From Diacronema lutheri (lineage: Eukaryota; Haptophyta; Pavlovophyceae; Pavlovales; Pavlovaceae): a stretch of DNA of 64,000 bases. The notes below the pieces were generated by a model. It was given only the letters and a program-made list of their open reading frames with translations, searched no databases and was not told where the DNA came from. Shown in pieces: positions 1 through 64,000 of the stretch. The stretch lies in assembly GCA_019448385.1 (NCBI GenBank), contig JAGTXO010000008.1, forward strand, positions 992,001 to 1,056,000, written 5' to 3'. A program made the translations under genes and the position numbers. Positions within the stretch are counted from its first letter, which is position 1, and every line of letters begins with the position of its first letter.

Positions 1-210
1 GCACAACGCGCCGCGGCGGCGGGCAAGGCGAGCATGGCGGGCGCGCGGAGCACGCCGGCCAAGTGGACCACGGCGGGCGGTGCTCGCTGCGGGGGCTAGG
101 AGCCCACCGTCGTCGGTGGCGTGCTGAGAAGAGCGCGGGCTCTTCGTCGTCCATGTTGTCTCGCCTCGGCACACACGATGCGCCGTTCGCCGGTGTGCGG
201 AGCGTCGGCG
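1..210. repeat. Left copy of a ~208-bp sequence flanking the RT array
   Basis: This stretch matches 23049-23256 on the far side of the array with only scattered substitutions and small indels. Both copies contain the same run from 'gcacaacgcgccgcggcgg' to 'ccggtgtgcggagcgt'. It lies outside the 7.5-kb units. No convincing protein was recognised in either strand. It may be the edge of a larger duplication whose left part lies beyond the window. Confidence 0.8.
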
Positions 211-475
211 GGGGCGTCGGCGGCGCTGGGCGGCAGCGGCAGCGGCGAAGCGAGCAAGGCCGGCGTGGCATCGATGTGGCTGCAGCAGCTCAACATGTCC
301 GGGCATTTGCAAACCCCGGACACGTTGACGCTCGCGCCGAGCGCCAGCGGTAAGCGCCTAGCCTTATTGGGTCTTCCTCTCTTCCTTCTGCATGCACGTG
401 CGCGGCCCCGGGTCGCGGTGCGGCGCACGGCAATAAGGCGCGAAGGTGGCCCCTGGGCCCGCTATTTCGACATGC
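211..475. other. Unique left flank of the array, possible exon end
   Basis: This is non-array sequence between the flanking repeat and the first unit. One plus-strand frame reads WLQQLNMSGHLQTPDTLTL and is followed at about 351 by 'agcg|gtaagc', which looks like an exon end with a splice donor. No family was recognised, so this is only a possible fragment of a host or element gene. Confidence 0.25.
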
Positions 476-1074
476 TGAATAGCGAGAACGTCGGGCGAGA
501 AGAGCCCTGGCTGGACGCGCGTACTGCCCCTCGCGCTTCGACCAGTCGGACAGCCGGCGCTGCCAAGGCCGCTAAGCGGCGGACGGCTGCCGTCGGCGGC
601 GAGCGGCGGCGCGCGTGCGCCCAGCTCGACGAGGAAGGCTTTGGCGTGCAGCAGAACCAGATGGGCCTGATGCAGGCATGCGACAACTCGTTCCCGCCGA
701 TCCGCGCGCTCGTCATCGGCTCGTTTGGCGAGTGGTCGGCCGGCCTCGCCGACCTGCTCGCGACCTTCTCGCACATGGGCGCGGACGCGTGGATGGCGCG
801 CATGAGCGCGCCCTTGCGCGGCGTCGCCCAGGCGGCGCTCGAGCGGCACATGCGCCTCCAGCTCGCCGCGTGTGTCGTGCCTGGGCACGCGCAGCTCCTG
901 CTCGTGCGCGCGCAGATGGCGCGCGGACAGACGCCACCGCAGCGCCGGGCGGGCCATGGCGCGCAGGCCGATGTGGATGCCTGCGGCGGTGTGGACGGCG
1001 CTTGCTGCCGCCGGCGCGGTGGCGGCAGCGGTGGTGGCGAAGGCGACGGGCGGGCTCCGGCACGGGATCACTAG
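463..1074 (+). pseudogene. C-terminal fragment of a sister RT/nuclease ORF, unit 1
   Basis: The plus strand encodes a stretch closely matching the last ~190 residues of the intact RT protein in the same unit: ALVIGSFGEWSAGLADLLATFSHMGADAWMARM here against VVVGSFGEWSAG and SHMGADAWMARM there. The frame runs to a stop at 1072-1074. The RT and nuclease core are absent, so it is a remnant. It differs clearly from the intact ORF and so represents a sister subfamily. In unit 1 its beginning (FDMLN) reaches further left than in units 2 and 3. Confidence 0.8.
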
Positions 1075-1254
1075 GCGCGTGAGTGGGGGGGTGACTCCTC
1101 CGTGTTCCCCGCCCGTGCCGCGCCCTTGCCGTCGCTGTCGTCACCGCTGCCGGCGTGCACAGGGTTGTCGCCCTGACCTCGGACCTACGCCTTTCGCTCG
1201 ATACGTTCGCCGCGCCTCGGCCGCGCGAACGTCCCAGCGTAACCGTGCGCGAGC

Positions 1255-2852
1255 GGCGCCGTACGCATCAACCGGGATGGGGGTGAGGAAGAAGAGGAGG
1301 GCGTGCTCAGCGTTGAGCATGTCGAAACGGCAGCGCTCGCGGTCGCCAGTGATGTCGGCCAAGAGGCTAAGCCGGCGGCCGGTGGGCGGAAGTGGCGGGC
1401 GCGACCGAGCCCAGCGGCAGGCGGAGGACTCGCACCTCCGTGTCGCCCTGCCCGCCACCAAGCTCGGCCTGTATGGCGCGCCAGGCGGAGTCGAGCTCGC
1501 GCCCGAGGCGCGAGTCCGAGGCGCGGAACGAGCGCCACCCGTGCGCGCCCATGTCGGCGAAGGCGCCGCGCCCGACGCGCGCCGCGAGGGCAGGCCGATC
1601 GACGACGACGCCTGCCTCCAGCACCGAGCCATCCGCTGCGCGCGTGTCGAGCAGGTGCACCAAGGCGAGCCACGCGGCACTCCAGAGCAGGGTGGGCGCT
1701 ACGTCGACCTGCTTGCGCAGGCCGGCGCTATGCATCGCGATGGGGAGCGGCAGCCGACGGCAAGCGATGGCACCCGTCGAGTGGGAGAAAGGAAGAGCGA
1801 CAGTAGCCTGTCGGGCGACGATGTCGTCGAAGGCAGCCGCGGCAGGCAGGGAGTCCGACACGTACGAATGGCAGATCCGAGCGTTGTGATCAGCTTGTTC
1901 GAGATGCCAGCGATCTCGTCGGTCGTGGTCGCGAGGGTCGTGCCCACGTAGCCGGGCGAGCCCGCCGGCATGCCGTAGACGTTGAGGCCGTAGTAAAGGG
2001 CGCCAGTCGCCGGCCCCGCCATTGAATCGAGGGCGAATGCCTCCTGCAGCCCTCGAGCGTGGCCGCAAAGCGCGGGTCGACCCAGCACGCCGACGTGGCC
2101 AGGTTGGCGTGGAGGCCGAGGCCAGCCAGCGTGCTCTCGAAGCGCAAAAGCGCGGCAGCGACAAAGGGCGGGCGGGCCGACGGCGTAGACGTCGTCGTGA
2201 CCAGCGCGCGCGGCCCCACCGGCCGCGGCGAGCTCGGCGTCGAGGGCCACGAGCGCGGGCTGGATGGGGTCGCGAAGACGTGGCTTCCCTCCACCGAGCC
2301 CTGCTGCACGCCCTCCAAGCTGCGGAAGAGGAGCTGCGTGAGGGGCGCGCCACCGCAGCCGCCACAGGCAAACACGAGCGTCTCCGGGCCGAGAGTCGCG
2401 TACGCAAGGCGAGCGAGCGCGCGAATCTCGTTGGGGACGCTGGCGTCCGCCACGTGGCGAAGGGCGGCCAAGAAGAGTCGAGCGTGAAGATGCCGGAGGT
2501 ATGCTCAGCGTCCAGCAGCTCGCGCAGGCCGAAGATGAGCTTGGTGGCGCCCGCCTTGACCGTCATCCCGAGCTGCTGCGGCGCGAGGTGGCCCGCGAAG
2601 GCATCCGTTGAGGACGCGTTCGCAAAGGTCGCCTTCGTCACCGCCCGTCGGAGCACACAAGAGATGGCCCCCGGCCGGGCATCCTCGGGCTCACCAGCAG
2701 CCGAGGCGCGTTTGCGCAGCGCAAGGAGGCGCACAGCTGAGAAGACGAAGTTGAACCACCCGGGCAGTGCGCCGTTGGCGAAGCGCGTCGCGCGAAGTAC
2801 GCGCCGGCGACCGTCGCGTCAGCCGCAACGAGCGAGGGGAAGGGCACGGAAT
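1255..2852 (-). pseudogene. Inverted, decayed RT-domain fragment, unit 1
   Basis: Minus-strand frames match the intact RT protein from its VPFPS segment (residue ~247) through the RT core to VDAYG (residue ~870). Recognisable pieces are RLLALRKRASA, APQQLGMTV, GVQQGSV and GHDDVYAVG. The reading frame shifts several times, the N-terminal ~245 residues are missing, and about 70 residues are deleted before VDAYG. Together with the plus-strand fragment at 463-1074 it looks like one sister copy split into two oppositely oriented parts. The very long plus-strand ORFs over this stretch are shadows. Confidence 0.8.
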
Positions 2853-2899
2853 TCAGGATTTTGAGTGGATTTCTGTCGTGACTAGTTTCTGGACTTTCT

Positions 2900-5800
2900 A
2901 CAAGGGACGGGCTCCTCCCCTCGCGCCAGCGCGCCGCCGTCACGGCCAGCCCCGCGCACGTTCCGGCGTCCGGCACAGGGCCAGCAGGGGCCACCGCAGG
3001 GGCCGCCTCCGCCGCCCTACCCGCCGCCACCGCCGCCCCCTCCGCCGCCGTCACCACCGCGGGACGGAGACGAGGACGAGCGGGGCGTCGGCGGCGACGA
3101 CGACGTCGACGTCGTCGACGACGGGCACGCCGGCGGCGATGATGCCGACGCTCGCGGCCGGCGGCAGCGGCACCGTGCCGGGGCTAGCCGCGCAGACCCC
3201 GCCATGCCGCCGGCCACGGCGCACCGGTCGATGCAGGGCGGCACGTACGCGGCGCTGGACCACCTCACCGTCATGCAGGCCGCGGGTCTGGCGCCTGATT
3301 CGGCCGTCCCGATGCTGGTCAGCGTGCCGCACGACTTTTCGGAGCGCTTCGCCATGGCTTTCGTGCAGGTGATCCACAAGCTTCGCGACGCCGAGGCGGA
3401 CGAGGGCACCGGCGGCCACGGCGCACGCCAGCCGGCGACAGAACGCGCGCTCAAGATGCTTCTCCTGCTGCCAGCGCTCCTCCTACGCGCGACCCGCGCC
3501 GACAAAGTGAGGGCAGGCAAACAGCTTGCCTCGCGCTTCGCCGCATGGGAGACGGGTGACTACGACCAATTGGTTGCGCACTGGGAGCGCGACTGCTCGT
3601 GGCACGCGGCGCGCGCGTTCCAGTCGTCGCAGGATGCGGCCGAGCGCCTGCACAAGCGCGTGCTCGCACTCATCGCCAAGGGCAAGGTGTCCGACGCGCG
3701 GCGGCTACTGGAGAGCTTGGGTGTCGCCGACATAGCCCGCCCGGAGGTGCTCGCGCAGATGGCAGCCAAACACCCGGTGCGCACGGCGGACGTCGACGAC
3801 GGCCTTGCCGATCGGGACGACTTGCCCCGAGTGGTGGTCTCGCCGGAAGACATCGTGACGGCGTTCCGCAGCCTCGACACGGACAAGGCGGCCGGCGCCT
3901 CGACCTGGCGCTACGAATACCTCATCGCCCTGGTGCCGACCGTGCCCTTCCCGTCGATCATGGCGGCCGATGCGGCACACTCGGGCGCCTACTTTGCGAC
4001 GCGCTTCGCCAACAACTTGCTGCCTGCGTGGTTCAATTTCGTCTTCTCCTCCGTGCGGCTCCTGGCGCTTCGCAAGTGTACGCCCGGGGTGGACGGGCGC
4101 GAGGACGCTCGCCCGGTCGGCATCGGTTGTGCGTTGCGACGGGCGGTGTCCAAGGCGGTGGTCTCGCGCGCATCGCACAAGGCGCTGGCGGCGGGCTACT
4201 TCGCGCCGCAGCAGCTGGGAGTCGCCGTACCGTCGGGCGGCACCAAGCTCGTCCTCTCCGTGCGCGAACTCCTCGACGCGGATCCCACGCTCTGCATCGT
4301 CGCGGTCGACGTCTCCAACGCCTTCAACTCCATCAGTCGGGCGCATCTCCTGCGCTGCCTGACGGACGTTCGCCTCCCTGAGGACCTCCGAGCGCTCGCT
4401 CGCCTCGCGCTCGCGACGCTCGCTCAAGAGGCGCTGGTCTTCGCGGGCGGCGGCAGCGGCGGGGCACCTCTCCGTGAGCTCGGCTTCCGCAGCTCCGAGG
4501 GCGTCCAGCAGGGTGCACCGGAAAGCTCCTTCTTCTTCGCGGCCGCCATCCAACCTCTTCTCGAGGAGTTCGACGCGCGCCTGGCGCTCCACGGCGGGAC
4601 GGTCCGCGCGGCGCACGACGACGTGTACCTCCTCGGGCGGCCGGTAGATGTCTTCGCCGCGCTTGCGGACTTCACGCGACGGTTGGAGGACCTCGGCCTT
4701 TGCGCCAATGCGGCCAAGTCGCAGTGCTGGATCGACCCGCTCCACATGGCCTCGCTCGAGGCCTGCCGCGGCTCGGTCCCGCTCGGCTCGGTACCAGACG
4801 GCGCGGGCGGCGCTTCTTACGGCATCGATGTCTACGGCGTGCCCATCGGCGCGCGCGAGTATGTGCACTCGACCCTCAGCACGAAGGCCGACGAGCTTGC
4901 CGGCAAAGCGAACAACATGATTCAGTCGCTCGGCTCGTCGGACAAACAGTCGCTGTGGGTCCTGTTGCGCTGCTCGTTCCAGCACCGCTTCGCATACCTC
5001 ACCTCCAACTCCTACCCTTCTGACGCGGCCGGCGCGGCGGCGATCTACGACGCTGCCGTCCTTCGGGTCGCCACCGTCGCCCTCGGCGTCTCGGTGTCCA
5101 CAGATGCTCACGTCTGCCGCCGGCTGTTCCTGCCGGTCGCGCAGCACGGCGGCGGCCTGCGCCGGCAGGCCGACTCTGCGCTCGCGGAAGTCTGGGGCGC
5201 AGCGTGGCGGGTCGTGCCGCACTTGCTCGACACGCTCGCGCCGGACGGCACGGTGCTCATGCAGGGCATCCTCGACCGCCCGGCCATCGCAGCTCGCGTC
5301 GGTCGCGGCGCATTCGAGGACATGCCCACGCAGGGCTGGCGCCAGTTTTTCGCCTCGGGCTCGCGCCTAGGCGGCGAGCTCGAGGCGACGTGGAGTCGCA
5401 TGCAGACGGAGCTGGCCGGATGGGGGCAGCAGCCGGACGGCGTGGAGGTGCGCGTGCTGCACTTGCCCGCTGGGTCGGTCGCACCCGCGGCGCCCGACGC
5501 GGGTCGCAGGCCCAACCTGCAGGCCGACATCACCGGCGACCGCGAGCGCTGCCGCCTCGCGATGCTCGACGCGGAGCACGCCGCCATGCCCCCCTCCACA
5601 CGCGCGCGCCAGCTGTGGTTCGCACTCGGTCGGGAGAGCGGCTTGTTTCTCTCGTTGCTGCCGCGCGGCCTCGGCGCCTTCTCGTGCGCGGAGTGGGTCG
5701 AGGCCACGGCGCGCTACTTTGGCCTGCCGAGCCCGGCATGCGCGCCGCTCGCGGCGGCGGGCGCGCGCCTCCCGCGCAGCGGCGCGCAGCGGCCGGTGCC

Positions 5801-6754
5801 AGTCGACGCTTACGGCGACTCGATCGCTGCGGCGCCCGGCGTCGCGCACGACCACTTCGCCAAGCTTCGGCATGACCCGGTTCTCGCCGCGGTCGCGTCG
5901 CTCGCCCGCATGGCGGGCGCCTACGTGCGCCTCGAGGACAGTGACATCTTCGGCTCCGTGCTCGCCGGCGTGCCGGCCGCGGGCCGCCGTGCGCTCGGTC
6001 GCCGGCGCGTGCCGACAGTCGACTTCGTCATCGCGCTCCGCAGCCAGCTGAACCTCTTCGAGCTCAAGACGCTCGCCTTCTGCCCGACGCGCTACAAGCC
6101 GTGGGCGGACGCCCGACGCTGCGGGGCAGTGGAGCTGCGCGCGCGCGAGGTGCCGAGGGAGCGGCTACGCGAGTGCGTCGCGCTCGACCGGGAGGTCTTC
6201 GCGGCGCCGGAGGGCCACGTGGGCCCGATGCAGCGGCGCCTCCACGAGTTCCCGCCGCTGCAGGCGGTCGTCGTCGGCAGTTTTGGCGAATGGTCGGCCG
6301 GGCTGGCTACCCTCCTCAAGACGCTCTCGCACATGGGCGCGGACGCGTGGATGGCGCGCATGCGCGCGCCGACTCGCGGTGCCGCCCAGGCGTCGCTCGA
6401 GCGCGTCATGCGCCACCAGCTCGCCGCGTGCGTGGTGCGCGGGCACGCGCAGCTGCTGCTCGCGCGCGCGCGCATGGTGCGCGCGGGGGCGGCGCCGCGT
6501 CGTGCGGCCGACCAGGCGGCGGAAGCGGGCGCTGACGCGTGCGGTGGTTTGGACGGCGTGTATCGCCTGCACGCGGGCGGCGGCACGCGACCGGCAGCGC
6601 GCGGCGGTTAGGCACGTGCGGGCCCTTTGGGCCCGTCGGGCCTCGCTGCCCGCTCGCTGGTGACCGGGATGCGCGGGGATCGACGACATTGGTGGCTGCT
6701 CGATTCCCCCGCAGCTGGTGCTGACCCCGCTGTCCTGACGTAAGCGCCGTTAGT
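2900..6754 (+). mobile_element. LINE-like retroelement, full length, unit 1
   Basis: The element is bounded by an exact 15-bp direct repeat gtttctggactttct at 2885-2899 and 6755-6769, as expected for target-primed reverse transcription. Removing it joins two parts of an otherwise continuous unit. The 3' end (acgtaagcgccgttagt, 6738-6754) is confirmed by 24263-24279, where the reverse complement of the same 17 bases ends another fragment. It has one large ORF (3204-6611), a 143-bp 3' UTR and no poly-A tail. A proline-rich open frame without ATG runs from 2886 to the ORF start. The C-terminal nuclease and single ORF recall early-branching non-LTR clades (R2/CRE-like layout), but I cannot assign a clade. 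Confidence 0.85.
3204..6611 (+). CDS. Reverse transcriptase with C-terminal PD-(D/E)XK-like nuclease, unit 1
   Basis: This 1135-residue ORF is open throughout. RT landmarks are KAAGASTWRYEYL (228-240), APQQLGVAVPSGG (334-346), the catalytic-Asp segment VDVSNAFNS (368-376), GVQQGAPES (433-441) and the second catalytic pair in AHDDVY (470-475), where AHDD replaces the usual YADD. Near the C terminus, PTVDFVI followed by FELKTLAF places D940, E953 and K955 in the spacing of a PD-(D/E)XK nuclease. No apurinic endonuclease, integrase or RNase H was recognised. By family knowledge it would nick the target and copy element RNA in place. This is the first in-frame ATG. It differs from the copies in units 2 and 3 only at residue 110 (S instead of A) as far as I could compare. 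Confidence 0.9.
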   Translation: MPPATAHRSMQGGTYAALDHLTVMQAAGLAPDSAVPMLVSVPHDFSERFAMAFVQVIHKLRDAEADEGTGGHGARQPATERALKMLLLLPALLLRATRADKVRAGKQLASRFAAWETGDYDQLVAHWERDCSWHAARAFQSSQDAAERLHKRVLALIAKGKVSDARRLLESLGVADIARPEVLAQMAAKHPVRTADVDDGLADRDDLPRVVVSPEDIVTAFRSLDTDKAAGASTWRYEYLIALVPTVPFPSIMAADAAHSGAYFATRFANNLLPAWFNFVFSSVRLLALRKCTPGVDGREDARPVGIGCALRRAVSKAVVSRASHKALAAGYFAPQQLGVAVPSGGTKLVLSVRELLDADPTLCIVAVDVSNAFNSISRAHLLRCLTDVRLPEDLRALARLALATLAQEALVFAGGGSGGAPLRELGFRSSEGVQQGAPESSFFFAAAIQPLLEEFDARLALHGGTVRAAHDDVYLLGRPVDVFAALADFTRRLEDLGLCANAAKSQCWIDPLHMASLEACRGSVPLGSVPDGAGGASYGIDVYGVPIGAREYVHSTLSTKADELAGKANNMIQSLGSSDKQSLWVLLRCSFQHRFAYLTSNSYPSDAAGAAAIYDAAVLRVATVALGVSVSTDAHVCRRLFLPVAQHGGGLRRQADSALAEVWGAAWRVVPHLLDTLAPDGTVLMQGILDRPAIAARVGRGAFEDMPTQGWRQFFASGSRLGGELEATWSRMQTELAGWGQQPDGVEVRVLHLPAGSVAPAAPDAGRRPNLQADITGDRERCRLAMLDAEHAAMPPSTRARQLWFALGRESGLFLSLLPRGLGAFSCAEWVEATARYFGLPSPACAPLAAAGARLPRSGAQRPVPVDAYGDSIAAAPGVAHDHFAKLRHDPVLAAVASLARMAGAYVRLEDSDIFGSVLAGVPAAGRRALGRRRVPTVDFVIALRSQLNLFELKTLAFCPTRYKPWADARRCGAVELRAREVPRERLRECVALDREVFAAPEGHVGPMQRRLHEFPPLQAVVVGSFGEWSAGLATLLKTLSHMGADAWMARMRAPTRGAAQASLERVMRHQLAACVVRGHAQLLLARARMVRAGAAPRRAADQAAEAGADACGGLDGVYRLHAGGGTRPAARGG

Positions 6755-6997
6755 GTTTCTGGACTTTCTGCGTCAAGCTGCCAAGGCTCCAATGCCACAA
6801 GGGCCAAGGCGCCCGCCGCCCACGGCAAACCGCCTGCACACACCGGCAACGCATGCGACACAGAAGTCCACAGGGAAACACCATGATGGGGGTTTCACAC
6901 CCTTGCGACCACTGACCGGGCCGAATCCCCTGCTGGTGTGCAATGCGGTGAGCCACCGACCGGCCCAAATCCGCCTGCGTGCAGTGCGGTGAGCCAC

Positions 6998-7459
6998 TCA
7001 GCCCTGCTGCTCAGTCGATCCCTTCACGAGCGCAATACCAATAAGTGCAAGGAAACCAAGAGCAAGCACGCAAATGACGACGCTGAACTTAAGGTCGAGC
7101 TGCGCGAACTGCGCAGAGAGCTGCACAACCTCCTTGTTCGTAGCGGCGAACTGCGCAGAGAGCTGCACAACCTCCTTGTTCGTAGCGGCGAACTGCGCAG
7201 AGAGCTGCACAACCTCCTTGTTCATAGCGGCGAACTGCGCAGCGGTCTCCTTGTTCATAGCGGCGAACTGCGCAGCAGTCTCCTTGCTCGCAGCGTCGAA
7301 CCGGTTGTCAATGAAGATGTACGCGCCCAGCAGGGTAGCTGAGAATGTCGCCAATGTGGCCATGGTGGACGCGATGATGTTCAGCCACTGGAGCTCGCCC
7401 GGTGGCGGCGGCGGCTGCGGCTGCGGTGATGGCGGCGGCGTCGGTGGGGCCGCCACCAT
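6998..7459 (-). CDS. Two-helix membrane protein with coiled-coil repeats, unit 1 (3 repeats)
   Basis: Family not recognised. The 153-residue protein has a proline-rich N terminus (residues 5-20), a hydrophobic helix (~28-50, ending GAYIFI), an alanine-rich coiled coil (~54-120) and a second helix (~125-146, VVICVLALGFLALIGIALV). The coil is built from two 11-residue units (NKETAAQFAAM type) and three 14-residue units (NKEVVQLSAQFAAT), so each long unit is two heptads. The 42-bp DNA repeat keeps frame when copies are gained or lost. I chose the ATG at 7459 because the predicted protein begins cleanly there. The frame stays open upstream to 7927, so a longer form is possible. It lies 3' of the LINE and points towards it. 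Confidence 0.6.
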   Translation of the reverse strand: MVAAPPTPPPSPQPQPPPPPGELQWLNIIASTMATLATFSATLLGAYIFIDNRFDAASKETAAQFAAMNKETAAQFAAMNKEVVQLSAQFAATNKEVVQLSAQFAATNKEVVQLSAQFAQLDLKFSVVICVLALGFLALIGIALVKGSTEQQG

Positions 7460-7955
7460 CCTCAAATGCCGATACGTGCGCTCTGGCGCGCGAGACAGGA
7501 GCGGCGACGCACGAGAGCCACACGGTCCAAAGATGCACGAATGCGTGCCCGGCTGCCACATGACGGCACCATGGAGAGGCGTACTGAGCCAGACGAAGAG
7601 GACGCACGCTGCGTACAACGAGGGGAGCGACAGACAGAAAGCGGCACGCGATAAGCACGAAAAGCGTGGATGCGCGCCGCATGTCGCGATCGCGAGCGGC
7701 GCGGAGGCGTCTCGGCGAGCGACCGCGCGAGCGAACGCGCATGGCGCACCCTGCATCGGGAGGCAAGCGCAAGGACGATGCTGAGGAGCTGCGCGGCGAA
7801 GGATGCTGGGCATGACGCAAGCGGCAGCGCGCCAGAAAGCCGTCGCAGGAGGGCGGGCGGCTCGGATGCGAGCAATGGCCGTCTTTCCGCAAGCAAGATG
7901 GCGGCCGGCGCTTTGGAGCCCAAACAAATCTGCTCAGAGCAAACTCATCGGCGAG
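7460..7955. other. Upstream region of the membrane-protein gene (same in all units)
   Basis: About 500 bp between the membrane-protein ATG and the unit boundary. It is open in several frames (including N-terminal extensions of the membrane protein on the minus strand), which is expected for GC-rich DNA. I see no recognisable domain, promoter box or RNA gene. The equivalent stretches are 15003-15498 and 22464-22959. Confidence 0.4.
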
Positions 7956-7989
7956 TGGTGAATCGCGAGCACGTCGGGCGAGAAGCGCC

Positions 7990-8556
7990 CTGGCTGGACG
8001 CGCGTACCTCCCCACGCGCTACGACCAGTCGGACAACCGGCGCTTCCAGGCGGCTGAGCGGCGGACGGCTGCCGTCGGCGGCGAGGGGCGTCGCGCGTGC
8101 GCCCAGCTCGACGAGGAGCTCTTCGGCGCGCAGCAGGGCCAGATGGGCCTGATGCAGGCGCGCCTTGACTCATTCCCGCCGGTGCGCGCGCTCGTCATCG
8201 GCTCGTTTGGCGAGTGGTCGGCCGGCCTCGCCGACCTGCTCGCGACCTTCTCGCACATGGGCGCGGACGCGTGGATGGCGCGCATGAGCGCGCCCTTGCG
8301 CGGCGTCGCCCAGGCGGCGCTCGAGCGGCACATGCGCCTCCAGCTCGCCGCGTGTGTCGTGCCTGGGCACGCGCAGCTCCTGCTCGTGCGCGCGCAGATG
8401 GCGCGCGGACAGACGCCACCGCAGCGCCGGGCAGGCCATGGCGCGCAGGCCGATGTGGATGCCTGCGGCGGTGTGGACGGCGCTTGCTGCCGCCGGCGCG
8501 GTGGCGGCAGCGGCGGTGGCGAAGGCGACGGGCGGGCTCCGGCACGGGTTGGCTAG
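7990..8556 (+). pseudogene. C-terminal fragment of a sister RT ORF, unit 2
   Basis: Same remnant as in unit 1 but with a cleaner upstream frame: LPTRYDQSDNRRFQAAERR aligns with CPTRYKPWADARR of the intact ORF (residues ~959-971). It continues through RALVIGSFGEWSAG to a stop at 8554-8556. A poly-G tract follows directly. Confidence 0.8.
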
Positions 8557-8754
8557 GCGCGTGAGTGGGGGGGGGGGGGAGGGGGGGGGAGTGACTCCTC
8601 CGTGTTCCCCGCCCGTGCCGCGCCCTTGCCGTCGCTGTCGTCACCGCTGCCGGCGTGCACAGGGTTGTCGCCCTGACCTCGGACCTACGCCTTTCGCTCG
8701 ATACGTTCGCCGCGCCTCGGCCGCGCGAACGTCCCAGCGTAACCGTGCGCGAGC

Positions 8755-10353
8755 GGCGCCGTACGCATCAACCGGGATGGGGGTGAGGAAGAAGAGGAGG
8801 GCGTGCTCAGCGTTGAGCATGTCGAAACGGCAGCGCTCGCGGTCGCCAGTGATGTAGGCCAAGAGGCTAAGCCGGCGGTCGGTGGGCGGAAGTGGCGGGC
8901 GCGACCGAGCCCAGCGGCAGGCGGAGAATTCGCACCTCCGTGTCGCCCTGCCCGTCACCAAGCTCGGCCTGTATGGCGCGCCAGGCGGAGTCGAGCTCGC
9001 GCCCGAGGCGCGAGTCCGAGGCGCGGAACGAGCGCCACCCGTGCGCGCCCATGTCGGGCGAAGGCGCCGCGCCCGACGCGCGCCGCGAGGGCAGGCCGAT
9101 CGACGACGACGCCTGCCTCCAGCACCGAGCCATCCGCTGCGCGCGTGTCGAGCAGGTGCACCAAGGCGAGCCACGCGGCACTCCAGAGCAGGGTGGGCGC
9201 TACGTCGACCTGCTTGCGCAGGCCGGCGCTATGCATCGCGATGGGGAGCGGCAGCCGACGGCAAGCGATGGCACCCGTCGAGTGGGAGAAAGGAAGAGCG
9301 ACAGTAGCCTGTCGGGCGACGATGTCGTCGAAGGCAGCCGCGGCAGGCAGGGAGTCCGACACGTACGAATGGCAGATCCGAGCGTTGTGATCAGCTTGTT
9401 CGAGAAGCCAGCGATCTCGTCGGTCGTGGTCGCGAATGTCGTGCCCACGTAGCCGGGCGAGCCCGCCGGCATGCCGTAGACGTTGAGGCCGTAGTAAAGG
9501 GCGCCAGTCGCCGGCCCCGCCATTGAATCGAGGGCGAATGCCTCCTGCAGCCCTCGAGCGTGGCCGCAAAGCGCGGGTCGACCCAGCACGCCGACGTGGC
9601 CAGGTTGGCGTGGAGGCCGAGGCCAGCCAGCGTGCTCTCGAAGCGCAAAAGCGCGGCAGCGACAAAGGGCGGGCGGGCCGACGGCGTAGACGTCGTCGTG
9701 ACCAGCGCGCGCGGCCCCACCGGCCGCGGCGAGCTCGGCGTCGAGGGCCACGAGCGCGGGCTGGATGGGGTCGCGAAGACGTGGCTTCCCTCCACCGAGC
9801 CCTGCTGCACGCCCTCCAAGCTGCGGAAGAGGAGCTGCGTGAGGGGCGCGCCACCGCAGCCGCCACAGGCAAACACGAGCGTCTCCGGGCCGAGAGTCGC
9901 GTACGCAAGGCGAGCGAGCGCGCGAATCTCGTTGGGGACGCTGGCGTCCGCCACGTGGCGAAGGGCGGCCAAGAAGAGTCGAGCGTGAAGATGCCGGAGG
10001 TATGCTCAGCGTCCAGCAGCTCGCGCAGGCCGAAGATGAGCTTGGTGGCGCCCGCCTTGACCGTCATCCCGAGCTGCTGCGGCGCGAGGTGGCCCGCGAA
10101 GGCATCCGTTGAGGACGCGTTCGCAAAGGTCGCCTTCGTCACCGCCCGTCGGAGCACACAAGAGATGGCCCCCGGCCGGGCATCCTCGGGCTCACCAGCA
10201 GCCGAGGCGCGTTTGCGCAGCGCAAGGAGGCGCACAGCTGAGAAGACGAAGTTGAACCACCCGGGCAGTGCGCCGTTGGCGAAGCGCGTCGCGCGAAGTA
10301 CGCGCCGGCGACCGTCGCGTCAGCCGCAACGAGCGAGGGGAAGGGCACGGAAT
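8755..10353 (-). pseudogene. Inverted, decayed RT-domain fragment, unit 2
   Basis: Copy of the minus-strand remnant described for unit 1, with the same frame shifts and the same internal deletion. A one-base insertion relative to unit 1 lies near 9057, and a few substitutions are shared with unit 3. Confidence 0.8.
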
Positions 10354-10400
10354 TCAGGATTTTGAGTGGATTTCTGTCGTGACTAGTTTCTGGACTTTCT

Positions 10401-13400
10401 ACAAGGGACGGGCTCCTCCCCTCGCGCCAGCGCGCCGCCGTCACGGCCAGCCCCGCGCACGTTCCGGCGTCCGGCACAGGGCCAGCAGGGGCCACCGCAG
10501 GGGCCGCCTCCGCCGCCCTACCCGCCGCCACCGCCGCCCCCTCCGCCGCCGTCACCACCGCGGGACGGAGACGAGGACGAGCGGGGCGTCGGCGGCGACG
10601 ACGACGTCGACGTCGTCGACGACGGGCACGCCGGCGGCGATGATGCCGACGCTCGCGGCCGGCGGCAGCGGCACCGTGCCGGGGCTAGCCGCGCAGACCC
10701 CGCCATGCCGCCGGCCACGGCGCACCGGTCGATGCAGGGCGGCACGTACGCGGCGCTGGACCACCTCACCGTCATGCAGGCCGCGGGTCTGGCGCCTGAT
10801 TCGGCCGTCCCGATGCTGGTCAGCGTGCCGCACGACTTTTCGGAGCGCTTCGCCATGGCTTTCGTGCAGGTGATCCACAAGCTTCGCGACGCCGAGGCGG
10901 ACGAGGGCACCGGCGGCCACGGCGCACGCCAGCCGGCGACAGAACGCGCGCTCAAGATGCTTCTCCTGCTGCCAGCGCTCCTCCTACGCGCGACCCGCGC
11001 CGACAAAGTGAGGGCAGGCAAACAGCTTGCCGCGCGCTTCGCCGCATGGGAGACGGGTGACTACGACCAATTGGTTGCGCACTGGGAGCGCGACTGCTCG
11101 TGGCACGCGGCGCGCGCGTTCCAGTCGTCGCAGGATGCGGCCGAGCGCCTGCACAAGCGCGTGCTCGCACTCATCGCCAAGGGCAAGGTGTCCGACGCGC
11201 GGCGGCTACTGGAGAGCTTGGGTGTCGCCGACATAGCCCGCCCGGAGGTGCTCGCGCAGATGGCAGCCAAACACCCGGTGCGCACGGCGGACGTCGACGA
11301 CGGCCTTGCCGATCGGGACGACTTGCCCCGAGTGGTGGTCTCGCCGGAAGACATCGTGACGGCGTTCCGCAGCCTCGACACGGACAAGGCGGCCGGCGCC
11401 TCGACCTGGCGCTACGAATACCTCATCGCCCTGGTGCCGACCGTGCCCTTCCCGTCGATCATGGCGGCCGATGCGGCACACTCGGGCGCCTACTTTGCGA
11501 CGCGCTTCGCCAACAACTTGCTGCCTGCGTGGTTCAATTTCGTCTTCTCCTCCGTGCGGCTCCTGGCGCTTCGCAAGTGTACGCCCGGGGTGGACGGGCG
11601 CGAGGACGCTCGCCCGGTCGGCATCGGTTGTGCGTTGCGACGGGCGGTGTCCAAGGCGGTGGTCTCGCGCGCATCGCACAAGGCGCTGGCGGCGGGCTAC
11701 TTCGCGCCGCAGCAGCTGGGAGTCGCCGTACCGTCGGGCGGCACCAAGCTCGTCCTCTCCGTGCGCGAACTCCTCGACGCGGATCCCACGCTCTGCATCG
11801 TCGCGGTCGACGTCTCCAACGCCTTCAACTCCATCAGTCGGGCGCATCTCCTGCGCTGCCTGACGGACGTTCGCCTCCCTGAGGACCTCCGAGCGCTCGC
11901 TCGCCTCGCGCTCGCGACGCTCGCTCAAGAGGCGCTGGTCTTCGCGGGCGGCGGCAGCGGCGGGGCACCTCTCCGTGAGCTCGGCTTCCGCAGCTCCGAG
12001 GGCGTCCAGCAGGGTGCACCGGAAAGCTCCTTCTTCTTCGCGGCCGCCATCCAACCTCTTCTCGAGGAGTTCGACGCGCGCCTGGCGCTCCACGGCGGGA
12101 CGGTCCGCGCGGCGCACGACGACGTGTACCTCCTCGGGCGGCCGGTAGATGTCTTCGCCGCGCTTGCGGACTTCACGCGACGGTTGGAGGACCTCGGCCT
12201 TTGCGCCAATGCGGCCAAGTCGCAGTGCTGGATCGACCCGCTCCACATGGCCTCGCTCGAGGCCTGCCGCGGCTCGGTCCCGCTCGGCTCGGTACCAGAC
12301 GGCGCGGGCGGCGCTTCTTACGGCATCGATGTCTACGGCGTGCCCATCGGCGCGCGCGAGTATGTGCACTCGACCCTCAGCACGAAGGCCGACGAGCTTG
12401 CCGGCAAAGCGAACAACATGATTCAGTCGCTCGGCTCGTCGGACAAACAGTCGCTGTGGGTCCTGTTGCGCTGCTCGTTCCAGCACCGCTTCGCATACCT
12501 CACCTCCAACTCCTACCCTTCTGACGCGGCCGGCGCGGCGGCGATCTACGACGCTGCCGTCCTTCGGGTCGCCACCGTCGCCCTCGGCGTCTCGGTGTCC
12601 ACAGATGCTCACGTCTGCCGCCGGCTGTTCCTGCCGGTCGCGCAGCACGGCGGCGGCCTGCGCCGGCAGGCCGACTCTGCGCTCGCGGAAGTCTGGGGCG
12701 CAGCGTGGCGGGTCGTGCCGCACTTGCTCGACACGCTCGCGCCGGACGGCACGGTGCTCATGCAGGGCATCCTCGACCGCCCGGCCATCGCAGCTCGCGT
12801 CGGTCGCGGCGCATTCGAGGACATGCCCACGCAGGGCTGGCGCCAGTTTTTCGCCTCGGGCTCGCGCCTAGGCGGCGAGCTCGAGGCGACGTGGAGTCGC
12901 ATGCAGACGGAGCTGGCCGGATGGGGGCAGCAGCCGGACGGCGTGGAGGTGCGCGTGCTGCACTTGCCCGCTGGGTCGGTCGCACCCGCGGCGCCCGACG
13001 CGGGTCGCAGGCCCAACCTGCAGGCCGACATCACCGGCGACCGCGAGCGCTGCCGCCTCGCGATGCTCGACGCGGAGCACGCCGCCATGCCCCCCTCCAC
13101 ACGCGCGCGCCAGCTGTGGTTCGCACTCGGTCGGGAGAGCGGCTTGTTTCTCTCGTTGCTGCCGCGCGGCCTCGGCGCCTTCTCGTGCGCGGAGTGGGTC
13201 GAGGCCACGGCGCGCTACTTTGGCCTGCCGAGCCCGGCATGCGCGCCGCTCGCGGCGGCGGGCGCGCGCCTCCCGCGCAGCGGCGCGCAGCGGCCGGTGC
13301 CAGTCGACGCTTACGGCGACTCGATCGCTGCGGCGCCCGGCGTCGCGCACGACCACTTCGCCAAGCTTCGGCATGACCCGGTTCTCGCCGCGGTCGCGTC

Positions 13401-14255
13401 GCTCGCCCGCATGGCGGGCGCCTACGTGCGCCTCGAGGACAGTGACATCTTCGGCTCCGTGCTCGCCGGCGTGCCGGCCGCGGGCCGCCGTGCGCTCGGT
13501 CGCCGGCGCGTGCCGACAGTCGACTTCGTCATCGCGCTCCGCAGCCAGCTGAACCTCTTCGAGCTCAAGACGCTCGCCTTCTGCCCGACGCGCTACAAGC
13601 CGTGGGCGGACGCCCGACGCTGCGGGGCAGTGGAGCTGCGCGCGCGCGAGGTGCCGAGGGAGCGGCTACGCGAGTGCGTCGCGCTCGACCGGGAGGTCTT
13701 CGCGGCGCCGGAGGGCCACGTGGGCCCGATGCAGCGGCGCCTCCACGAGTTCCCGCCGCTGCAGGCGGTCGTCGTCGGCAGTTTTGGCGAATGGTCGGCC
13801 GGGCTGGCTACCCTCCTCAAGACGCTCTCGCACATGGGCGCGGACGCGTGGATGGCGCGCATGCGCGCGCCGACTCGCGGTGCCGCCCAGGCGTCGCTCG
13901 AGCGCGTCATGCGCCACCAGCTCGCCGCGTGCGTGGTGCGCGGGCACGCGCAGCTGCTGCTCGCGCGCGCGCGCATGGTGCGCGCGGGGGCGGCGCCGCG
14001 TCGTGCGGCCGACCAGGCGGCGGAAGCGGGCGCTGACGCGTGCGGTGGTTTGGACGGCGTGTATCGCCTGCACGCGGGCGGCGGCACGCGACCGGCAGCG
14101 CGCGGCGGTTAGGCACGTGCGGGCCCTTTGGGCCCGTCGGGCCTCGCTGCCCGCTCGCTGGTGACCGGGATGCGCGGGGATCGACGACATTGGTGGCTGC
14201 TCGATTCCCCCGCAGCTGGTGCTGACCCCGCTGTCCTGACGTAAGCGCCGTTAGT
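10401..14255 (+). mobile_element. LINE-like retroelement, full length, unit 2
   Basis: Same element as in unit 1, flanked by the same 15-bp direct repeat at 10386-10400 and 14256-14270. Identical flanks show that it was copied as part of the unit rather than inserted independently. Confidence 0.85.
10705..14112 (+). CDS. Reverse transcriptase with PD-(D/E)XK-like nuclease, unit 2
   Basis: A 1135-residue ORF with no interruption, the same as the unit 3 protein as far as I could compare. It carries A at residue 110 where unit 1 has S. Domain layout and motifs are as given for unit 1. Confidence 0.9.
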   Translation: MPPATAHRSMQGGTYAALDHLTVMQAAGLAPDSAVPMLVSVPHDFSERFAMAFVQVIHKLRDAEADEGTGGHGARQPATERALKMLLLLPALLLRATRADKVRAGKQLAARFAAWETGDYDQLVAHWERDCSWHAARAFQSSQDAAERLHKRVLALIAKGKVSDARRLLESLGVADIARPEVLAQMAAKHPVRTADVDDGLADRDDLPRVVVSPEDIVTAFRSLDTDKAAGASTWRYEYLIALVPTVPFPSIMAADAAHSGAYFATRFANNLLPAWFNFVFSSVRLLALRKCTPGVDGREDARPVGIGCALRRAVSKAVVSRASHKALAAGYFAPQQLGVAVPSGGTKLVLSVRELLDADPTLCIVAVDVSNAFNSISRAHLLRCLTDVRLPEDLRALARLALATLAQEALVFAGGGSGGAPLRELGFRSSEGVQQGAPESSFFFAAAIQPLLEEFDARLALHGGTVRAAHDDVYLLGRPVDVFAALADFTRRLEDLGLCANAAKSQCWIDPLHMASLEACRGSVPLGSVPDGAGGASYGIDVYGVPIGAREYVHSTLSTKADELAGKANNMIQSLGSSDKQSLWVLLRCSFQHRFAYLTSNSYPSDAAGAAAIYDAAVLRVATVALGVSVSTDAHVCRRLFLPVAQHGGGLRRQADSALAEVWGAAWRVVPHLLDTLAPDGTVLMQGILDRPAIAARVGRGAFEDMPTQGWRQFFASGSRLGGELEATWSRMQTELAGWGQQPDGVEVRVLHLPAGSVAPAAPDAGRRPNLQADITGDRERCRLAMLDAEHAAMPPSTRARQLWFALGRESGLFLSLLPRGLGAFSCAEWVEATARYFGLPSPACAPLAAAGARLPRSGAQRPVPVDAYGDSIAAAPGVAHDHFAKLRHDPVLAAVASLARMAGAYVRLEDSDIFGSVLAGVPAAGRRALGRRRVPTVDFVIALRSQLNLFELKTLAFCPTRYKPWADARRCGAVELRAREVPRERLRECVALDREVFAAPEGHVGPMQRRLHEFPPLQAVVVGSFGEWSAGLATLLKTLSHMGADAWMARMRAPTRGAAQASLERVMRHQLAACVVRGHAQLLLARARMVRAGAAPRRAADQAAEAGADACGGLDGVYRLHAGGGTRPAARGG

Positions 14256-14498
14256 GTTTCTGGACTTTCTGCGTCAAGCTGCCAAGGCTCCAATGCCACA
14301 AGGGCCAAGGCGCCCGCCGCCCACGGCAAACCGCCTGCACACACCGGCAACGCATGCGACACAGAAGTCCACAGGGAAACACCATGATGGGGGTTTCACA
14401 CCCTTGCGACCACTGACCGGGCCGAATCCCCTGCTGGTGTGCAATGCGGTGAGCCACCGACCGGCCCAAATCCGCCTGCGTGCAGTGCGGTGAGCCAC

Positions 14499-15002
14499 TC
14501 AGCCCTGCTGCTCAGTCGATCCCTTCACGAGCGCAATACCAATAAGTGCAAGGAAACCAAGAGCAAGCACGCAAATGACGACGCTGAACTTAAGGTCGAG
14601 CTGCGCGAACTGCGCAGAGAGCTGCACAACCTCCTTGTTCGTAGCGGCGAACTGCGCAGAGAGCTGCACAACCTCCTTGTTCGTAGCGGCGAACTGCGCA
14701 GAGAGCTGCACAACCTCCTTGTTCGTAGCGGCGAACTGCGCAGAGAGCTGCACAACCTCCTTGTTCATAGCGGCGAACTGCGCAGCGGTCTCCTTGTTCA
14801 TAGCGGCGAACTGCGCAGCAGTCTCCTTGCTCGCAGCGTCGAACCGGTTGTCAATGAAGATGTACGCGCCCAGCAGGGTAGCTGAGAATGTCGCCAATGT
14901 GGCCAGGGTGGACGCGATGATGTTCAGCCACTGGAGCTCGCCCGGTGGCGGCGGCGGCTGCGGCTGCGGTGATGGCGGCGGCGTCGGTGGGGCCGCCACC
15001 AT
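14499..15002 (-). CDS. Two-helix membrane protein with coiled-coil repeats, unit 2 (4 repeats)
   Basis: A 167-residue version of the membrane protein with four 14-residue NKEVVQLSAQFAAT units instead of three, lengthening the predicted coil by two heptads. Both flanking helices are unchanged, except that the segment STLATLATFS here has L where unit 1 has M. Confidence 0.6.
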   Translation of the reverse strand: MVAAPPTPPPSPQPQPPPPPGELQWLNIIASTLATLATFSATLLGAYIFIDNRFDAASKETAAQFAAMNKETAAQFAAMNKEVVQLSAQFAATNKEVVQLSAQFAATNKEVVQLSAQFAATNKEVVQLSAQFAQLDLKFSVVICVLALGFLALIGIALVKGSTEQQG

Positions 15003-15529
15003 CCTCAAATGCCGATACGTGCGCTCTGGCGCGCGAGACAGGAGCGGCGACGCACGAGAGCCACACGGTCCAAAGATGCACGAATGCGTGCCCGGCTGCC
15101 ACATGACGGCACCATGGAGAGGCGTACTGAGCCAGACGAAGAGGACGCACGCTGCGTACAACGAGGGGAGCGACAGACAGAAAGCGGCACGCGATAAGCA
15201 CGAAAAGCGTGGATGCGCGCCGCATGTCGCGATCGCGAGCGGCGCGGAGGCGTCTCGGCGAGCGACCGCGCGAGCGAACGCGCATGGCGCACCCTGCATC
15301 GGGAGGCAAGCGCAAGGACGATGCTGAGGAGCTGCGCGGCGAAGGATGCTGGGCATGACGCAAGCGGCAGCGCGCCAGAAAGCCGTCGCAGGAGGGCGGG
15401 CGGCTCGGATGCGAGCAATGGCCGTCTTTCCGCAAGCAAGATGGCGGCCGGCGCTTTGGAGCCCAAACAAATCTGCTCAGAGCAAACTCATCGGCGAGTG
15501 GTGAATCGCGAGCACGTCGGGCGAGAAGC

Positions 15530-16099
15530 GCCCTGGCTGGACGCGCGTACCTCCCCACGCGCTACGACCAGTCGGACAACCGGCGCTTCCAGGCGGCTGA
15601 GCGGCGGACGGCTGCCGTCGGCGGCGAGGGGCGTCGCGCGTGCGCCCAGCTCGACGAGGAGCTCTTCGGCGCGCAGCAGGGCCAGATGGGCCTGATGCAG
15701 GCGCGCCTTGACTCATTCCCGCCGGTGCGCGCGCTCGTCATCGGCTCGTTTGGCGAGTGGTCGGCCGGCCTCGCCGACCTGCTCGCGACCTTCTCGCACA
15801 TGGGCGCGGACGCGTGGATGGCGCGCATGAGCGCGCCCTTGCGCGGCGTCGCCCAGGCGGCGCTCGAGCGGCACATGCGCCTCCAGCTCGCCGCGTGTGT
15901 CGTGCCTGGGCACGCGCAGCTCCTGCTCGTGCGCGCGCAGATGGCACGCGGACAGACGCCACCGCAGCGCCGGGCAGGCCATGGCGCGCAGGCCGATGTG
16001 GATGCCTGCGGCGGTGTGGACGGCGCTTGCTGCCGCCGGCGCGGTGGCGGCAGCGGCGGTGGCGAAGGCGACGGGCGGGCTCCGGCACGGGTTGGCTAG
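15530..16099 (+). pseudogene. C-terminal fragment of a sister RT ORF, unit 3
   Basis: Near-identical to the unit 2 remnant. One visible change lies in the tail (cgcgcagatggcacgcgg instead of ...gcgcgcgg). It is followed by a 25-base G tract at 16110-16134. Confidence 0.8.
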
Positions 16100-16299
16100 G
16101 CGCGTGAGTGGGGGGGGGGGGGGGGGGGGGGGGGAGTGACTCCTCCGTGTTCCCCGCCCGTGCCGCGCCCTTGCCGTCGCTGTCGTCACCGCTGCCGGCG
16201 TGCACAGGGTTGTCGCCCTGACCTCGGACCTACGCCTTTCGCTCGATACGTTCGCCGCGCCTCGGCCGCGCGAACGTCCCAGCGTAACCGTGCGCGAGC

Positions 16300-17898
16300 G
16301 GCGCCGTACGCATCAACCGGGATGGGGGTGAGGAAGAAGAGGAGGGCGTGCTCAGCGTTGAGCATGTCGAAACGGCAGCGCTCGCGGTCGCCAGTGATGT
16401 AGGCCAAGAGGCTAAGCCGGCGGTCGGTGGGCGGAAGTGGCGGGCGCGACCGAGCCCAGCGGCAGGCGGAGAATTCGCACCTCCGTGTCGCCCTGCCCGT
16501 CACCAAGCTCGGCCTGTATGGCGCGCCAGGCGGAGTCGAGCTCGCGCCCGAGGCGCGAGTCCGAGGCGCGGAACGAGCGCCACCCGTGCGCGCCCATGTC
16601 GGGCGAAGGCGCCGCGCCCGACGCGCGCCGCGAGGGCAGGCCGATCGACGACGACGCCTGCCTCCAGCACCGAGCCATCCGCTGCGCGCGTGTCGAGCAG
16701 GTGCACCAAGGCGAGCCACGCGGCACTCCAGAGCAGGGTGGGCGCTACGTCGACCTGCTTGCGCAGGCCGGCGCTATGCATCGCGATGGGGAGCGGCAGC
16801 CGACGGCAAGCGATGGCACCCGTCGAGTGGGAGAAAGGAAGAGCGACAGTAGCCTGTCGGGCGACGATGTCGTCGAAGGCAGCCGCGGCAGGCAGGGAGT
16901 CCGACACGTACGAATGGCAGATCCGAGCGTTGTGATCAGCTTGTTCGAGAAGCCAGCGATCTCGTCGGTCGTGGTCGCGAATGTCGTGCCCACGTAGCCG
17001 GGCGAGCCCGCCGGCATGCCGTAGACGTTGAGGCCGTAGTAAAGGGCGCCAGTCGCCGGCCCCGCCATTGAATCGAGGGCGAATGCCTCCTGCAGCCCTC
17101 GAGCGTGGCCGCAAAGCGCGGGTCGACCCAGCACGCCGACGTGGCCAGGTTGGCGTGGAGGCCGAGGCCAGCCAGCGTGCTCTCGAAGCGCAAAAGCGCG
17201 GCAGCGACAAAGGGCGGGCGGGCCGACGGCGTAGACGTCGTCGTGACCAGCGCGCGCGGCCCCACCGGCCGCGGCGAGCTCGGCGTCGAGGGCCACGAGC
17301 GCGGGCTGGATGGGGTCGCGAAGACGTGGCTTCCCTCCACCGAGCCCTGCTGCACGCCCTCCAAGCTGCGGAAGAGGAGCTGCGTGAGGGGCGCGCCACC
17401 GCAGCCGCCACAGGCAAACACGAGCGTCTCCGGGCCGAGAGTCGCGTACGCAAGGCGAGCGAGCGCGCGAATCTCGTTGGGGACGCTGGCGTCCGCCACG
17501 TGGCGAAGGGCGGCCAAGAAGAGTCGAGCGTGAAGATGCCGGAGGTATGCTCAGCGTCCAGCAGCTCGCGCAGGCCGAAGATGAGCTTGGTGGCGCCCGC
17601 CTTGACCGTCATCCCGAGCTGCTGCGGCGCGAGGTGGCCCGCGAAGGCATCCGTTGAGGACGCGTTCGCAAAGGTCGCCTTCGTCACCGCCCGTCGGAGC
17701 ACACAAGAGATGGCCCCCGGCCGGGCATCCTCGGGCTCACCAGCAGCCGAGGCGCGTTTGCGCAGCGCAAGGAGGCGCACAGCTGAGAAGACGAAGTTGA
17801 ACCACCCGGGCAGTGCGCCGTTGGCGAAGCGCGTCGCGCGAAGTACGCGCCGGCGACCGTCGCGTCAGCCGCAACGAGCGAGGGGAAGGGCACGGAAT
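16300..17898 (-). pseudogene. Inverted, decayed RT-domain fragment, unit 3
   Basis: Third copy of the minus-strand RT remnant, sharing its frame shifts and internal deletion with unit 2. Confidence 0.8.
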
Positions 17899-17945
17899 TC
17901 AGGATTTTGAGTGGATTTCTGTCGTGACTAGTTTCTGGACTTTCT

Positions 17946-20900
17946 ACAAGGGACGGGCTCCTCCCCTCGCGCCAGCGCGCCGCCGTCACGGCCAGCCCCG
18001 CGCACGTTCCGGCGTCCGGCACAGGGCCAGCAGGGGCCACCGCAGGGGCCGCCTCCGCCGCCCTACCCGCCGCCACCGCCGCCCCCTCCGCCGCCGTCAC
18101 CACCGCGGGACGGAGACGAGGACGAGCGGGGCGTCGGCGGCGACGACGACGTCGACGTCGTCGACGACGGGCACGCCGGCGGCGATGATGCCGACGCTCG
18201 CGGCCGGCGGCAGCGGCACCGTGCCGGGGCTAGCCGCGCAGACCCCGCCATGCCGCCGGCCACGGCGCACCGGTCGATGCAGGGCGGCACGTACGCGGCG
18301 CTGGACCACCTCACCGTCATGCAGGCCGCGGGTCTGGCGCCTGATTCGGCCGTCCCGATGCTGGTCAGCGTGCCGCACGACTTTTCGGAGCGCTTCGCCA
18401 TGGCTTTCGTGCAGGTGATCCACAAGCTTCGCGACGCCGAGGCGGACGAGGGCACCGGCGGCCACGGCGCACGCCAGCCGGCGACAGAACGCGCGCTCAA
18501 GATGCTTCTCCTGCTGCCAGCGCTCCTCCTACGCGCGACCCGCGCCGACAAAGTGAGGGCAGGCAAACAGCTTGCCGCGCGCTTCGCCGCATGGGAGACG
18601 GGTGACTACGACCAATTGGTTGCGCACTGGGAGCGCGACTGCTCGTGGCACGCGGCGCGCGCGTTCCAGTCGTCGCAGGATGCGGCCGAGCGCCTGCACA
18701 AGCGCGTGCTCGCACTCATCGCCAAGGGCAAGGTGTCCGACGCGCGGCGGCTACTGGAGAGCTTGGGTGTCGCCGACATAGCCCGCCCGGAGGTGCTCGC
18801 GCAGATGGCAGCCAAACACCCGGTGCGCACGGCGGACGTCGACGACGGCCTTGCCGATCGGGACGACTTGCCCCGAGTGGTGGTCTCGCCGGAAGACATC
18901 GTGACGGCGTTCCGCAGCCTCGACACGGACAAGGCGGCCGGCGCCTCGACCTGGCGCTACGAATACCTCATCGCCCTGGTGCCGACCGTGCCCTTCCCGT
19001 CGATCATGGCGGCCGATGCGGCACACTCGGGCGCCTACTTTGCGACGCGCTTCGCCAACAACTTGCTGCCTGCGTGGTTCAATTTCGTCTTCTCCTCCGT
19101 GCGGCTCCTGGCGCTTCGCAAGTGTACGCCCGGGGTGGACGGGCGCGAGGACGCTCGCCCGGTCGGCATCGGTTGTGCGTTGCGACGGGCGGTGTCCAAG
19201 GCGGTGGTCTCGCGCGCATCGCACAAGGCGCTGGCGGCGGGCTACTTCGCGCCGCAGCAGCTGGGAGTCGCCGTACCGTCGGGCGGCACCAAGCTCGTCC
19301 TCTCCGTGCGCGAACTCCTCGACGCGGATCCCACGCTCTGCATCGTCGCGGTCGACGTCTCCAACGCCTTCAACTCCATCAGTCGGGCGCATCTCCTGCG
19401 CTGCCTGACGGACGTTCGCCTCCCTGAGGACCTCCGAGCGCTCGCTCGCCTCGCGCTCGCGACGCTCGCTCAAGAGGCGCTGGTCTTCGCGGGCGGCGGC
19501 AGCGGCGGGGCACCTCTCCGTGAGCTCGGCTTCCGCAGCTCCGAGGGCGTCCAGCAGGGTGCACCGGAAAGCTCCTTCTTCTTCGCGGCCGCCATCCAAC
19601 CTCTTCTCGAGGAGTTCGACGCGCGCCTGGCGCTCCACGGCGGGACGGTCCGCGCGGCGCACGACGACGTGTACCTCCTCGGGCGGCCGGTAGATGTCTT
19701 CGCCGCGCTTGCGGACTTCACGCGACGGTTGGAGGACCTCGGCCTTTGCGCCAATGCGGCCAAGTCGCAGTGCTGGATCGACCCGCTCCACATGGCCTCG
19801 CTCGAGGCCTGCCGCGGCTCGGTCCCGCTCGGCTCGGTACCAGACGGCGCGGGCGGCGCTTCTTACGGCATCGATGTCTACGGCGTGCCCATCGGCGCGC
19901 GCGAGTATGTGCACTCGACCCTCAGCACGAAGGCCGACGAGCTTGCCGGCAAAGCGAACAACATGATTCAGTCGCTCGGCTCGTCGGACAAACAGTCGCT
20001 GTGGGTCCTGTTGCGCTGCTCGTTCCAGCACCGCTTCGCATACCTCACCTCCAACTCCTACCCTTCTGACGCGGCCGGCGCGGCGGCGATCTACGACGCT
20101 GCCGTCCTTCGGGTCGCCACCGTCGCCCTCGGCGTCTCGGTGTCCACAGATGCTCACGTCTGCCGCCGGCTGTTCCTGCCGGTCGCGCAGCACGGCGGCG
20201 GCCTGCGCCGGCAGGCCGACTCTGCGCTCGCGGAAGTCTGGGGCGCAGCGTGGCGGGTCGTGCCGCACTTGCTCGACACGCTCGCGCCGGACGGCACGGT
20301 GCTCATGCAGGGCATCCTCGACCGCCCGGCCATCGCAGCTCGCGTCGGTCGCGGCGCATTCGAGGACATGCCCACGCAGGGCTGGCGCCAGTTTTTCGCC
20401 TCGGGCTCGCGCCTAGGCGGCGAGCTCGAGGCGACGTGGAGTCGCATGCAGACGGAGCTGGCCGGATGGGGGCAGCAGCCGGACGGCGTGGAGGTGCGCG
20501 TGCTGCACTTGCCCGCTGGGTCGGTCGCACCCGCGGCGCCCGACGCGGGTCGCAGGCCCAACCTGCAGGCCGACATCACCGGCGACCGCGAGCGCTGCCG
20601 CCTCGCGATGCTCGACGCGGAGCACGCCGCCATGCCCCCCTCCACACGCGCGCGCCAGCTGTGGTTCGCACTCGGTCGGGAGAGCGGCTTGTTTCTCTCG
20701 TTGCTGCCGCGCGGCCTCGGCGCCTTCTCGTGCGCGGAGTGGGTCGAGGCCACGGCGCGCTACTTTGGCCTGCCGAGCCCGGCATGCGCGCCGCTCGCGG
20801 CGGCGGGCGCGCGCCTCCCGCGCAGCGGCGCGCAGCGGCCGGTGCCAGTCGACGCTTACGGCGACTCGATCGCTGCGGCGCCCGGCGTCGCGCACGACCA

Positions 20901-21800
20901 CTTCGCCAAGCTTCGGCATGACCCGGTTCTCGCCGCGGTCGCGTCGCTCGCCCGCATGGCGGGCGCCTACGTGCGCCTCGAGGACAGTGACATCTTCGGC
21001 TCCGTGCTCGCCGGCGTGCCGGCCGCGGGCCGCCGTGCGCTCGGTCGCCGGCGCGTGCCGACAGTCGACTTCGTCATCGCGCTCCGCAGCCAGCTGAACC
21101 TCTTCGAGCTCAAGACGCTCGCCTTCTGCCCGACGCGCTACAAGCCGTGGGCGGACGCCCGACGCTGCGGGGCAGTGGAGCTGCGCGCGCGCGAGGTGCC
21201 GAGGGAGCGGCTACGCGAGTGCGTCGCGCTCGACCGGGAGGTCTTCGCGGCGCCGGAGGGCCACGTGGGCCCGATGCAGCGGCGCCTCCACGAGTTCCCG
21301 CCGCTGCAGGCGGTCGTCGTCGGCAGTTTTGGCGAATGGTCGGCCGGGCTGGCTACCCTCCTCAAGACGCTCTCGCACATGGGCGCGGACGCGTGGATGG
21401 CGCGCATGCGCGCGCCGACTCGCGGTGCCGCCCAGGCGTCGCTCGAGCGCGTCATGCGCCACCAGCTCGCCGCGTGCGTGGTGCGCGGGCACGCGCAGCT
21501 GCTGCTCGCGCGCGCGCGCATGGTGCGCGCGGGGGCGGCGCCGCGTCGTGCGGCCGACCAGGCGGCGGAAGCGGGCGCTGACGCGTGCGGTGGTTTGGAC
21601 GGCGTGTATCGCCTGCACGCGGGCGGCGGCACGCGACCGGCAGCGCGCGGCGGTTAGGCACGTGCGGGCCCTTTGGGCCCGTCGGGCCTCGCTGCCCGCT
21701 CGCTGGTGACCGGGATGCGCGGGGATCGACGACATTGGTGGCTGCTCGATTCCCCCGCAGCTGGTGCTGACCCCGCTGTCCTGACGTAAGCGCCGTTAGT
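17946..21800 (+). mobile_element. LINE-like retroelement, full length, unit 3
   Basis: Third copy, flanked by the 15-bp direct repeat at 17931-17945 and 21801-21815. Confidence 0.85.
18250..21657 (+). CDS. Reverse transcriptase with PD-(D/E)XK-like nuclease, unit 3
   Basis: Open 1135-residue ORF that matches the unit 2 protein. All RT blocks and the nuclease D...ExK triad are kept. Confidence 0.9.
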   Translation: MPPATAHRSMQGGTYAALDHLTVMQAAGLAPDSAVPMLVSVPHDFSERFAMAFVQVIHKLRDAEADEGTGGHGARQPATERALKMLLLLPALLLRATRADKVRAGKQLAARFAAWETGDYDQLVAHWERDCSWHAARAFQSSQDAAERLHKRVLALIAKGKVSDARRLLESLGVADIARPEVLAQMAAKHPVRTADVDDGLADRDDLPRVVVSPEDIVTAFRSLDTDKAAGASTWRYEYLIALVPTVPFPSIMAADAAHSGAYFATRFANNLLPAWFNFVFSSVRLLALRKCTPGVDGREDARPVGIGCALRRAVSKAVVSRASHKALAAGYFAPQQLGVAVPSGGTKLVLSVRELLDADPTLCIVAVDVSNAFNSISRAHLLRCLTDVRLPEDLRALARLALATLAQEALVFAGGGSGGAPLRELGFRSSEGVQQGAPESSFFFAAAIQPLLEEFDARLALHGGTVRAAHDDVYLLGRPVDVFAALADFTRRLEDLGLCANAAKSQCWIDPLHMASLEACRGSVPLGSVPDGAGGASYGIDVYGVPIGAREYVHSTLSTKADELAGKANNMIQSLGSSDKQSLWVLLRCSFQHRFAYLTSNSYPSDAAGAAAIYDAAVLRVATVALGVSVSTDAHVCRRLFLPVAQHGGGLRRQADSALAEVWGAAWRVVPHLLDTLAPDGTVLMQGILDRPAIAARVGRGAFEDMPTQGWRQFFASGSRLGGELEATWSRMQTELAGWGQQPDGVEVRVLHLPAGSVAPAAPDAGRRPNLQADITGDRERCRLAMLDAEHAAMPPSTRARQLWFALGRESGLFLSLLPRGLGAFSCAEWVEATARYFGLPSPACAPLAAAGARLPRSGAQRPVPVDAYGDSIAAAPGVAHDHFAKLRHDPVLAAVASLARMAGAYVRLEDSDIFGSVLAGVPAAGRRALGRRRVPTVDFVIALRSQLNLFELKTLAFCPTRYKPWADARRCGAVELRAREVPRERLRECVALDREVFAAPEGHVGPMQRRLHEFPPLQAVVVGSFGEWSAGLATLLKTLSHMGADAWMARMRAPTRGAAQASLERVMRHQLAACVVRGHAQLLLARARMVRAGAAPRRAADQAAEAGADACGGLDGVYRLHAGGGTRPAARGG

Positions 21801-22043
21801 GTTTCTGGACTTTCTGCGTCAAGCTGCCAAGGCTCCAATGCCACAAGGGCCAAGGCGCCCGCCGCCCACGGCAAACCGCCTGCACACACCGGCAACGCAT
21901 GCGACACAGAAGTCCACAGGGAAACACCATGATGGGGGTTTCACACCCTTGCGACCACTGACCGGGCCGAATCCCCTGCTGGTGTGCAATGCGGTGAGCC
22001 ACCGACCGGCCCAAATCCGCCTGCGTGCAGTGCGGTGAGCCAC

Positions 22044-22463
22044 TCAGCCCTGCTGCTCAGTCGATCCCTTCACGAGCGCAATACCAATAAGTGCAAGGAA
22101 ACCAAGAGCAAGCACGCAAATGACGACGCTGAACTTAAGGTCGAGCTGCGCGAACTGCGCAGAGAGCTGCACAACCTCCTTGTTCGTAGCGGCGAACTGC
22201 GCAGAGAGCTGCACAACCTCCTTGTTCGTAGCGGCGAACTGCGCAGCGGTCTCCTTGTTCATAGCGGCGAACTGCGCAGCAGTCTCCTTGCTCGCAGCGT
22301 CGAACCGGTTGTCAATGAAGATGTACGCGCCCAGCAGGGTAGCTGAGAATGTCGCCAATGTGGCCAGGGTGGACGCGATGATGTTCAGCCACTGGAGCTC
22401 GCCCGGTGGCGGCGGCGGCTGCGGCTGCGGTGATGGCGGCGGCGTCGGTGGGGCCGCCACCAT
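22044..22463 (-). CDS. Two-helix membrane protein with coiled-coil repeats, unit 3 (2 repeats)
   Basis: A 139-residue version with two 14-residue coil units, the shortest of the three. The frame and both hydrophobic helices are intact, so the gene tolerates length change in the coil. Confidence 0.6.
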   Translation of the reverse strand: MVAAPPTPPPSPQPQPPPPPGELQWLNIIASTLATLATFSATLLGAYIFIDNRFDAASKETAAQFAAMNKETAAQFAATNKEVVQLSAQFAATNKEVVQLSAQFAQLDLKFSVVICVLALGFLALIGIALVKGSTEQQG

Positions 22464-22959
22464 CCTCAAATGCCGATACGTGCGCTCTGGCGCGCGAGAC
22501 AGGAGCGGCGACGCACGAGAGCCACACGGTCCAAAGATGCACGAATGCGTGCCCGGCTGCCACATGACGGCACCATGGAGAGGCGTACTGAGCCAGACGA
22601 AGAGGACGCACGCTGCGTACAACGAGGGGAGCGACAGACAGAAAGCGGCACGCGATAAGCACGAAAAGCGTGGATGCGCGCCGCATGTCGCGATCGCGAG
22701 CGGCGCGGAGGCGTCTCGGCGAGCGACCGCGCGAGCGAACGCGCATGGCGCACCCTGCATCGGGAGGCAAGCGCAAGGACGATGCTGAGGAGCTGCGCGG
22801 CGAAGGATGCTGGGCATGACGCAAGCGGCAGCGCGCCAGAAAGCCGTCGCAGGAGGGCGGGCGGCTCGGATGCGAGCAATGGCCGTCTTTCCGCAAGCAA
22901 GATGGCGGCCGGCGCTTTGGAGACCAAACAAATCTGCTCAGAGCAAACTCATCGGCGAG

Positions 22960-23048
22960 CAAGTCGGCGGCGTTGCGGGCCGCTGAGTATGGGCCAGCGG
23001 CGCCCGCGACGCGCAGGCATCCGTCGAGCAGGCGCTCCTTCGCTTCGC
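22960..23048. other. Right flank of the array
   Basis: An 89-bp stretch between the end of unit 3 and the right copy of the flanking repeat. It is not found in the array, and no feature is seen. If the window continued to the left, the same sequence might precede position 1. Confidence 0.4.
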
Positions 23049-23256
23049 GCACAACGCGCCGCGGCGGCGGGCAAGGCGAGCATGGCGGGCGCGGAGCACG
23101 CCGGCCAAATGGACCACGTCGGGCGGTGCTCGCTGCGGGGGCTAGGAGCCAACCGTCGTCGGTGGCGATGCTGAGAAGAGCGCGGGCTCTTCGTCGTCCA
23201 CGTTTTCTCGCCTCGGCACACACGATGATGCTCGCGTTCGCCGGTGTGCGGAGCGT
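23049..23256. repeat. Right copy of the ~208-bp flanking sequence
   Basis: Matches 1-210. The similarity ends at 'gcggagcgt', after which the two flanks are unrelated. Confidence 0.8.
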
Positions 23257-23524
23257 GCTACAAAAGGCCCACAACGCCCACCGAATTCCGCGCGCCCCGC
23301 CGCGCTTGCTCATCGACTGCGCCGGGGGCACGTTCGGTGGGGTTGGGGAAGGCGAGGCGCGCGCACGCGGCCGCGCGGGCGGCATCGTGGGGCTTGGCAC
23401 GCCGACGGCGGGCTGCGGTGCGCTCAGCGGCGACGAGGGGCTGCGCGGCGTCTCCTGGCTGGGTTGAAATGGGGATGCTGTTCGGGGTTGGGGCTGTGTT
23501 CGGATTGGCGGCTGGGGCTCGGGT

Positions 23525-23567
<43 letters not shown>

Positions 23568-23917
23568 GGGGTGTTCAGACGATGTCGATTGCCGGCCGCC
23601 TCCGGGCCCCAGCGTCCTCGCTCCATGGCGTCAACGCTGGATGCGCACGCGTCGACGACTAGGCGCGCAACGCGGCCTCCTGGGCCTGCCCGAAACGCCC
23701 GCGATTGGCGCATCATGGTGCAACCATCGTGTCTGCGTGCGTCGCTGCCCCGACTCGTACCGGCTGGCCTGTAGGCATGCGCGCATGCCTACCAGCGCCG
23801 CAGTTTGGCCTGTAGGCATGCGCGCCGACGCTGTACGCGGCGAAACGACGCTTGAGCCGCGCGGTCGCTCGCCGCGCCGCGCGCGGCCGAGCTCGGACAC
23901 GTCCTCGCGCAGCGTTG
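23257..23917. other. Gene-poor stretch with poly-G tract and palindrome
   Basis: No gene was recognised. It holds an uninterrupted 39-base G run (23526-23564), a perfect 22-bp palindrome at 23771-23792 (gtaggcatgcgcgcatgcc, then tac), and a second half-site (tgtaggcatgcgcgcc) starting at 23811. The palindrome lies 3' of the SUMO gene and could form a hairpin in its transcript. Confidence 0.5.
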
Positions 23918-24199
23918 TTAGTGCGCGCCGCCTTGCTGTTCGACCATGACGTCGATCGCATCCCCGTCCTCCATGTCCAGGTCCTTGGGCGTCTGATCGC
24001 CGGTGATCCGCTGGCCATCGAAGAGAAAGCGGACCGACTGCATCGTCACGCCCTGCCGCTGGCAGAAGGCATTCATCAGCTTGTTGAGCGGCGTCGTCAT
24101 TTTGCACTTGAAGAAGATCTCGCTGCCGTCCTGCGTGGCCACCTTCAAGTTGATCGTCTTGGCCTCGCCTTCCTCCTTCGCCTTCACGTCCTCGCTCAT
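23918..24199 (-). CDS. SUMO: SUMO (small ubiquitin-like modifier)
   Basis: The 93-residue single-exon protein has the SUMO ubiquitin fold. [20 protein letters not shown] is the first strand pair, [15 protein letters not shown] the helix, and [19 protein letters not shown] and [11 protein letters not shown] the SUMO-typical later strands. It ends QQGG followed by AH, so a SUMO protease would remove two residues to expose the diglycine (90-91) for conjugation to lysines. I chose the internal ATG at 24199 because the usual short N-terminal tail and the family's ~95-residue length start there. The frame stays open upstream but enters a LINE fragment. Family assignment is firm. Confidence 0.95.
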
Positions 24200-24253
24200 G
24201 GCGGCAAGCGGGTTTGAGAGAGTCGACTTGGGCTTTTTGGGGGCCAGTGTGGG

Positions 24254-24302
24254 AATATTAATACTAACGGCGCTTACGTTAGTATTAATATTAATACTAA
24301 CG
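24254..24302. promoter_or_regulatory. AT-rich inverted repeat just upstream of SUMO
   Basis: A 16-bp perfect inverted repeat, aatattaatactaacg (24254-24269) and cgttagtattaatatt (24277-24292), with a 7-base loop and a third partial arm to 24302. It lies 55-103 bp upstream of the SUMO ATG in otherwise GC-rich DNA. It overlaps the 3' end of a LINE fragment. A promoter role is inference from position and base composition only. Confidence 0.5.
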
Positions 24303-24618
24303 ACGCTTCCTGACCCGTCGGAAGCGGGGTCAGCACCAGCTGCGCGCCGAAGAGCTCCTCGTCGAGTAGCCACCAGCTGCGGGGGAATCGAGTAGCCACC
24401 AATGTCGTCGATCCCCGCGCATCCCGGTCACCAGCGAGCGGGCAGCAAGGCCCGACGGGCCCAAGGGGCCCGCACGTGCCTAACCGCCGCGCGCTGCCGG
24501 TCGCGTGCCGCCGCCCGCGTGCAGGCGATACACGCCGCCCAGGTCACCGCACGTGTCAGCGCCCGCTTCCGCCGCCCGGTCGGCCGCAAGACGCGACGCC
24601 GCCCCTGCGCGCACCACC
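24263..24618 (-). mobile_element. 5'-truncated LINE copy (3' end only), antisense
   Basis: The reverse complement matches the end of the array LINE. It covers the ORF tail from VRAGAA through GVYRLHAGGGTRPAARGG and its stop, then most of the 3' UTR (the gcggggatcgacgacattgg block), ending in the same 17 bases acgtaagcgccgttagt. The copy is ~356 bp, diverged, and has an AT-rich insertion near its end, where the terminal gcgtcgttagt appears twice, each time followed by attaatatt. This 5' truncation is typical of LINE insertion. Confidence 0.85.
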
Positions 24619-24710
24619 GGTGCCGCGAAGACCTCCCGGCCGCTGCCGGGCGCCACGCCAGCGAGGGCGCCCAACCCCACCGGCGGAGCGCAGCGCAACC
24701 CCGAGCAGTG

Positions 24711-25478
24711 CACACCACGCCGCCGCCGCCCGTGCAGCCGCGCCCGCGCGCCCCGCCGCTCTCAAACCCATCGACGGCGGCGAAATGTGTGTGTTTCGTG
24801 GTGCCGGCGCAGTCGATGGGCAGGGGCGGCGAAGCGCGCGGAGCGCGGTCGCCAGAGCACGAGGACGCAGCCGCCGTGATAGAAGAAGAAGTCGTCGTCG
24901 AGCACACCACGCCGCCGCCGACCGTGCAGCCGCGCCCGCGCGCCCCGCCGCTCCCAAACCCATCGACGGCGGCGAAGTGTGTGTGTTTCGTGGTGCCGGC
25001 GCAGTCGATGGGCAGGGGCGGCGAAGCGCGCGGAGCGCGGTCGCCAGAGCACGAGGACGCAGCCGTCGCGATAGAAGAAGAAGTCGTCGTCGAGCACACC
25101 ACGCCGCCGCCGACCGTGCAGCCGCGCCCGCGCGCCCCGCCGCTCCCAAACCCATCGACGGCGGCGAAATGTGTGTGTTTCGTGGTGCCGGCGCAGTCGA
25201 TGGGCAGGGGCGGCGAAGCGCGCGGAGCGCGGTCGCCAGAGCGCGAGGACGCAGCCGCCGCGATAGAAGAAGAAGTCGTCGTCGAGCACACCACGCCGCC
25301 GCCGCCCGTGCAGCCGCGCCCGCGCGCCCCGCCGCTCCCAAACCCATCGACGGCGGCGAAGTGTGTGTGTTTCGTGGTGCCGGCGCAGTCGATGGGCAGG
25401 GGCGGCGAAGCGCGCGGAGCGCGGTCGCTAGAGCGCGAGGACGCCGTTGTCGCAAGCAACATCATCGGCCCGAAGCCG
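24711..25478. repeat. Tandem repeat, 4 copies of 192 bp
   Basis: Four direct copies begin at 24711, 24903, 25095 and 25287, each starting cacaccacgccgcc. The period is 64 codons, so several frames stay open. One plus-strand frame (24402-25538) repeats PAQSMGRGGEARGARS with acidic EEEVVVEHTT, and one minus-strand frame repeats PLPIDCAGTTKHTHFAAVDG. Neither is a known domain, and the plus frame begins inside an antisense LINE, so I cannot say which strand, if any, is coding. Differences between copies are few, so the expansion is recent. Confidence 0.9.
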
Positions 25479-25712
25479 CCGGCCGGCGGCGCGGCCGCGC
25501 GGCCGCGCGTCGCGCTCACCACGTCGGTTACCGTCTAGTAAACCAAGAATAAATTAATGGCAGCCCTGCGGATGACTGGCTCGCCACCGGCCCGAGCCAG
25601 CTTCGCTGCTGTTTGGGGCCCTGTCGATGGGCTCGAGCGTGCCGCGGCCCGCGGTGGCGTGCAGAGAGCCGGGAACGGTGGCGACCTAGCAGGCCCCCGC
25701 ACGGAAAAAGCT

Positions 25713-26330
25713 TCAGCCGCTCGCGGCGCCGGTCGCCGATGGCGGCTCGGCGGCCAGCGCGCCGTCCGACGCGCCGTCCGCTACGGGCGCGCGCGCGCCG
25801 CGTGTGGAGGCGCGCTCGTCTCTTCGCTGTTGCTCGCGCGTGGCAAGGGCGTCGCGCTCGGCTCGGTCGGCCTCAAGGCGCGCGGCCAGCCGCTCCTGTA
25901 TGACGCTCTTGTCGCCCGTAATCCGGTCCGCCTCTTTTGGGATGAGGACAGCGACGAACGCGTCCGCCGGCCGGCCGTGCAGCAGCTCCGGGTGCTCGGC
26001 GAGGCGCTCGTTGACCTCGACGAGGTAGCCGCGGACGCAGGCGCGCAGTGTGTAGCTCGTGCCATCGTCGCAGTCCACGTCGCACAGCCGGTCTTGCTGC
26101 GCCATGAAGATGCCGCCTCGCTTGCGCTTGCCCTTGACCTCGCTCTTCGTGAGGTCGCGCTTGCCACCGTCAAATCGAACGGCGACCACGCGGCGGAACG
26201 GCTGCAGCGCGGGGTGGGAAGGGGCAAGACCGATGAGCAGCACACCGTTCGAGTGATTGTACACGCGCTGGTGGTACATCTTTACGGTGCCCACAGCGTA
26301 GCTGCGCTCCACCGCGCCGGCGAAGGCCAT
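25713..26330 (-). CDS. ABITRAM: Abitram (FAM206A/Simiate) homologue
   Basis: The 205-residue protein matches the Abitram family across its core: YNHSNGVLLIGLAPSHPALQ aligns with the animal HSNRICVITLAESHPVLQ, followed by KGKRKRGGIF, LCDVDCDDGTSYTLRACVRG and LVEVNERLAEHP, all family landmarks. Animal members are nuclear proteins linked to actin and transcription. The fold is related to glycine cleavage H protein. The ATG at 26330 gives an N terminus of usual length; the frame beyond it runs into a transposon end (from 26353). A charged, alanine-rich tail follows the conserved part. The start codon lies only 14 bp from the target-site duplication of the MULE, which separates this gene from the divergent DCD gene. 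Confidence 0.85.
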   Translation of the reverse strand: MAFAGAVERSYAVGTVKMYHQRVYNHSNGVLLIGLAPSHPALQPFRRVVAVRFDGGKRDLTKSEVKGKRKRGGIFMAQQDRLCDVDCDDGTSYTLRACVRGYLVEVNERLAEHPELLHGRPADAFVAVLIPKEADRITGDKSVIQERLAARLEADRAERDALATREQQRRDERASTRGARAPVADGASDGALAAEPPSATGAASG

Positions 26331-26513
26331 CCCAGCCCCGATTATTTTGTCTTGGGGGAACAGCACTTTTAGGCGATTTTGAGTTTGGTCGAGCACTTTT
26401 GGGCGGTCCGCCCAAAAGTGCTGCAGGCGAGCACTTTTCGGCGGTCAACGAAGCACTTTTAGGCGATATCAGCGGGGGGCCACAAAGAACTGCTAGTGAG
26501 ACGCTATGAAGGG

Positions 26514-28112
26514 TCAAGCCGCCCTCCTGCGGCCACAGGATCGCGCGTTGTGCCCTGGCTGCTGACAGACCTTGCAGCGTTGGCGTTTGGCGGGCGGCTG
26601 CGCACGCGCGCTCTCCAGGTTTTCCTCGTCGTCGTCGCCGAGATGCGCATCGTCATCCACGTCGCCCGGATGGCGGTCATCGTCGTATCCGACATTGCCA
26701 CCAGGCGGAGGTGGCGGCGGCGCAGGCGGCAGCGGATCTGGCGCGCCAGCGCCAAGCTCCTTGAGTTCGAAGCAGTGCCCGCAGAGAAGCTGGCGCGCGC
26801 GAAGCTGGCGCGCGCGAAGCTGGCGCGCGCGAAGCTGGCGCGCGCGAAGCTGGCGCGCGCGAAGCTGGCGCGCGCGAAGCTGGCGCACGCTCTCGTACCA
26901 GATCGCACGGCAATGACAAGCCGCAAATCAATACCCTCGGGCTGCTCTGCAATCAGCGTGCCTATGTGCGGGATCGGGTTGACCTCGACCAGGCCCTGTG
27001 AAGATGCTCCAGCGATTGATAGCCCAAGCTGCGCACGCCATCCGCGCACCGTATGGCACTTGGGCATGTAGTCGCTTAGGTTGACCTTGGCGACAGAGCA
27101 CACGTGGCAAATGTGAACGCACGGATACCGCGAGAGCTGCTAAGCCGGGCAGCAGGTGTAGTCGGCCAGGCTTACCTTCCATGTCGCCGTCGAATGGCCC
27201 AGCCTGCCCACCTGCCAAACACCGTCACCCAGAGCCCGTGTCCGCGTACTGCTCATCTTGGTCGCGAGCGCGCGCGTGTCCTTCAAACGCTTGACCACAT
27301 CTGGCGGAACCCCGGGCATCACCTGGTCGCGCGCCTGGGAGTGCTCGATGGCGCAAAGCTGCTGCGTTGCCATCCTCATCGCGCAGCGCTCGACAAGAGT
27401 AGCAAGGGCAGAGAATGGATCCAGGGCGCGAACGTCGGCAAGGGCATTGTTCTCCGACTCTGTGCAGCTCCTGCTCGCACTTGATGCGGAAGTACTCACG
27501 CCACTCGGTCTCTGGGAAAAGACGCTTGGCGGCGTCAGCCATGCGGCTCCAGGCCGCGTCCCATGCGAGATTGGTCGCCGCACGAACGCTCGACTTGCCT
27601 CGAACACACAATCGATTGCCTGCCAAAGGCTGCAAAGCCGTGATCTTCCTTCCCAGGCGCAGTGCAACGGCAATAAGATCCACCCAGCTGAACCAAGTCC
27701 CTTGCCGTTGTAGGTCGGAGAGGTACTCACCAAACAGCGCGTCCGTTCTCGCAATCCCCAAGATTTGGTTCGGGTCCAATGCGTCCAGTGATTCGTCGTG
27801 AGCCAGAGCTCGCGATTCGCACAGGGCGCGGTAGTCCACACGTCCTTGGACCACAGTACCTGCACAGCGTTGCGTCATCTCCATCCGCGTGTTCCGGTGC
27901 ACCGAGTGGAACGTGGCAGCCACCTGACGGAGGTGAGCCGGCGAAAGCCAGATGTAGCTCAGCGCAAGAGCAAACGAGAGAGCAGCCGGAAAGCAGTACC
28001 GTCGTCGGTGGTTTTCAGCTCCGTCATCCCACAGTCCTCGTGCAGCAAAAGAAGCACAGCTTGAAAGCAAAAGACCACGTTGTCCATCTTTGCGCGCGCG
28101 CGCATCCGTCAC
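26514..28112 (-). pseudogene. Decayed MULE transposase
   Basis: Three minus-strand frames carry pieces in order. The frame from 28112 gives DPNQILGIARTDALFGEYL and FPETEWREYFRIKCEQELH. The next frame gives ALDPFSALATLVERC and WQVGRLGHSTATWKVSLADYTCC, then an in-frame TAG at ~27140 inside the SWIM finger, then RYPCVHICHVCSVAKVNLSDY and CHTVRGWRAQLGL. The last frame ends in the knuckle CKVCQQPGHNARSC. A 7 x 15-bp repeat (26786-26890) encodes ARASF-type repeats between them. I see at least one stop and two frame changes, though introns could explain the latter. No DDE catalytic core was recognised, so the element is probably non-autonomous now. Confidence 0.75.
26786..26890. repeat. 7 x 15-bp tandem repeat inside the MULE
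   Basis: Seven copies of gaagctggcgcgcgc (the last with cac in place of cgc). A 15-bp period keeps frame, adding five residues per copy to the transposase C-terminal region. Confidence 0.95.
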
Positions 28113-28856
28113 TCGAGGGGCAGCTGCGGCGTGTCACCTGGCGTGTTGGCTGGCGCCAATGCCGGCTTGACGAGAGGTTTGCTCCTGCGCGCCATCCGGG
28201 CACTGGCGCGGGCCGGGGCAGGGCAGCGAGAGTCGAATTAATCGAGGCAGCCGTGGCGGCGGTGAATCTTGTCCCCCGCCAGCCTGCCCGCCAAGCCTTG
28301 CCAGCACCTCAGTGCACATCGCGGCCGTTTGCGCGCGCCGCGCGCCGATGGGATGCGGGGCCGCGCGCCGATGGGAGGCGGGCAGCCAAAGGCGTGCGGT
28401 GCGCCGAACAGGGCAGGGCAGGCAGAAGAAAGCGGGGAATGGCGACGGCGGCAGGCCCGTACTCACCCAGCCCCGCTTGCCAAGCCCCGCCCAGCCCCTC
28501 ACACGTTAAGCACGGCGCGCGCCTCTGGTCTAGCCGTTTTGCTTGGCGCAGCGCGCGCCAGTAGGCGGCGGGCAGCCAAAGACGTGCAGCTTTGCACGGC
28601 GCGCAGAGGTCAAACGCGGGCTTGTTAACGATGCAACCCCCTTCCCGCTACCGTCCCGCTTCGCGCGCGTCGGCCACGCGTCGCGCGCACCACTGTGGTC
28701 TCGGGAAACGCGCGCGCAGCCGAAAACTGCGTGCCTGCAGCTGGACCGCCTAAAAGTGCTGCACACTCTCAAACATGTTCACTTTTGGGCCGGACCGCCC
28801 AAAAGTGCTTGACCAAACTCAAAATCGCCTAAAAGTGCTGTTCCCCCTTTTGTCTT

Positions 28857-28970
28857 TCGGGAAAGTAGTAGCGCGTGGCGCTCCCACTCATCAGTTCTGG
28901 CGGACCTCCTATTCCCGGAGCGACCAGCTCGCAGCGCGCGGCGGGACCAGTTGCCCGGGCGCAGCCGATT
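28857..28970. promoter_or_regulatory. Right half of the Abitram/DCD divergent promoter
   Basis: Sequence between the MULE target duplication and the DCD gene ATG. Removing the element and one TSD copy brings the two divergent ATGs (26330 and 28971) to 137 bp apart, implying an ancestral shared promoter. No TATA-like box is visible. Its assignment as promoter is inference. Confidence 0.4.
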
Positions 28971-30165
28971 ATGGCGCTCTTGCGCGTGCACAGCGTGCTC
29001 TCCGGTTACGCCGATACGCCCGCCGTCGCCGAGCTCACGCCGCTCGGCTGCAAGCGCGTCGCGATCCAAGCGGCGGCCGACTGGCCGTCGCTCGAGCGCC
29101 TGCTTTGCGGCGAGGTCGCGACGTGCTTGGGCGGGCGGGCGGCGCCCGACGCTCTGGGCGCGCTGCGCGCGCTGCTTGCCGCGCCGTCGGCCGTCATCGT
29201 CGTGCGCGGCATCGCGCCTGACGCCTCGCCGCTGCCCGTCTGCAAGCTCTTTGAGTTCGCGGCACGCGCCGTCGCGAGTGGCAAACACCAGACAACGCTC
29301 ACGCTCGTGCTCGAGGGTTGGGCGGACGTGCACGTCGCCGCACCGATGCTGGGCATCAACGCGGTCGTCGTACCGCTCGTCGGCCACATTCCCGCGCCTC
29401 GCGAGCCGCGGGCGCCGCATGCGCACGCGCTCGTCGACGCGGCGGGCGCCCCGCACGACGCGCCCGGCCAGGGCGCGCTGCTCGCGCGCAGCGTCAGCGG
29501 GTCGGAAGAGCTGGCGGCGCTGCTTCTGCGCGTGGCGCATGGCGAGCCTATCATCATGGCGTTACAACCGCAGTCGCAGTCGCAGCCGCAGTCGCAACCA
29601 CCGCGCTCGCAGCCGCCGCAGCCGCCGCAGCCGCAGCGGCGGGCGGCGCCGGCGGCACCTGCGCCCGCGCCCGTGCGGCCGGCCACCGCGCGCGTCGCCG
29701 CGGCCACAGCTGCAGGGGCGGGCAAAGTCAGCAATGCCAAGTCTTGGGCGGATGACGACGAGGACGCGGAACCATTCCCGCCTGCCACGGCCGCGCCGCC
29801 CGTCCACGCGCCGCGCGCTGAGCCGGTGGCGCCGCCGACGCCCGAGCCGGCGGCGCGGCAGCAGACGCCATCGTTGCAGCCCGAGGTGCCTGACGTCGAG
29901 CTGGCCGCGGCGACGGCGGCGTCTGTCGAGGACGAGAGTTGGGTCACAATCGAGACCAAGAAGCGAAAGCCTAGGGCGGCAGGCGATGGCGGCGCGGGTG
30001 GCGGCGCGCGCGGCGGCGCGCGCGGCGGCGACGGCCGCGCGCGCGGTGCAGCGCCGGCTGATTGGCGCGGCGCGGGCGCTGATCGCACCGAGCGCCTGCC
30101 GCGTGATGGCGCGCAGAGGTCCGCGGGACGCGAGTTCGCGCAGCGCGATGGTGCGTGCGTGCGTG

Positions 30166-30199
<34 letters not shown>

Positions 30200-32859
30200 T
30201 GCCCTCTCCTCTTTATCCCCCCCCCCCCCCCCCCCCCCCCCCCGCCCTCACGCAGCGCGATGGTGCGTACGAGCCCCAAACCCCCCCCCCCCCCCTCTCC
30301 CCCCCTCCTCCCCCCCCCCTCCGCGCGCGCGCGCAGCGGCCGGGCGCGACCGAGCGCGGCCGGGCGCGGCCGCTGCGCAGGTGGGTGCGGCCACCGCGGG
30401 CGGGCATCGTGCTGCGCCTGCCCACGCGAACGTTCGGCGGCGTGCGTGCCACGCGCGGCGGCCATGGGCGCACGCGCCGAGCGTCGTTGCAGCGTGACGC
30501 GTGACGCGTGACGCGTGACGCGAGACGCGAGACGCGCACGCTGACGTGTGTGTACCCCGCCCCCCCCCCCCCCCCCCCCACCCCCGGCCCCACCCACCCA
30601 TTGTGCCTCTGCCCGCGTGCGCGCGTGCGGCCGCGCCCGCCGCGCCCGCCGCGCCCGCCGCGCCTAGTTGCCGCAGTTGGCTCGCGCGCCGAGCGCGCCG
30701 AGGGCGGACGGCGGCCGCCGCGCGCGGGCGACGAGGCAGCGACGCGCCGCAATGGCGCGCCCGCCTCTGCGGGGGGTCCGGCCGGCGGGGGTCCAGCCGG
30801 CGGGGATCCGGCCGGCGGGGGTCCAGCCGGCGGGGGTCCGGCCGGCGGGGGTCCGGCCGGCGGGGGTCCGGCCGGCGGGGGTCCGGCCGGCGGGGGTCCG
30901 GCCGGCGGGGGTCCGGCCGGCGGGCCGCGCATGGGCGCGCGCAACGCGGGCGGGCCGCCGCCGTCGACGGCGATGCCCGCGTCCAAGGAGCCGCCGCCGC
31001 CTCTGTCGGCGTTCTACGACTTTGAGAACGGGTTCATATTCGGGTGAGTGTGTCACGTTTGTTGGGCGGCTGGGGCAAGGACGCGCGCGCCACCGGCCGC
31101 AGGCGCGTCCTGCCCGTCCGCGCCGGCGCGCGTCTGCGCGTCGCCGCCGCGGCGCTCGCCTGGCTGCCCGCGCCTACGCTTTCGCCCGCGCTTTTGCTTT
31201 CGGTTTGGCTTCTTTCAGGCAGTGTCTGCCTTTGCATTTCCCCTCCCCTTTTGCAAAGGGGTCCCCTTTTGCAATGGGGACGGGGGAGGGGGGCTGACCA
31301 GCGTCACGCAGTCGCAACGCCCCAGCAGCGCCACGCGCAGGCGCACTTTTTGACCGCCCTCACGCCCCTGCGCCGCCCGCTCGCCCGACGCGCGGCGCGG
31401 CGCGGCGCCTCTGTCCCGACCGTCAGCTGCAAGAAGGAGACGTGTGGCGAGAGTGAGCGCAGGAGCCTTCTAGGCTTGCCTATCAACCACCTCAAGATGG
31501 TGTGCGCGTGCGCAGGGCCATGTGCGCCAAGCGACAGCCTGTCTCGTGGGCTGTGCGGCCGTGTGCGCCAAGCGACAGCCTGTCTCGAGGGCTGTGCGGC
31601 CGTGTGCGCCAAGCGACCGCCTGTCTCGAGGGCTGTGCGGCCGTGTGCGCCAAGCGACCGCCTGTCTCGAGGGCTGTGCGGCCGTGTGCGCCAAGCGACC
31701 GCCTGTCTCGAGGGCTGTGCGGCCGTGTGCGCCAAGCGACCGCCTGTCTCGAGGGCTGTGCGGCCGTGTGCGCCAAGCGACCGCCTGTCTCGAGGGCTGT
31801 GCGGCCGTGTGCGCCAAGCGACAGCCTGTCTCGAGGGCTGTGCGGCCGTGTGCGCCAAGCGACAGCCTGTCTCGTGGGCTGTGCGGCCGTGTGCGCCAAG
31901 CGACAGCCTGTCTCGAGGGCTGTGCGGCCGTGTGCGCCAAGCGACCGCCTGTCTCGAGGGCTGTGCGGCCGTGTGCGCCAAGCGACCGCCTGTCTCGAGG
32001 GCTGTGCGGCCGTGTGCGCCAAGCGACCGCCTGTCTCGAGGGCTGTGCGGCCGTGTGCGCCAAGCGACCGCCTGTCTCGAGGGCTGTGCGGCCGTGTGCG
32101 CCAAGCGACCGCCTGTCTCGAGGGCTGTGCGGCCGTGTGCGCCAAGCGACCGCCTGTCTCGAGGGCTGTGCGGCCGTGTGCGCCAAGCGACCGCCTGTCT
32201 CGAGGGCTGTGCGGCCGTGTGCGCCAAGCGACCGCCTGTCTCGAGGGCTGTGCGGCCGTGTGCGCCAAGCGACCGCCTGTCTCGAGGGCTGTGCGGCCGT
32301 GTGCGCCAAGCGACCGCCTGTCTCGAGGGCTGTGCGGCCGTGTGCGCCAAGCGACCGCCTGTCTCGAGGGCTGTGCGGCCGTGTGCGCCAAGCGACCGCC
32401 TGTCTCGAGGGCTGTGCGGCCGTGTGCGCCAAGCGACCGCCTGTCTCGAGGGCTGTGCGGCCGTGTGCGCCAAGCGACCGCCTGTCTCGAGGGCTGTGCG
32501 GCCGTGTGCGCCAAGCGACCGCCTGTCTCGTGGGCTGTGCGGCCGTGTGCGCCAAGCGACCGCCTGTCTCGAGGGCTGTGCGGCCGTGTGCGCCAAGCGA
32601 CCGCCTGTCTCGTGGGCTGTGCGGCCGTGTGCGCCAAGCGACCGCCTGTCTCGTGGGCTGTGCGGCCATGTGCGCCAAGCGACCGCCTGTCTCGAGGGCT
32701 GTGCGGCCATGTGCGCCAAGCGACCGCCTGTCTCGAGGGCTGTGCGGCCGTGTGCGCCAAGCGACCGCCTGTCTCGAGGGCTGTGCGGCCATCCGCATGC
32801 GGGGCGCACGCGCCGCCAGTCCCCTGTCGAGCCCCCACCCCACCCCCCCCCCCCCTTCC

Positions 32860-32913
<54 letters not shown>

Positions 32914-33633
32914 GCGCACGCACACACACACACACACACACACACGCGAGTACGCACACACACACACACACACACACGCGCGCGGCGCCTCCCCCCCCCC
33001 CCCCCCCGCCCGCGCGCGCACGCACGCGCGCAGGTGGAACGCATCGAGGAGGGGAAGACGGCGCTCTTCATCTTCCACTACAACTCGCGCGAGCTGCATG
33101 CGCTGTACGCGCCGACGTGCGCGGGCGGGCTGAACCTCGAGAAGGAGGCCTACGTCGAGATCGCCAAGAAGCTCAACCACAAGCATTCTGCGGGGCAGGC
33201 GTTGTACCCCGAGGGCGGCTCGCCCTTCCCCGCGCAGGTGCGGTACAAGCCGCTCTTTCGCTTCTCGCCGCTCCAGGAATGGCAATGGCGTCACATCGTC
33301 GAATACCAAAAATATACGCACCATTTTAAATTCTGGCTGGAGAAGGCGCAGGTCGGCGCGCTTCTCGAGCTCTTTCGCGCAAACCACGGCAAGCCGCAGC
33401 CCGCGCGGCCGATCAGGCGCGACGACGAGCAGCACGCCGTCGCCGCCGCCGCCGCCACCGCGCCGCGCCGCGACGGCGCAGGGCGCGCTGGCGCGGGCGT
33501 GCCGCGCCAGCCGCCCGCGCCCGCACGCGCGCCGAGCGCCGTCGCGGCCGTTGCGTCGCCGCCGCCGACGGCGGCGGCAATCGTCGCGGGGCACGCGAGC
33601 CGCGTCGCGCCGCCCGCCGCTGCCGTGCACTGA
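28971..33633 (+). CDS. DCD (development and cell death) domain protein, 4 exons
   Basis: Proposed exons are 28971-30150, 30677-31043, 31427-31499 and 33034-33633; they join in frame to 739 residues. The DCD domain is split over three exons but reads continuously: [20 protein letters not shown], then [20 protein letters not shown], then [33 protein letters not shown] and [19 protein letters not shown]. The family is found in plants and algae and tied to stress and cell death; its molecular role is unclear. The N-terminal ~300 residues are unrecognised, followed by Pro/Gln-rich and RGG-like tracts and a GGPAG repeat. Introns 1 and 3 hold poly-C, and intron 3 a 41-bp minisatellite. The first junction (30150/30677) is the least certain, since cgcagcgcgatggtgcgt occurs twice there. 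Confidence 0.75.
30178..30322 (+). repeat. Poly-C tracts in intron 1 of the DCD gene
   Basis: Several C runs of about 15-25 bases on the sense strand, separated by a second copy of the exon end (cgcagcgcgatggtgcgt at ~30250). Another C run lies at ~30558-30580. They are pyrimidine-rich intronic sequence on the sense strand. Confidence 0.8.
30777..30927 (+). repeat. ~10 x 15-bp repeat in DCD exon 2
   Basis: Direct copies of tccggccggcggggg with two variants (tccagcc, atccggcc) encode GGPAG repeats in the inferred frame. The period is a multiple of three, so copy changes keep the frame that leads into the DCD domain. Confidence 0.9.
31520..32790 (+). repeat. Intronic minisatellite, 31 x 41 bp
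   Basis: The stretch is exactly 31 x 41 = 1271 bp, unit gtgtgcgccaagcgaccgcc followed by tgtctcgagggctgtgcggcc. Variants are few: gacagcc for gaccgcc, ctcgtgg for ctcgagg, and catgtg for cgtgtg. It fills most of the 1534-bp third intron of the DCD gene. Because 41 is not a multiple of three and no unit has a stop in any frame, ORFs of 450-760 codons appear on both strands. I treat all of them as artefacts. The last unit is followed by poly-C and a CA microsatellite. Confidence 0.95.
32863..32978. repeat. CA microsatellite
   Basis: A mostly pure (ca)n tract with two short interruptions (cgcgcgcacg and cgcgagtacg), between the minisatellite and the last DCD intron acceptor at 33033. Confidence 0.95.
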
Positions 33634-33924
33634 GAGTCAGCGCCGGCGCTGACGCATCCTGTCCACCGCCGCGCTCTGTCGGATGTCGTTCCCGTCCTCG
33701 CCGTGCTCTGTCGGATGTCTTCCCCCCCCCCCCCCCCCCACCACCACCACCATCTCCGCCAAGGCGCCAACCCTCACCCCCATGACACGCAGATGCGCAC
33801 AACTGCGACTGCACTGCACACAGTGAGACCACAGCACGCGTACATCGCGCTGTGAGCCGCGCTGATGAGGGAGCGTCTCGGATCTCGTCGTGAGTGGGGA
33901 GGTTGAGGAGCATTCTCGGCGTCG
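33634..33924. other. Convergent intergenic region, DCD and ankyrin genes
   Basis: A 291-bp tail-to-tail spacer. It holds two copies of a ctctgtcggatgtc motif (33674 and 33708 areas), a poly-C tract at ~33722-33739, and a ccaccaccaccacc run. No gene seen. Confidence 0.5.
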
Positions 33925-35526
33925 TCAAGAGGAAGAGTCGCGCTGCTCGTCGCGCATGACGGCGTGCGGCATCACGTGCGCGACCCAGCAGTCGGACAGC
34001 GCGACGGCGCGCCCGCCGCGCGCGAAGCGCTCGTCTGCAAAGAGCGCGCGGCCGAGGCGGAGAAGCTGAGTGGCGCGCGCGCGCGCGGCCGGCGGGAAGA
34101 GCGCGTGCGTCCGCGGCGACCACGGCAGCGAGGCGTCCACCACCAGCTGCGCGGCGCACGCGCCGCGCTGGCCGTGCTGGCCGCGCGCGAGCAGCGCGCG
34201 CGCGCGGCTGAGCGGTGTCGGTGAGTTGGTTGACGGCGGCGCGTCGCCGTCGGCGGCGAAAAGGTTGGCGCCGGCGGCGAGGAGGGTGCGCGCGCGCTCG
34301 GCGGAGATGAGCTCGAGGTGGTGCAGCGGCGTGCACCAGTGGCGCGACGCGCGCAGCCATCGCTGGCAATCGGGCGGGAAGCGCGAGAGCTCGGGATCCT
34401 GTGCGAACAGCTCGTCGCGGCGCGCGCCAGCGGCGCAAAGCGCGTGCAGCAACTCGAGGTCGAGCGCCCACCAGATGGCGGTGCGCCCGCGCTCGTCCGC
34501 ACGGCCGACGCTCGCGCCCGCCGCGAGCAGCGCGCGCACCACGGTGTGGCTGCGCGCGGACGCGGCGAGCATGAGTGGCGTCACGCCGTGGTCGTTGGCC
34601 GCATCGACGTGCGCGCGGGCGCGGACGAGCGCGCCGACGCACTCGGCATGGCCAAACTTGCACGCGAGCATGAGCGCGTCGACGCCGTCGTTCTTCCGCT
34701 CGCACACCGACGCGCCCGCGCCGAGCAGCGCGCGCACGCATGGCGCGTACCCACCCTCGCTCGCGAGGAGAAGGGACGTGGCGCCGTCCTCGAGGCGGTG
34801 CGCGACGCGCGCGCCGGCGCGTAGGAGGAGCTCAACGCACTCGGTGTGGCCAAAGTGGCACGCCATCATCAGCGCGCTCACGCCGTTGCGCTTGGTCAGG
34901 TTCACGTCCGCGCCCTCCGCGACGAGCGCGCGCGCGCAGTCGGTGAGCCCGCGGTCGGCCGCCGCCATGAGCGCCGTCGAGCCGTCCTGCGTCGGCGCGT
35001 TGGGGTGTGCGCCGGCGGCGAGCAGGGCCTTGACGCAGCCGAGCGAGCCGCGCATGCTCGCGAGCAGCAGCGCACTGAAGCCATCCTCCGTCTGCCGCTG
35101 CACGTTTGCGCGCGCACGGATGAGCGCGCCCGCGCAGCCGACCGCGCCGGCCTCGCAGCTGAGCATGAGAGCCGTGAGGCCGCTGGCGGAGCGGCGCTCG
35201 AGGTCGGCGCCCTGGTGGAGGAGCGAGCACGCGCAGCGCGTGCGCCCGTGAATGCACGCAAGCATCAACGTCGTGTGCCCCGCAGCCGTCGCGCGCTCGG
35301 GGTCGGCGCCGGCCTTGAGCAACAGCTTGGCGCACGCCGCCGAGCCGCACACGCACGCGGCCATGAGCGCAGTGACGCCGTTGTCAGACTCGCGGCAGAC
35401 GAGCGCGTCCACGTCGGCGCCCGCCTCGAGGTAATAATGCACGCGCCCTGCGTCTCCCTCCTCGCACGCGGTGACGAGCTCGTCAACGATCGGCGGTGCG
35501 TTCGACACGCGCGCGCTGCGCGACAT
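33925..35526 (-). CDS. Ankyrin-repeat protein
   Basis: The 533-residue intronless protein is built of about ten ankyrin repeats from residue ~15 to ~350. Each has the DGxTALMxAxxxGxxxCxxxLLxAGAxxx pattern, for example NGVTALMAACVCG, DGSTALMAAADRG and GVTPLMLAASARS. The C-terminal ~180 residues include a WCTPLHHLELISAERARTLL segment (a diverged repeat) and a tail without known domains. Ankyrin repeats bind other proteins; nothing here identifies the partner. The unusually uniform repeats (many ALMLAC blocks) suggest recent internal duplication. ATG at 35526 confirmed. Confidence 0.85.
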   Translation of the reverse strand: MSRSARVSNAPPIVDELVTACEEGDAGRVHYYLEAGADVDALVCRESDNGVTALMAACVCGSAACAKLLLKAGADPERATAAGHTTLMLACIHGRTRCACSLLHQGADLERRSASGLTALMLSCEAGAVGCAGALIRARANVQRQTEDGFSALLLASMRGSLGCVKALLAAGAHPNAPTQDGSTALMAAADRGLTDCARALVAEGADVNLTKRNGVSALMMACHFGHTECVELLLRAGARVAHRLEDGATSLLLASEGGYAPCVRALLGAGASVCERKNDGVDALMLACKFGHAECVGALVRARAHVDAANDHGVTPLMLAASARSHTVVRALLAAGASVGRADERGRTAIWWALDLELLHALCAAGARRDELFAQDPELSRFPPDCQRWLRASRHWCTPLHHLELISAERARTLLAAGANLFAADGDAPPSTNSPTPLSRARALLARGQHGQRGACAAQLVVDASLPWSPRTHALFPPAARARATQLLRLGRALFADERFARGGRAVALSDCWVAHVMPHAVMRDEQRDSSS

Positions 35527-35621
35527 GTTCTCCGTGTGCGTGCGCGGTGCCGTTGTGCGCTTGAATATTCCGCGAAAAATCCATCGGCTGGACGCACCCC
35601 GGCATAATTATGCACCCGAGG

Positions 35622-35730
35622 CGCGGCGGCTAGGCGCGGGCGGCCCTTTGGGCCTGCACCGCGGCGCCGCTCGCTCGCTGGTGCCCGGAAGACGCGGGGA
35701 TCGACGACATTGCTGGCTACTCGCGCACGA
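35622..35730 (+). mobile_element. LINE 3' end remnant
   Basis: About 109 bp similar to the stop-codon region and 3' UTR of the array LINE. Both share gcgcggcgg(t/c)taggc, ccctttgggcc, and cgcggggatcgacgacatt followed by g(g/c)tggct. Only the 3' end is present, so this is another 5'-truncated insertion, older and without a clear target duplication. It lies in the 233-bp gap between the ankyrin start and the DUF924 stop. Confidence 0.65.
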
Positions 35731-35759
35731 ACCCCCGGACCGGCGCGGCGTCGGACGGC

Positions 35760-36434
35760 TCACTTCCGCGTCTGACGGTGGTACCCGTAGTCGCGCGCCG
35801 CGAGCCACGCAAGCTCCTCCGCGCTCGACTCGCGCCCGAGCAGCGCGTTGCGGTGCGGAAAGCGCTTCCACCTGCTCACCTCGTCGCAGTGCACACGAGC
35901 CATGTGCAAGTGCCCGCGCAGGTGCTCGCGCTGCGCGGGTGCGACAAGCGGCGAGTGCAGCAGCTGTGGGAAAAGCGTCTCGACGTTGAGCTTGTGGTCC
36001 GCCTCATCTTCGCTGTGCGACAAGCAAACACTCATGTGTGCGCACTCGGGCGGCGTGAGGCTGCCATCGACGTGCGCGCCGTCGCGCACGAGCGCACGCG
36101 CGATCTCGAGGCAGAGCTCGTCGTGGGCGAACATGCGCGCCGTTGCGCGATGGATGTTGCGGTTCAATTGATCGAGCGCGATGATCACCGCCAACGCGCC
36201 GCGCGCGCTCGCGCACCAACGCGAGCGCTCGGCCGCGTCCGCGCCGAGCCGCTCGACGAGCGCGCCGAATCGTGCGCGGATGTCCTCATCGGCGTCGCGC
36301 CCAAACCAGAGGGCGTAGCGGTGGGCGTACGCAGGGTCGGCGCGCTCCGCGAGGCTGCCGTACCAAAATTCGAGCACCGCCGCTGCGTCGGCCGGCAGGT
36401 CGCCGGCGGCGTTCAGCGTCGGGGTGAGGGCCAT
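35760..36434 (-). CDS. DUF924 family protein
   Basis: The 224-residue protein matches the DUF924 family, widespread in bacteria and found in algae: AVLEFWYGSL, YALWFGRDADEDI, ALAVIIALDQLNRNIHR, the HSEDEADHK segment that follows the Cys-rich CAHMSVCLSHS, and the C-terminal RFPHRNALLGRESSAEE-like block. The family is helical with TPR-like predictions and no agreed function. The ATG at 36434 fits the usual family start just before the VLEFW motif. It is head-to-head with the COQ7-like gene, whose first ATG lies 29 bp away. Confidence 0.85.
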   Translation of the reverse strand: MALTPTLNAAGDLPADAAAVLEFWYGSLAERADPAYAHRYALWFGRDADEDIRARFGALVERLGADAAERSRWCASARGALAVIIALDQLNRNIHRATARMFAHDELCLEIARALVRDGAHVDGSLTPPECAHMSVCLSHSEDEADHKLNVETLFPQLLHSPLVAPAQREHLRGHLHMARVHCDEVSRWKRFPHRNALLGRESSAEELAWLAARDYGYHRQTRK

Positions 36435-36463
36435 TGGCCTTGGAAGCGAGTTTCGCGCCGAAA
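36435..36463. promoter_or_regulatory. 29-bp gap between divergent start codons
   Basis: The DUF924 ATG (36434, minus) and the first COQ7-like ATG (36464, plus) leave only 29 bp. Promoter elements must lie inside the neighbouring coding sequence, or one start is further downstream (the next COQ7 ATG is 36482). Confidence 0.5.
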
Positions 36464-37351
36464 ATGCAGAGAGGCTTCGCGATGCCCGCCCGGCGCGCTC
36501 TCCGCGTCGTCGCTCCGCTGGGCGTGTGGCGCTCGACAGGCACGGCGGCGGAGCGCGCCGCCCGCTGCCTGCGCTTTGCGCCGCTGGGCACGCGTTCTCT
36601 GGCCGGCGCCGCGGCGCGGCCACGCTTCGACCTTCCGCGCGTGCGCCGCGAGCTCTTCGAGTGCTGGTCGCGCGCAGAGGCCATGACGGAGCGTGCGCGC
36701 GCCCCGCGCCAGGCGCAGTACTGCAGCTTCACCTTTCACGACCTTGAACGCGCCTACCTCGCCGACTCGGCCGCGTGGCACTGGCTCGACGGCGAGATGA
36801 GCTCGAACATCGCTGGCGAGACCGGCGCGGTCAGCATCTACTCGGGCGCCCTCGCCGCAATCGCGCTGCGCGGCGCGGTGGGCGCGCCGCTGCCCGAGGT
36901 CGCGCGCGAGTTTTGCCACGAGCATCGCGAGGCTGAGAGCGCGCATCTGCGCTTGCTCGAGAGCGTCGTGCCCGCGAGCAAGCGCACGCGGCTGCTGCCG
37001 CTCTGGCGGCTCGCGGGCTGGGGCCTCGGCTTCGTGCCGACGGTGCTCGGCGGCGCGCCTGCGCTCTTCCGCACGGTCGAGGCGGTCGAGACGTTCGTCG
37101 AGGAGCACTACCAGCAGCAGATCGTGCCGCTCTCCGCCGGCCGGCACGGCGAGTGCGCCGAGCTCGTGCGCGTGCTCAGCCACTGCTGCGCCGAGGAGGT
37201 GGCACACCGAGACGATGCGGCGGCGAGGCTGCGCGACGGCGCGCCGGCGGTCGCCGGTGCCGCGCCGCCGCCAGGCGTCGCCGCGCGCGCGTGGGCGGCG
37301 GTGGTCACGCTGGGCTCTCGCGCCGCGGCCGAGGTCGCGAGGCGAGTGTGA
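36464..37351 (+). CDS. COQ7: COQ7-like di-iron hydroxylase (ubiquinone synthesis)
   Basis: The 295-residue protein has the COQ7/demethoxyubiquinone hydroxylase layout. The four-helix di-iron ligands are visible: E119 in AGETGAVSIYSG, E158 and H161 in EAESAH, a Glu in VEAVETFVEEHY, and E245/H248 in AEEVAH. LLPLWRLAGWGLGFVPTVLGG matches the membrane-associated loop of the family. By family knowledge it hydroxylates a late benzoquinone intermediate of ubiquinone synthesis on the inner mitochondrial membrane. The Arg/Ala-rich first ~45 residues look like a mitochondrial presequence. The ATG at 36464 or 36482 could start translation. The plus frame extends upstream only to a TTG. Confidence 0.85.
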   Translation: MQRGFAMPARRALRVVAPLGVWRSTGTAAERAARCLRFAPLGTRSLAGAAARPRFDLPRVRRELFECWSRAEAMTERARAPRQAQYCSFTFHDLERAYLADSAAWHWLDGEMSSNIAGETGAVSIYSGALAAIALRGAVGAPLPEVAREFCHEHREAESAHLRLLESVVPASKRTRLLPLWRLAGWGLGFVPTVLGGAPALFRTVEAVETFVEEHYQQQIVPLSAGRHGECAELVRVLSHCCAEEVAHRDDAAARLRDGAPAVAGAAPPPGVAARAWAAVVTLGSRAAAEVARRV

Positions 37352-37378
37352 CCCGGCGAGCCGATGAGTGATGACGGC

Positions 37379-37411
37379 GCGCCCAACCGTCACTGCGTGA
37401 CGGTTGGGCGC
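37379..37411 (+). terminator. Perfect 15-bp stem-loop after the COQ7-like stop
   Basis: gcgcccaaccgtcac, loop tgc, gtgacggttgggcgc: a perfect 15-bp hairpin beginning 28 bp after the COQ7-like stop. It could shape the 3' end of that transcript. No U-run follows, so calling it a terminator is only a placement-based guess. Confidence 0.4.
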
Positions 37412-37623
37412 TCCAACGGCACGCGCGGGCGCGGCGCGCGAGCGGCGACGCTGTCGGCCATTGCCGCGCCTCAGCTGACCGTCGACGTGCTGCCTGCCGT
37501 CGCCGCGAGCCATTCAGTGAGAGCGCTGTGTCCGTGTGTGCGCGTGTGACGCAGTGACCGGACGTCTCGCGGTCGCAGCTCGCAATGCCGTCCACGACGA
37601 CCGTGAGACGGACGGTGTGAACG

Positions 37624-40600
37624 ATGGACTCCTGGCAGCCGGCGCCGACGCGCGCGCTGGCGAGCTGGGAACCGCTGAGGCTGCTCGTTGGCGGCACATT
37701 TGCGCTCGATGGCCTCGCTGAGCCGCTGCGCGTGTGGGCGTCCGACGTGGTCGGCGTGCCGCTTTGCATTGAATGGGTCGGCTACGCCGGCGGCGAGCTC
37801 GATGCGCTCGCGCGGCCGGACGGCGCGTTCCGTGCGCTGCGCGCGGGCAGCGTAGGCGTTCTCTTCGCGCGGCTTGAGGACCTGCTCGCCGAGAGCACCG
37901 ACACGCTGCTCGCGATGAGCCCCGCTGCGTGTGCGGCCGCCCTCGACGGCGCGGCGACGCGCCTCGGCTCGGCCATCGCGCTCGCCGCGTCGGGCGCGGG
38001 CGCGTGCCCGCTCGTCATCTGCTGCGCGCCCACCTCGCCGGTGCTGAGTAGCAGCGCGACCGTGCGCGCCGCGCTCGCGCGCGCGCACGCGCGGCTACGC
38101 GCGCAGCTCGGAGCCGTCGGCACGCTCGCGGGCGGGCGCGTGCGGCTGTGCGCGCGCGCGCGCGCCGACGAGCTGTGCGCCGACGCGTGCGGCGGCGCGC
38201 GCTGGCACGCGCCGTTTCTCGAGCGGATGGCGCATGCGCCGTACGCGCCGGCGGCCATGTCCGCGCTCGCCTGTCTCGCGCTGCGCGAGGCGCTTCGCGC
38301 CGGCAGGTGCGTGCGCCGGAAGGTGCTCGCGGTGGATTGTGACGGCACGCTCTGGCGCGGCGCGGTCGCCGAGCTGGGCGCAGCCGGCGTCGGCCTTACG
38401 CGCGACCACCTCGCGGTGCAGGCGCTGCTGCTTGCGCGCCAGCGCGCGGGCGCGCTACTCTGCCTCTGCTCGCGTAACGACGAAACCGACATCGTGTCCG
38501 TCTTTCACGAGCGGCGCGCGCAGATGGCGCTCCAGCTGGATCGGCACATCGTCGCCGTCGCGGCGAACTGGCGGCGCAAGTCGGACAACCTGCGCGCGCT
38601 CGGCGCGCGCCTTGGCCTGCCGCTCTCGGCCTTTCTGCTCGTCGACGACTCGGCCGCCGAGTGCGCGGAGGTGCGTGCCGCGCTCAGCGCCGACGGCGTC
38701 GCCATCGTGCAGCTGCCGCAAGCGCGCGGGTCGGACGCGCGCGCGCGGCCGGCGGCCGCGCCGGCCTCGGACGAGCGTCCGCCGGGCGAGGAGCGGTTGC
38801 GACTGTGTGGCTTTTTGGCGCATCACTGGGCACTCGACATGCCACTCGCCGACGGCGACGCCGACGGCGACGCCGACGGCGACGCCGACGGCGACGCCGA
38901 CGGCGACGCCGAGCCGGACGTCGAGGGCAATGGCGCGGTGTGTGCTTTGACGATGCCGTCGTCGACCGCCGCGCCCGCCGCGCGCCCATCCGCACCGCCG
39001 GCTCCGAGCACGCGCGAGGACAGCTCGCGCACCGAGCTGTACAAGCTGATGCTCGAGCGCAATGCATTCTACCACTCGGCCGTCACCTCACCGGACGCCT
39101 TCGCCGCTTCGCTCAACCTGCGCGTGCACATCCGCGCGCTGCGCGCCACGCCGCGCGAAGGGCCGCGCGGCGCGGCGCGCGGCGCGGCGCGCGGCGCGGC
39201 GCGCGGCGCGAGCGACGGCGGCCGACGCGACGCCGACGACGAACAGGGCGGCATGGCACGCGCCGCTCTGCCCGCCGCGCCGCACGTCGCTGGCCAGCAC
39301 CGCGCGGTGGGCGCATCGGGTCGCGCCGGCGACGCGCCGGACGACGACGGCGCCGGCGACGACGCGCTCTTCGCGCGCGCGGCGCAGCTGACGGAGCGGA
39401 CCAACCAGTTCAACGCGCGCCGGCTGCCGCTCAGCGCCGCGCAGCTGCGCGCCATGTCGCGCGCCGCGCGTCACACCATCCTGCTCGTGCGGTCAGTTGA
39501 TCGCTTTGGCGACCATGGCCATGTCGGGCTTATCGTCGTCGAGCGCGAGGCGCGCGCCTTGCCGCGCGCGGCGGTGGAGGTGCGGCTTGCGCCGAGCGCG
39601 CTCGAGCGTGGCGACGGCGGCGGAGGCGATGGCGGCGGCGACGGCGGCGGCGGCGGAGGCAGCGGAGGCGATGGCAACGGCGCAAGCGGCGGGGCGCGAT
39701 GTCGAAGCGTCGCGCCATCGGCGGCAGAGGCGGCGCGCACGTGCGACGCGCCGCGCGCGCTGCACGTGCGCGTGTGGTTACTGAGCTGCCGCACGCTGCA
39801 CCTTGGCATCGAGCACGCGATGCTGCGCACGGTGTGCGCGGCTGCGCGGCGCGCTGGCGCGACGCACGTCGCGTTCGATTGGGAGGCGGCCGCGCGCAAC
39901 GAGCCTGTCGCGGCGTTCCTCTGGTCCATGGCGGCGGCCGAGGCGAACGCAGCGACGGCTGGCGCGCTGCGCGCGGGTGAGGCGCCCGCTGCCGCTTCGC
40001 ACGAGCGCGCGCCCGGCGCGGACGACGGCGGCGGCGGCGATACGCCGGCAAATGGCGCGTCTGGCTCTGCTGGCCGCGCAAGCTTTGTGGCAGGCAGAGC
40101 CGCGCTCGCAACAGTTGCAAACCTGACGCGCGGGGCGTGCGAGGGCGCGGGCGACGAGGGGGCTTCCGCTCCCGCCGCGACGGCTGCGCGACTTGCCGCG
40201 GCGTGCGCGGAGGCCGCGCGGCCCCTGCACACTTCGGCGGAGGTGGCGGCGAGGCTCGTCATGATCGTGCGCTCGAGGCGCGCGCCGGCAGCGCAAGACG
40301 CGGCGTCGGCGGCGGGGTTGCAAGTCCCGCGCTGGCCGACGGAGCCCGAGTTGCGGCTGCTGCTCGACGATCCGCACGCGGAGCGCGTCGTGCGCGCAGC
40401 GGAGGTTGGCGCCGCGCCGTCGCCCAGCGAATGGGCGCCATGCTGCTTGGCGCGACTGAGGCCTGCCGTGACTGTCGCGGGCGCGCCGGCGGTGCGCGGA
40501 GCGTACGATGCGGAGGACGCTGAAGCCGGCGCGCACGGCCATGCGCGCGCCGCGAGCGCTGCGCTCGCGCGCCCACAGTTCCAACTTGCTGCCGGCGCGC

Positions 40601-41907
40601 CGGCCGCAGCCGCGCACGCGACGCTCGCGAGCGCCAGCACGTCGCCCGCGAGCCGCGGCGTGCGCACAAAGCAGGGCGCGCGCGTGCTGACGCGTTTGCT
40701 CCGGCTGGCAGCGAGGAGCTCGCGCGCGGCGGCCGTTACGGCCGCGGCTGCGCCGGCACGGCCAGCGCTCGGCGCCCTCGGCGGCGAAGCTTGCGGCTTG
40801 GACGGTCGTCGCGGCCCTGCCGGCGCGGGCGAGCGCAGCCGCGCGCAGCTTGCGCCACTGGAGGACCAGCTGCGCGCGCGCCTTACGGGCGGGCTGTGCC
40901 GCTATGCCCTCGCCGCCCAAGCATGCCGGTACGAGGACTGCCCCTACGAGCACGGCGCACCGGCGCGCACGCGCGCGCGCGCCGCTGCCGCACCAGAGCG
41001 CACCCATCGCTGCGCGGCGGCTGAGGCGATCCGCTTTGCAGTGGCGCACGCGCCCGCGGTGGACGGCGCGCCGGCCAGCGCGCGTGCGCCGTCGAGCGCG
41101 CTGCCGCACGCCGACTGTGCCGCTGCGCCGGCGCTCCCCGCGGCGCGCGAGCCGGCGCACTTCCACCGTCCCGACCGCGGCGTGTCTGTGTACGCGATCG
41201 CGCGGTCGGCGCGTCCGGACGCTGGGCAGCTCTTTGTTCCGCTCGACGAGGCAGAGCGGTGTGCGACGTCGCTTCGATTCATCGGCCAGCCGGCCGCGCG
41301 CCTCCCGGCGGCCGCGCCGGCCGGCGACGAGCGCGCGCCGCCCGCCTGCGACGAGCGCGCGCCTCACGCCGGCGCCGACGGCCGGTGGCCCTTCGACCTC
41401 GGATCGACGACGTTTGCGCTGCACGACGAGACGACAGACGCGATCGCCGCGGGCCTCTCCACACAGCCGCGCGCTGTGCATGCATATGTCCTCGCACGCT
41501 GCCGCGGGCTCGGCGCCTCGCGCTTGCCCGCATCGTTCGCGCGCGCTTGGGAGGATGCACTGGCGCTCGACCGCGCCGCGGCACTCAACGCAGCCGTCAC
41601 GAGCGGCGTCGGCAACGCGCCAGCGGTGGACGCCAAGGCGAGCGAGTCCGCGAGCGTGCGGGGCGTCGCATCGGGACCCTGTGTCGCGCCCGAGCTCACG
41701 GCCGCAGCGCCTGGTGGCGCATGCTCGGCGGCGGCTGACGCGGGCGCGCCTGCGAGCGGTCTGGCGCACGATGCGCTCACGGACGAGGCGCACCTCGCGC
41801 GCGCGCATGCGCATCTGCGGCGCGAGCTACGCCACGGGCAGCACGTGATGATGCAAGAGAGTAACCCGGGCTCGTACTATGCGCACGTCGAGCATCACTT
41901 CTCGTGA
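37624..41907 (+). CDS. FkbH-like HAD/acyltransferase protein with CCCH zinc finger
   Basis: This is a 1427-residue single ORF. Residues ~15-220 look like the FkbH N-terminal region. KVLAVDCDGTLWRG (~233-246) is the HAD nucleophile loop DxDGT, followed by LCLCSRNDETDI and FLLVDDSAAE, as in FkbH. A GNAT-like part follows after a long low-complexity insert: RTNQFNARR (~591), RFGDHGHVGLIVV and WLLSCRTLHLGIEHAML (~715). Bacterial FkbH proteins load a glyceryl unit on acyl carrier protein for polyketides. The remaining ~550 residues are Ala-rich, with one CCCH finger (CRYALAAQACRYEDCPYEH, ~1090-1108) and a conserved-looking tail SNPGSYYAHVEHHF. Inserts include a DADG repeat (38847-38910) and a GAAR repeat. 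The fusion with a zinc finger is odd, and no intron is evident. Confidence 0.8.
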   Translation: MDSWQPAPTRALASWEPLRLLVGGTFALDGLAEPLRVWASDVVGVPLCIEWVGYAGGELDALARPDGAFRALRAGSVGVLFARLEDLLAESTDTLLAMSPAACAAALDGAATRLGSAIALAASGAGACPLVICCAPTSPVLSSSATVRAALARAHARLRAQLGAVGTLAGGRVRLCARARADELCADACGGARWHAPFLERMAHAPYAPAAMSALACLALREALRAGRCVRRKVLAVDCDGTLWRGAVAELGAAGVGLTRDHLAVQALLLARQRAGALLCLCSRNDETDIVSVFHERRAQMALQLDRHIVAVAANWRRKSDNLRALGARLGLPLSAFLLVDDSAAECAEVRAALSADGVAIVQLPQARGSDARARPAAAPASDERPPGEERLRLCGFLAHHWALDMPLADGDADGDADGDADGDADGDAEPDVEGNGAVCALTMPSSTAAPAARPSAPPAPSTREDSSRTELYKLMLERNAFYHSAVTSPDAFAASLNLRVHIRALRATPREGPRGAARGAARGAARGASDGGRRDADDEQGGMARAALPAAPHVAGQHRAVGASGRAGDAPDDDGAGDDALFARAAQLTERTNQFNARRLPLSAAQLRAMSRAARHTILLVRSVDRFGDHGHVGLIVVEREARALPRAAVEVRLAPSALERGDGGGGDGGGDGGGGGGSGGDGNGASGGARCRSVAPSAAEAARTCDAPRALHVRVWLLSCRTLHLGIEHAMLRTVCAAARRAGATHVAFDWEAAARNEPVAAFLWSMAAAEANAATAGALRAGEAPAAASHERAPGADDGGGGDTPANGASGSAGRASFVAGRAALATVANLTRGACEGAGDEGASAPAATAARLAAACAEAARPLHTSAEVAARLVMIVRSRRAPAAQDAASAAGLQVPRWPTEPELRLLLDDPHAERVVRAAEVGAAPSPSEWAPCCLARLRPAVTVAGAPAVRGAYDAEDAEAGAHGHARAASAALARPQFQLAAGAPAAAAHATLASASTSPASRGVRTKQGARVLTRLLRLAARSSRAAAVTAAAAPARPALGALGGEACGLDGRRGPAGAGERSRAQLAPLEDQLRARLTGGLCRYALAAQACRYEDCPYEHGAPARTRARAAAAPERTHRCAAAEAIRFAVAHAPAVDGAPASARAPSSALPHADCAAAPALPAAREPAHFHRPDRGVSVYAIARSARPDAGQLFVPLDEAERCATSLRFIGQPAARLPAAAPAGDERAPPACDERAPHAGADGRWPFDLGSTTFALHDETTDAIAAGLSTQPRAVHAYVLARCRGLGASRLPASFARAWEDALALDRAAALNAAVTSGVGNAPAVDAKASESASVRGVASGPCVAPELTAAAPGGACSAAADAGAPASGLAHDALTDEAHLARAHAHLRRELRHGQHVMMQESNPGSYYAHVEHHFS

Positions 41908-42167
41908 GCCCGCAGTATGCGACTGATCGAGCGTCACTTCTTTGCGCCGGTAGTCGAGCTGCCAGTGGCGCCGCACGCACCGCAACGACGTACGCAAAGA
42001 AGCACGGGGTCGCGTCATCGTGCGCGCAGTGCGCATGTGAGCGCGACCTTCTCAGTGCGCATGCATGCAAGCGCTCGAGCTCCGAAAAGCGGTCATCAAA
42101 GCTTCAGATACAGCCGCCGCTTTTGTGTCATCGGGCCAAGCGTTGCGTGCTAATTCTGCTTGCCGTG
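41908..42167. other. Spacer before the AP2-like gene
   Basis: 260 bp between the FkbH-like stop and the next ATG. The frame of the downstream gene is open through it (to a GTG at 41904), so a longer N terminus or an upstream exon is possible. No motif seen. Confidence 0.35.
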
Positions 42168-43640
42168 ATGACGCAGCAGCAGTACGCGGCATTGGCGGCG
42201 GCGACGAGCGGCGAGCCATCGAGCGCGCGGGTGAAGGACGCCGGCGAGAGGCGCGCACCCAGCGCAGCGCGCGCGCTGCCCATGGTATGCGAGTGCTGCA
42301 TCAAGGAGGAGGACCAGGGGTGCCACGTGATTATCAGCTGCTCAACCGCGCGGATGGTGGAGCTGCTCGAGCGCGCTTCAAAGCGCTCGCACGACGAGGA
42401 GCGGCCGTCGTACGACGGCGCGGCGTCGCAGCCGCACGCGCATAAGCTAAAGTCGGGCGTCGCGCCGCTCAGCGCGAATGCCGCTTCGACCGCAGCGTGC
42501 AAGCCCATGCAGCGGGTCAAAATCGCGGGCCTCCCGCGCTCCGCGGCCACGCCTCACTCGTCGCGCGCGACGCTTCCTGGCGACGAAGCTTGCACAAACT
42601 TGCCTGCAGCGCACGCGACAGCGACCATCGAGCGGGCGCGCTCAACTGACGACTCGACGTGCGTGCCGCCCGCCGTGGCTTGGCCGACATGCAAGACGCA
42701 GCGTGGAACCTCGCAGACGACGAGCGCGACGCTCACCGCCGCGACGCTCGGAGCGGCGCACGGCGGCGAGCTGCGGCTGCCGTCGGCTCGGGCGAGCGCG
42801 TGCGCATCGAAGCCCCTTCGCCACGTGCGGTACGACCGGCGCATCCACGTACACCCGTGGAGCGGGCGCGTGACCGTCCACGGCCGGCGCATCTACACGG
42901 GCGCGTACGGCACGATGGCCGAGGCGGCGCGCCGCGTCGACCTCATCCTCTTGAGCGTCGGACGCGAGCCTATCAACTACGCGTGGCGGCCTGCGCTCGC
43001 GCACGAACGCACGCGCGACGCGCGCGGCGAATGGTGCGACTGGGTGTGCCTGGACGACGGCGAGCATGCGGCGCGTGCGGCGCCCATGGTCAGCAAGTGC
43101 GAGGCGGCAGGTGCGAGCGCGCCGCACGCGCGCGTCACCGCGTCCAGCGCGGCACGATGCTCGCGACGGCCACACGGCTCGCGCGCCGCGCTCATTCGTA
43201 CGCCCCACGCTTCGTCCCGCTGCGCCGACCGACGCTGCCCGCGCGCAGGAGGCCGCGCGCGCCAGGTGGCGCTCGCGAAATTTGGCTCGGGCTCGGGCGA
43301 GTCGGAGAGCGTTGCGCGCAAGGCTTCGCGCCGCCGCGCGGACGACGACGGCAACGGCGCCGGCTGTGGCAAGCATGCGCGGCGCGCACCTGACGCGGTC
43401 GAGCGCCGCTGCTTCCGCATGGGAGGCGAAGCCTCGGCAGACGACGCGCGCAACGAGACCGCACTGCTCATCCGCGACTTTGCCGCTGCGCTCGGCGACG
43501 ACGCGCCCGCGCTCGCCGTCGGCGCGGAGTTGCATGGCGGGATTGATGAGGCGTGCAGCACGGTTGGCGCGCCCTGCGCGCCGCCCGCCATGGTGGACGA
43601 CGCGCGCAACATTCTTCTGTGCTGGGAGACGGAGTGCTGA
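42168..43640 (+). CDS. AP2/ERF-like domain protein
   Basis: The 490-residue protein has one region (residues ~218-275) like an AP2/ERF DNA-binding domain: RHVRYDRRIHVHPWSGRVTV, then GRRIYTGAYGTMAEAARRVD and INYAW, matching the family's three strands and amphipathic helix. Elsewhere it is Ala/Ser/Arg-rich with scattered Cys (VCECCIKEEDQGC at ~45) and no other domain. AP2 proteins in algae act as transcription regulators or belong to mobile elements; no nuclease or integrase is fused here. The YRG entry motif is weak, so the call is moderate. The ATG at 42168 is the first in frame after a GTG. Confidence 0.6.
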   Translation: MTQQQYAALAAATSGEPSSARVKDAGERRAPSAARALPMVCECCIKEEDQGCHVIISCSTARMVELLERASKRSHDEERPSYDGAASQPHAHKLKSGVAPLSANAASTAACKPMQRVKIAGLPRSAATPHSSRATLPGDEACTNLPAAHATATIERARSTDDSTCVPPAVAWPTCKTQRGTSQTTSATLTAATLGAAHGGELRLPSARASACASKPLRHVRYDRRIHVHPWSGRVTVHGRRIYTGAYGTMAEAARRVDLILLSVGREPINYAWRPALAHERTRDARGEWCDWVCLDDGEHAARAAPMVSKCEAAGASAPHARVTASSAARCSRRPHGSRAALIRTPHASSRCADRRCPRAGGRARQVALAKFGSGSGESESVARKASRRRADDDGNGAGCGKHARRAPDAVERRCFRMGGEASADDARNETALLIRDFAAALGDDAPALAVGAELHGGIDEACSTVGAPCAPPAMVDDARNILLCWETEC

Positions 43641-43801
43641 CAAACGCGGAGACAGTGTGCATGCGCGCGCTACAGCAGCCGCCCGTCGCGCGGCGCGTCG
43701 GGGTCGCCGCGTTGGCAAACCGCGGCAGGGGTGGAGGACGTCAGTCAAAGCACGGCGCCAAGACCGCGCTAATGCCTAAGTGGCCCCCCGAAAAAAACTG
43801 C

Positions 43802-45190
43802 TCAGAGTGTGCTTGGGGCCGTGGGCGGGTTCGCCGGCGCCGCCTCTCCTCGCGCAGGTTCGCGGCGCACGGTGGCAGCGCGACCGCCGCCGACCAGGCG
43901 CTCGGACGCGAGCACGGCGCCCATCCGCACGCCCCTGAGCTCGAGCTCGGCGCGCAGCGTCGGCGGCGGCGGTGGCGGCGGCGGCGAGCCGTCGAGCTGC
44001 TTGTCGAGCCGCTTGCGCAGCTTTGCGAGCGCGACCTTTTGCACGCGGTGGACGGTTTTTGGCTCGAGCTTGAGCTCTCGCCCAATGTCGATGAGCTTCT
44101 TTGGCCGGCCGCCGTCGAGTCCGTACCGCAGCCGCACGATCCGCTGGTCGACGGGGCCGAGCGTCTCGCCGAGGAGTAGGTCGAGCTGCTGCCGGACCAT
44201 CCGGCGGTGAAGCACCTGCTCGGGCGCGCGCTGCTGCTCGTCGGCGATCAGGTCGGAGATCGAGAAGTGCCGCGACCGTGCGGACGCGCCCGCCGCCGCG
44301 GCTGAGCGCGCGCCGACACGCGCGTCGAGCGATACGACGGACGGGACGGCGTTCAGCGTCGCAATCTGCCGGAGCGGCAGGCGGGCACGCTGCGCGATCG
44401 CCTCGTCCGACGGCGCGGCGTGCCCCTCGACGATCAGCTCGCGCCGCGCGCGCCGCATCCGGCGCGCGCCCTCGTGCACGTTGGTCGGGAGCCGAATGGA
44501 ATTGCCCTTCGTTGCGACTGCACTCGCCATGAAGTGCGCCACCCACGAATAAGCATAGCTGCGCCGGCGAGAGCACGCGCGCGCGGGGAAACGGGTGGTG
44601 GTGTGTGCGGCAGCGCGCGGCGATGTGAGGCGCAGCGCGCACGGGTAGTGCGTGCGCGCGTTGCGCGCGCACGTGACAAACTTGACGTTGCGGCTGGGGT
44701 CGTACTTGTGCATCGCGTGGAGCAGGCCGAGCGAGCCCTCCTGCACGAGGTCCGAAAGCGACACGCCCTTGCCCACGTATCGCTTTGAGAGCGAGATGAC
44801 CAAGCCCATGTTTGCGAGGAGGAGGCGGCTCTGTGCGTCATCGAGCCGTGGGAAGACCGAGCGCGACGCGACGGACGCGTTCCAGCCGGGCAGACGAGCT
44901 CTTGGCGCGAGGGCCTCGCACGACGCGAGCCAGCGTCGGTGGCCAAGCGCCACGTCGCGCGCGAGCGACGCGTCCGTGCGGTCCGCGATGCACCGTGCCG
45001 GCTCGGGCATGTTGACGCACAGCCACGAGAGCTCGTCGTCGCCGCGCGCGCAGATGGGCGGCCGGCGCGACGCGGCGGCGCGCATGCGCGCGCTGCCGGC
45101 GCGGCCCATCTGCGGCGGCAGCTGCGCCGGGTGGTTGGCGCCCACCGCTAGCGCGCACAGTGCGCACGCCGCCACGCTGCGAAGCGGCAT
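43802..45190 (-). CDS. Plastid sigma-70 factor (2 exons)
   Basis: Exons are 44673-45190 and 43802-44558; the 114-bp intron is a multiple of three but breaks region 2. Splicing restores NVKFVT-YAYSWVAHFMA (donor gtgcgc, acceptor gcag), and the protein has 424 residues. Region 2 is LLLANMGLVISLSKRYVGKG and LVQEGSLGLLHAMHKYDPS, region 2.4/3 follows at SIRLPTNVHEGARR, and region 4 ends with LRYGLDGG and the helix-turn-helix ELKLEPKTVHRVQKVALAKL. It would direct the bacterial-type plastid RNA polymerase to promoters. The N terminus PLRSVAACALCALAVGA looks like a signal peptide followed by an Arg/Ala-rich transit region, as in algae with secondary plastids. A poly-Pro stretch and variable tail follow region 4. 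The start is the ATG at 45190. Confidence 0.9.
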   Translation of the reverse strand: MPLRSVAACALCALAVGANHPAQLPPQMGRAGSARMRAAASRRPPICARGDDELSWLCVNMPEPARCIADRTDASLARDVALGHRRWLASCEALAPRARLPGWNASVASRSVFPRLDDAQSRLLLANMGLVISLSKRYVGKGVSLSDLVQEGSLGLLHAMHKYDPSRNVKFVTCARNARTHYPCALRLTSPRAAAHTTTRFPARACSRRRSYAYSWVAHFMASAVATKGNSIRLPTNVHEGARRMRRARRELIVEGHAAPSDEAIAQRARLPLRQIATLNAVPSVVSLDARVGARSAAAAGASARSRHFSISDLIADEQQRAPEQVLHRRMVRQQLDLLLGETLGPVDQRIVRLRYGLDGGRPKKLIDIGRELKLEPKTVHRVQKVALAKLRKRLDKQLDGSPPPPPPPPTLRAELELRGVRMGAVLASERLVGGGRAATVRREPARGEAAPANPPTAPSTL

Positions 45191-45420
45191 CCGGTCCGTG
45201 TCGTTCACTTCGCGTCCGCGCGGTGCGCCGACCCGTGCGTCCCCCCCAAAAAGGAAAAAAAAAGCAGACTTTGGAGTGACAGGTCTAAGTCTGTGACAGG
45301 AAGCTGAGCGACATGTGGCCGGCGGCGGCCCGAGTGACAGGAAGCTAACGACAGGAAGCTGGGCGCCGGCCCGAGTGACAGGAAGCTAGCGACAGGACAG
45401 CGACAGGAAACGGCGGTTAC

Positions 45421-46173
45421 TCACTCCTCGTCGTGGTCGCCACTGCCGGCGGCCTCGTCACCCGCACCCTTGGCCTGCTTCTCGTCGCAGAGGCCCATGG
45501 CGGCCTTGACCGAGTTGTGCAGGCCGTGGAGGATGCAGGGCGTCCAATCGATGCCCAGCTTTGCCTCCCAAGCGAGGCAGGCCTTGCGGATGTTCGCGCC
45601 CGAGTCGGTCGTCGACGAGGCAATGTCCGTGCTCAGGCGCGGGCCAAACTCGTGCAGGCGCCGGCGGATGTGCTTGGTGATGCGCTTGTTGGTGTGCCTG
45701 CCGACAAAGAGCAGGACGCCGAGCTTGATGACCTTCATCTCACCCGTGCGAGGGTCGACGGTGCGGATGGCGAGAGAGCTGTACGACTTCTTCGAGTGCT
45801 TGCACGTCCACATGTCCGTGGTGAGGTGGCCCCACGGGAGCCCGCCGAAGAGCTTTTTGAGCTCCTCGATCTCCTTCATGATGTTCGCCTTGGCGAAGGC
45901 GTACAGCTCGACGTGCTTGTCCTGGATGGTCGTCTTGCCGAGCTGGTGGTGCTTCGGGTTGAGGCCGCACGAGTAGTTGTGCAAGCTCGGGTCCTCGGCG
46001 AAGTTGAACGGGATGTGGCCGGAGGCCAGCGCCATCGCCAGCTGCAAGTGCGACGGGCGGCGGTCCGCGACCGACATGAAGACCGGCTTGAACACGATTT
46101 TTCCGTCCTTCATCGCCGGCTCCGACGTTGCGCCGTACCCGCCCTTGGGCGCAGCCTTGGTGTGCTCGCTCAT
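45421..46173 (-). pseudogene. hAT transposase, N-terminal half only
   Basis: The 250-residue open frame matches the first half of hAT transposases: HIPFNFAEDPSLHNY, GHLTTDMWTCKHSKKSY with the first catalytic Asp region, LSTDIASSTTDSGANIRKAC with the second, and WTPCILHGLHNSVKAAMGL for the C..H segment. The catalytic Glu region and the C-terminal dimerisation domain are absent. It stops after an acidic tail near the left end of the element. The element therefore cannot encode a full transposase and is probably moved by others. The ATG at 46173 is chosen as the first Met before conserved sequence. Confidence 0.8.
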
Positions 46174-46189
46174 CGCGCTCAACAAGCAG

Positions 46190-46441
46190 TCACTCGTCCA
46201 GGCGACGGCGACGCGGGAGGCGTGCAGCAAGGTGCCCAAGCTCACTCAGAAGGAGCGCAAGAAAGTCCTCAGAGCGATCGAGGCCGTGTCGGAGCCTAAG
46301 GACGAGGTGACGGCGGAGTACTGCGGCAGCGGCGACGTCGAGGACGACGTCGAGGAGGACGACATCGACATGGAGTCCGAGTGGAGCGAGGTCGAGGAGG
46401 CGGAGTCGGACGCAGAGGACGAGGACGAAGACGAGGCGTGA
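46190..46441 (+). other. Acidic C-terminal ORF fragment inside the hAT element
   Basis: A plus-strand frame reads KLTQKERKKVLRAIEAVSEP and then a very acidic tail (DVEEDDIDMESEWSEVEEAE) to a stop at 46439-46441. The frame is open back to 45977. It may be a captured or rearranged end of another protein. The origin is unknown. Confidence 0.35.
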
Positions 46442-46731
46442 TCTGTCGCGCGGAGCGCGACTTTAGAAAAAAAAATTGGCATCAAAGTGTGAGATCGAGC
46501 CGCGACGCGCGCGTCACCGGGCGGTGACTTGCACGCTGATCACCTGTCACTCGCACGGCGAGTGACAGGAAGCTAGCGACAGGAAGCTCGGGCGCAGGCC
46601 CGAGTGACAGGAAGGACTTCCGGTCCTGTCACTCGAGCTTCCCTGTCACTCAAGTGACAGGTGTCCAGCTGTCACTCCAAAGTCTGAAAAAAAGCGATGA
46701 CCGACCAATTCAAAATCCGCGCCCCCTCGCC

Positions 46732-49319
46732 ATGCGCGGCGCCGAGGCCGTCACTGCCTATCTCGCGCGCCATCGCGTGGAGGAGCTGGTGGACGAGGCG
46801 GTGAACGACGCCGTACTGGCGGATAGCCCACAGCCTATCGCGCATATCGCGCGCTTTCTCGCGCGCGCGGCCGGCATCGAGCTCGACGAGCCGGTCGCCA
46901 ACGGCGGCGGCGCGCCGGACCGGCTCGCGCCACTCGGCGAGCGCGGCGGCGAGGAGCGCGCGTCGCGGCATGAGGCGCACAGCGAGCTGCGCCTCGACGA
47001 GCTGACGGCTGATGAGGCGCGCCTTGCCGCCGTCCTCATCAACGCCGGCCAGCAGCACATCTTCGCCGAGTGGCCGCCCGAGCAGGTCGACGCGGGCAAG
47101 AAGCGCGCCTTCTTCGCGTCCGTGCTTGCGCTCGACCGCTCGTACCCGGGCGGGCTGGGCGCGTACCTGGAGAACGGCAAGAAGCTGCTCAAGGCTGCGC
47201 AGCTCGGCCACAACCCGCTCGACGGCTGGGTGCCCTCGCCGCCCGACGCGGAGAGCGGCGCGCGGCTGCTGCCCGGATCGCTCGAGTACGACGAGCTCGA
47301 ACGCCTCGGCGTCGAGCAGCTGGGCTCGGTGGCGTTCGTGATCCCGGCGGGCGGGATGGGCGAGCGGCTCGGCTACTCGGGCGTCAAGTTCGGCCTCCCC
47401 GCCGAGATGACCACCGAGGCGAGCGTGCTCGAGGTCTACGCACAATACATCCTCGCCTTCCAGCGGCTCGCCGCGCGCGCGCGCCCGGCGAAAGCGCCCA
47501 TCACGATCCAGCTCGCGCTGATGGTGTCGCACCAGACGCGGCCGGGGATCGAGGCGCTGCTTGCCGCCAACGGGCACTACGGCCTTGCGCCCGAGCAGCT
47601 CACCCTCCTCCAGCAGGAGGAGGTGGCGTGCTTTGCGGACTCGGGCGGCCGGCTCGCGATGCGCGACACGTATGCGCTCGAGACCAAGCCGCATGGGCAC
47701 GGCGACGTGCACTTCTTGCTGCACACGAGCGGGCTCGCGCAGCGCTGGCTCTCGCAGGGTCTCAAATGGATTGTCTTCTTCCAGGACACGAACACGCTGT
47801 ACCTCGCGACGCTGCTCGCCACGCTCGGTGTCTCGGAGAAGCTCGGCCTCGACATGAACTCCGTCTGCGTGCCGCGCAAGGCGCGCGCCGGTTGCGCCGC
47901 GCGCGGCGACGCGCCGTCCGCAGCCCCGCGCGCGTGCCGCGGCGAGGAGCTCGGGCGTCACCTGATGCCGCCCGCCGCCGCCCGCCGCCGCCCGCCGCCG
48001 CCCGCCGCCGCCCGCGGCGACGCGCCGACTGACCCCGCCCGTCTCCACGCGCGGCGCGCGCGCGCTCGCGCATCCGCAGGCCAAGGAGGCCATCGGCGCG
48101 ATGGCGAGGCTGACGCACTCGGACGGCCGGTCGTTCCTCGCCTCGGTCGAGTACAACCAGCTCGAGCCGCTGCTGCGCGCGAGCGGCAAGGGCGCCGACG
48201 TGAACGACACCGTGACGCACACCTCGCCCTACCCGGGCAACATCAACGAGCTCGTGCTGCGGCTGCCCGCGTACGTGGCCGCGCTCAACTACACGAAGGG
48301 CGAGCTGCACGAGTTCGTCAACCCAAAGTACAAGTCGGGTGCGCGCGCGCGCCGCGCCGTCCGCGCGCGCCGCACCTCACGCGCGCGCGAGCGCTCCCAT
48401 TCCCGACTTGTACTGTGGGTTGACGAACCTCTTATTCCCGCGCGCCCCTCGCCGCGCGGCGCCGGCGCTCAGGCGAGGACGGCTCGCCCCTCAGCACCTT
48501 CCGCGCGCCCGCACGCCTCGAGTGCATGATGCAGGACTTTGCGCACTCGTTGCAGGATCGGCTCAAAGGGTCCAAAGTCGGGTACACGATGGTGCCCAAG
48601 GAGCTCGGGTACTACCCCGTCAAGAACGCGCTCCAAGCCGCCGCCGAGCTCTCCGCGCGCGGCATCCCGCCGATGGGCGCCGCGAGCGCCGAGGCGGCCG
48701 TGTATCACGCGTATGGGTCGATGCTTCGGGTACTCGGTTGCAAGGTGCAGCAGACCGTCGAGCAAGTGTACGCGGGCGTGCGCGTGGACGAGGGCGCGCA
48801 CATCGTCCTCGCGCCCTCCTTCGCGCCGTCGATGGCCGCGCTGCGTGAGAAGCTTCTCGCGCCCTCGGAGGTGCACATCTCGCAGCGCTCGACCCTCGTC
48901 GTCGACGGCGAGAACGTGACGATCAAGTCGCTCAACCTGGACGGCGCGCTCGTCGTCAAGGTGGCGCCGTGCGCCTCGCTGCACATTGAAAGCCTCGAGA
49001 TGCACAACCAGGGTGCGCGCTCGAGCCGCGCGCGCCGCGCCGAACGCGCGCCTCGACGGCACGCGCGCGACACCGTTGGCGGCCTATTCGCGCCGTGAGA
49101 CACGCGTTCCTCGCCGCCGCGCGAGGCGCAGGCTGGTCCTTTGTGCCGCTCTCGCACGCGGAGCTGAGCAGCGGCGCGGTGCGCGAGGAGGAGAGGATTC
49201 GGGGGTACCGCGTGTCGCGCGGCGAGGAGCTGCGCATTTTGCTGACAGAGCCAGGCAGGTGGCTCGTCGTCAAGAACCAGCTCGTGCGTGAGAAGCCCGG
49301 CGCGGCCGACGCGCGCTGA
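46732..49319 (+). CDS. USP: UDP-sugar pyrophosphorylase (4 exons)
   Basis: Exons are 46732-47880, 48080-48338, 48473-49012 and 49132-49319, joining in frame to 711 residues. Motifs are the nucleotide-binding loop [30 protein letters not shown], the substrate loop [58 protein letters not shown] and RLECMMQD, all as in plant USP. It would make UDP-sugars from sugar-1-phosphates and UTP. Intron 1 joins VPRK-AKEAIG only if its donor is GC (aag|gcgcgc). Introns 2 and 3 use gtgcgc donors. The last junction restores MHNQGWSFVPL. It is ~90 residues longer than the plant enzyme. The ATG is 45 bp from the hAT end. Confidence 0.9.
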
Positions 49320-49521
49320 CGCGGCACGGGACGCGTCGGGCGCGCTGAGGTCAAATGCACGTCATCACATCCTAAATTCTCACGTGCTTTCGCTGTGCGG
49401 GCGCGCTGGCCACTGCGGGCGATCGGGTACCTTGTGCCGGCCCGCCGGGCCGGATGTCACGATCACCCGCGGTGCACGGCGGCTGTCGGCGATGTGCGCG
49501 TGCGTGTGCCGGCTGCGGCGC
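49320..49521. other. Convergent spacer, USP and beta-tubulin
   Basis: A 202-bp tail-to-tail region. It contains a ggccggcccgccgggccgg-type self-complementary run near 49437. No gene seen. Confidence 0.4.
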
Positions 49522-50987
49522 CTAGTACTCCTCGCCCTCCTCCTCGAGCTCGCCCTCCTCCTCAGCCGACGCGTCCTGGTACTGCTGGTACTCGGACACG
49601 AGGTCGTTGAGGTTGGACTCGGCCTCGGTGAACTCCATCTCGTCCATCCCCTCGCCCGTGTACCAGTGGAGGAAGGCCTTGCGGCGGAACATGGCGGTGA
49701 ACTGCTCCGAGATGCGCTTCATCACCTCCTGCATGCACGTCGAGTTCCCGACGAAGGCGACGGCCATCTTGAGGCCCTTTGGCGGGATGTCGCAGATCGA
49801 CGACTTGATGTTGTTCGGGATCCACTCGACGAAGTAGGAGCTGTTCTTGTTCTGCACGTTGAGCATCTGCTCGTCCACCTCCTTGGTCGACATGCGGCCG
49901 CGGAAGAGCGCCGCCGCCGTAAGGTAGCGGCCGTGCCGCGGGTCGGCGGCGGCCATCATATTCTTGGCGTCGAACATCTGCTGCGTGAGCTCCGGCACGG
50001 TGAGCGCGCGGTACTGCTGCGAGCCGCGGCTGGTGAGCGGCGAGAAGCCGATCATGAAGAAGTGCAGGCGCGGGAAGGGCACGAGGTTGACGCCCATCTT
50101 GCGCAGGTCCGAGTTGAGCTGGCCCGGGAAGCGGAGGCAGCACGTCGCGCCCGACATGACGGCGGCGACGAGGTGGTTGAGGTCGCCAAAGGTGGGCGTG
50201 GTCAGCTTGAGCGTGCGGAAGCAGATGTCGTACAGCGCCTCGTTGTCGAGCAGGAAGCACTCGTCCGAGTTCTCGACGAGCTGGTGCACGGAGAGCGTCG
50301 CGTTGTACGGCTCGACGACCGTGTCCGACACCTTTGGCGATGGGAAGACCGAGTAGGTGGCCATGATGCGGTCGGGGTACTCCTCGCGAATCTTGGAGAT
50401 GAGCAGCGTGCCCATGCCCGAGCCCGTGCCGCCGCCCATCGAGTGCGTGATCTGGAAGCCCTGCAGGCAGTCGCACGACTCGGCCTCCTTGCGCACGACG
50501 TCGAGCACGGCGTCGATCAGCTCGGCGCCCTCCGTGTAGTGGCCCTTGGCCCAGTTGTTGCCCGCGCCCGACTGGCCGAAGACAAAGTTATCTGGCCGGA
50601 AGATCTGACCGAACGGGCCCGAGCGCACTGAGTCCATCGTGCCCGGCTCTAGGTCCATCAGGATCGCGCGCGGCACGTAGCGGCCGCCCGTCGCCTCGTT
50701 GAAGTAGACATTGATGCGCTCGAGCTGCAGGTCCGAGTCGCCGTGGTAGGTGCCAGTCGGGTCGACGCCGTGCTCGTCAGAGATCACCTCCCAGAACTTG
50801 GCTCCGATCTGGTTGCCGCACTGGCCACCCTGGATGTGGACGATCTCACTGCGTGTCGTCGGGTGCGCGCCGCGCGCGCGATAGCGTCGCGAGCGTCGGT
50901 GAGCGCGCGCGTGGAAAACGCGCGACACGCGGGGAGCGCGTGCGCGCGCCGAGCGCGCGCGCGGGCCCCGGCCGGCGCGCACCGCAT
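49522..50987 (-). CDS. TUBB: Beta-tubulin (2 exons)
   Basis: Exon 1 is only ATGCG (50983-50987). A 134-bp intron with gtgcgc donor and gcag acceptor leads to exon 2 (49522-50848), giving the canonical start [17 protein letters not shown]. The protein has 443 residues. The tubulin signature [14 protein letters not shown], the GTP-contact segments and the acidic tail [13 protein letters not shown] are all present. It forms microtubules with alpha-tubulin. The MREI start is also the known autoregulation element of animal beta-tubulin mRNA, here split by an intron after the second codon's first two bases. The conservation makes the exon choice very secure. Confidence 0.97.
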
Positions 50988-51185
50988 GGTTCGAGAAGCG
51001 AGGCGTGCGTCTGCAGGCCGCGGTCTGTCCTCCGAGGTCAACTCCTAACGGCGATTTTTTGGGCCCCCTCGGCGGGCGCCAGTTTCCGTGAAGCGGGTGT
51101 CCGATTCCGATTAACCACTGGTCCGGGGGAAATTGCCCGCGCTTCCTCGAACGAAACTCAGTCAGCGGCTCATCCATCAGGGCGG
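50988..51185. promoter_or_regulatory. Beta-tubulin upstream region
   Basis: 198 bp between the tubulin ATG and the stop of the upstream same-strand TBC gene. Near 51050-51065 lies a short AT-rich patch (gcgattttttgggccc). Promoter role by position only. Confidence 0.35.
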
Positions 51186-53227
51186 TCAGATCAGCCGGTT
51201 GACCATGTCCGAATGCGAGCGGCGCACGGCGCCCATCATCTCGGCGTTGAGCCGGCGCATGCCCGCGAGGACCGCGCGCTGCTGCTTGTCCATCCCGCGA
51301 AAGCACGCCGCCGCGAGCAGCGCGTCCGCATCCCACTCGTCGCGGCCGAGCGCGGTCAGCTGCTCGGCGACGTCGGTCAGGCTGCTGGTCGTCATGAGGC
51401 GCTTGGCGCCAAACTTCATGAGCGCGGCGCCGACGAGCGAGAGCACGAGTGGCCCGTCGAAGAAGAGCACGTCCCAGATGCGCATCACTGTCTCGGACGG
51501 CAGGCAGTTGGCGAAGAGCGTCATGAACCAGTTGGTCGTCACGAAGGAGAGCGGCATGCCCACGCGCTCGATGTGCGCGGCGAGCTGCGGCAGGATGGCG
51601 AGGACGAAGCGATTGAACGACTCCTGCTGCGTTGTGATACCCGACATCTCCTTCGAGTAAAAGTCGGGCGTGAACTGCTCGACGACGCACGCGAGCAGCC
51701 AGAAGGTTGGCTCCTCCTCGAACGAGTTTGCAATCAGCAGCAGGCCGCACACGTAGTTGAGCGCCTGGCAGTAGCCGACCTCGGGGTTGTGGTGCGCGAA
51801 CGCGAGCAGCACGCGCCGCAGCGCGCGCACGCCGAGCGACATTTGCCCCGAAAAGTGCGGATGATTTGGGAAGGTGCGGTGCAGGTCGCGCTCGACCTCG
51901 GACGCGACCTGCGCCGAGACAGAGAATCGCGCCTTGGTGACGGTCACGTCATAGTAGCCGGGGAGGAGGCGGACGTAGCGCAGCGCGCCCGAGCAGCGCA
52001 GCCACACGCGCGCGCGCAAAAACGCCGGCACGCCGCCCCAGACGAGCCCGTCCGGGATGGGCGGCGGCGCCTGCCCACGGCTCGCGGTCGAGTCGGCCTG
52101 CCGCAGCCACCGCCGCCAGAGCACGTCCGCGTCGGAGACGCCCATCGACGAGAGCAGGCTGCGCGGCGCGCCCGCGGCGACGCCACCGCCACCGCCCACC
52201 CCGCCGCCGCTCGCGCCGCCACCCGCGCCGCCCTCAGCGCCGCCCGCGCCGCCGCTGAGCCCACCCGGCCCGCCGCGCGAGCGCAGCCACGCGGCATATG
52301 ACGCCGCGTGCGCGCGCGCGAGCAAGAAGCCGTGCTGGTCGGTAACGACCATCTCGGCGGTGGCGGCGGGGTCGGGCAGCGCGTCCGCCCCGCCGCCGAG
52401 CGGCGCCGCGTCCAGCCGCAGCGACATCTGGCACGCCGCAAAGTGCGAGATGCTCCGCAGCCATTGCTCCAGCTCGCGCTGCGACGTGCAATAGAAGGAC
52501 CGCTCCTCGTACAACGGGAGCGAGCCCGAGCCCACCGTCGCGCCGTCCTCGCGCTCGGCGCGCGCGCGCTCGGCGCGCGCGCGCTCGGCGCGCTCGCGTG
52601 CGCGCTCGTCGCCCCACGAGATCACAAAGCCGAAGAGCGGCGGCGGCGCCTCCTCGTCGCCGCGCCGGCCGGCGCGCGACGCGCGCCGCGAGAGCGCGGG
52701 CGGCACGTGCGCCGCCGCGCCCGCGCTATCGGCGCAGCAGCGCGAGGCGCCGCCCGCGGAGACGTCGATGACGACGCGCGAGAGCCGCCGCGCCGCCGAG
52801 CCAGACACGCGCGCGCGGTCAAAAGCGGACGGCGCGGCGGCGGACGCGCGCGAGACGGCGGCGGCGAGAAAGCGCCACTCGGCATTGAGCTCATCGTCCG
52901 GCAGCGCGAGGCGCAGGACGGTGCCTGTGAGGTTGATGTCCAGTTTAGAACGGCCAAGGCGGCCCCGCGCGTCGGGCGCGTGCGCGTACGCCTCGAGCCG
53001 CCCGTCGCGCGTCACGCGGCACCAGCGCTGCTTCCACGCGTTCATCCGGCGGCCACGCTTGAGCAGCAGACCCGAATGCAGCCCGGCGGCCGCCGCGCGC
53101 GCGGCGGCGGCAGCAGCGGCGGCGGCGCCGGCGGCGGCGGGCTCGGCGCCCGCGTCCGCGCCTCCGCCACCGCCACCCTCGCTCGACGTGCGCGCCAAGC
53201 GCCCGCCATCGAGCGCGCGCAGGCGCG

Positions 53228-53258
<31 letters not shown>

Positions 53259-53768
53259 GCCTCCACCGCCCGCGTCCACATCACACTCGGCGATGCCCTC
53301 GGTGCTGAGGGCGACGAGCGAGTGCACCGCGCCCGTGTCGAGGTCGCGCGCCTGGTAGATCTGCTCCACCTCCGTGACGGACAGGCGCATGCCCGAGTCG
53401 AGGTCTACCACGACGGCGGCGTCGCCATCGCCGTCGTCAGCCGCCGGCGCGTCCGCGCTCGCGCGAGCGGCGCGAACGCCGTTGGTCGCGGCGGGTGGCA
53501 TGGCGAGCGGCGTGCACGCGTCGGCGGCAAGGGCGGAGACCGACGGCGTGATCGGTGGCGTCTCCTCCTCGTCCGACTCGTCCTCGTCCGACTCGTCCGA
53601 GGGCCGCGAGCCGCGCGCACGCACGCCCTGGCTCAGCCGACGCGCGGCGCGCTCGCGCGAGAGCACGATGCCCGGCGGCATGACTCGGGGCGCGGCGTTC
53701 GCGTTCGCAGCCTCGGCCTCCGCGTACGCGATGCCCGGGGGCACCACCACCACATCCGTCGCCGTCAT
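51186..53768 (-). CDS. PH-TBC domain Rab GTPase-activating protein
   Basis: The 860-residue intronless protein has an acidic N terminus ([11 protein letters not shown] ~65), a PH domain (~231-420, starting [22 protein letters not shown], with a Ser/Arg-rich insertion) and a TBC domain (~565-800). Both catalytic fingers are intact: the Arg in [12 protein letters not shown] (IxxDxxR motif) and the Gln in [15 protein letters not shown] (YxQ motif). [20 protein letters not shown] is the family's third landmark. It would speed GTP hydrolysis by a Rab protein in vesicle traffic, with the PH domain giving membrane contact. The ATG at 53768 is preferred because upstream frame sequence is unconserved Arg/Ala-rich shadow. 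The overlapping plus-strand 607-codon ORF is a shadow. Confidence 0.88.
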
Positions 53769-54004
53769 CCGGCCGCACCTCGCGAGCTTCGCCTGCTCGT
53801 CCGGCCGCAGCCGCCCTTGCCCCGGATGCGGGCGCGGGCCAATGACGAGGCAAGATCGCCTTCTTTCCCAACACTTTCTGAGTACAAAGTCGTTCACACG
53901 AACGATGGGCTGAGGCCTGGAGAGCCTGAGACCCAATGGCGCGCGCGCCCATCGCACTGCCACGTGGCGGCAAGCGCGTGTGTGTCGCGCGCGCCGCGCC
54001 GCGA

Positions 54005-55141
54005 TCAGTCGGCGAGCGCGCGCGGCGGCGCGATCGTCGCCTTGGTCGTGCGCTTGTCCGTCAGGCCGGCCGCGGCAACCTTGCGCAGTAGCTGCGAGTT
54101 CATCTGCATCTCGGCGGTGGGCAGCGTGTAGCCGAGCATCTGCTTGCGCACGCGGTCGGTCCGCACCTGCGTCGACAGCTCGGTACGATAGCTCGCCTCG
54201 AAGGCGCGCCGACGGCGGTCCTCCTCGCGCTCGGCCGCGGCGGCGCGCGCGTTCGCTTCCGCCTCGAGCTGGACAATCGCGCGCTCCTCGGCGGCGTGGC
54301 GGCGGCCGGCGACGCGGCGCTCCTGCACCTGCAGCTCGAGAATCGCGTTGCATTCGCGCTGCAGCTGGCGCCGCCGCTCGTCGCGCCCGGCGAGCTCGGC
54401 ATCGCGCGCGGCCGCGTCCGCGTCCTGACGCGCGATCGCCTTGGCGAGGTCCTTGGCGCCCTCAACGGCGATCGCGTCGAAGAAGTTGGCAGCGTTCTGC
54501 GCCTGCCGCTGCATCCGCGCCTGCGTCGACGCGAGCGCGTCCTCACGGTCGCGCTCCTGCTTGTCCAGAATCTTCTTGTACTCGATCCCGACCTTCTGCC
54601 CATTGAGGAACTGCTGGTGCCGGCGCTCGGCGGCGAGCTTGAGGTTGCGCTCGTTCTGCTCGACGACACGCGCCATATTGTCGCTCTCCTCCAGTTGCCG
54701 CGTCAGCCGTTGTACGCGCTCGTCGCGCAGCTCGTCGCGGATGCGCTCCAGCGTCTCGCGCTCGGACGCCTCGGCGACGCGCCGCGCCGCGTCCTTGCGC
54801 GCCTGCACCTCGCGCACCTGCGCATCGCGCGCGAGTTTCTGCACGGTCTCCGCCTGCTTCATCTCGGCGCGCTTGGTCGCGTCGATTGCATTCCACCGCT
54901 CGCGCCGCTCGCGCTCGAACGTGACGAACTTGTGCTCGTCGGCCTTCTCGCGCGCAGCGTGCTCTTTTTGGAGGCGCACCTGCTCGTCGAGAAAGAGGCG
55001 CTGCTGGTGACGCTCCTCCTTGAGCTTCTGCTTGCGCGAAATCTCAGCCGCGTCCGCCTCTTGCTTCAAATACTCGGCGATCTCCGCGTACCGATCGACG
55101 AAGATCGTCTCGGACGTCGGCTCCGGCGCGCCAGGGAGCAT
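54005..55141 (-). CDS. Coiled-coil protein, trichohyalin/plectin-homology-like
   Basis: The 378-residue protein is almost entirely charged helix, rich in E, R, K, Q and A, with long heptad runs such as ISRKQKLKEERHQQRLFLDE and RQLQRECNAILELQVQERR. It resembles ciliary and flagellar coiled-coil proteins of the trichohyalin-plectin-homology type, but I cannot name a family member. The N-terminal SETIFVDRYAEIAEYLKQE and the C-terminal KQMLGYTLPTAEMQMN look conserved rather than low-complexity. ATG at 55141; the frame extends 7 codons to a GTG. It is head-to-head with the sulfotransferase-like gene (211-bp gap). Confidence 0.65.
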   Translation of the reverse strand: MLPGAPEPTSETIFVDRYAEIAEYLKQEADAAEISRKQKLKEERHQQRLFLDEQVRLQKEHAAREKADEHKFVTFERERRERWNAIDATKRAEMKQAETVQKLARDAQVREVQARKDAARRVAEASERETLERIRDELRDERVQRLTRQLEESDNMARVVEQNERNLKLAAERRHQQFLNGQKVGIEYKKILDKQERDREDALASTQARMQRQAQNAANFFDAIAVEGAKDLAKAIARQDADAAARDAELAGRDERRRQLQRECNAILELQVQERRVAGRRHAAEERAIVQLEAEANARAAAAEREEDRRRRAFEASYRTELSTQVRTDRVRKQMLGYTLPTAEMQMNSQLLRKVAAAGLTDKRTTKATIAPPRALAD

Positions 55142-55352
55142 CGTGAAATTTGGTAACGGCACGGCGCGGAAGGATTAATAAAAATTTAAAAAAGGTCAAA
55201 GGGAAGATCAGACCGGACCTCACAAGACGCGTGTTCACTTCTCTCCGCTCGTCCACCACGACCATTCTACGCCGCGCGCTCGTTCGCTCGCTACGTTCGT
55301 CGCGTCTCGGGCCTGGAAGCGTCGTCAGTGTACACTGTTCCCCTTCCAAGGC
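55142..55352. promoter_or_regulatory. Divergent promoter with AT-rich patch
   Basis: A 211-bp gap between start codons 55141 (minus) and 55353 (plus). It contains an AT-rich patch ggattaataaaaatttaaa (~55171-55189), conspicuous in this GC-rich DNA. Promoter role inferred from position and composition. Confidence 0.45.
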
Positions 55353-56627
55353 ATGTTACGCCTGGTGTTCAGCACGCTCGGCCTGGCAGGCGCGTCGGGC
55401 ATGCGCATCGACTGCGGTGGCCGCCCTGTGTGCGGCAGCGTACACGCGGTGCTGCTCGAGCTTGCGCGCGTCGAGCGCTCCAATCTCGCGTGGTGGACTT
55501 CGTTCCACAGACCGTTTGCGTTCAACGGGTCGGCGCTCGCTGCCTCGCGCGTGAGCGCATCGGCAATCCCGCCGCGCGCTGAGGACACGACCGCAGAGGA
55601 GGGCAGCTTGGCGCGCGCGCACGCGACCTGCCTCATCGCAGGACCGGGCCGAGGCGGCACGCACGCCCTCGGCGTCTTCCTCAAGTCGTGGTTGCGCGGC
55701 AGCACGGTCCAGCACGAGAGCTTTGGCACCGTCTTCTCGATCGGCTGGCCCTTCCTGGCGTTTCGGCGGCCCGGCGTGAGGATGCGCACACCGCCCCGTG
55801 GCAAGACGCTCTCCGTGGAGCAGGCCTTCATCCCGCCATGGGTGCCCGTCGCGCCCATCCTCTCTGTGCACCGCGACCCGCTCGCCGCGATCGGCTCGCT
55901 CGCTGTCTCGTTCGCCGCTTATGGGGCGTGCCGCGGGCCATTGGCACAGTGGGACGCGTGGAGCTGGCGCCTGGCGAGCACAGTGGTGCCGCTGCCCCGA
56001 GACAGCGCAGCGCAGCCGCCGTGCTGGGAGTGGCTCCTCCCAAGCGTGTCGCGAAGCGGGTATGACCCGGCCAACACGACCCACGTCGCAGCGCGCGAGT
56101 GGAACAAGGGCCAGTGCTGCAGGCTCGGCCGCGCGCAACGGCTCAACCTGAGCATGCATTATTGGGTGCGCTGGTCGCTGCTCGCGGACAAGTTTGCGTT
56201 CGGCATGCTCACGATGGAGACAGTCACGTACGGGCAGGTGCACGACCTAGTCAGCCGCTACTGGCTCGGATCGCTCGGATGCCGCGACGAGCCGGCTGGG
56301 CTTGCCCACGGCGCATTGCAGCGCGACGCGGAGCCGTGCAGCGCAGCGCCGTGGGAGTTCATTCGCCGGCCTCCGCCGCCGCACAAGGTAAATGTGCGGC
56401 CGGGCATCCACAGGCCCACAGCTCTTGCTGCCGGTGGCGGCAACGCGACAGCCCTGCGGCGCAAGCTGTCGTGGCGCGAGCTCGACAAGGCGGATGAGGG
56501 AATGGCGAGGGTCGCCCGGATGCTGGCCAGTGCGTACGGGTACGAGAATGGGGGAAAGGAAGGAGGGGGGGGGGAGGGGGGGGGGGGGGGGGTTGGGCAG
56601 ATGAAAGGCCGAGTTAGCCATTCGTGA
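55353..56627 (+). CDS. Sulfotransferase-like secretory protein
   Basis: The 424-residue protein starts with a hydrophobic leader (LRLVFSTLGLAGASG). CLIAGPGRGGTHALGVFLKS (~91-110) resembles the 5'-phosphosulfate-binding loop of sulfotransferases (RxGT then a helix), and PILSVHRDPLAAIGSLAVSF (~165-184) the 3'-phosphate-binding block (RDP...S). By family it would transfer sulfate from PAPS to a sugar or protein in the Golgi. The last ~20 residues are encoded by a G-rich tract (56565-56595) and may not be real; a spliced end is possible. A broken partial duplicate of the middle lies just downstream. Confidence 0.6.
   Translation: MLRLVFSTLGLAGASGMRIDCGGRPVCGSVHAVLLELARVERSNLAWWTSFHRPFAFNGSALAASRVSASAIPPRAEDTTAEEGSLARAHATCLIAGPGRGGTHALGVFLKSWLRGSTVQHESFGTVFSIGWPFLAFRRPGVRMRTPPRGKTLSVEQAFIPPWVPVAPILSVHRDPLAAIGSLAVSFAAYGACRGPLAQWDAWSWRLASTVVPLPRDSAAQPPCWEWLLPSVSRSGYDPANTTHVAAREWNKGQCCRLGRAQRLNLSMHYWVRWSLLADKFAFGMLTMETVTYGQVHDLVSRYWLGSLGCRDEPAGLAHGALQRDAEPCSAAPWEFIRRPPPPHKVNVRPGIHRPTALAAGGGNATALRRKLSWRELDKADEGMARVARMLASAYGYENGGKEGGGGEGGGGGVGQMKGRVSHS
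56565..56595 (+). repeat. Poly-G tract at the sulfotransferase-like 3' end
   Basis: Runs of g separated by single a residues, translated as [14 protein letters not shown] in the current frame. Length errors here would change the C terminus. Confidence 0.8.
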
Positions 56628-56804
56628 TGAGCTGCCGCCATCGCCCACGCCAATGCGGCGAGCGTCCGAGCGTCGGCGAGAAGCGCGAGCGCGCTCGTGC
56701 GCATTGGCACGACAACGAGCGAGGCAAGCTCTTCTCGATGGTGCGCCGCACGGCCGCACCATTGAAGTGAATATTTTGCCAATGGCAATTTGGCAACGCC
56801 CAGT

Positions 56805-57250
56805 TTGGAATATGGCGGCAGATCGAGCGGGAACATGCACTCGCTGCTCATCGTGCTGCCGTCCCTCCTCCCTTTGAATGCCCGTGGCGCCCATGCTCTC
56901 GCTCCACCGTCATCCGCTCGACGCGATTGGTTCATTGGCCGTGTCGTTCACCAGCTCGCCTCGTGTCTTGCCTCGTGCCCGTGTCTTGCCTCGAACGCAG
57001 GTCACACTGGGAGTCTGGGACGCGTGGAGCTGGCGCTTCGCGAGCACACCCGTGCCGTTCCCGGGGGACAATTTGAAGGAGCTGCCATGCTGTCAGTGGC
57101 CACCTTTGAACCTGTCGCGTGACGACCGTGACCCTGCCAACGCAGCGCACATGGAGGCGAGCGAGGGCACCCAAGGCCGAACCCCCCCCCCCCCCCCCCC
57201 CACCCCCCCTCCCGGCAAGGGCAGGCGCTACTGGCTCGGATCGCTCGGCG
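56805..57250 (+). pseudogene. Broken partial duplicate of the sulfotransferase-like gene
   Basis: The frame from 56878 reads VAPMLSLHRHPLDAIGSLAVSFTSSP and VWDAWSWRFASTPVPFPGDN, closely matching VAPILSVHRDPLAAIGSLAVSF and QWDAWSWRLASTVVPLPRDS of the upstream gene, then DDRDPANAAHMEA matching GYDPANTTHVAA. A poly-C tract (~57183-57205) follows, then RYWLGSLG again matches. The N-terminal leader, the GxGRGGT loop and the C terminus are missing. It is a tandem duplicate that has decayed. Confidence 0.85.
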
Positions 57251-57286
57251 TGCGCACTGTGACGATACAAAAAAAGGGAAACCGCT

Positions 57287-58654
57287 TCAGACGTCCTCGC
57301 CGAGCGCCTCGGCGAGCTTGGGCGTGCCTGTGCCAAGCGCGCCCGCGCCGAGCGCGCGCGCGTGCTCGTCCATGCCGAGCGCGCGCGCGAGCGCGGCGCA
57401 CTCGCCATCGGCGAGGCACAGCGTGCTTCCGGCGACGGTCAGCCTGTACGCCGCCTCGCTGTCGACAGCGTCGACCGCCGCCGCCGCCGGCTGCGCGGCG
57501 CGCTCCTCGAGCGCGGCCGCGCACGACGAGACGAGCTGCACGCGCGCCTCAAAGTCGCCGACCGCGTTGGCGGCGAGCACGGCCAAGTTGAGCAGCACGG
57601 TGGCCGCGGCAAGGCGCGTGCCCGCCCGCTCGGACGAGCGCAGCGCGCCGCACCGCTCAACGATCGCCTCGCGGTGCGGCGCGAGCATCGCGGCGGTGCG
57701 CGCGTGCGCGCAGCAGTTTGCGAGCAGGCGCAATCCGAGCATCTGCGCGGCGGGCGGAGCGCCCTCGCCGCACGCGACGCCAAGCGTCGCGCGCACGAGC
57801 TCGCCGCCAAGCTCGACGAGCGCCACGCGCTCGCCCTCCCGAAGCAGCGCGAGCCGGAGCAAGTCGACGGCCGGGAAGGAGTCGTCGGCCGGCCAGCAGC
57901 TCACGCACTGCAGCAGCGCGAGCGCGGCGGCACGCGCCGATGGGTCGGGCAACGATGGCGGCGGCGGCGGCTGCGCGGCGAGGCGGCGGGCCAGCGCGCG
58001 CACCGCCTCGAGCTGCGCGCCGCTGAGCTCGTCGCCGAGCGCGCCCGCACCGCCCGCCGCAGCCGGCGCGGCGCCGCCGGCCGCCTGCCGCCGCGCGTTC
58101 AGCTCCTCGAGCTTTGCGACGATCTTGGCGGCGCTGCCTTCGACAAAGAGTAGCGGCGCGGTCACCGGCGCGTGGCGACGCGCGGCTCGTCCACCAACGC
58201 CCGTACTCGCGCCCGCCCCGCCAGCGCCTGCGTCGGCCGCGGCGTCGGCCTCCGCCGCGGCGCGCGCCACCCACGCGTCGACGAGCGTCGCGAGCCGCGC
58301 GCCGTCCGCGCCCGTCATCTCGTCCACCTTCTCTCCGCCGAGATAGACGTGAAAAGTGGGCATGGCACGCACGTTTGCGCGCTGCGCCACCTCCTGCGCG
58401 TCGTCCACATCCACCTTGAGGAAGACCGCGCGCGCTGCGTGCTTCGCCGCGAGCCGCTCGAACGCGGGGGCGACCATCGCGCACGGGCCGCACCACGTCG
58501 CCGTGAAGTCGACGACGACTGGCTTGCGCCGGCCAGCCATTGCGAGGTGAGCGACAAACTCGGCGCTCGTGCGCACCGCCTGGACGGCGCTCGACGGGGC
58601 GGCCACTCCCCACTCCTCCTCCTGGAGCCGCCGAGCAATCTCCGCGTCCGCCAT
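57287..58654 (-). CDS. Thioredoxin-PUL domain protein
   Basis: The 455-residue intronless protein begins ADAEIARRLQEEEW, a short motif seen at the start of ubiquitin-linked proteins. A thioredoxin domain (~22-135) has the active site WCGPC at 54-58 and cis-Pro in RAMPTFHVYLGG. A linker of Ala/Gly follows. The C-terminal ~270 residues look like a PUL domain (named for PLAP, Ufd3, Lub1): PLLFVEGSAAKIVAKLEELN, FPAVDLLRLALLREG, LGLRLLANCCAH and AATVLLNLAVL, a helical repeat that binds Cdc48/p97 in yeast Ufd3. Thioredoxin plus PUL in one chain is known in fungi and protists. A redox-linked role at Cdc48 is inference. Confidence 0.8.
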   Translation of the reverse strand: MADAEIARRLQEEEWGVAAPSSAVQAVRTSAEFVAHLAMAGRRKPVVVDFTATWCGPCAMVAPAFERLAAKHAARAVFLKVDVDDAQEVAQRANVRAMPTFHVYLGGEKVDEMTGADGARLATLVDAWVARAAAEADAAADAGAGGAGASTGVGGRAARRHAPVTAPLLFVEGSAAKIVAKLEELNARRQAAGGAAPAAAGGAGALGDELSGAQLEAVRALARRLAAQPPPPPSLPDPSARAAALALLQCVSCWPADDSFPAVDLLRLALLREGERVALVELGGELVRATLGVACGEGAPPAAQMLGLRLLANCCAHARTAAMLAPHREAIVERCGALRSSERAGTRLAAATVLLNLAVLAANAVGDFEARVQLVSSCAAALEERAAQPAAAAVDAVDSEAAYRLTVAGSTLCLADGECAALARALGMDEHARALGAGALGTGTPKLAEALGEDV

Positions 58655-58815
58655 CGCTACGACGGCTCTATTTTCTGTGAGAAACTGACTGCCTGATTCC
58701 TGACTGGCCTCCCGCGGCCCGCCGGGCGTCTGCGACCCGCGCATGAGCCGCCGCACGGCGGCACACCGGCGCGATGGGCACCGCCGCCGCGCGCGCGCCG
58801 GGCCGGCGCGAAACC

Positions 58816-60289
58816 TCAGTCGGAGCGGCCGACGAGCCACTGGAAGGCGAAGTAGATGGCAAAGAAGTAGACGACGTTTGTCAGCTTCTGCGAGCCGCCT
58901 CTCTGCGCGGCCTGCTGCGCGCCGCCCGCCGCCGCGCCCGCGTCCGCCGCGCCGGGCTGCGCGCCCGTGAGCGACGGGTGGAGCGGCTTGACCGCCGCCT
59001 CGCCGTCGGCGCTCGGCGCTTTGGTCGCGAACAGATCGCTCAGTGGCGCGTCGGCGCCCGCGTCCGCCGCGCGCGCGCGCGCGCCCGCTGCGCCGCCCCC
59101 GCCGCGTGCCACCCCGCCGCTCGCCTTGAGCCCCTCAAGCTCGAGCTGCACCGTGCGCACCATGAGCGCGAGCTGATTCACCTTGTCGTGCAGGCTCTCA
59201 ATGAGCACTTTGTTGTACGCCTCGGGATCGACGAAGATGACCTGCCCGATCATCTTCGCGCCGTGCATGAAGGGCGGGAAGAGCTTGTGCAGCACCTCGA
59301 TCTTCTCGCACGTCGTCATCATCGGCAGCAGCCCCGCCAAATAGTCCGCGCCCACGATCCGCGTCTGGTACTCGAAGACTGCGCGAACCGCGCCGAGCGA
59401 CGCGGGCGGGGGCGGGCGGAGGACGGACGGGGGCGCGGGGCGGGCGGGCGGGCGGAGGCGTACGGGCGGGCATGAGCAGGCGCAGAGCCGGTCTGTGCTC
59501 GGGCAGCGCGGCTTGGAGGCGCTGCGCGGCGCGCAGCGACCGGAAGCACGGCGCGGCGCGCACTCGCGAGCGCGACGAGGCCCGTGTAGACCCACACGCG
59601 CGCCTGCGTGTTCGGCTTGCCCATCGTGAGCAGGAAGGAGACGACAACCCAGATGACGTAGAAGACGGCCATCATCGCCCACTGCCCGCCCGCCGCGTTC
59701 GTCTTGTCCTCTTCGATCCCCCACGTGCCAAACTTGTTGTAAATGTCGCGCAGCCGAGAGTCACTGAGCACCTCGTAGGCTGCGCGCGTGCGGCGGCGGC
59801 GGCGGCGAGGCAGCCGGCGCGCGCGGTGAGGCGGCGCGAGTGCACGCGGCATGAAAAGAGGCGCGCACAGCGCCACCACCAACGCGAGCGCCGCACAGCG
59901 CGCCGCCGTGCGCCGCGCCGTCGCGCCGCCGCACCCGTGCGCATCTGCGTGAACTTGTCCTGCGCGGACGGGTCCTCCGGGTTCTTGTCCGGGTGCATCT
60001 CGAGGGATTTGGTCCTGTAGGCGCGCTTGATGTCAGTGAAGGAGGCGGTCGTCGGCACCTCGAGCTTCTCAAAGTAGTTGGGTTCCCTCGACGACAGGTC
60101 GATCCCGACCTTGACGGCCGCGACGAGCGCGAGGATGGCGATCGCGAGCGCAATGCCGCGCCGGCGGTCGTTGCCCGTGTTGACGCGCTTCGACTTGAGG
60201 CAAAATTCGACGATGGGGCCGAGCACGAACAGGTAGATCACAAAGTCGAGCGCCTCCGCCTGAGAGCCCTCGGCGCCCGCGGTCGACAT
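58816..60289 (-). CDS. Membrane J-domain protein (3 exons)
   Basis: Exons are 59935-60289, 59564-59779 and 58816-59378, joining to 377 residues. The J domain reads NYFEKLEVPTTASFTDIKRA then SLEMHPDKNPEDPS (HPD motif) and, across intron 1, KFTQMRT-AYEVLSDSRLRDIYNKFG. Hydrophobic segments before it (VIYLFVLGPIVEF, GIALAIAILALVAAVKVGI), after it (MMAVFYVIWVVVSFLLTM, VYTGLVALA) and at the C terminus (LTNVVYFFAIYFAFQWLVG) make it a multi-pass membrane Hsp40, probably in the ER. It would recruit an Hsp70 through HPD. Donors are gtgcgg and gtgcgc. No close subfamily is recognised. The long unspliced ORFs in other frames are shadows. Confidence 0.8.
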
Positions 60290-60500
60290 CCTCGCGCGCC
60301 GCTCCGCTCGACGTGGCCGGCGCGATTGAGGATGGCGCCGTGGCCCCTTTTTCACACGACGTCCTCGCCTTCTTTGGGGGAGGGGGGGGGGGGGGGGGGG
60401 GGGGGGAGGGGGGGGGGGGGGGGTCTTTTGACTTTGTACGGCTTTTACGAGGGCTGCGCGGGAGCGCCCCTTCAAAAGAGCCTTGTTGAAGCGGGGGCGG
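60290..60500. promoter_or_regulatory. Divergent promoter with poly-G tract
   Basis: A 211-bp gap between the J-protein ATG (60289) and the FANCD2 ATG (60501). Its centre is a G tract with two A interruptions (about 60375-60423). Such a tract can form G-quadruplex structure; any regulatory effect is inference. Confidence 0.4.
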
Positions 60501-63500
60501 ATGCCGCGGGGCAAGGAGAACGCGGGCGATGGCGCGGACGCCGAGCGGCCGTCAAAGCGCGCGCGCTGCTCGGTCTTTGGTGCCGATCACGACGACCTCG
60601 TTGCGTTGCTCGCTCAGATCGGCGTCGAGGCACCGACGGTCGACGCGCCGGCGGACGGCGGCGCGCCGCGATTTAGCATGCCCGGCGCGCTCGAATGCCG
60701 AATGGCGGCGCAGCGGCTGGCGAGCGACGACGAGGCGCGGGCGGGCATGATCGATGGCTTAAGGGAGTTGTGGGACGCGTCTGCGCAGTGGCTGCGCGTG
60801 TGCCTCGCGCCGTCGCGCGCGGCGGATGGCGGGTGGGGTGATTCGGTCGTCAAGGTCCTCCTGCGCGTCGACGCGCTGCAGTCCGAGCTGATCGACGCGC
60901 TGCTCGAGCACGTGGTGTCGCTGTCGGCCGACGGGTTCGAGACAGATGTGCCGCTTGCTGACAGCACGCCACGCCTCGTCCTCGCCCACCTCCGCTGGCT
61001 CGACGCGGCCGTGCAGCCGGACGCGCTTGTCGCCAAGCTGCTGCAGATCCTGCCGCTCTGCCCGCCTGCGTTGCAGCGCGAGGTGATCGCGCTCGTGCCG
61101 GAGGTCGCGGAGGACGCGCAGCAGGAGCACGTCATAGACACGTTCCAGGAGCTGATGGGCCAGGCGCGCGCGCATGCGGCGCCAGGCGCGCGCGCACGCG
61201 CCGCGCCGACGCGCTGAGCGAAAACGCGCGCGCGCGGGCGCCGCGCGCGTGCGCAGGATTCCACGTTCACGATCCCGGTGCTGCACGCGCTCGGCGGCCT
61301 CGAGCTGCCGCCCGAGCTTGCCGAGCGCGTCGTCGAGTTGCTCGTCGGCGTGTTGCCGTCCGCGTCGAGCGCCGACCTGCCCGCGCTTGTGCGCGCGCTG
61401 CTGCAGAGCGCGCCGCGAGCGTCGCTTGGCACGGCAGTGCGCGAGCTGCGCAAGCACGTGCGCGTCGAGGCGGCGCGCGCCGGCGACGCGCCCGTTGACC
61501 GCTCGCAGGAGCCGCAGCTCCTCGACGCACTCGCGAGCTCGGTGCAGGCGCGGCGAGAGGCGGCGGCGGCCATCCTCGCCGAGCTGAGCGCCGCGAAGCG
61601 CCTCGCGCCGCTCGACGTGTGGCTGCTCTGCGCGCTGCACTCGGGCGCGTCCACGTCGGCCGGGCGGAAGCAGGCGGAGCGCGCGTTCGTGCTCAAGGCC
61701 GCCGCCGGCGCACTTGGCGCGCGCGCCGTGCGTGACGCGGTCATCGGGCACGGCAGTGCGCTTCGCGCGCAGCATCGGTCGCTCGTCGCGTTCGCCGCCG
61801 CCGCCGTGCGCTGCGCGCAGCACGCGCTCGCGCGCGAGCTGGGGTGCGCGTTGTACGTGGCGGCGTTTGCCGAGCTCGGCGCACCGAGCGGCGGCGATGG
61901 TGCCGGCGCGTCCGCAGCCGCTGCCGCTGGCGGAGGCGGCTCGGGCGGAGGCGGAGGCGGAGGCGGAGGCGGCGGCGGCGGCTTCTACCGGCAGGAGCTG
62001 CTCGGCTCATTGCTCACGCATGGCGGCTCGGGCGTCAAGTCGGAGGTGGACGCGGCGCTCGACGTGCTGTGGACGCTCGCGCAGGACGACGGAGCTGCGC
62101 TCAGGCCGCACACGGCCCTCCTTTCGACGCAGCTCGACCATCTCGACGCGCTGACGCTCGCGCAGACGCGCAGACTCTTCGCGGCGTTTGGCCGCCTCTC
62201 GCTCGAACCAGACGGCGCGTCGCGCGGCCGGCGCGGCGACGAGCTGTCAATCCTCGTGCGCAAGATGCTCACGGCGGTCGACCCGGCGTACCGCAAGCGC
62301 GGCGTCGCCGCCGCGTGCGCGATCGTCGAGCAGCTCTGCCCCGCGGAGCGCGACGCGCCCGACGGCGCGCGCGCGGACGCGGCGCGCGAGGCCGAGTCGC
62401 TCCTCGAGCAGATGGGCGTGGCGTGCGAGCGCGACTGGCGGTGCGCCGCGCTGCGCGACGCGGAGTTCTCAAAGGCCGTGCGCGCCGGCCGCCTCGCCGC
62501 CGAGCTCGTGCGCACGCTGCTTGAGAAGAGCACGGACGCGCTCGAGACGCGCCACGTCGTCGAGCTCGTCGCGCTCGACACGAACGCCATGCCCGCCTTC
62601 CACGGCGTGCGCACGGCGGTCGTGCTGTGCGCCGAGCATGCGGCCGGCCGCGTCGACGGCTCGGCCGTCGGCTCGGCCGACGCCGACGCCGCCGACCTCG
62701 CCGTCGACATCGCGCTCTCGCTCGCAAAGGCGCGCGCGGGCGGCGCGGCCGCAGCGGGCGCGGCGGGCGTGCAGTCGCTCTGCTCGACCTTTGAGCTGGT
62801 GTGCGAGTGCCTCCTGTCGACGGAGGGCGCGCTCGGCGAGGTGGACGCGATGCTTGGCTGTCCGCTCATCTCCGTCGACCCGGCCGACGTGCTGCCGCCC
62901 GCGACCAAGCTGCGCGAGCTCTCGCCGGACGGGCGCGAGCTCGTGTGCGCGAGCGTCTTCCATGCCGTCAGGTGGGTGCGCTCGCTGCTGTGCTGCTTCT
63001 GCGCCGAGCTGCGCCGCACGATGGACACGGACGTCGCGGCCAAGCTCGTTCGCCGCGCCGAAGCCCTCGCCGCGCTCGAGCTCTTCCTCGAGCAGTGCGC
63101 CGCGCTCACGCCCGGCTTTGCGCCCGCGCTCGCGAGCGCCGGCGCCGGCGCTGGCGCCGGCGCGCAGCAGCCGGCGCGCGCGGGCGGCAAGAAGGGCGGC
63201 GGTGCTGCGAGCAAGGGGAAGAGCAAAGGCGCGGCGCGCGATGACGACGAGCCCGCCGAAGGGACGACGCAGGATGGCGGCGCGCGCGCGCAGCTGGCGG
63301 GCAAGAAGCCGGCGGGCGGCGTGCGCTCAGGCGCGCGCGCGGGCGCGCCGGCCAACGGCGGCGGCGGCGGCGGCGGTGGTGCGAGCAGCACGGCCAAGCC
63401 GGGCGGCACGAGCCACGGCCTGCCCACCGGCGGTCTGCACGACTGGCCGCAGCTGCAGCTCGTCGCGCAGCTCGCGCCTCTCCTCCGGCCGCTCAGCGTG

Positions 63501-64000
63501 AACGCCTCCATCCTGCTCGCGCTCCAGACCGCGCGCGACTGCGATTCGAACTGCGAAACGGTCGACGCGGGCGAGGCGGCGCGCGGTGGCGTGCGCGCGC
63601 TCGAGCTCTCGCCCGCCGCGATCCACCTGCTCGTCACCGCGCTGCACTCGCAGCTCGTGCCGCTGCTGCGCGCCGAGGGCGGCGGTGGCCTCGCCGCGCG
63701 CGCCGGCGTGGGCGGCGGCGGCGGCGTCGTCGGCGGCGGCGGTGCGGACGACGACGGCGCGGACGCGAGCGAGAGCGGGCTGAGCGCGGACGAGGCGCTC
63801 TCGACGGCCATCTTCGGGCTGCGCGCCTTCCCGCTTCACCTCGCCTCGCTGCTCGAGCTGATCGAAGCGCACGCGCACCGCAGGCCCGCGCACGCGCGCG
63901 GCGATGGCGACGATGGCGGCGATGTCGGCGACGGCGAGGGCGATGACGGCTGCCGCGGGGCCGACGGCGCAGCGCCTACCCACACCGATGCCGCCAGCCT
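60501..64000 (+). CDS. FANCD2: FANCD2 homologue, N-terminal part (runs off window)
   Basis: Exon 1 is 60501-61163 and exon 2 starts 61257 and stays open to the window end (~1135 residues seen). The 93-bp intron has no usable GT, so a GC donor (cag|gcgcgc) is the best fit; it joins FQELMGQ to DSTFTIPVLHAL. Matches to animal FANCD2 run in order: LDVWLLCALHSG, LLTHGGSGVKSEVDAALDVL, LSILVRKMLTAVDPAYRKRG, FELVCECLLSTEGALGEVDAMLG CPL and VFHAVRWVRSLLCCFCAEL, then LELFLEQCAALTPGF. FANCD2 clamps DNA with FANCI during crosslink repair after monoubiquitination. A Gly/Ala/Lys-rich insert (~63140-63420) is extra. The start is the first ATG; the plus frame extends only to TTG. Confidence 0.88.

Follow-up and report, generated by a model that had tools for sequence, protein, structure and literature searches.

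Previous reports, in the parts available, describe several systems to which the locus analyzed here can be compared. In Trypanosoma brucei, tandem gene arrays consist of head-to-tail copies that are homogenised by conversion while parts of them remain diverged (PMC1855330). The L1-associated expansion of the mouse Abp genes generated tandem gene-family blocks in which LINEs are present, with recombinant L1 copies at the block edge (PMC3669608). The Zepp clusters of the alga Coccomyxa are LINE copies grouped at one place through nested insertions (PMC3446292), and R2, the nearest solved relative of the LINE described below, is among the restriction-like-endonuclease (RLE) non-LTR elements, with the reverse transcriptase (RT) in mid-protein and the nuclease at the C terminus (PMC4640811). 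In the genome of the haptophyte Diacronema lutheri, LINEs account for 3.8% of masked bases (PMC8379373).

We analyzed a window of 64,000 nucleotides (C71:992001-1056000; 71% GC) of the D. lutheri genome (43,492,796 bases in 103 contigs); positions without a contig name are those of the window. Self-comparison revealed three direct head-to-tail units on the plus strand: unit 1 at 473-7955 (7483 bp), unit 2 at 7956-15498 (7543 bp), and unit 3 at 15499-22959 (7461 bp), a copy number that rests on the assembly. Each unit holds old fragments of one LINE family (LINE-B), a single insertion of a second (LINE-A), and a membrane-protein gene on the minus strand. The three near-identical units of about 7.5 kb reported in a preliminary description of this DNA were thus found where it had placed them, with both the older RT fragments and the membrane-protein frame that it had listed as components. 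The locus is very probably a tandem array of a membrane-protein gene undergoing concerted evolution, in which a 5′-truncated LINE-A is carried as a passenger.

The units are related in a graded manner. Over 7459 aligned bases, units 2 and 3 are separated by 3 substitutions, and their alignment contains 2 gaps. When unit 1 was compared with unit 2, divergence fell in steps from left to right, from 30 of 229 positions (13%) over 473-702 to 14 of 1234 over 703-1936 and 2 of 6019 to the right of 1936, the limits of the edge segments having been picked after the differences were seen; the left edge, 473-702, is diverged to the same extent from unit 3. Such a stepped pattern is expected if exchange stops at the edge of the array. 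At the unit junction neither long homology nor a LINE end was found, and LINE-LINE recombination was likewise not seen there; the first LINE-B piece follows the left edge of the unit at a distance of 47 bp. Because the junction is free of long homology, the first duplication was not obviously homology-driven and could have arisen through short homology.

LINE-B shares 66% amino-acid identity with LINE-A and occupies the left part of the unit as two pieces. A 3′ piece in direct orientation (8003-8735, plus strand, in unit 2; by offset about 520-1234 in unit 1 and 15546-16280 in unit 3) is followed by an inverted internal piece (8800-10350, minus strand, in unit 2; by offset about 1300-2849 and 16345-17895 in units 1 and 3). 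Twin priming was rejected as the origin of the inverted piece, since the 3′ piece precedes it.

To the right of these fragments lies LINE-A, truncated at its 5′ end and inserted on the plus strand at 2900-6754 in unit 1 (ATG frame 3204-6611), 10401-14255 in unit 2 (frame 10705-14112), and 17946-21800 in unit 3 (frame 18250-21657). It is flanked in all three units by the same 15-bp target duplication, as previously claimed, at 2885-2899 and 6755-6769, 10386-10400 and 14256-14270, and 17931-17945 and 21801-21815, respectively, and the insertion point is identical in all three. The LINE-A copy of unit 1 differs from those of units 2 and 3 at 1 position in 3855 bp, and no difference between units 2 and 3 was observed over the 3411-bp coding part. 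Consistent with the earlier statement that the RT proteins differ at residue 110 alone, the sole difference affects codon 110, which reads TCG in unit 1 and GCG in unit 2 and in the dispersed copy L014.

All three LINE frames of the array matched PF00078 (RVT_1, E = 3.8e-10), which was the only Pfam match to these frames; none to a C-terminal nuclease was detected. In profile searches, R2 chains matched the LINE with a best E of 0.0028, over the RT part alone. A structure model of the RT/nuclease protein (four sequences, two families) had a mean pLDDT of only 32.4, and no fold search was made from it. Across these four sequences D940, E953, and K955 are invariant, a pattern that we take to be consistent with a PD-(D/E)XK nuclease motif. 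To judge from its sequence, the element may have an RLE-type layout, with a central RT and a candidate PD-(D/E)XK-type nuclease at the C terminus.

The RT genes had been called intact, which the array copies are not: they possess neither a complete 5′ end nor a full reading frame. When dispersed LINE-A loci were aligned with the array copies, 10 of 14 extended further 5′, the extension being 626 bp (about 210 codons) or more in 9 of these, and the other 4 were shorter; the 14 include both L022 and L023, which are one duplicated segment, and family sizes are lower bounds, 41 of 464 candidates having been scored. Inside the element, the open frame of the array copies is 1236 codons long, compared with 1447 codons in L014. 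The N-terminal part absent from the array is identical at 68 of 162 residues to the upstream frame of the LINE-B copy L028 (E = 1e-29 against that one sequence). The upstream frame of another LINE-B copy, L025, matched in the proline-rich part alone, a part that the array copies keep. L022 (C25:272001-282000) and L023 (C75:12001-22000) have 8290 bases in common at 100% identity, including the LINE-A copy, and this shared segment is either a recent duplication or an assembly overlap.

Divergence over the 3411 coding positions was counted for 12 of the 14 fetched LINE-A loci (L026 and L027 were omitted as short). The dispersed copy nearest to the array is L012, at 35-36 positions; eight others (L013-L018, L020, and L021) differ from the array at 50-58, L022/L023 at 80-81, and L019 at 103-104, a value inflated by unrelated sequence where L019 is truncated. 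Seven of the eight differ from one another by only 6-15 positions, and L016 from those by 21-27. These small mutual differences suggest that the LINE-A family has been recently active, and the array copy appears to belong to a somewhat different lineage, closest to L012. With 0-1 LINE substitution between units and 35-81 to dispersed copies, we conclude that the array copies arose by DNA duplication. The claim that the LINE inserted once and that the whole unit was then amplified or homogenised is supported by the shared insertion point and target duplication in all three units, by their near-identity, and by a conversion-like tract described below.

Selection on the array had also been offered as a reason why the RT frames are open. 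Changes on the array lineage comprise 14 silent, 12 amino-acid-changing, and 1 stop, against an expectation of 8.0 : 18.4 : 0.6 (at least 14 silent of 27, binomial P = 0.013); the single "stop" is a scoring effect of two changes in one codon, and 10 of the 27 changes are common to L012 and hence older than the array. The silent excess is a mild sign of purifying selection, but this could date from the source lineage prior to insertion, so selection within the array is not shown by it. Since the copies are 5′-truncated and the units only one LINE substitution apart, selection on the RT frames is not needed to account for their being open.

The membrane-protein gene lies on the minus strand, with open frames at 7001-7933 in unit 1 (the likely Met form ends at 7459), 14502-15476 in unit 2, and 22047-22937 in unit 3 (likely Met form 22047-22463). 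The gene is predicted to encode a small membrane protein of the coiled-coil type, in which a proline-rich stretch, 14-residue repeats, and two segments judged by eye to be hydrophobic are recognizable. Within the gene, a 42-bp minisatellite varies among units 1, 2, and 3, with 3.3, 4.3, and 2.3 copies, respectively (7104-7242, 14605-14785, and 22150-22246). No Pfam family scored above cut-off for the unit 3 protein; there were two sub-threshold matches (E = 0.058 and 0.15). When C71 copies (unit 2 and a further copy, copy 0) were compared from the likely Met with copies on C88 or C11, dN was 0.30-0.32 and dS 0.52-0.58; in the region 5′ of this Met, dN/dS was nearer 1 in some pairs (e.g., 0.44/0.51). 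These values are weak evidence for coding selection on the membrane-protein gene.

Copy 0 is located at C71:990887-991911 and stops 89 bases short of the window; neither this copy nor the diverged left edge of unit 1 figures in the preliminary description. Upstream, neither LINE-A nor LINE-B was found beside copy 0, and under the search settings applied nothing else in the 30 kb fetched there (L009-L011) matched the unit. The tail of its flank, 1-205 (plus strand), is 93.8% identical to 23049-23256 beyond unit 3; recombination between these two repeats was rejected as the source of the three units, both repeats lying outside them. Comparison of copy 0 with unit 3 gave 17 mismatches in 175 positions over 21996-22170, 0 in 492 over 22271-22762, and 17 in 494 over 22763-23256 (gaps are ignored, the minisatellite stretch 22171-22270 is omitted, and the limits of the zero-mismatch tract were picked after the differences were seen). 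This zero-mismatch, conversion-like tract reaches 5′ of the likely start codon, so protein conservation alone does not explain it.

Searching the assembly for other arrays yielded a LINE-free array of the gene on C88 and a LINE-bearing array on C27. On C88, three gene copies that are 99.8% alike are spaced at about 2.1 kb; the repeated units had no match to LINE-A or LINE-B, the one exception being a short proline/GC-rich stretch outside the units on one side. C11 carries two gene copies. A full-length LINE-A (L018, C11:805001-815000) lies about 1.2 kb from one of these, in an orientation unlike that of the array. The nearness of LINE-A to the gene is therefore not unique to the array, and this result counts against LINE-A and the gene being wholly unconnected.

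About 58 kb downstream of the array, at C71:1072576-1073266 (L033), the gene is joined directly to a LINE-B piece and LINE-A is absent. At 18 sites of the edge stretch 473-702 that distinguish unit 1 from unit 2, L033 has the base of unit 2 in 15 cases and that of unit 1 in 3, which indicates that the edge divergence is mostly a matter of unit 1. As the majority of the changes seem to be specific to unit 1, the 13% divergence could have another local cause. L033 is either a pre-LINE-A relative of the unit or a unit that lost LINE-A; its positions 1227-2128 (C71 about 1072300-1073270) look like a unit with an internal deletion. Single copies of the unit dispersed elsewhere, which the preliminary description had named as evidence against its reading, exist only in part: LINE-A does occur alone, but the whole composite does not, and its closest approach is this shortened LINE-B/gene relative.

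The C27 array occupies C27:198000-213900 (the sequence was read over C27:197501-206500) and has a unit of about 6.1 kb containing one 5′-truncated LINE-B as well as minisatellites. A stretch of 3771 bases recurs at C27:206623-210301 (99%) and partly at C27:212694-213361 (100%). The three LINE-B copies share an end coordinate on the query, and beyond the third there is an additional piece of LINE-B (C27:213358-213882). On its left, the C27 unit ends at the LINE-B 3′ end, although the presence of another LINE there, tail to tail, may be what makes this edge look exact.

Tail-to-tail arrangements of this kind were sought with CGTTAGT and ACTAACG separated by 0-30 bases, which occur at 34 places genome-wide versus 1 for the reversed control, one of them within the window at 24277-24302; exact LINE 3′ ends, GTAAGCGYCGTTAGT, number 599 in the genome and 0 in the control. 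These LINEs may prefer A/T-rich insertion sites, for which the 3′ ends of older LINE copies would be an example. Just outside the array, an inverted LINE-A 3′ fragment (24371-24616) is 95% identical to 6475-6720. A SUMO-like gene of 93 aa (23918-24199, minus strand; Rad60-SLD, E = 1.5e-25) adjoins the array. Further along the window there are two minisatellites, at 24710-25444 (192-bp unit, 3.8 copies, 97% matches) and 31516-32790 (41-bp unit, 31 copies, 98% matches), and an open frame of 1055 aa (51186-54353, minus strand) with a RabGAP-TBC domain (E = 4.4e-47). No Rfam or tRNA hits were obtained in the 64-kb window.

These observations allow the possible origins of the array to be weighed. 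Three separate LINE insertions, producing a nested cluster of the Zepp kind, might be entertained because these LINEs do cluster, as their 34 tail-to-tail 3′ ends indicate; this origin is ruled out by the insertion point, truncation point, and target duplication common to all three units, whose flanks are repeated as well. That one unit was assembled three times in error is very improbable, despite the near-identity of the units: the 42-bp repeat distinguishes them by its copy number, unit 1 has a left edge of its own, and the published assembly was built, according to the available part of its description, from PacBio subreads (N50, 23.5 kb) at a theoretical x368 coverage (PMC8379373). It is unlikely, if less so, that the LINE itself started the array, with nuclease breaks or inserted ends seeding a duplication and truncated LINEs then multiplying as DNA without retrotransposition. 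Two arrays, on C71 and C27, do contain one truncated LINE per unit, and their left unit edges lie at (C27) or within about 50 bp of (C71) LINE-B sequence. The C71 junction, however, has no LINE end, C88 has a LINE-free array of this very gene family, and the C27 edge may only look exact. LINE activity is thus unnecessary to explain the array.

Recent tandem amplification alone, in one event or two quick ones with no long period of exchange, is a possible but doubtful account. It fits the small distances seen, 3 substitutions in 7459 bp for units 2 and 3 and 2 in 6019 for the right part of unit 1, and it would treat the unit 1 edge as a local accident; the steps of unit 1 (30/229, 14/1234, 2/6019) together with the 0/492 tract nevertheless need some exchange. 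Concerted evolution of a gene array accommodates both, as the head-to-tail units are accompanied by tracts of exchange between copies, albeit with limits drawn post hoc. In the course of events that we infer, the spacer next to one gene copy would first have gathered LINE-B fragments and then received a single 5′-truncated insertion of the younger LINE-A family. This segment would have been amplified to three near-identical units, carrying LINE-A along, and the array would since have evolved in concert through unequal crossing-over, the presumed source of its copy number, and gene conversion; a gene-dosage benefit might have contributed. The notion of a LINE in tandem is accordingly right in that the LINE is repeated with the units, but it puts the passenger first, given that the C88 gene array has no LINE.

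The locus offers a small and clear-cut example of a retroelement that multiplied by riding along in a growing gene array, and copy counts or ages based on assumed retrotransposition would wrongly take the three copies in the array for an insertion burst. With its stepped edge and conversion-like tract, it is also well suited to testing concerted evolution in a haptophyte. No published description of the C71 array was found among the matches listed, as judged by titles and abstract openings in the literature on the D. lutheri or Pavlova genome and on haptophyte LINEs.

Array growth of this sort is of an already known kind, of which the C71 locus is a further example. The protein of its passenger may be similar in layout to those of R2 and other RLE elements, with RT in mid-protein and, at the C terminus, a candidate PD-(D/E)XK-type nuclease, the match to R2 covering the RT alone (PMC4640811). 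As in the Coccomyxa Zepp clusters, algal LINE copies are grouped at one place, but where the available part of that report describes nested insertions, D. lutheri has one insertion point repeated with its flanks (PMC3446292). As with mouse Abp, tandem blocks of a gene family contain LINEs; the block edge in the available mouse account carries recombinant L1 copies, whereas in D. lutheri LINE-A lies inside the unit and the junction is free of LINE-LINE recombination (PMC3669608). In behavior the locus resembles the T. brucei arrays, as far as their description is available, whose head-to-tail copies are likewise homogenised yet still diverged in parts; the D. lutheri units differ from these in that each carries a LINE insertion that has been copied along (PMC1855330).
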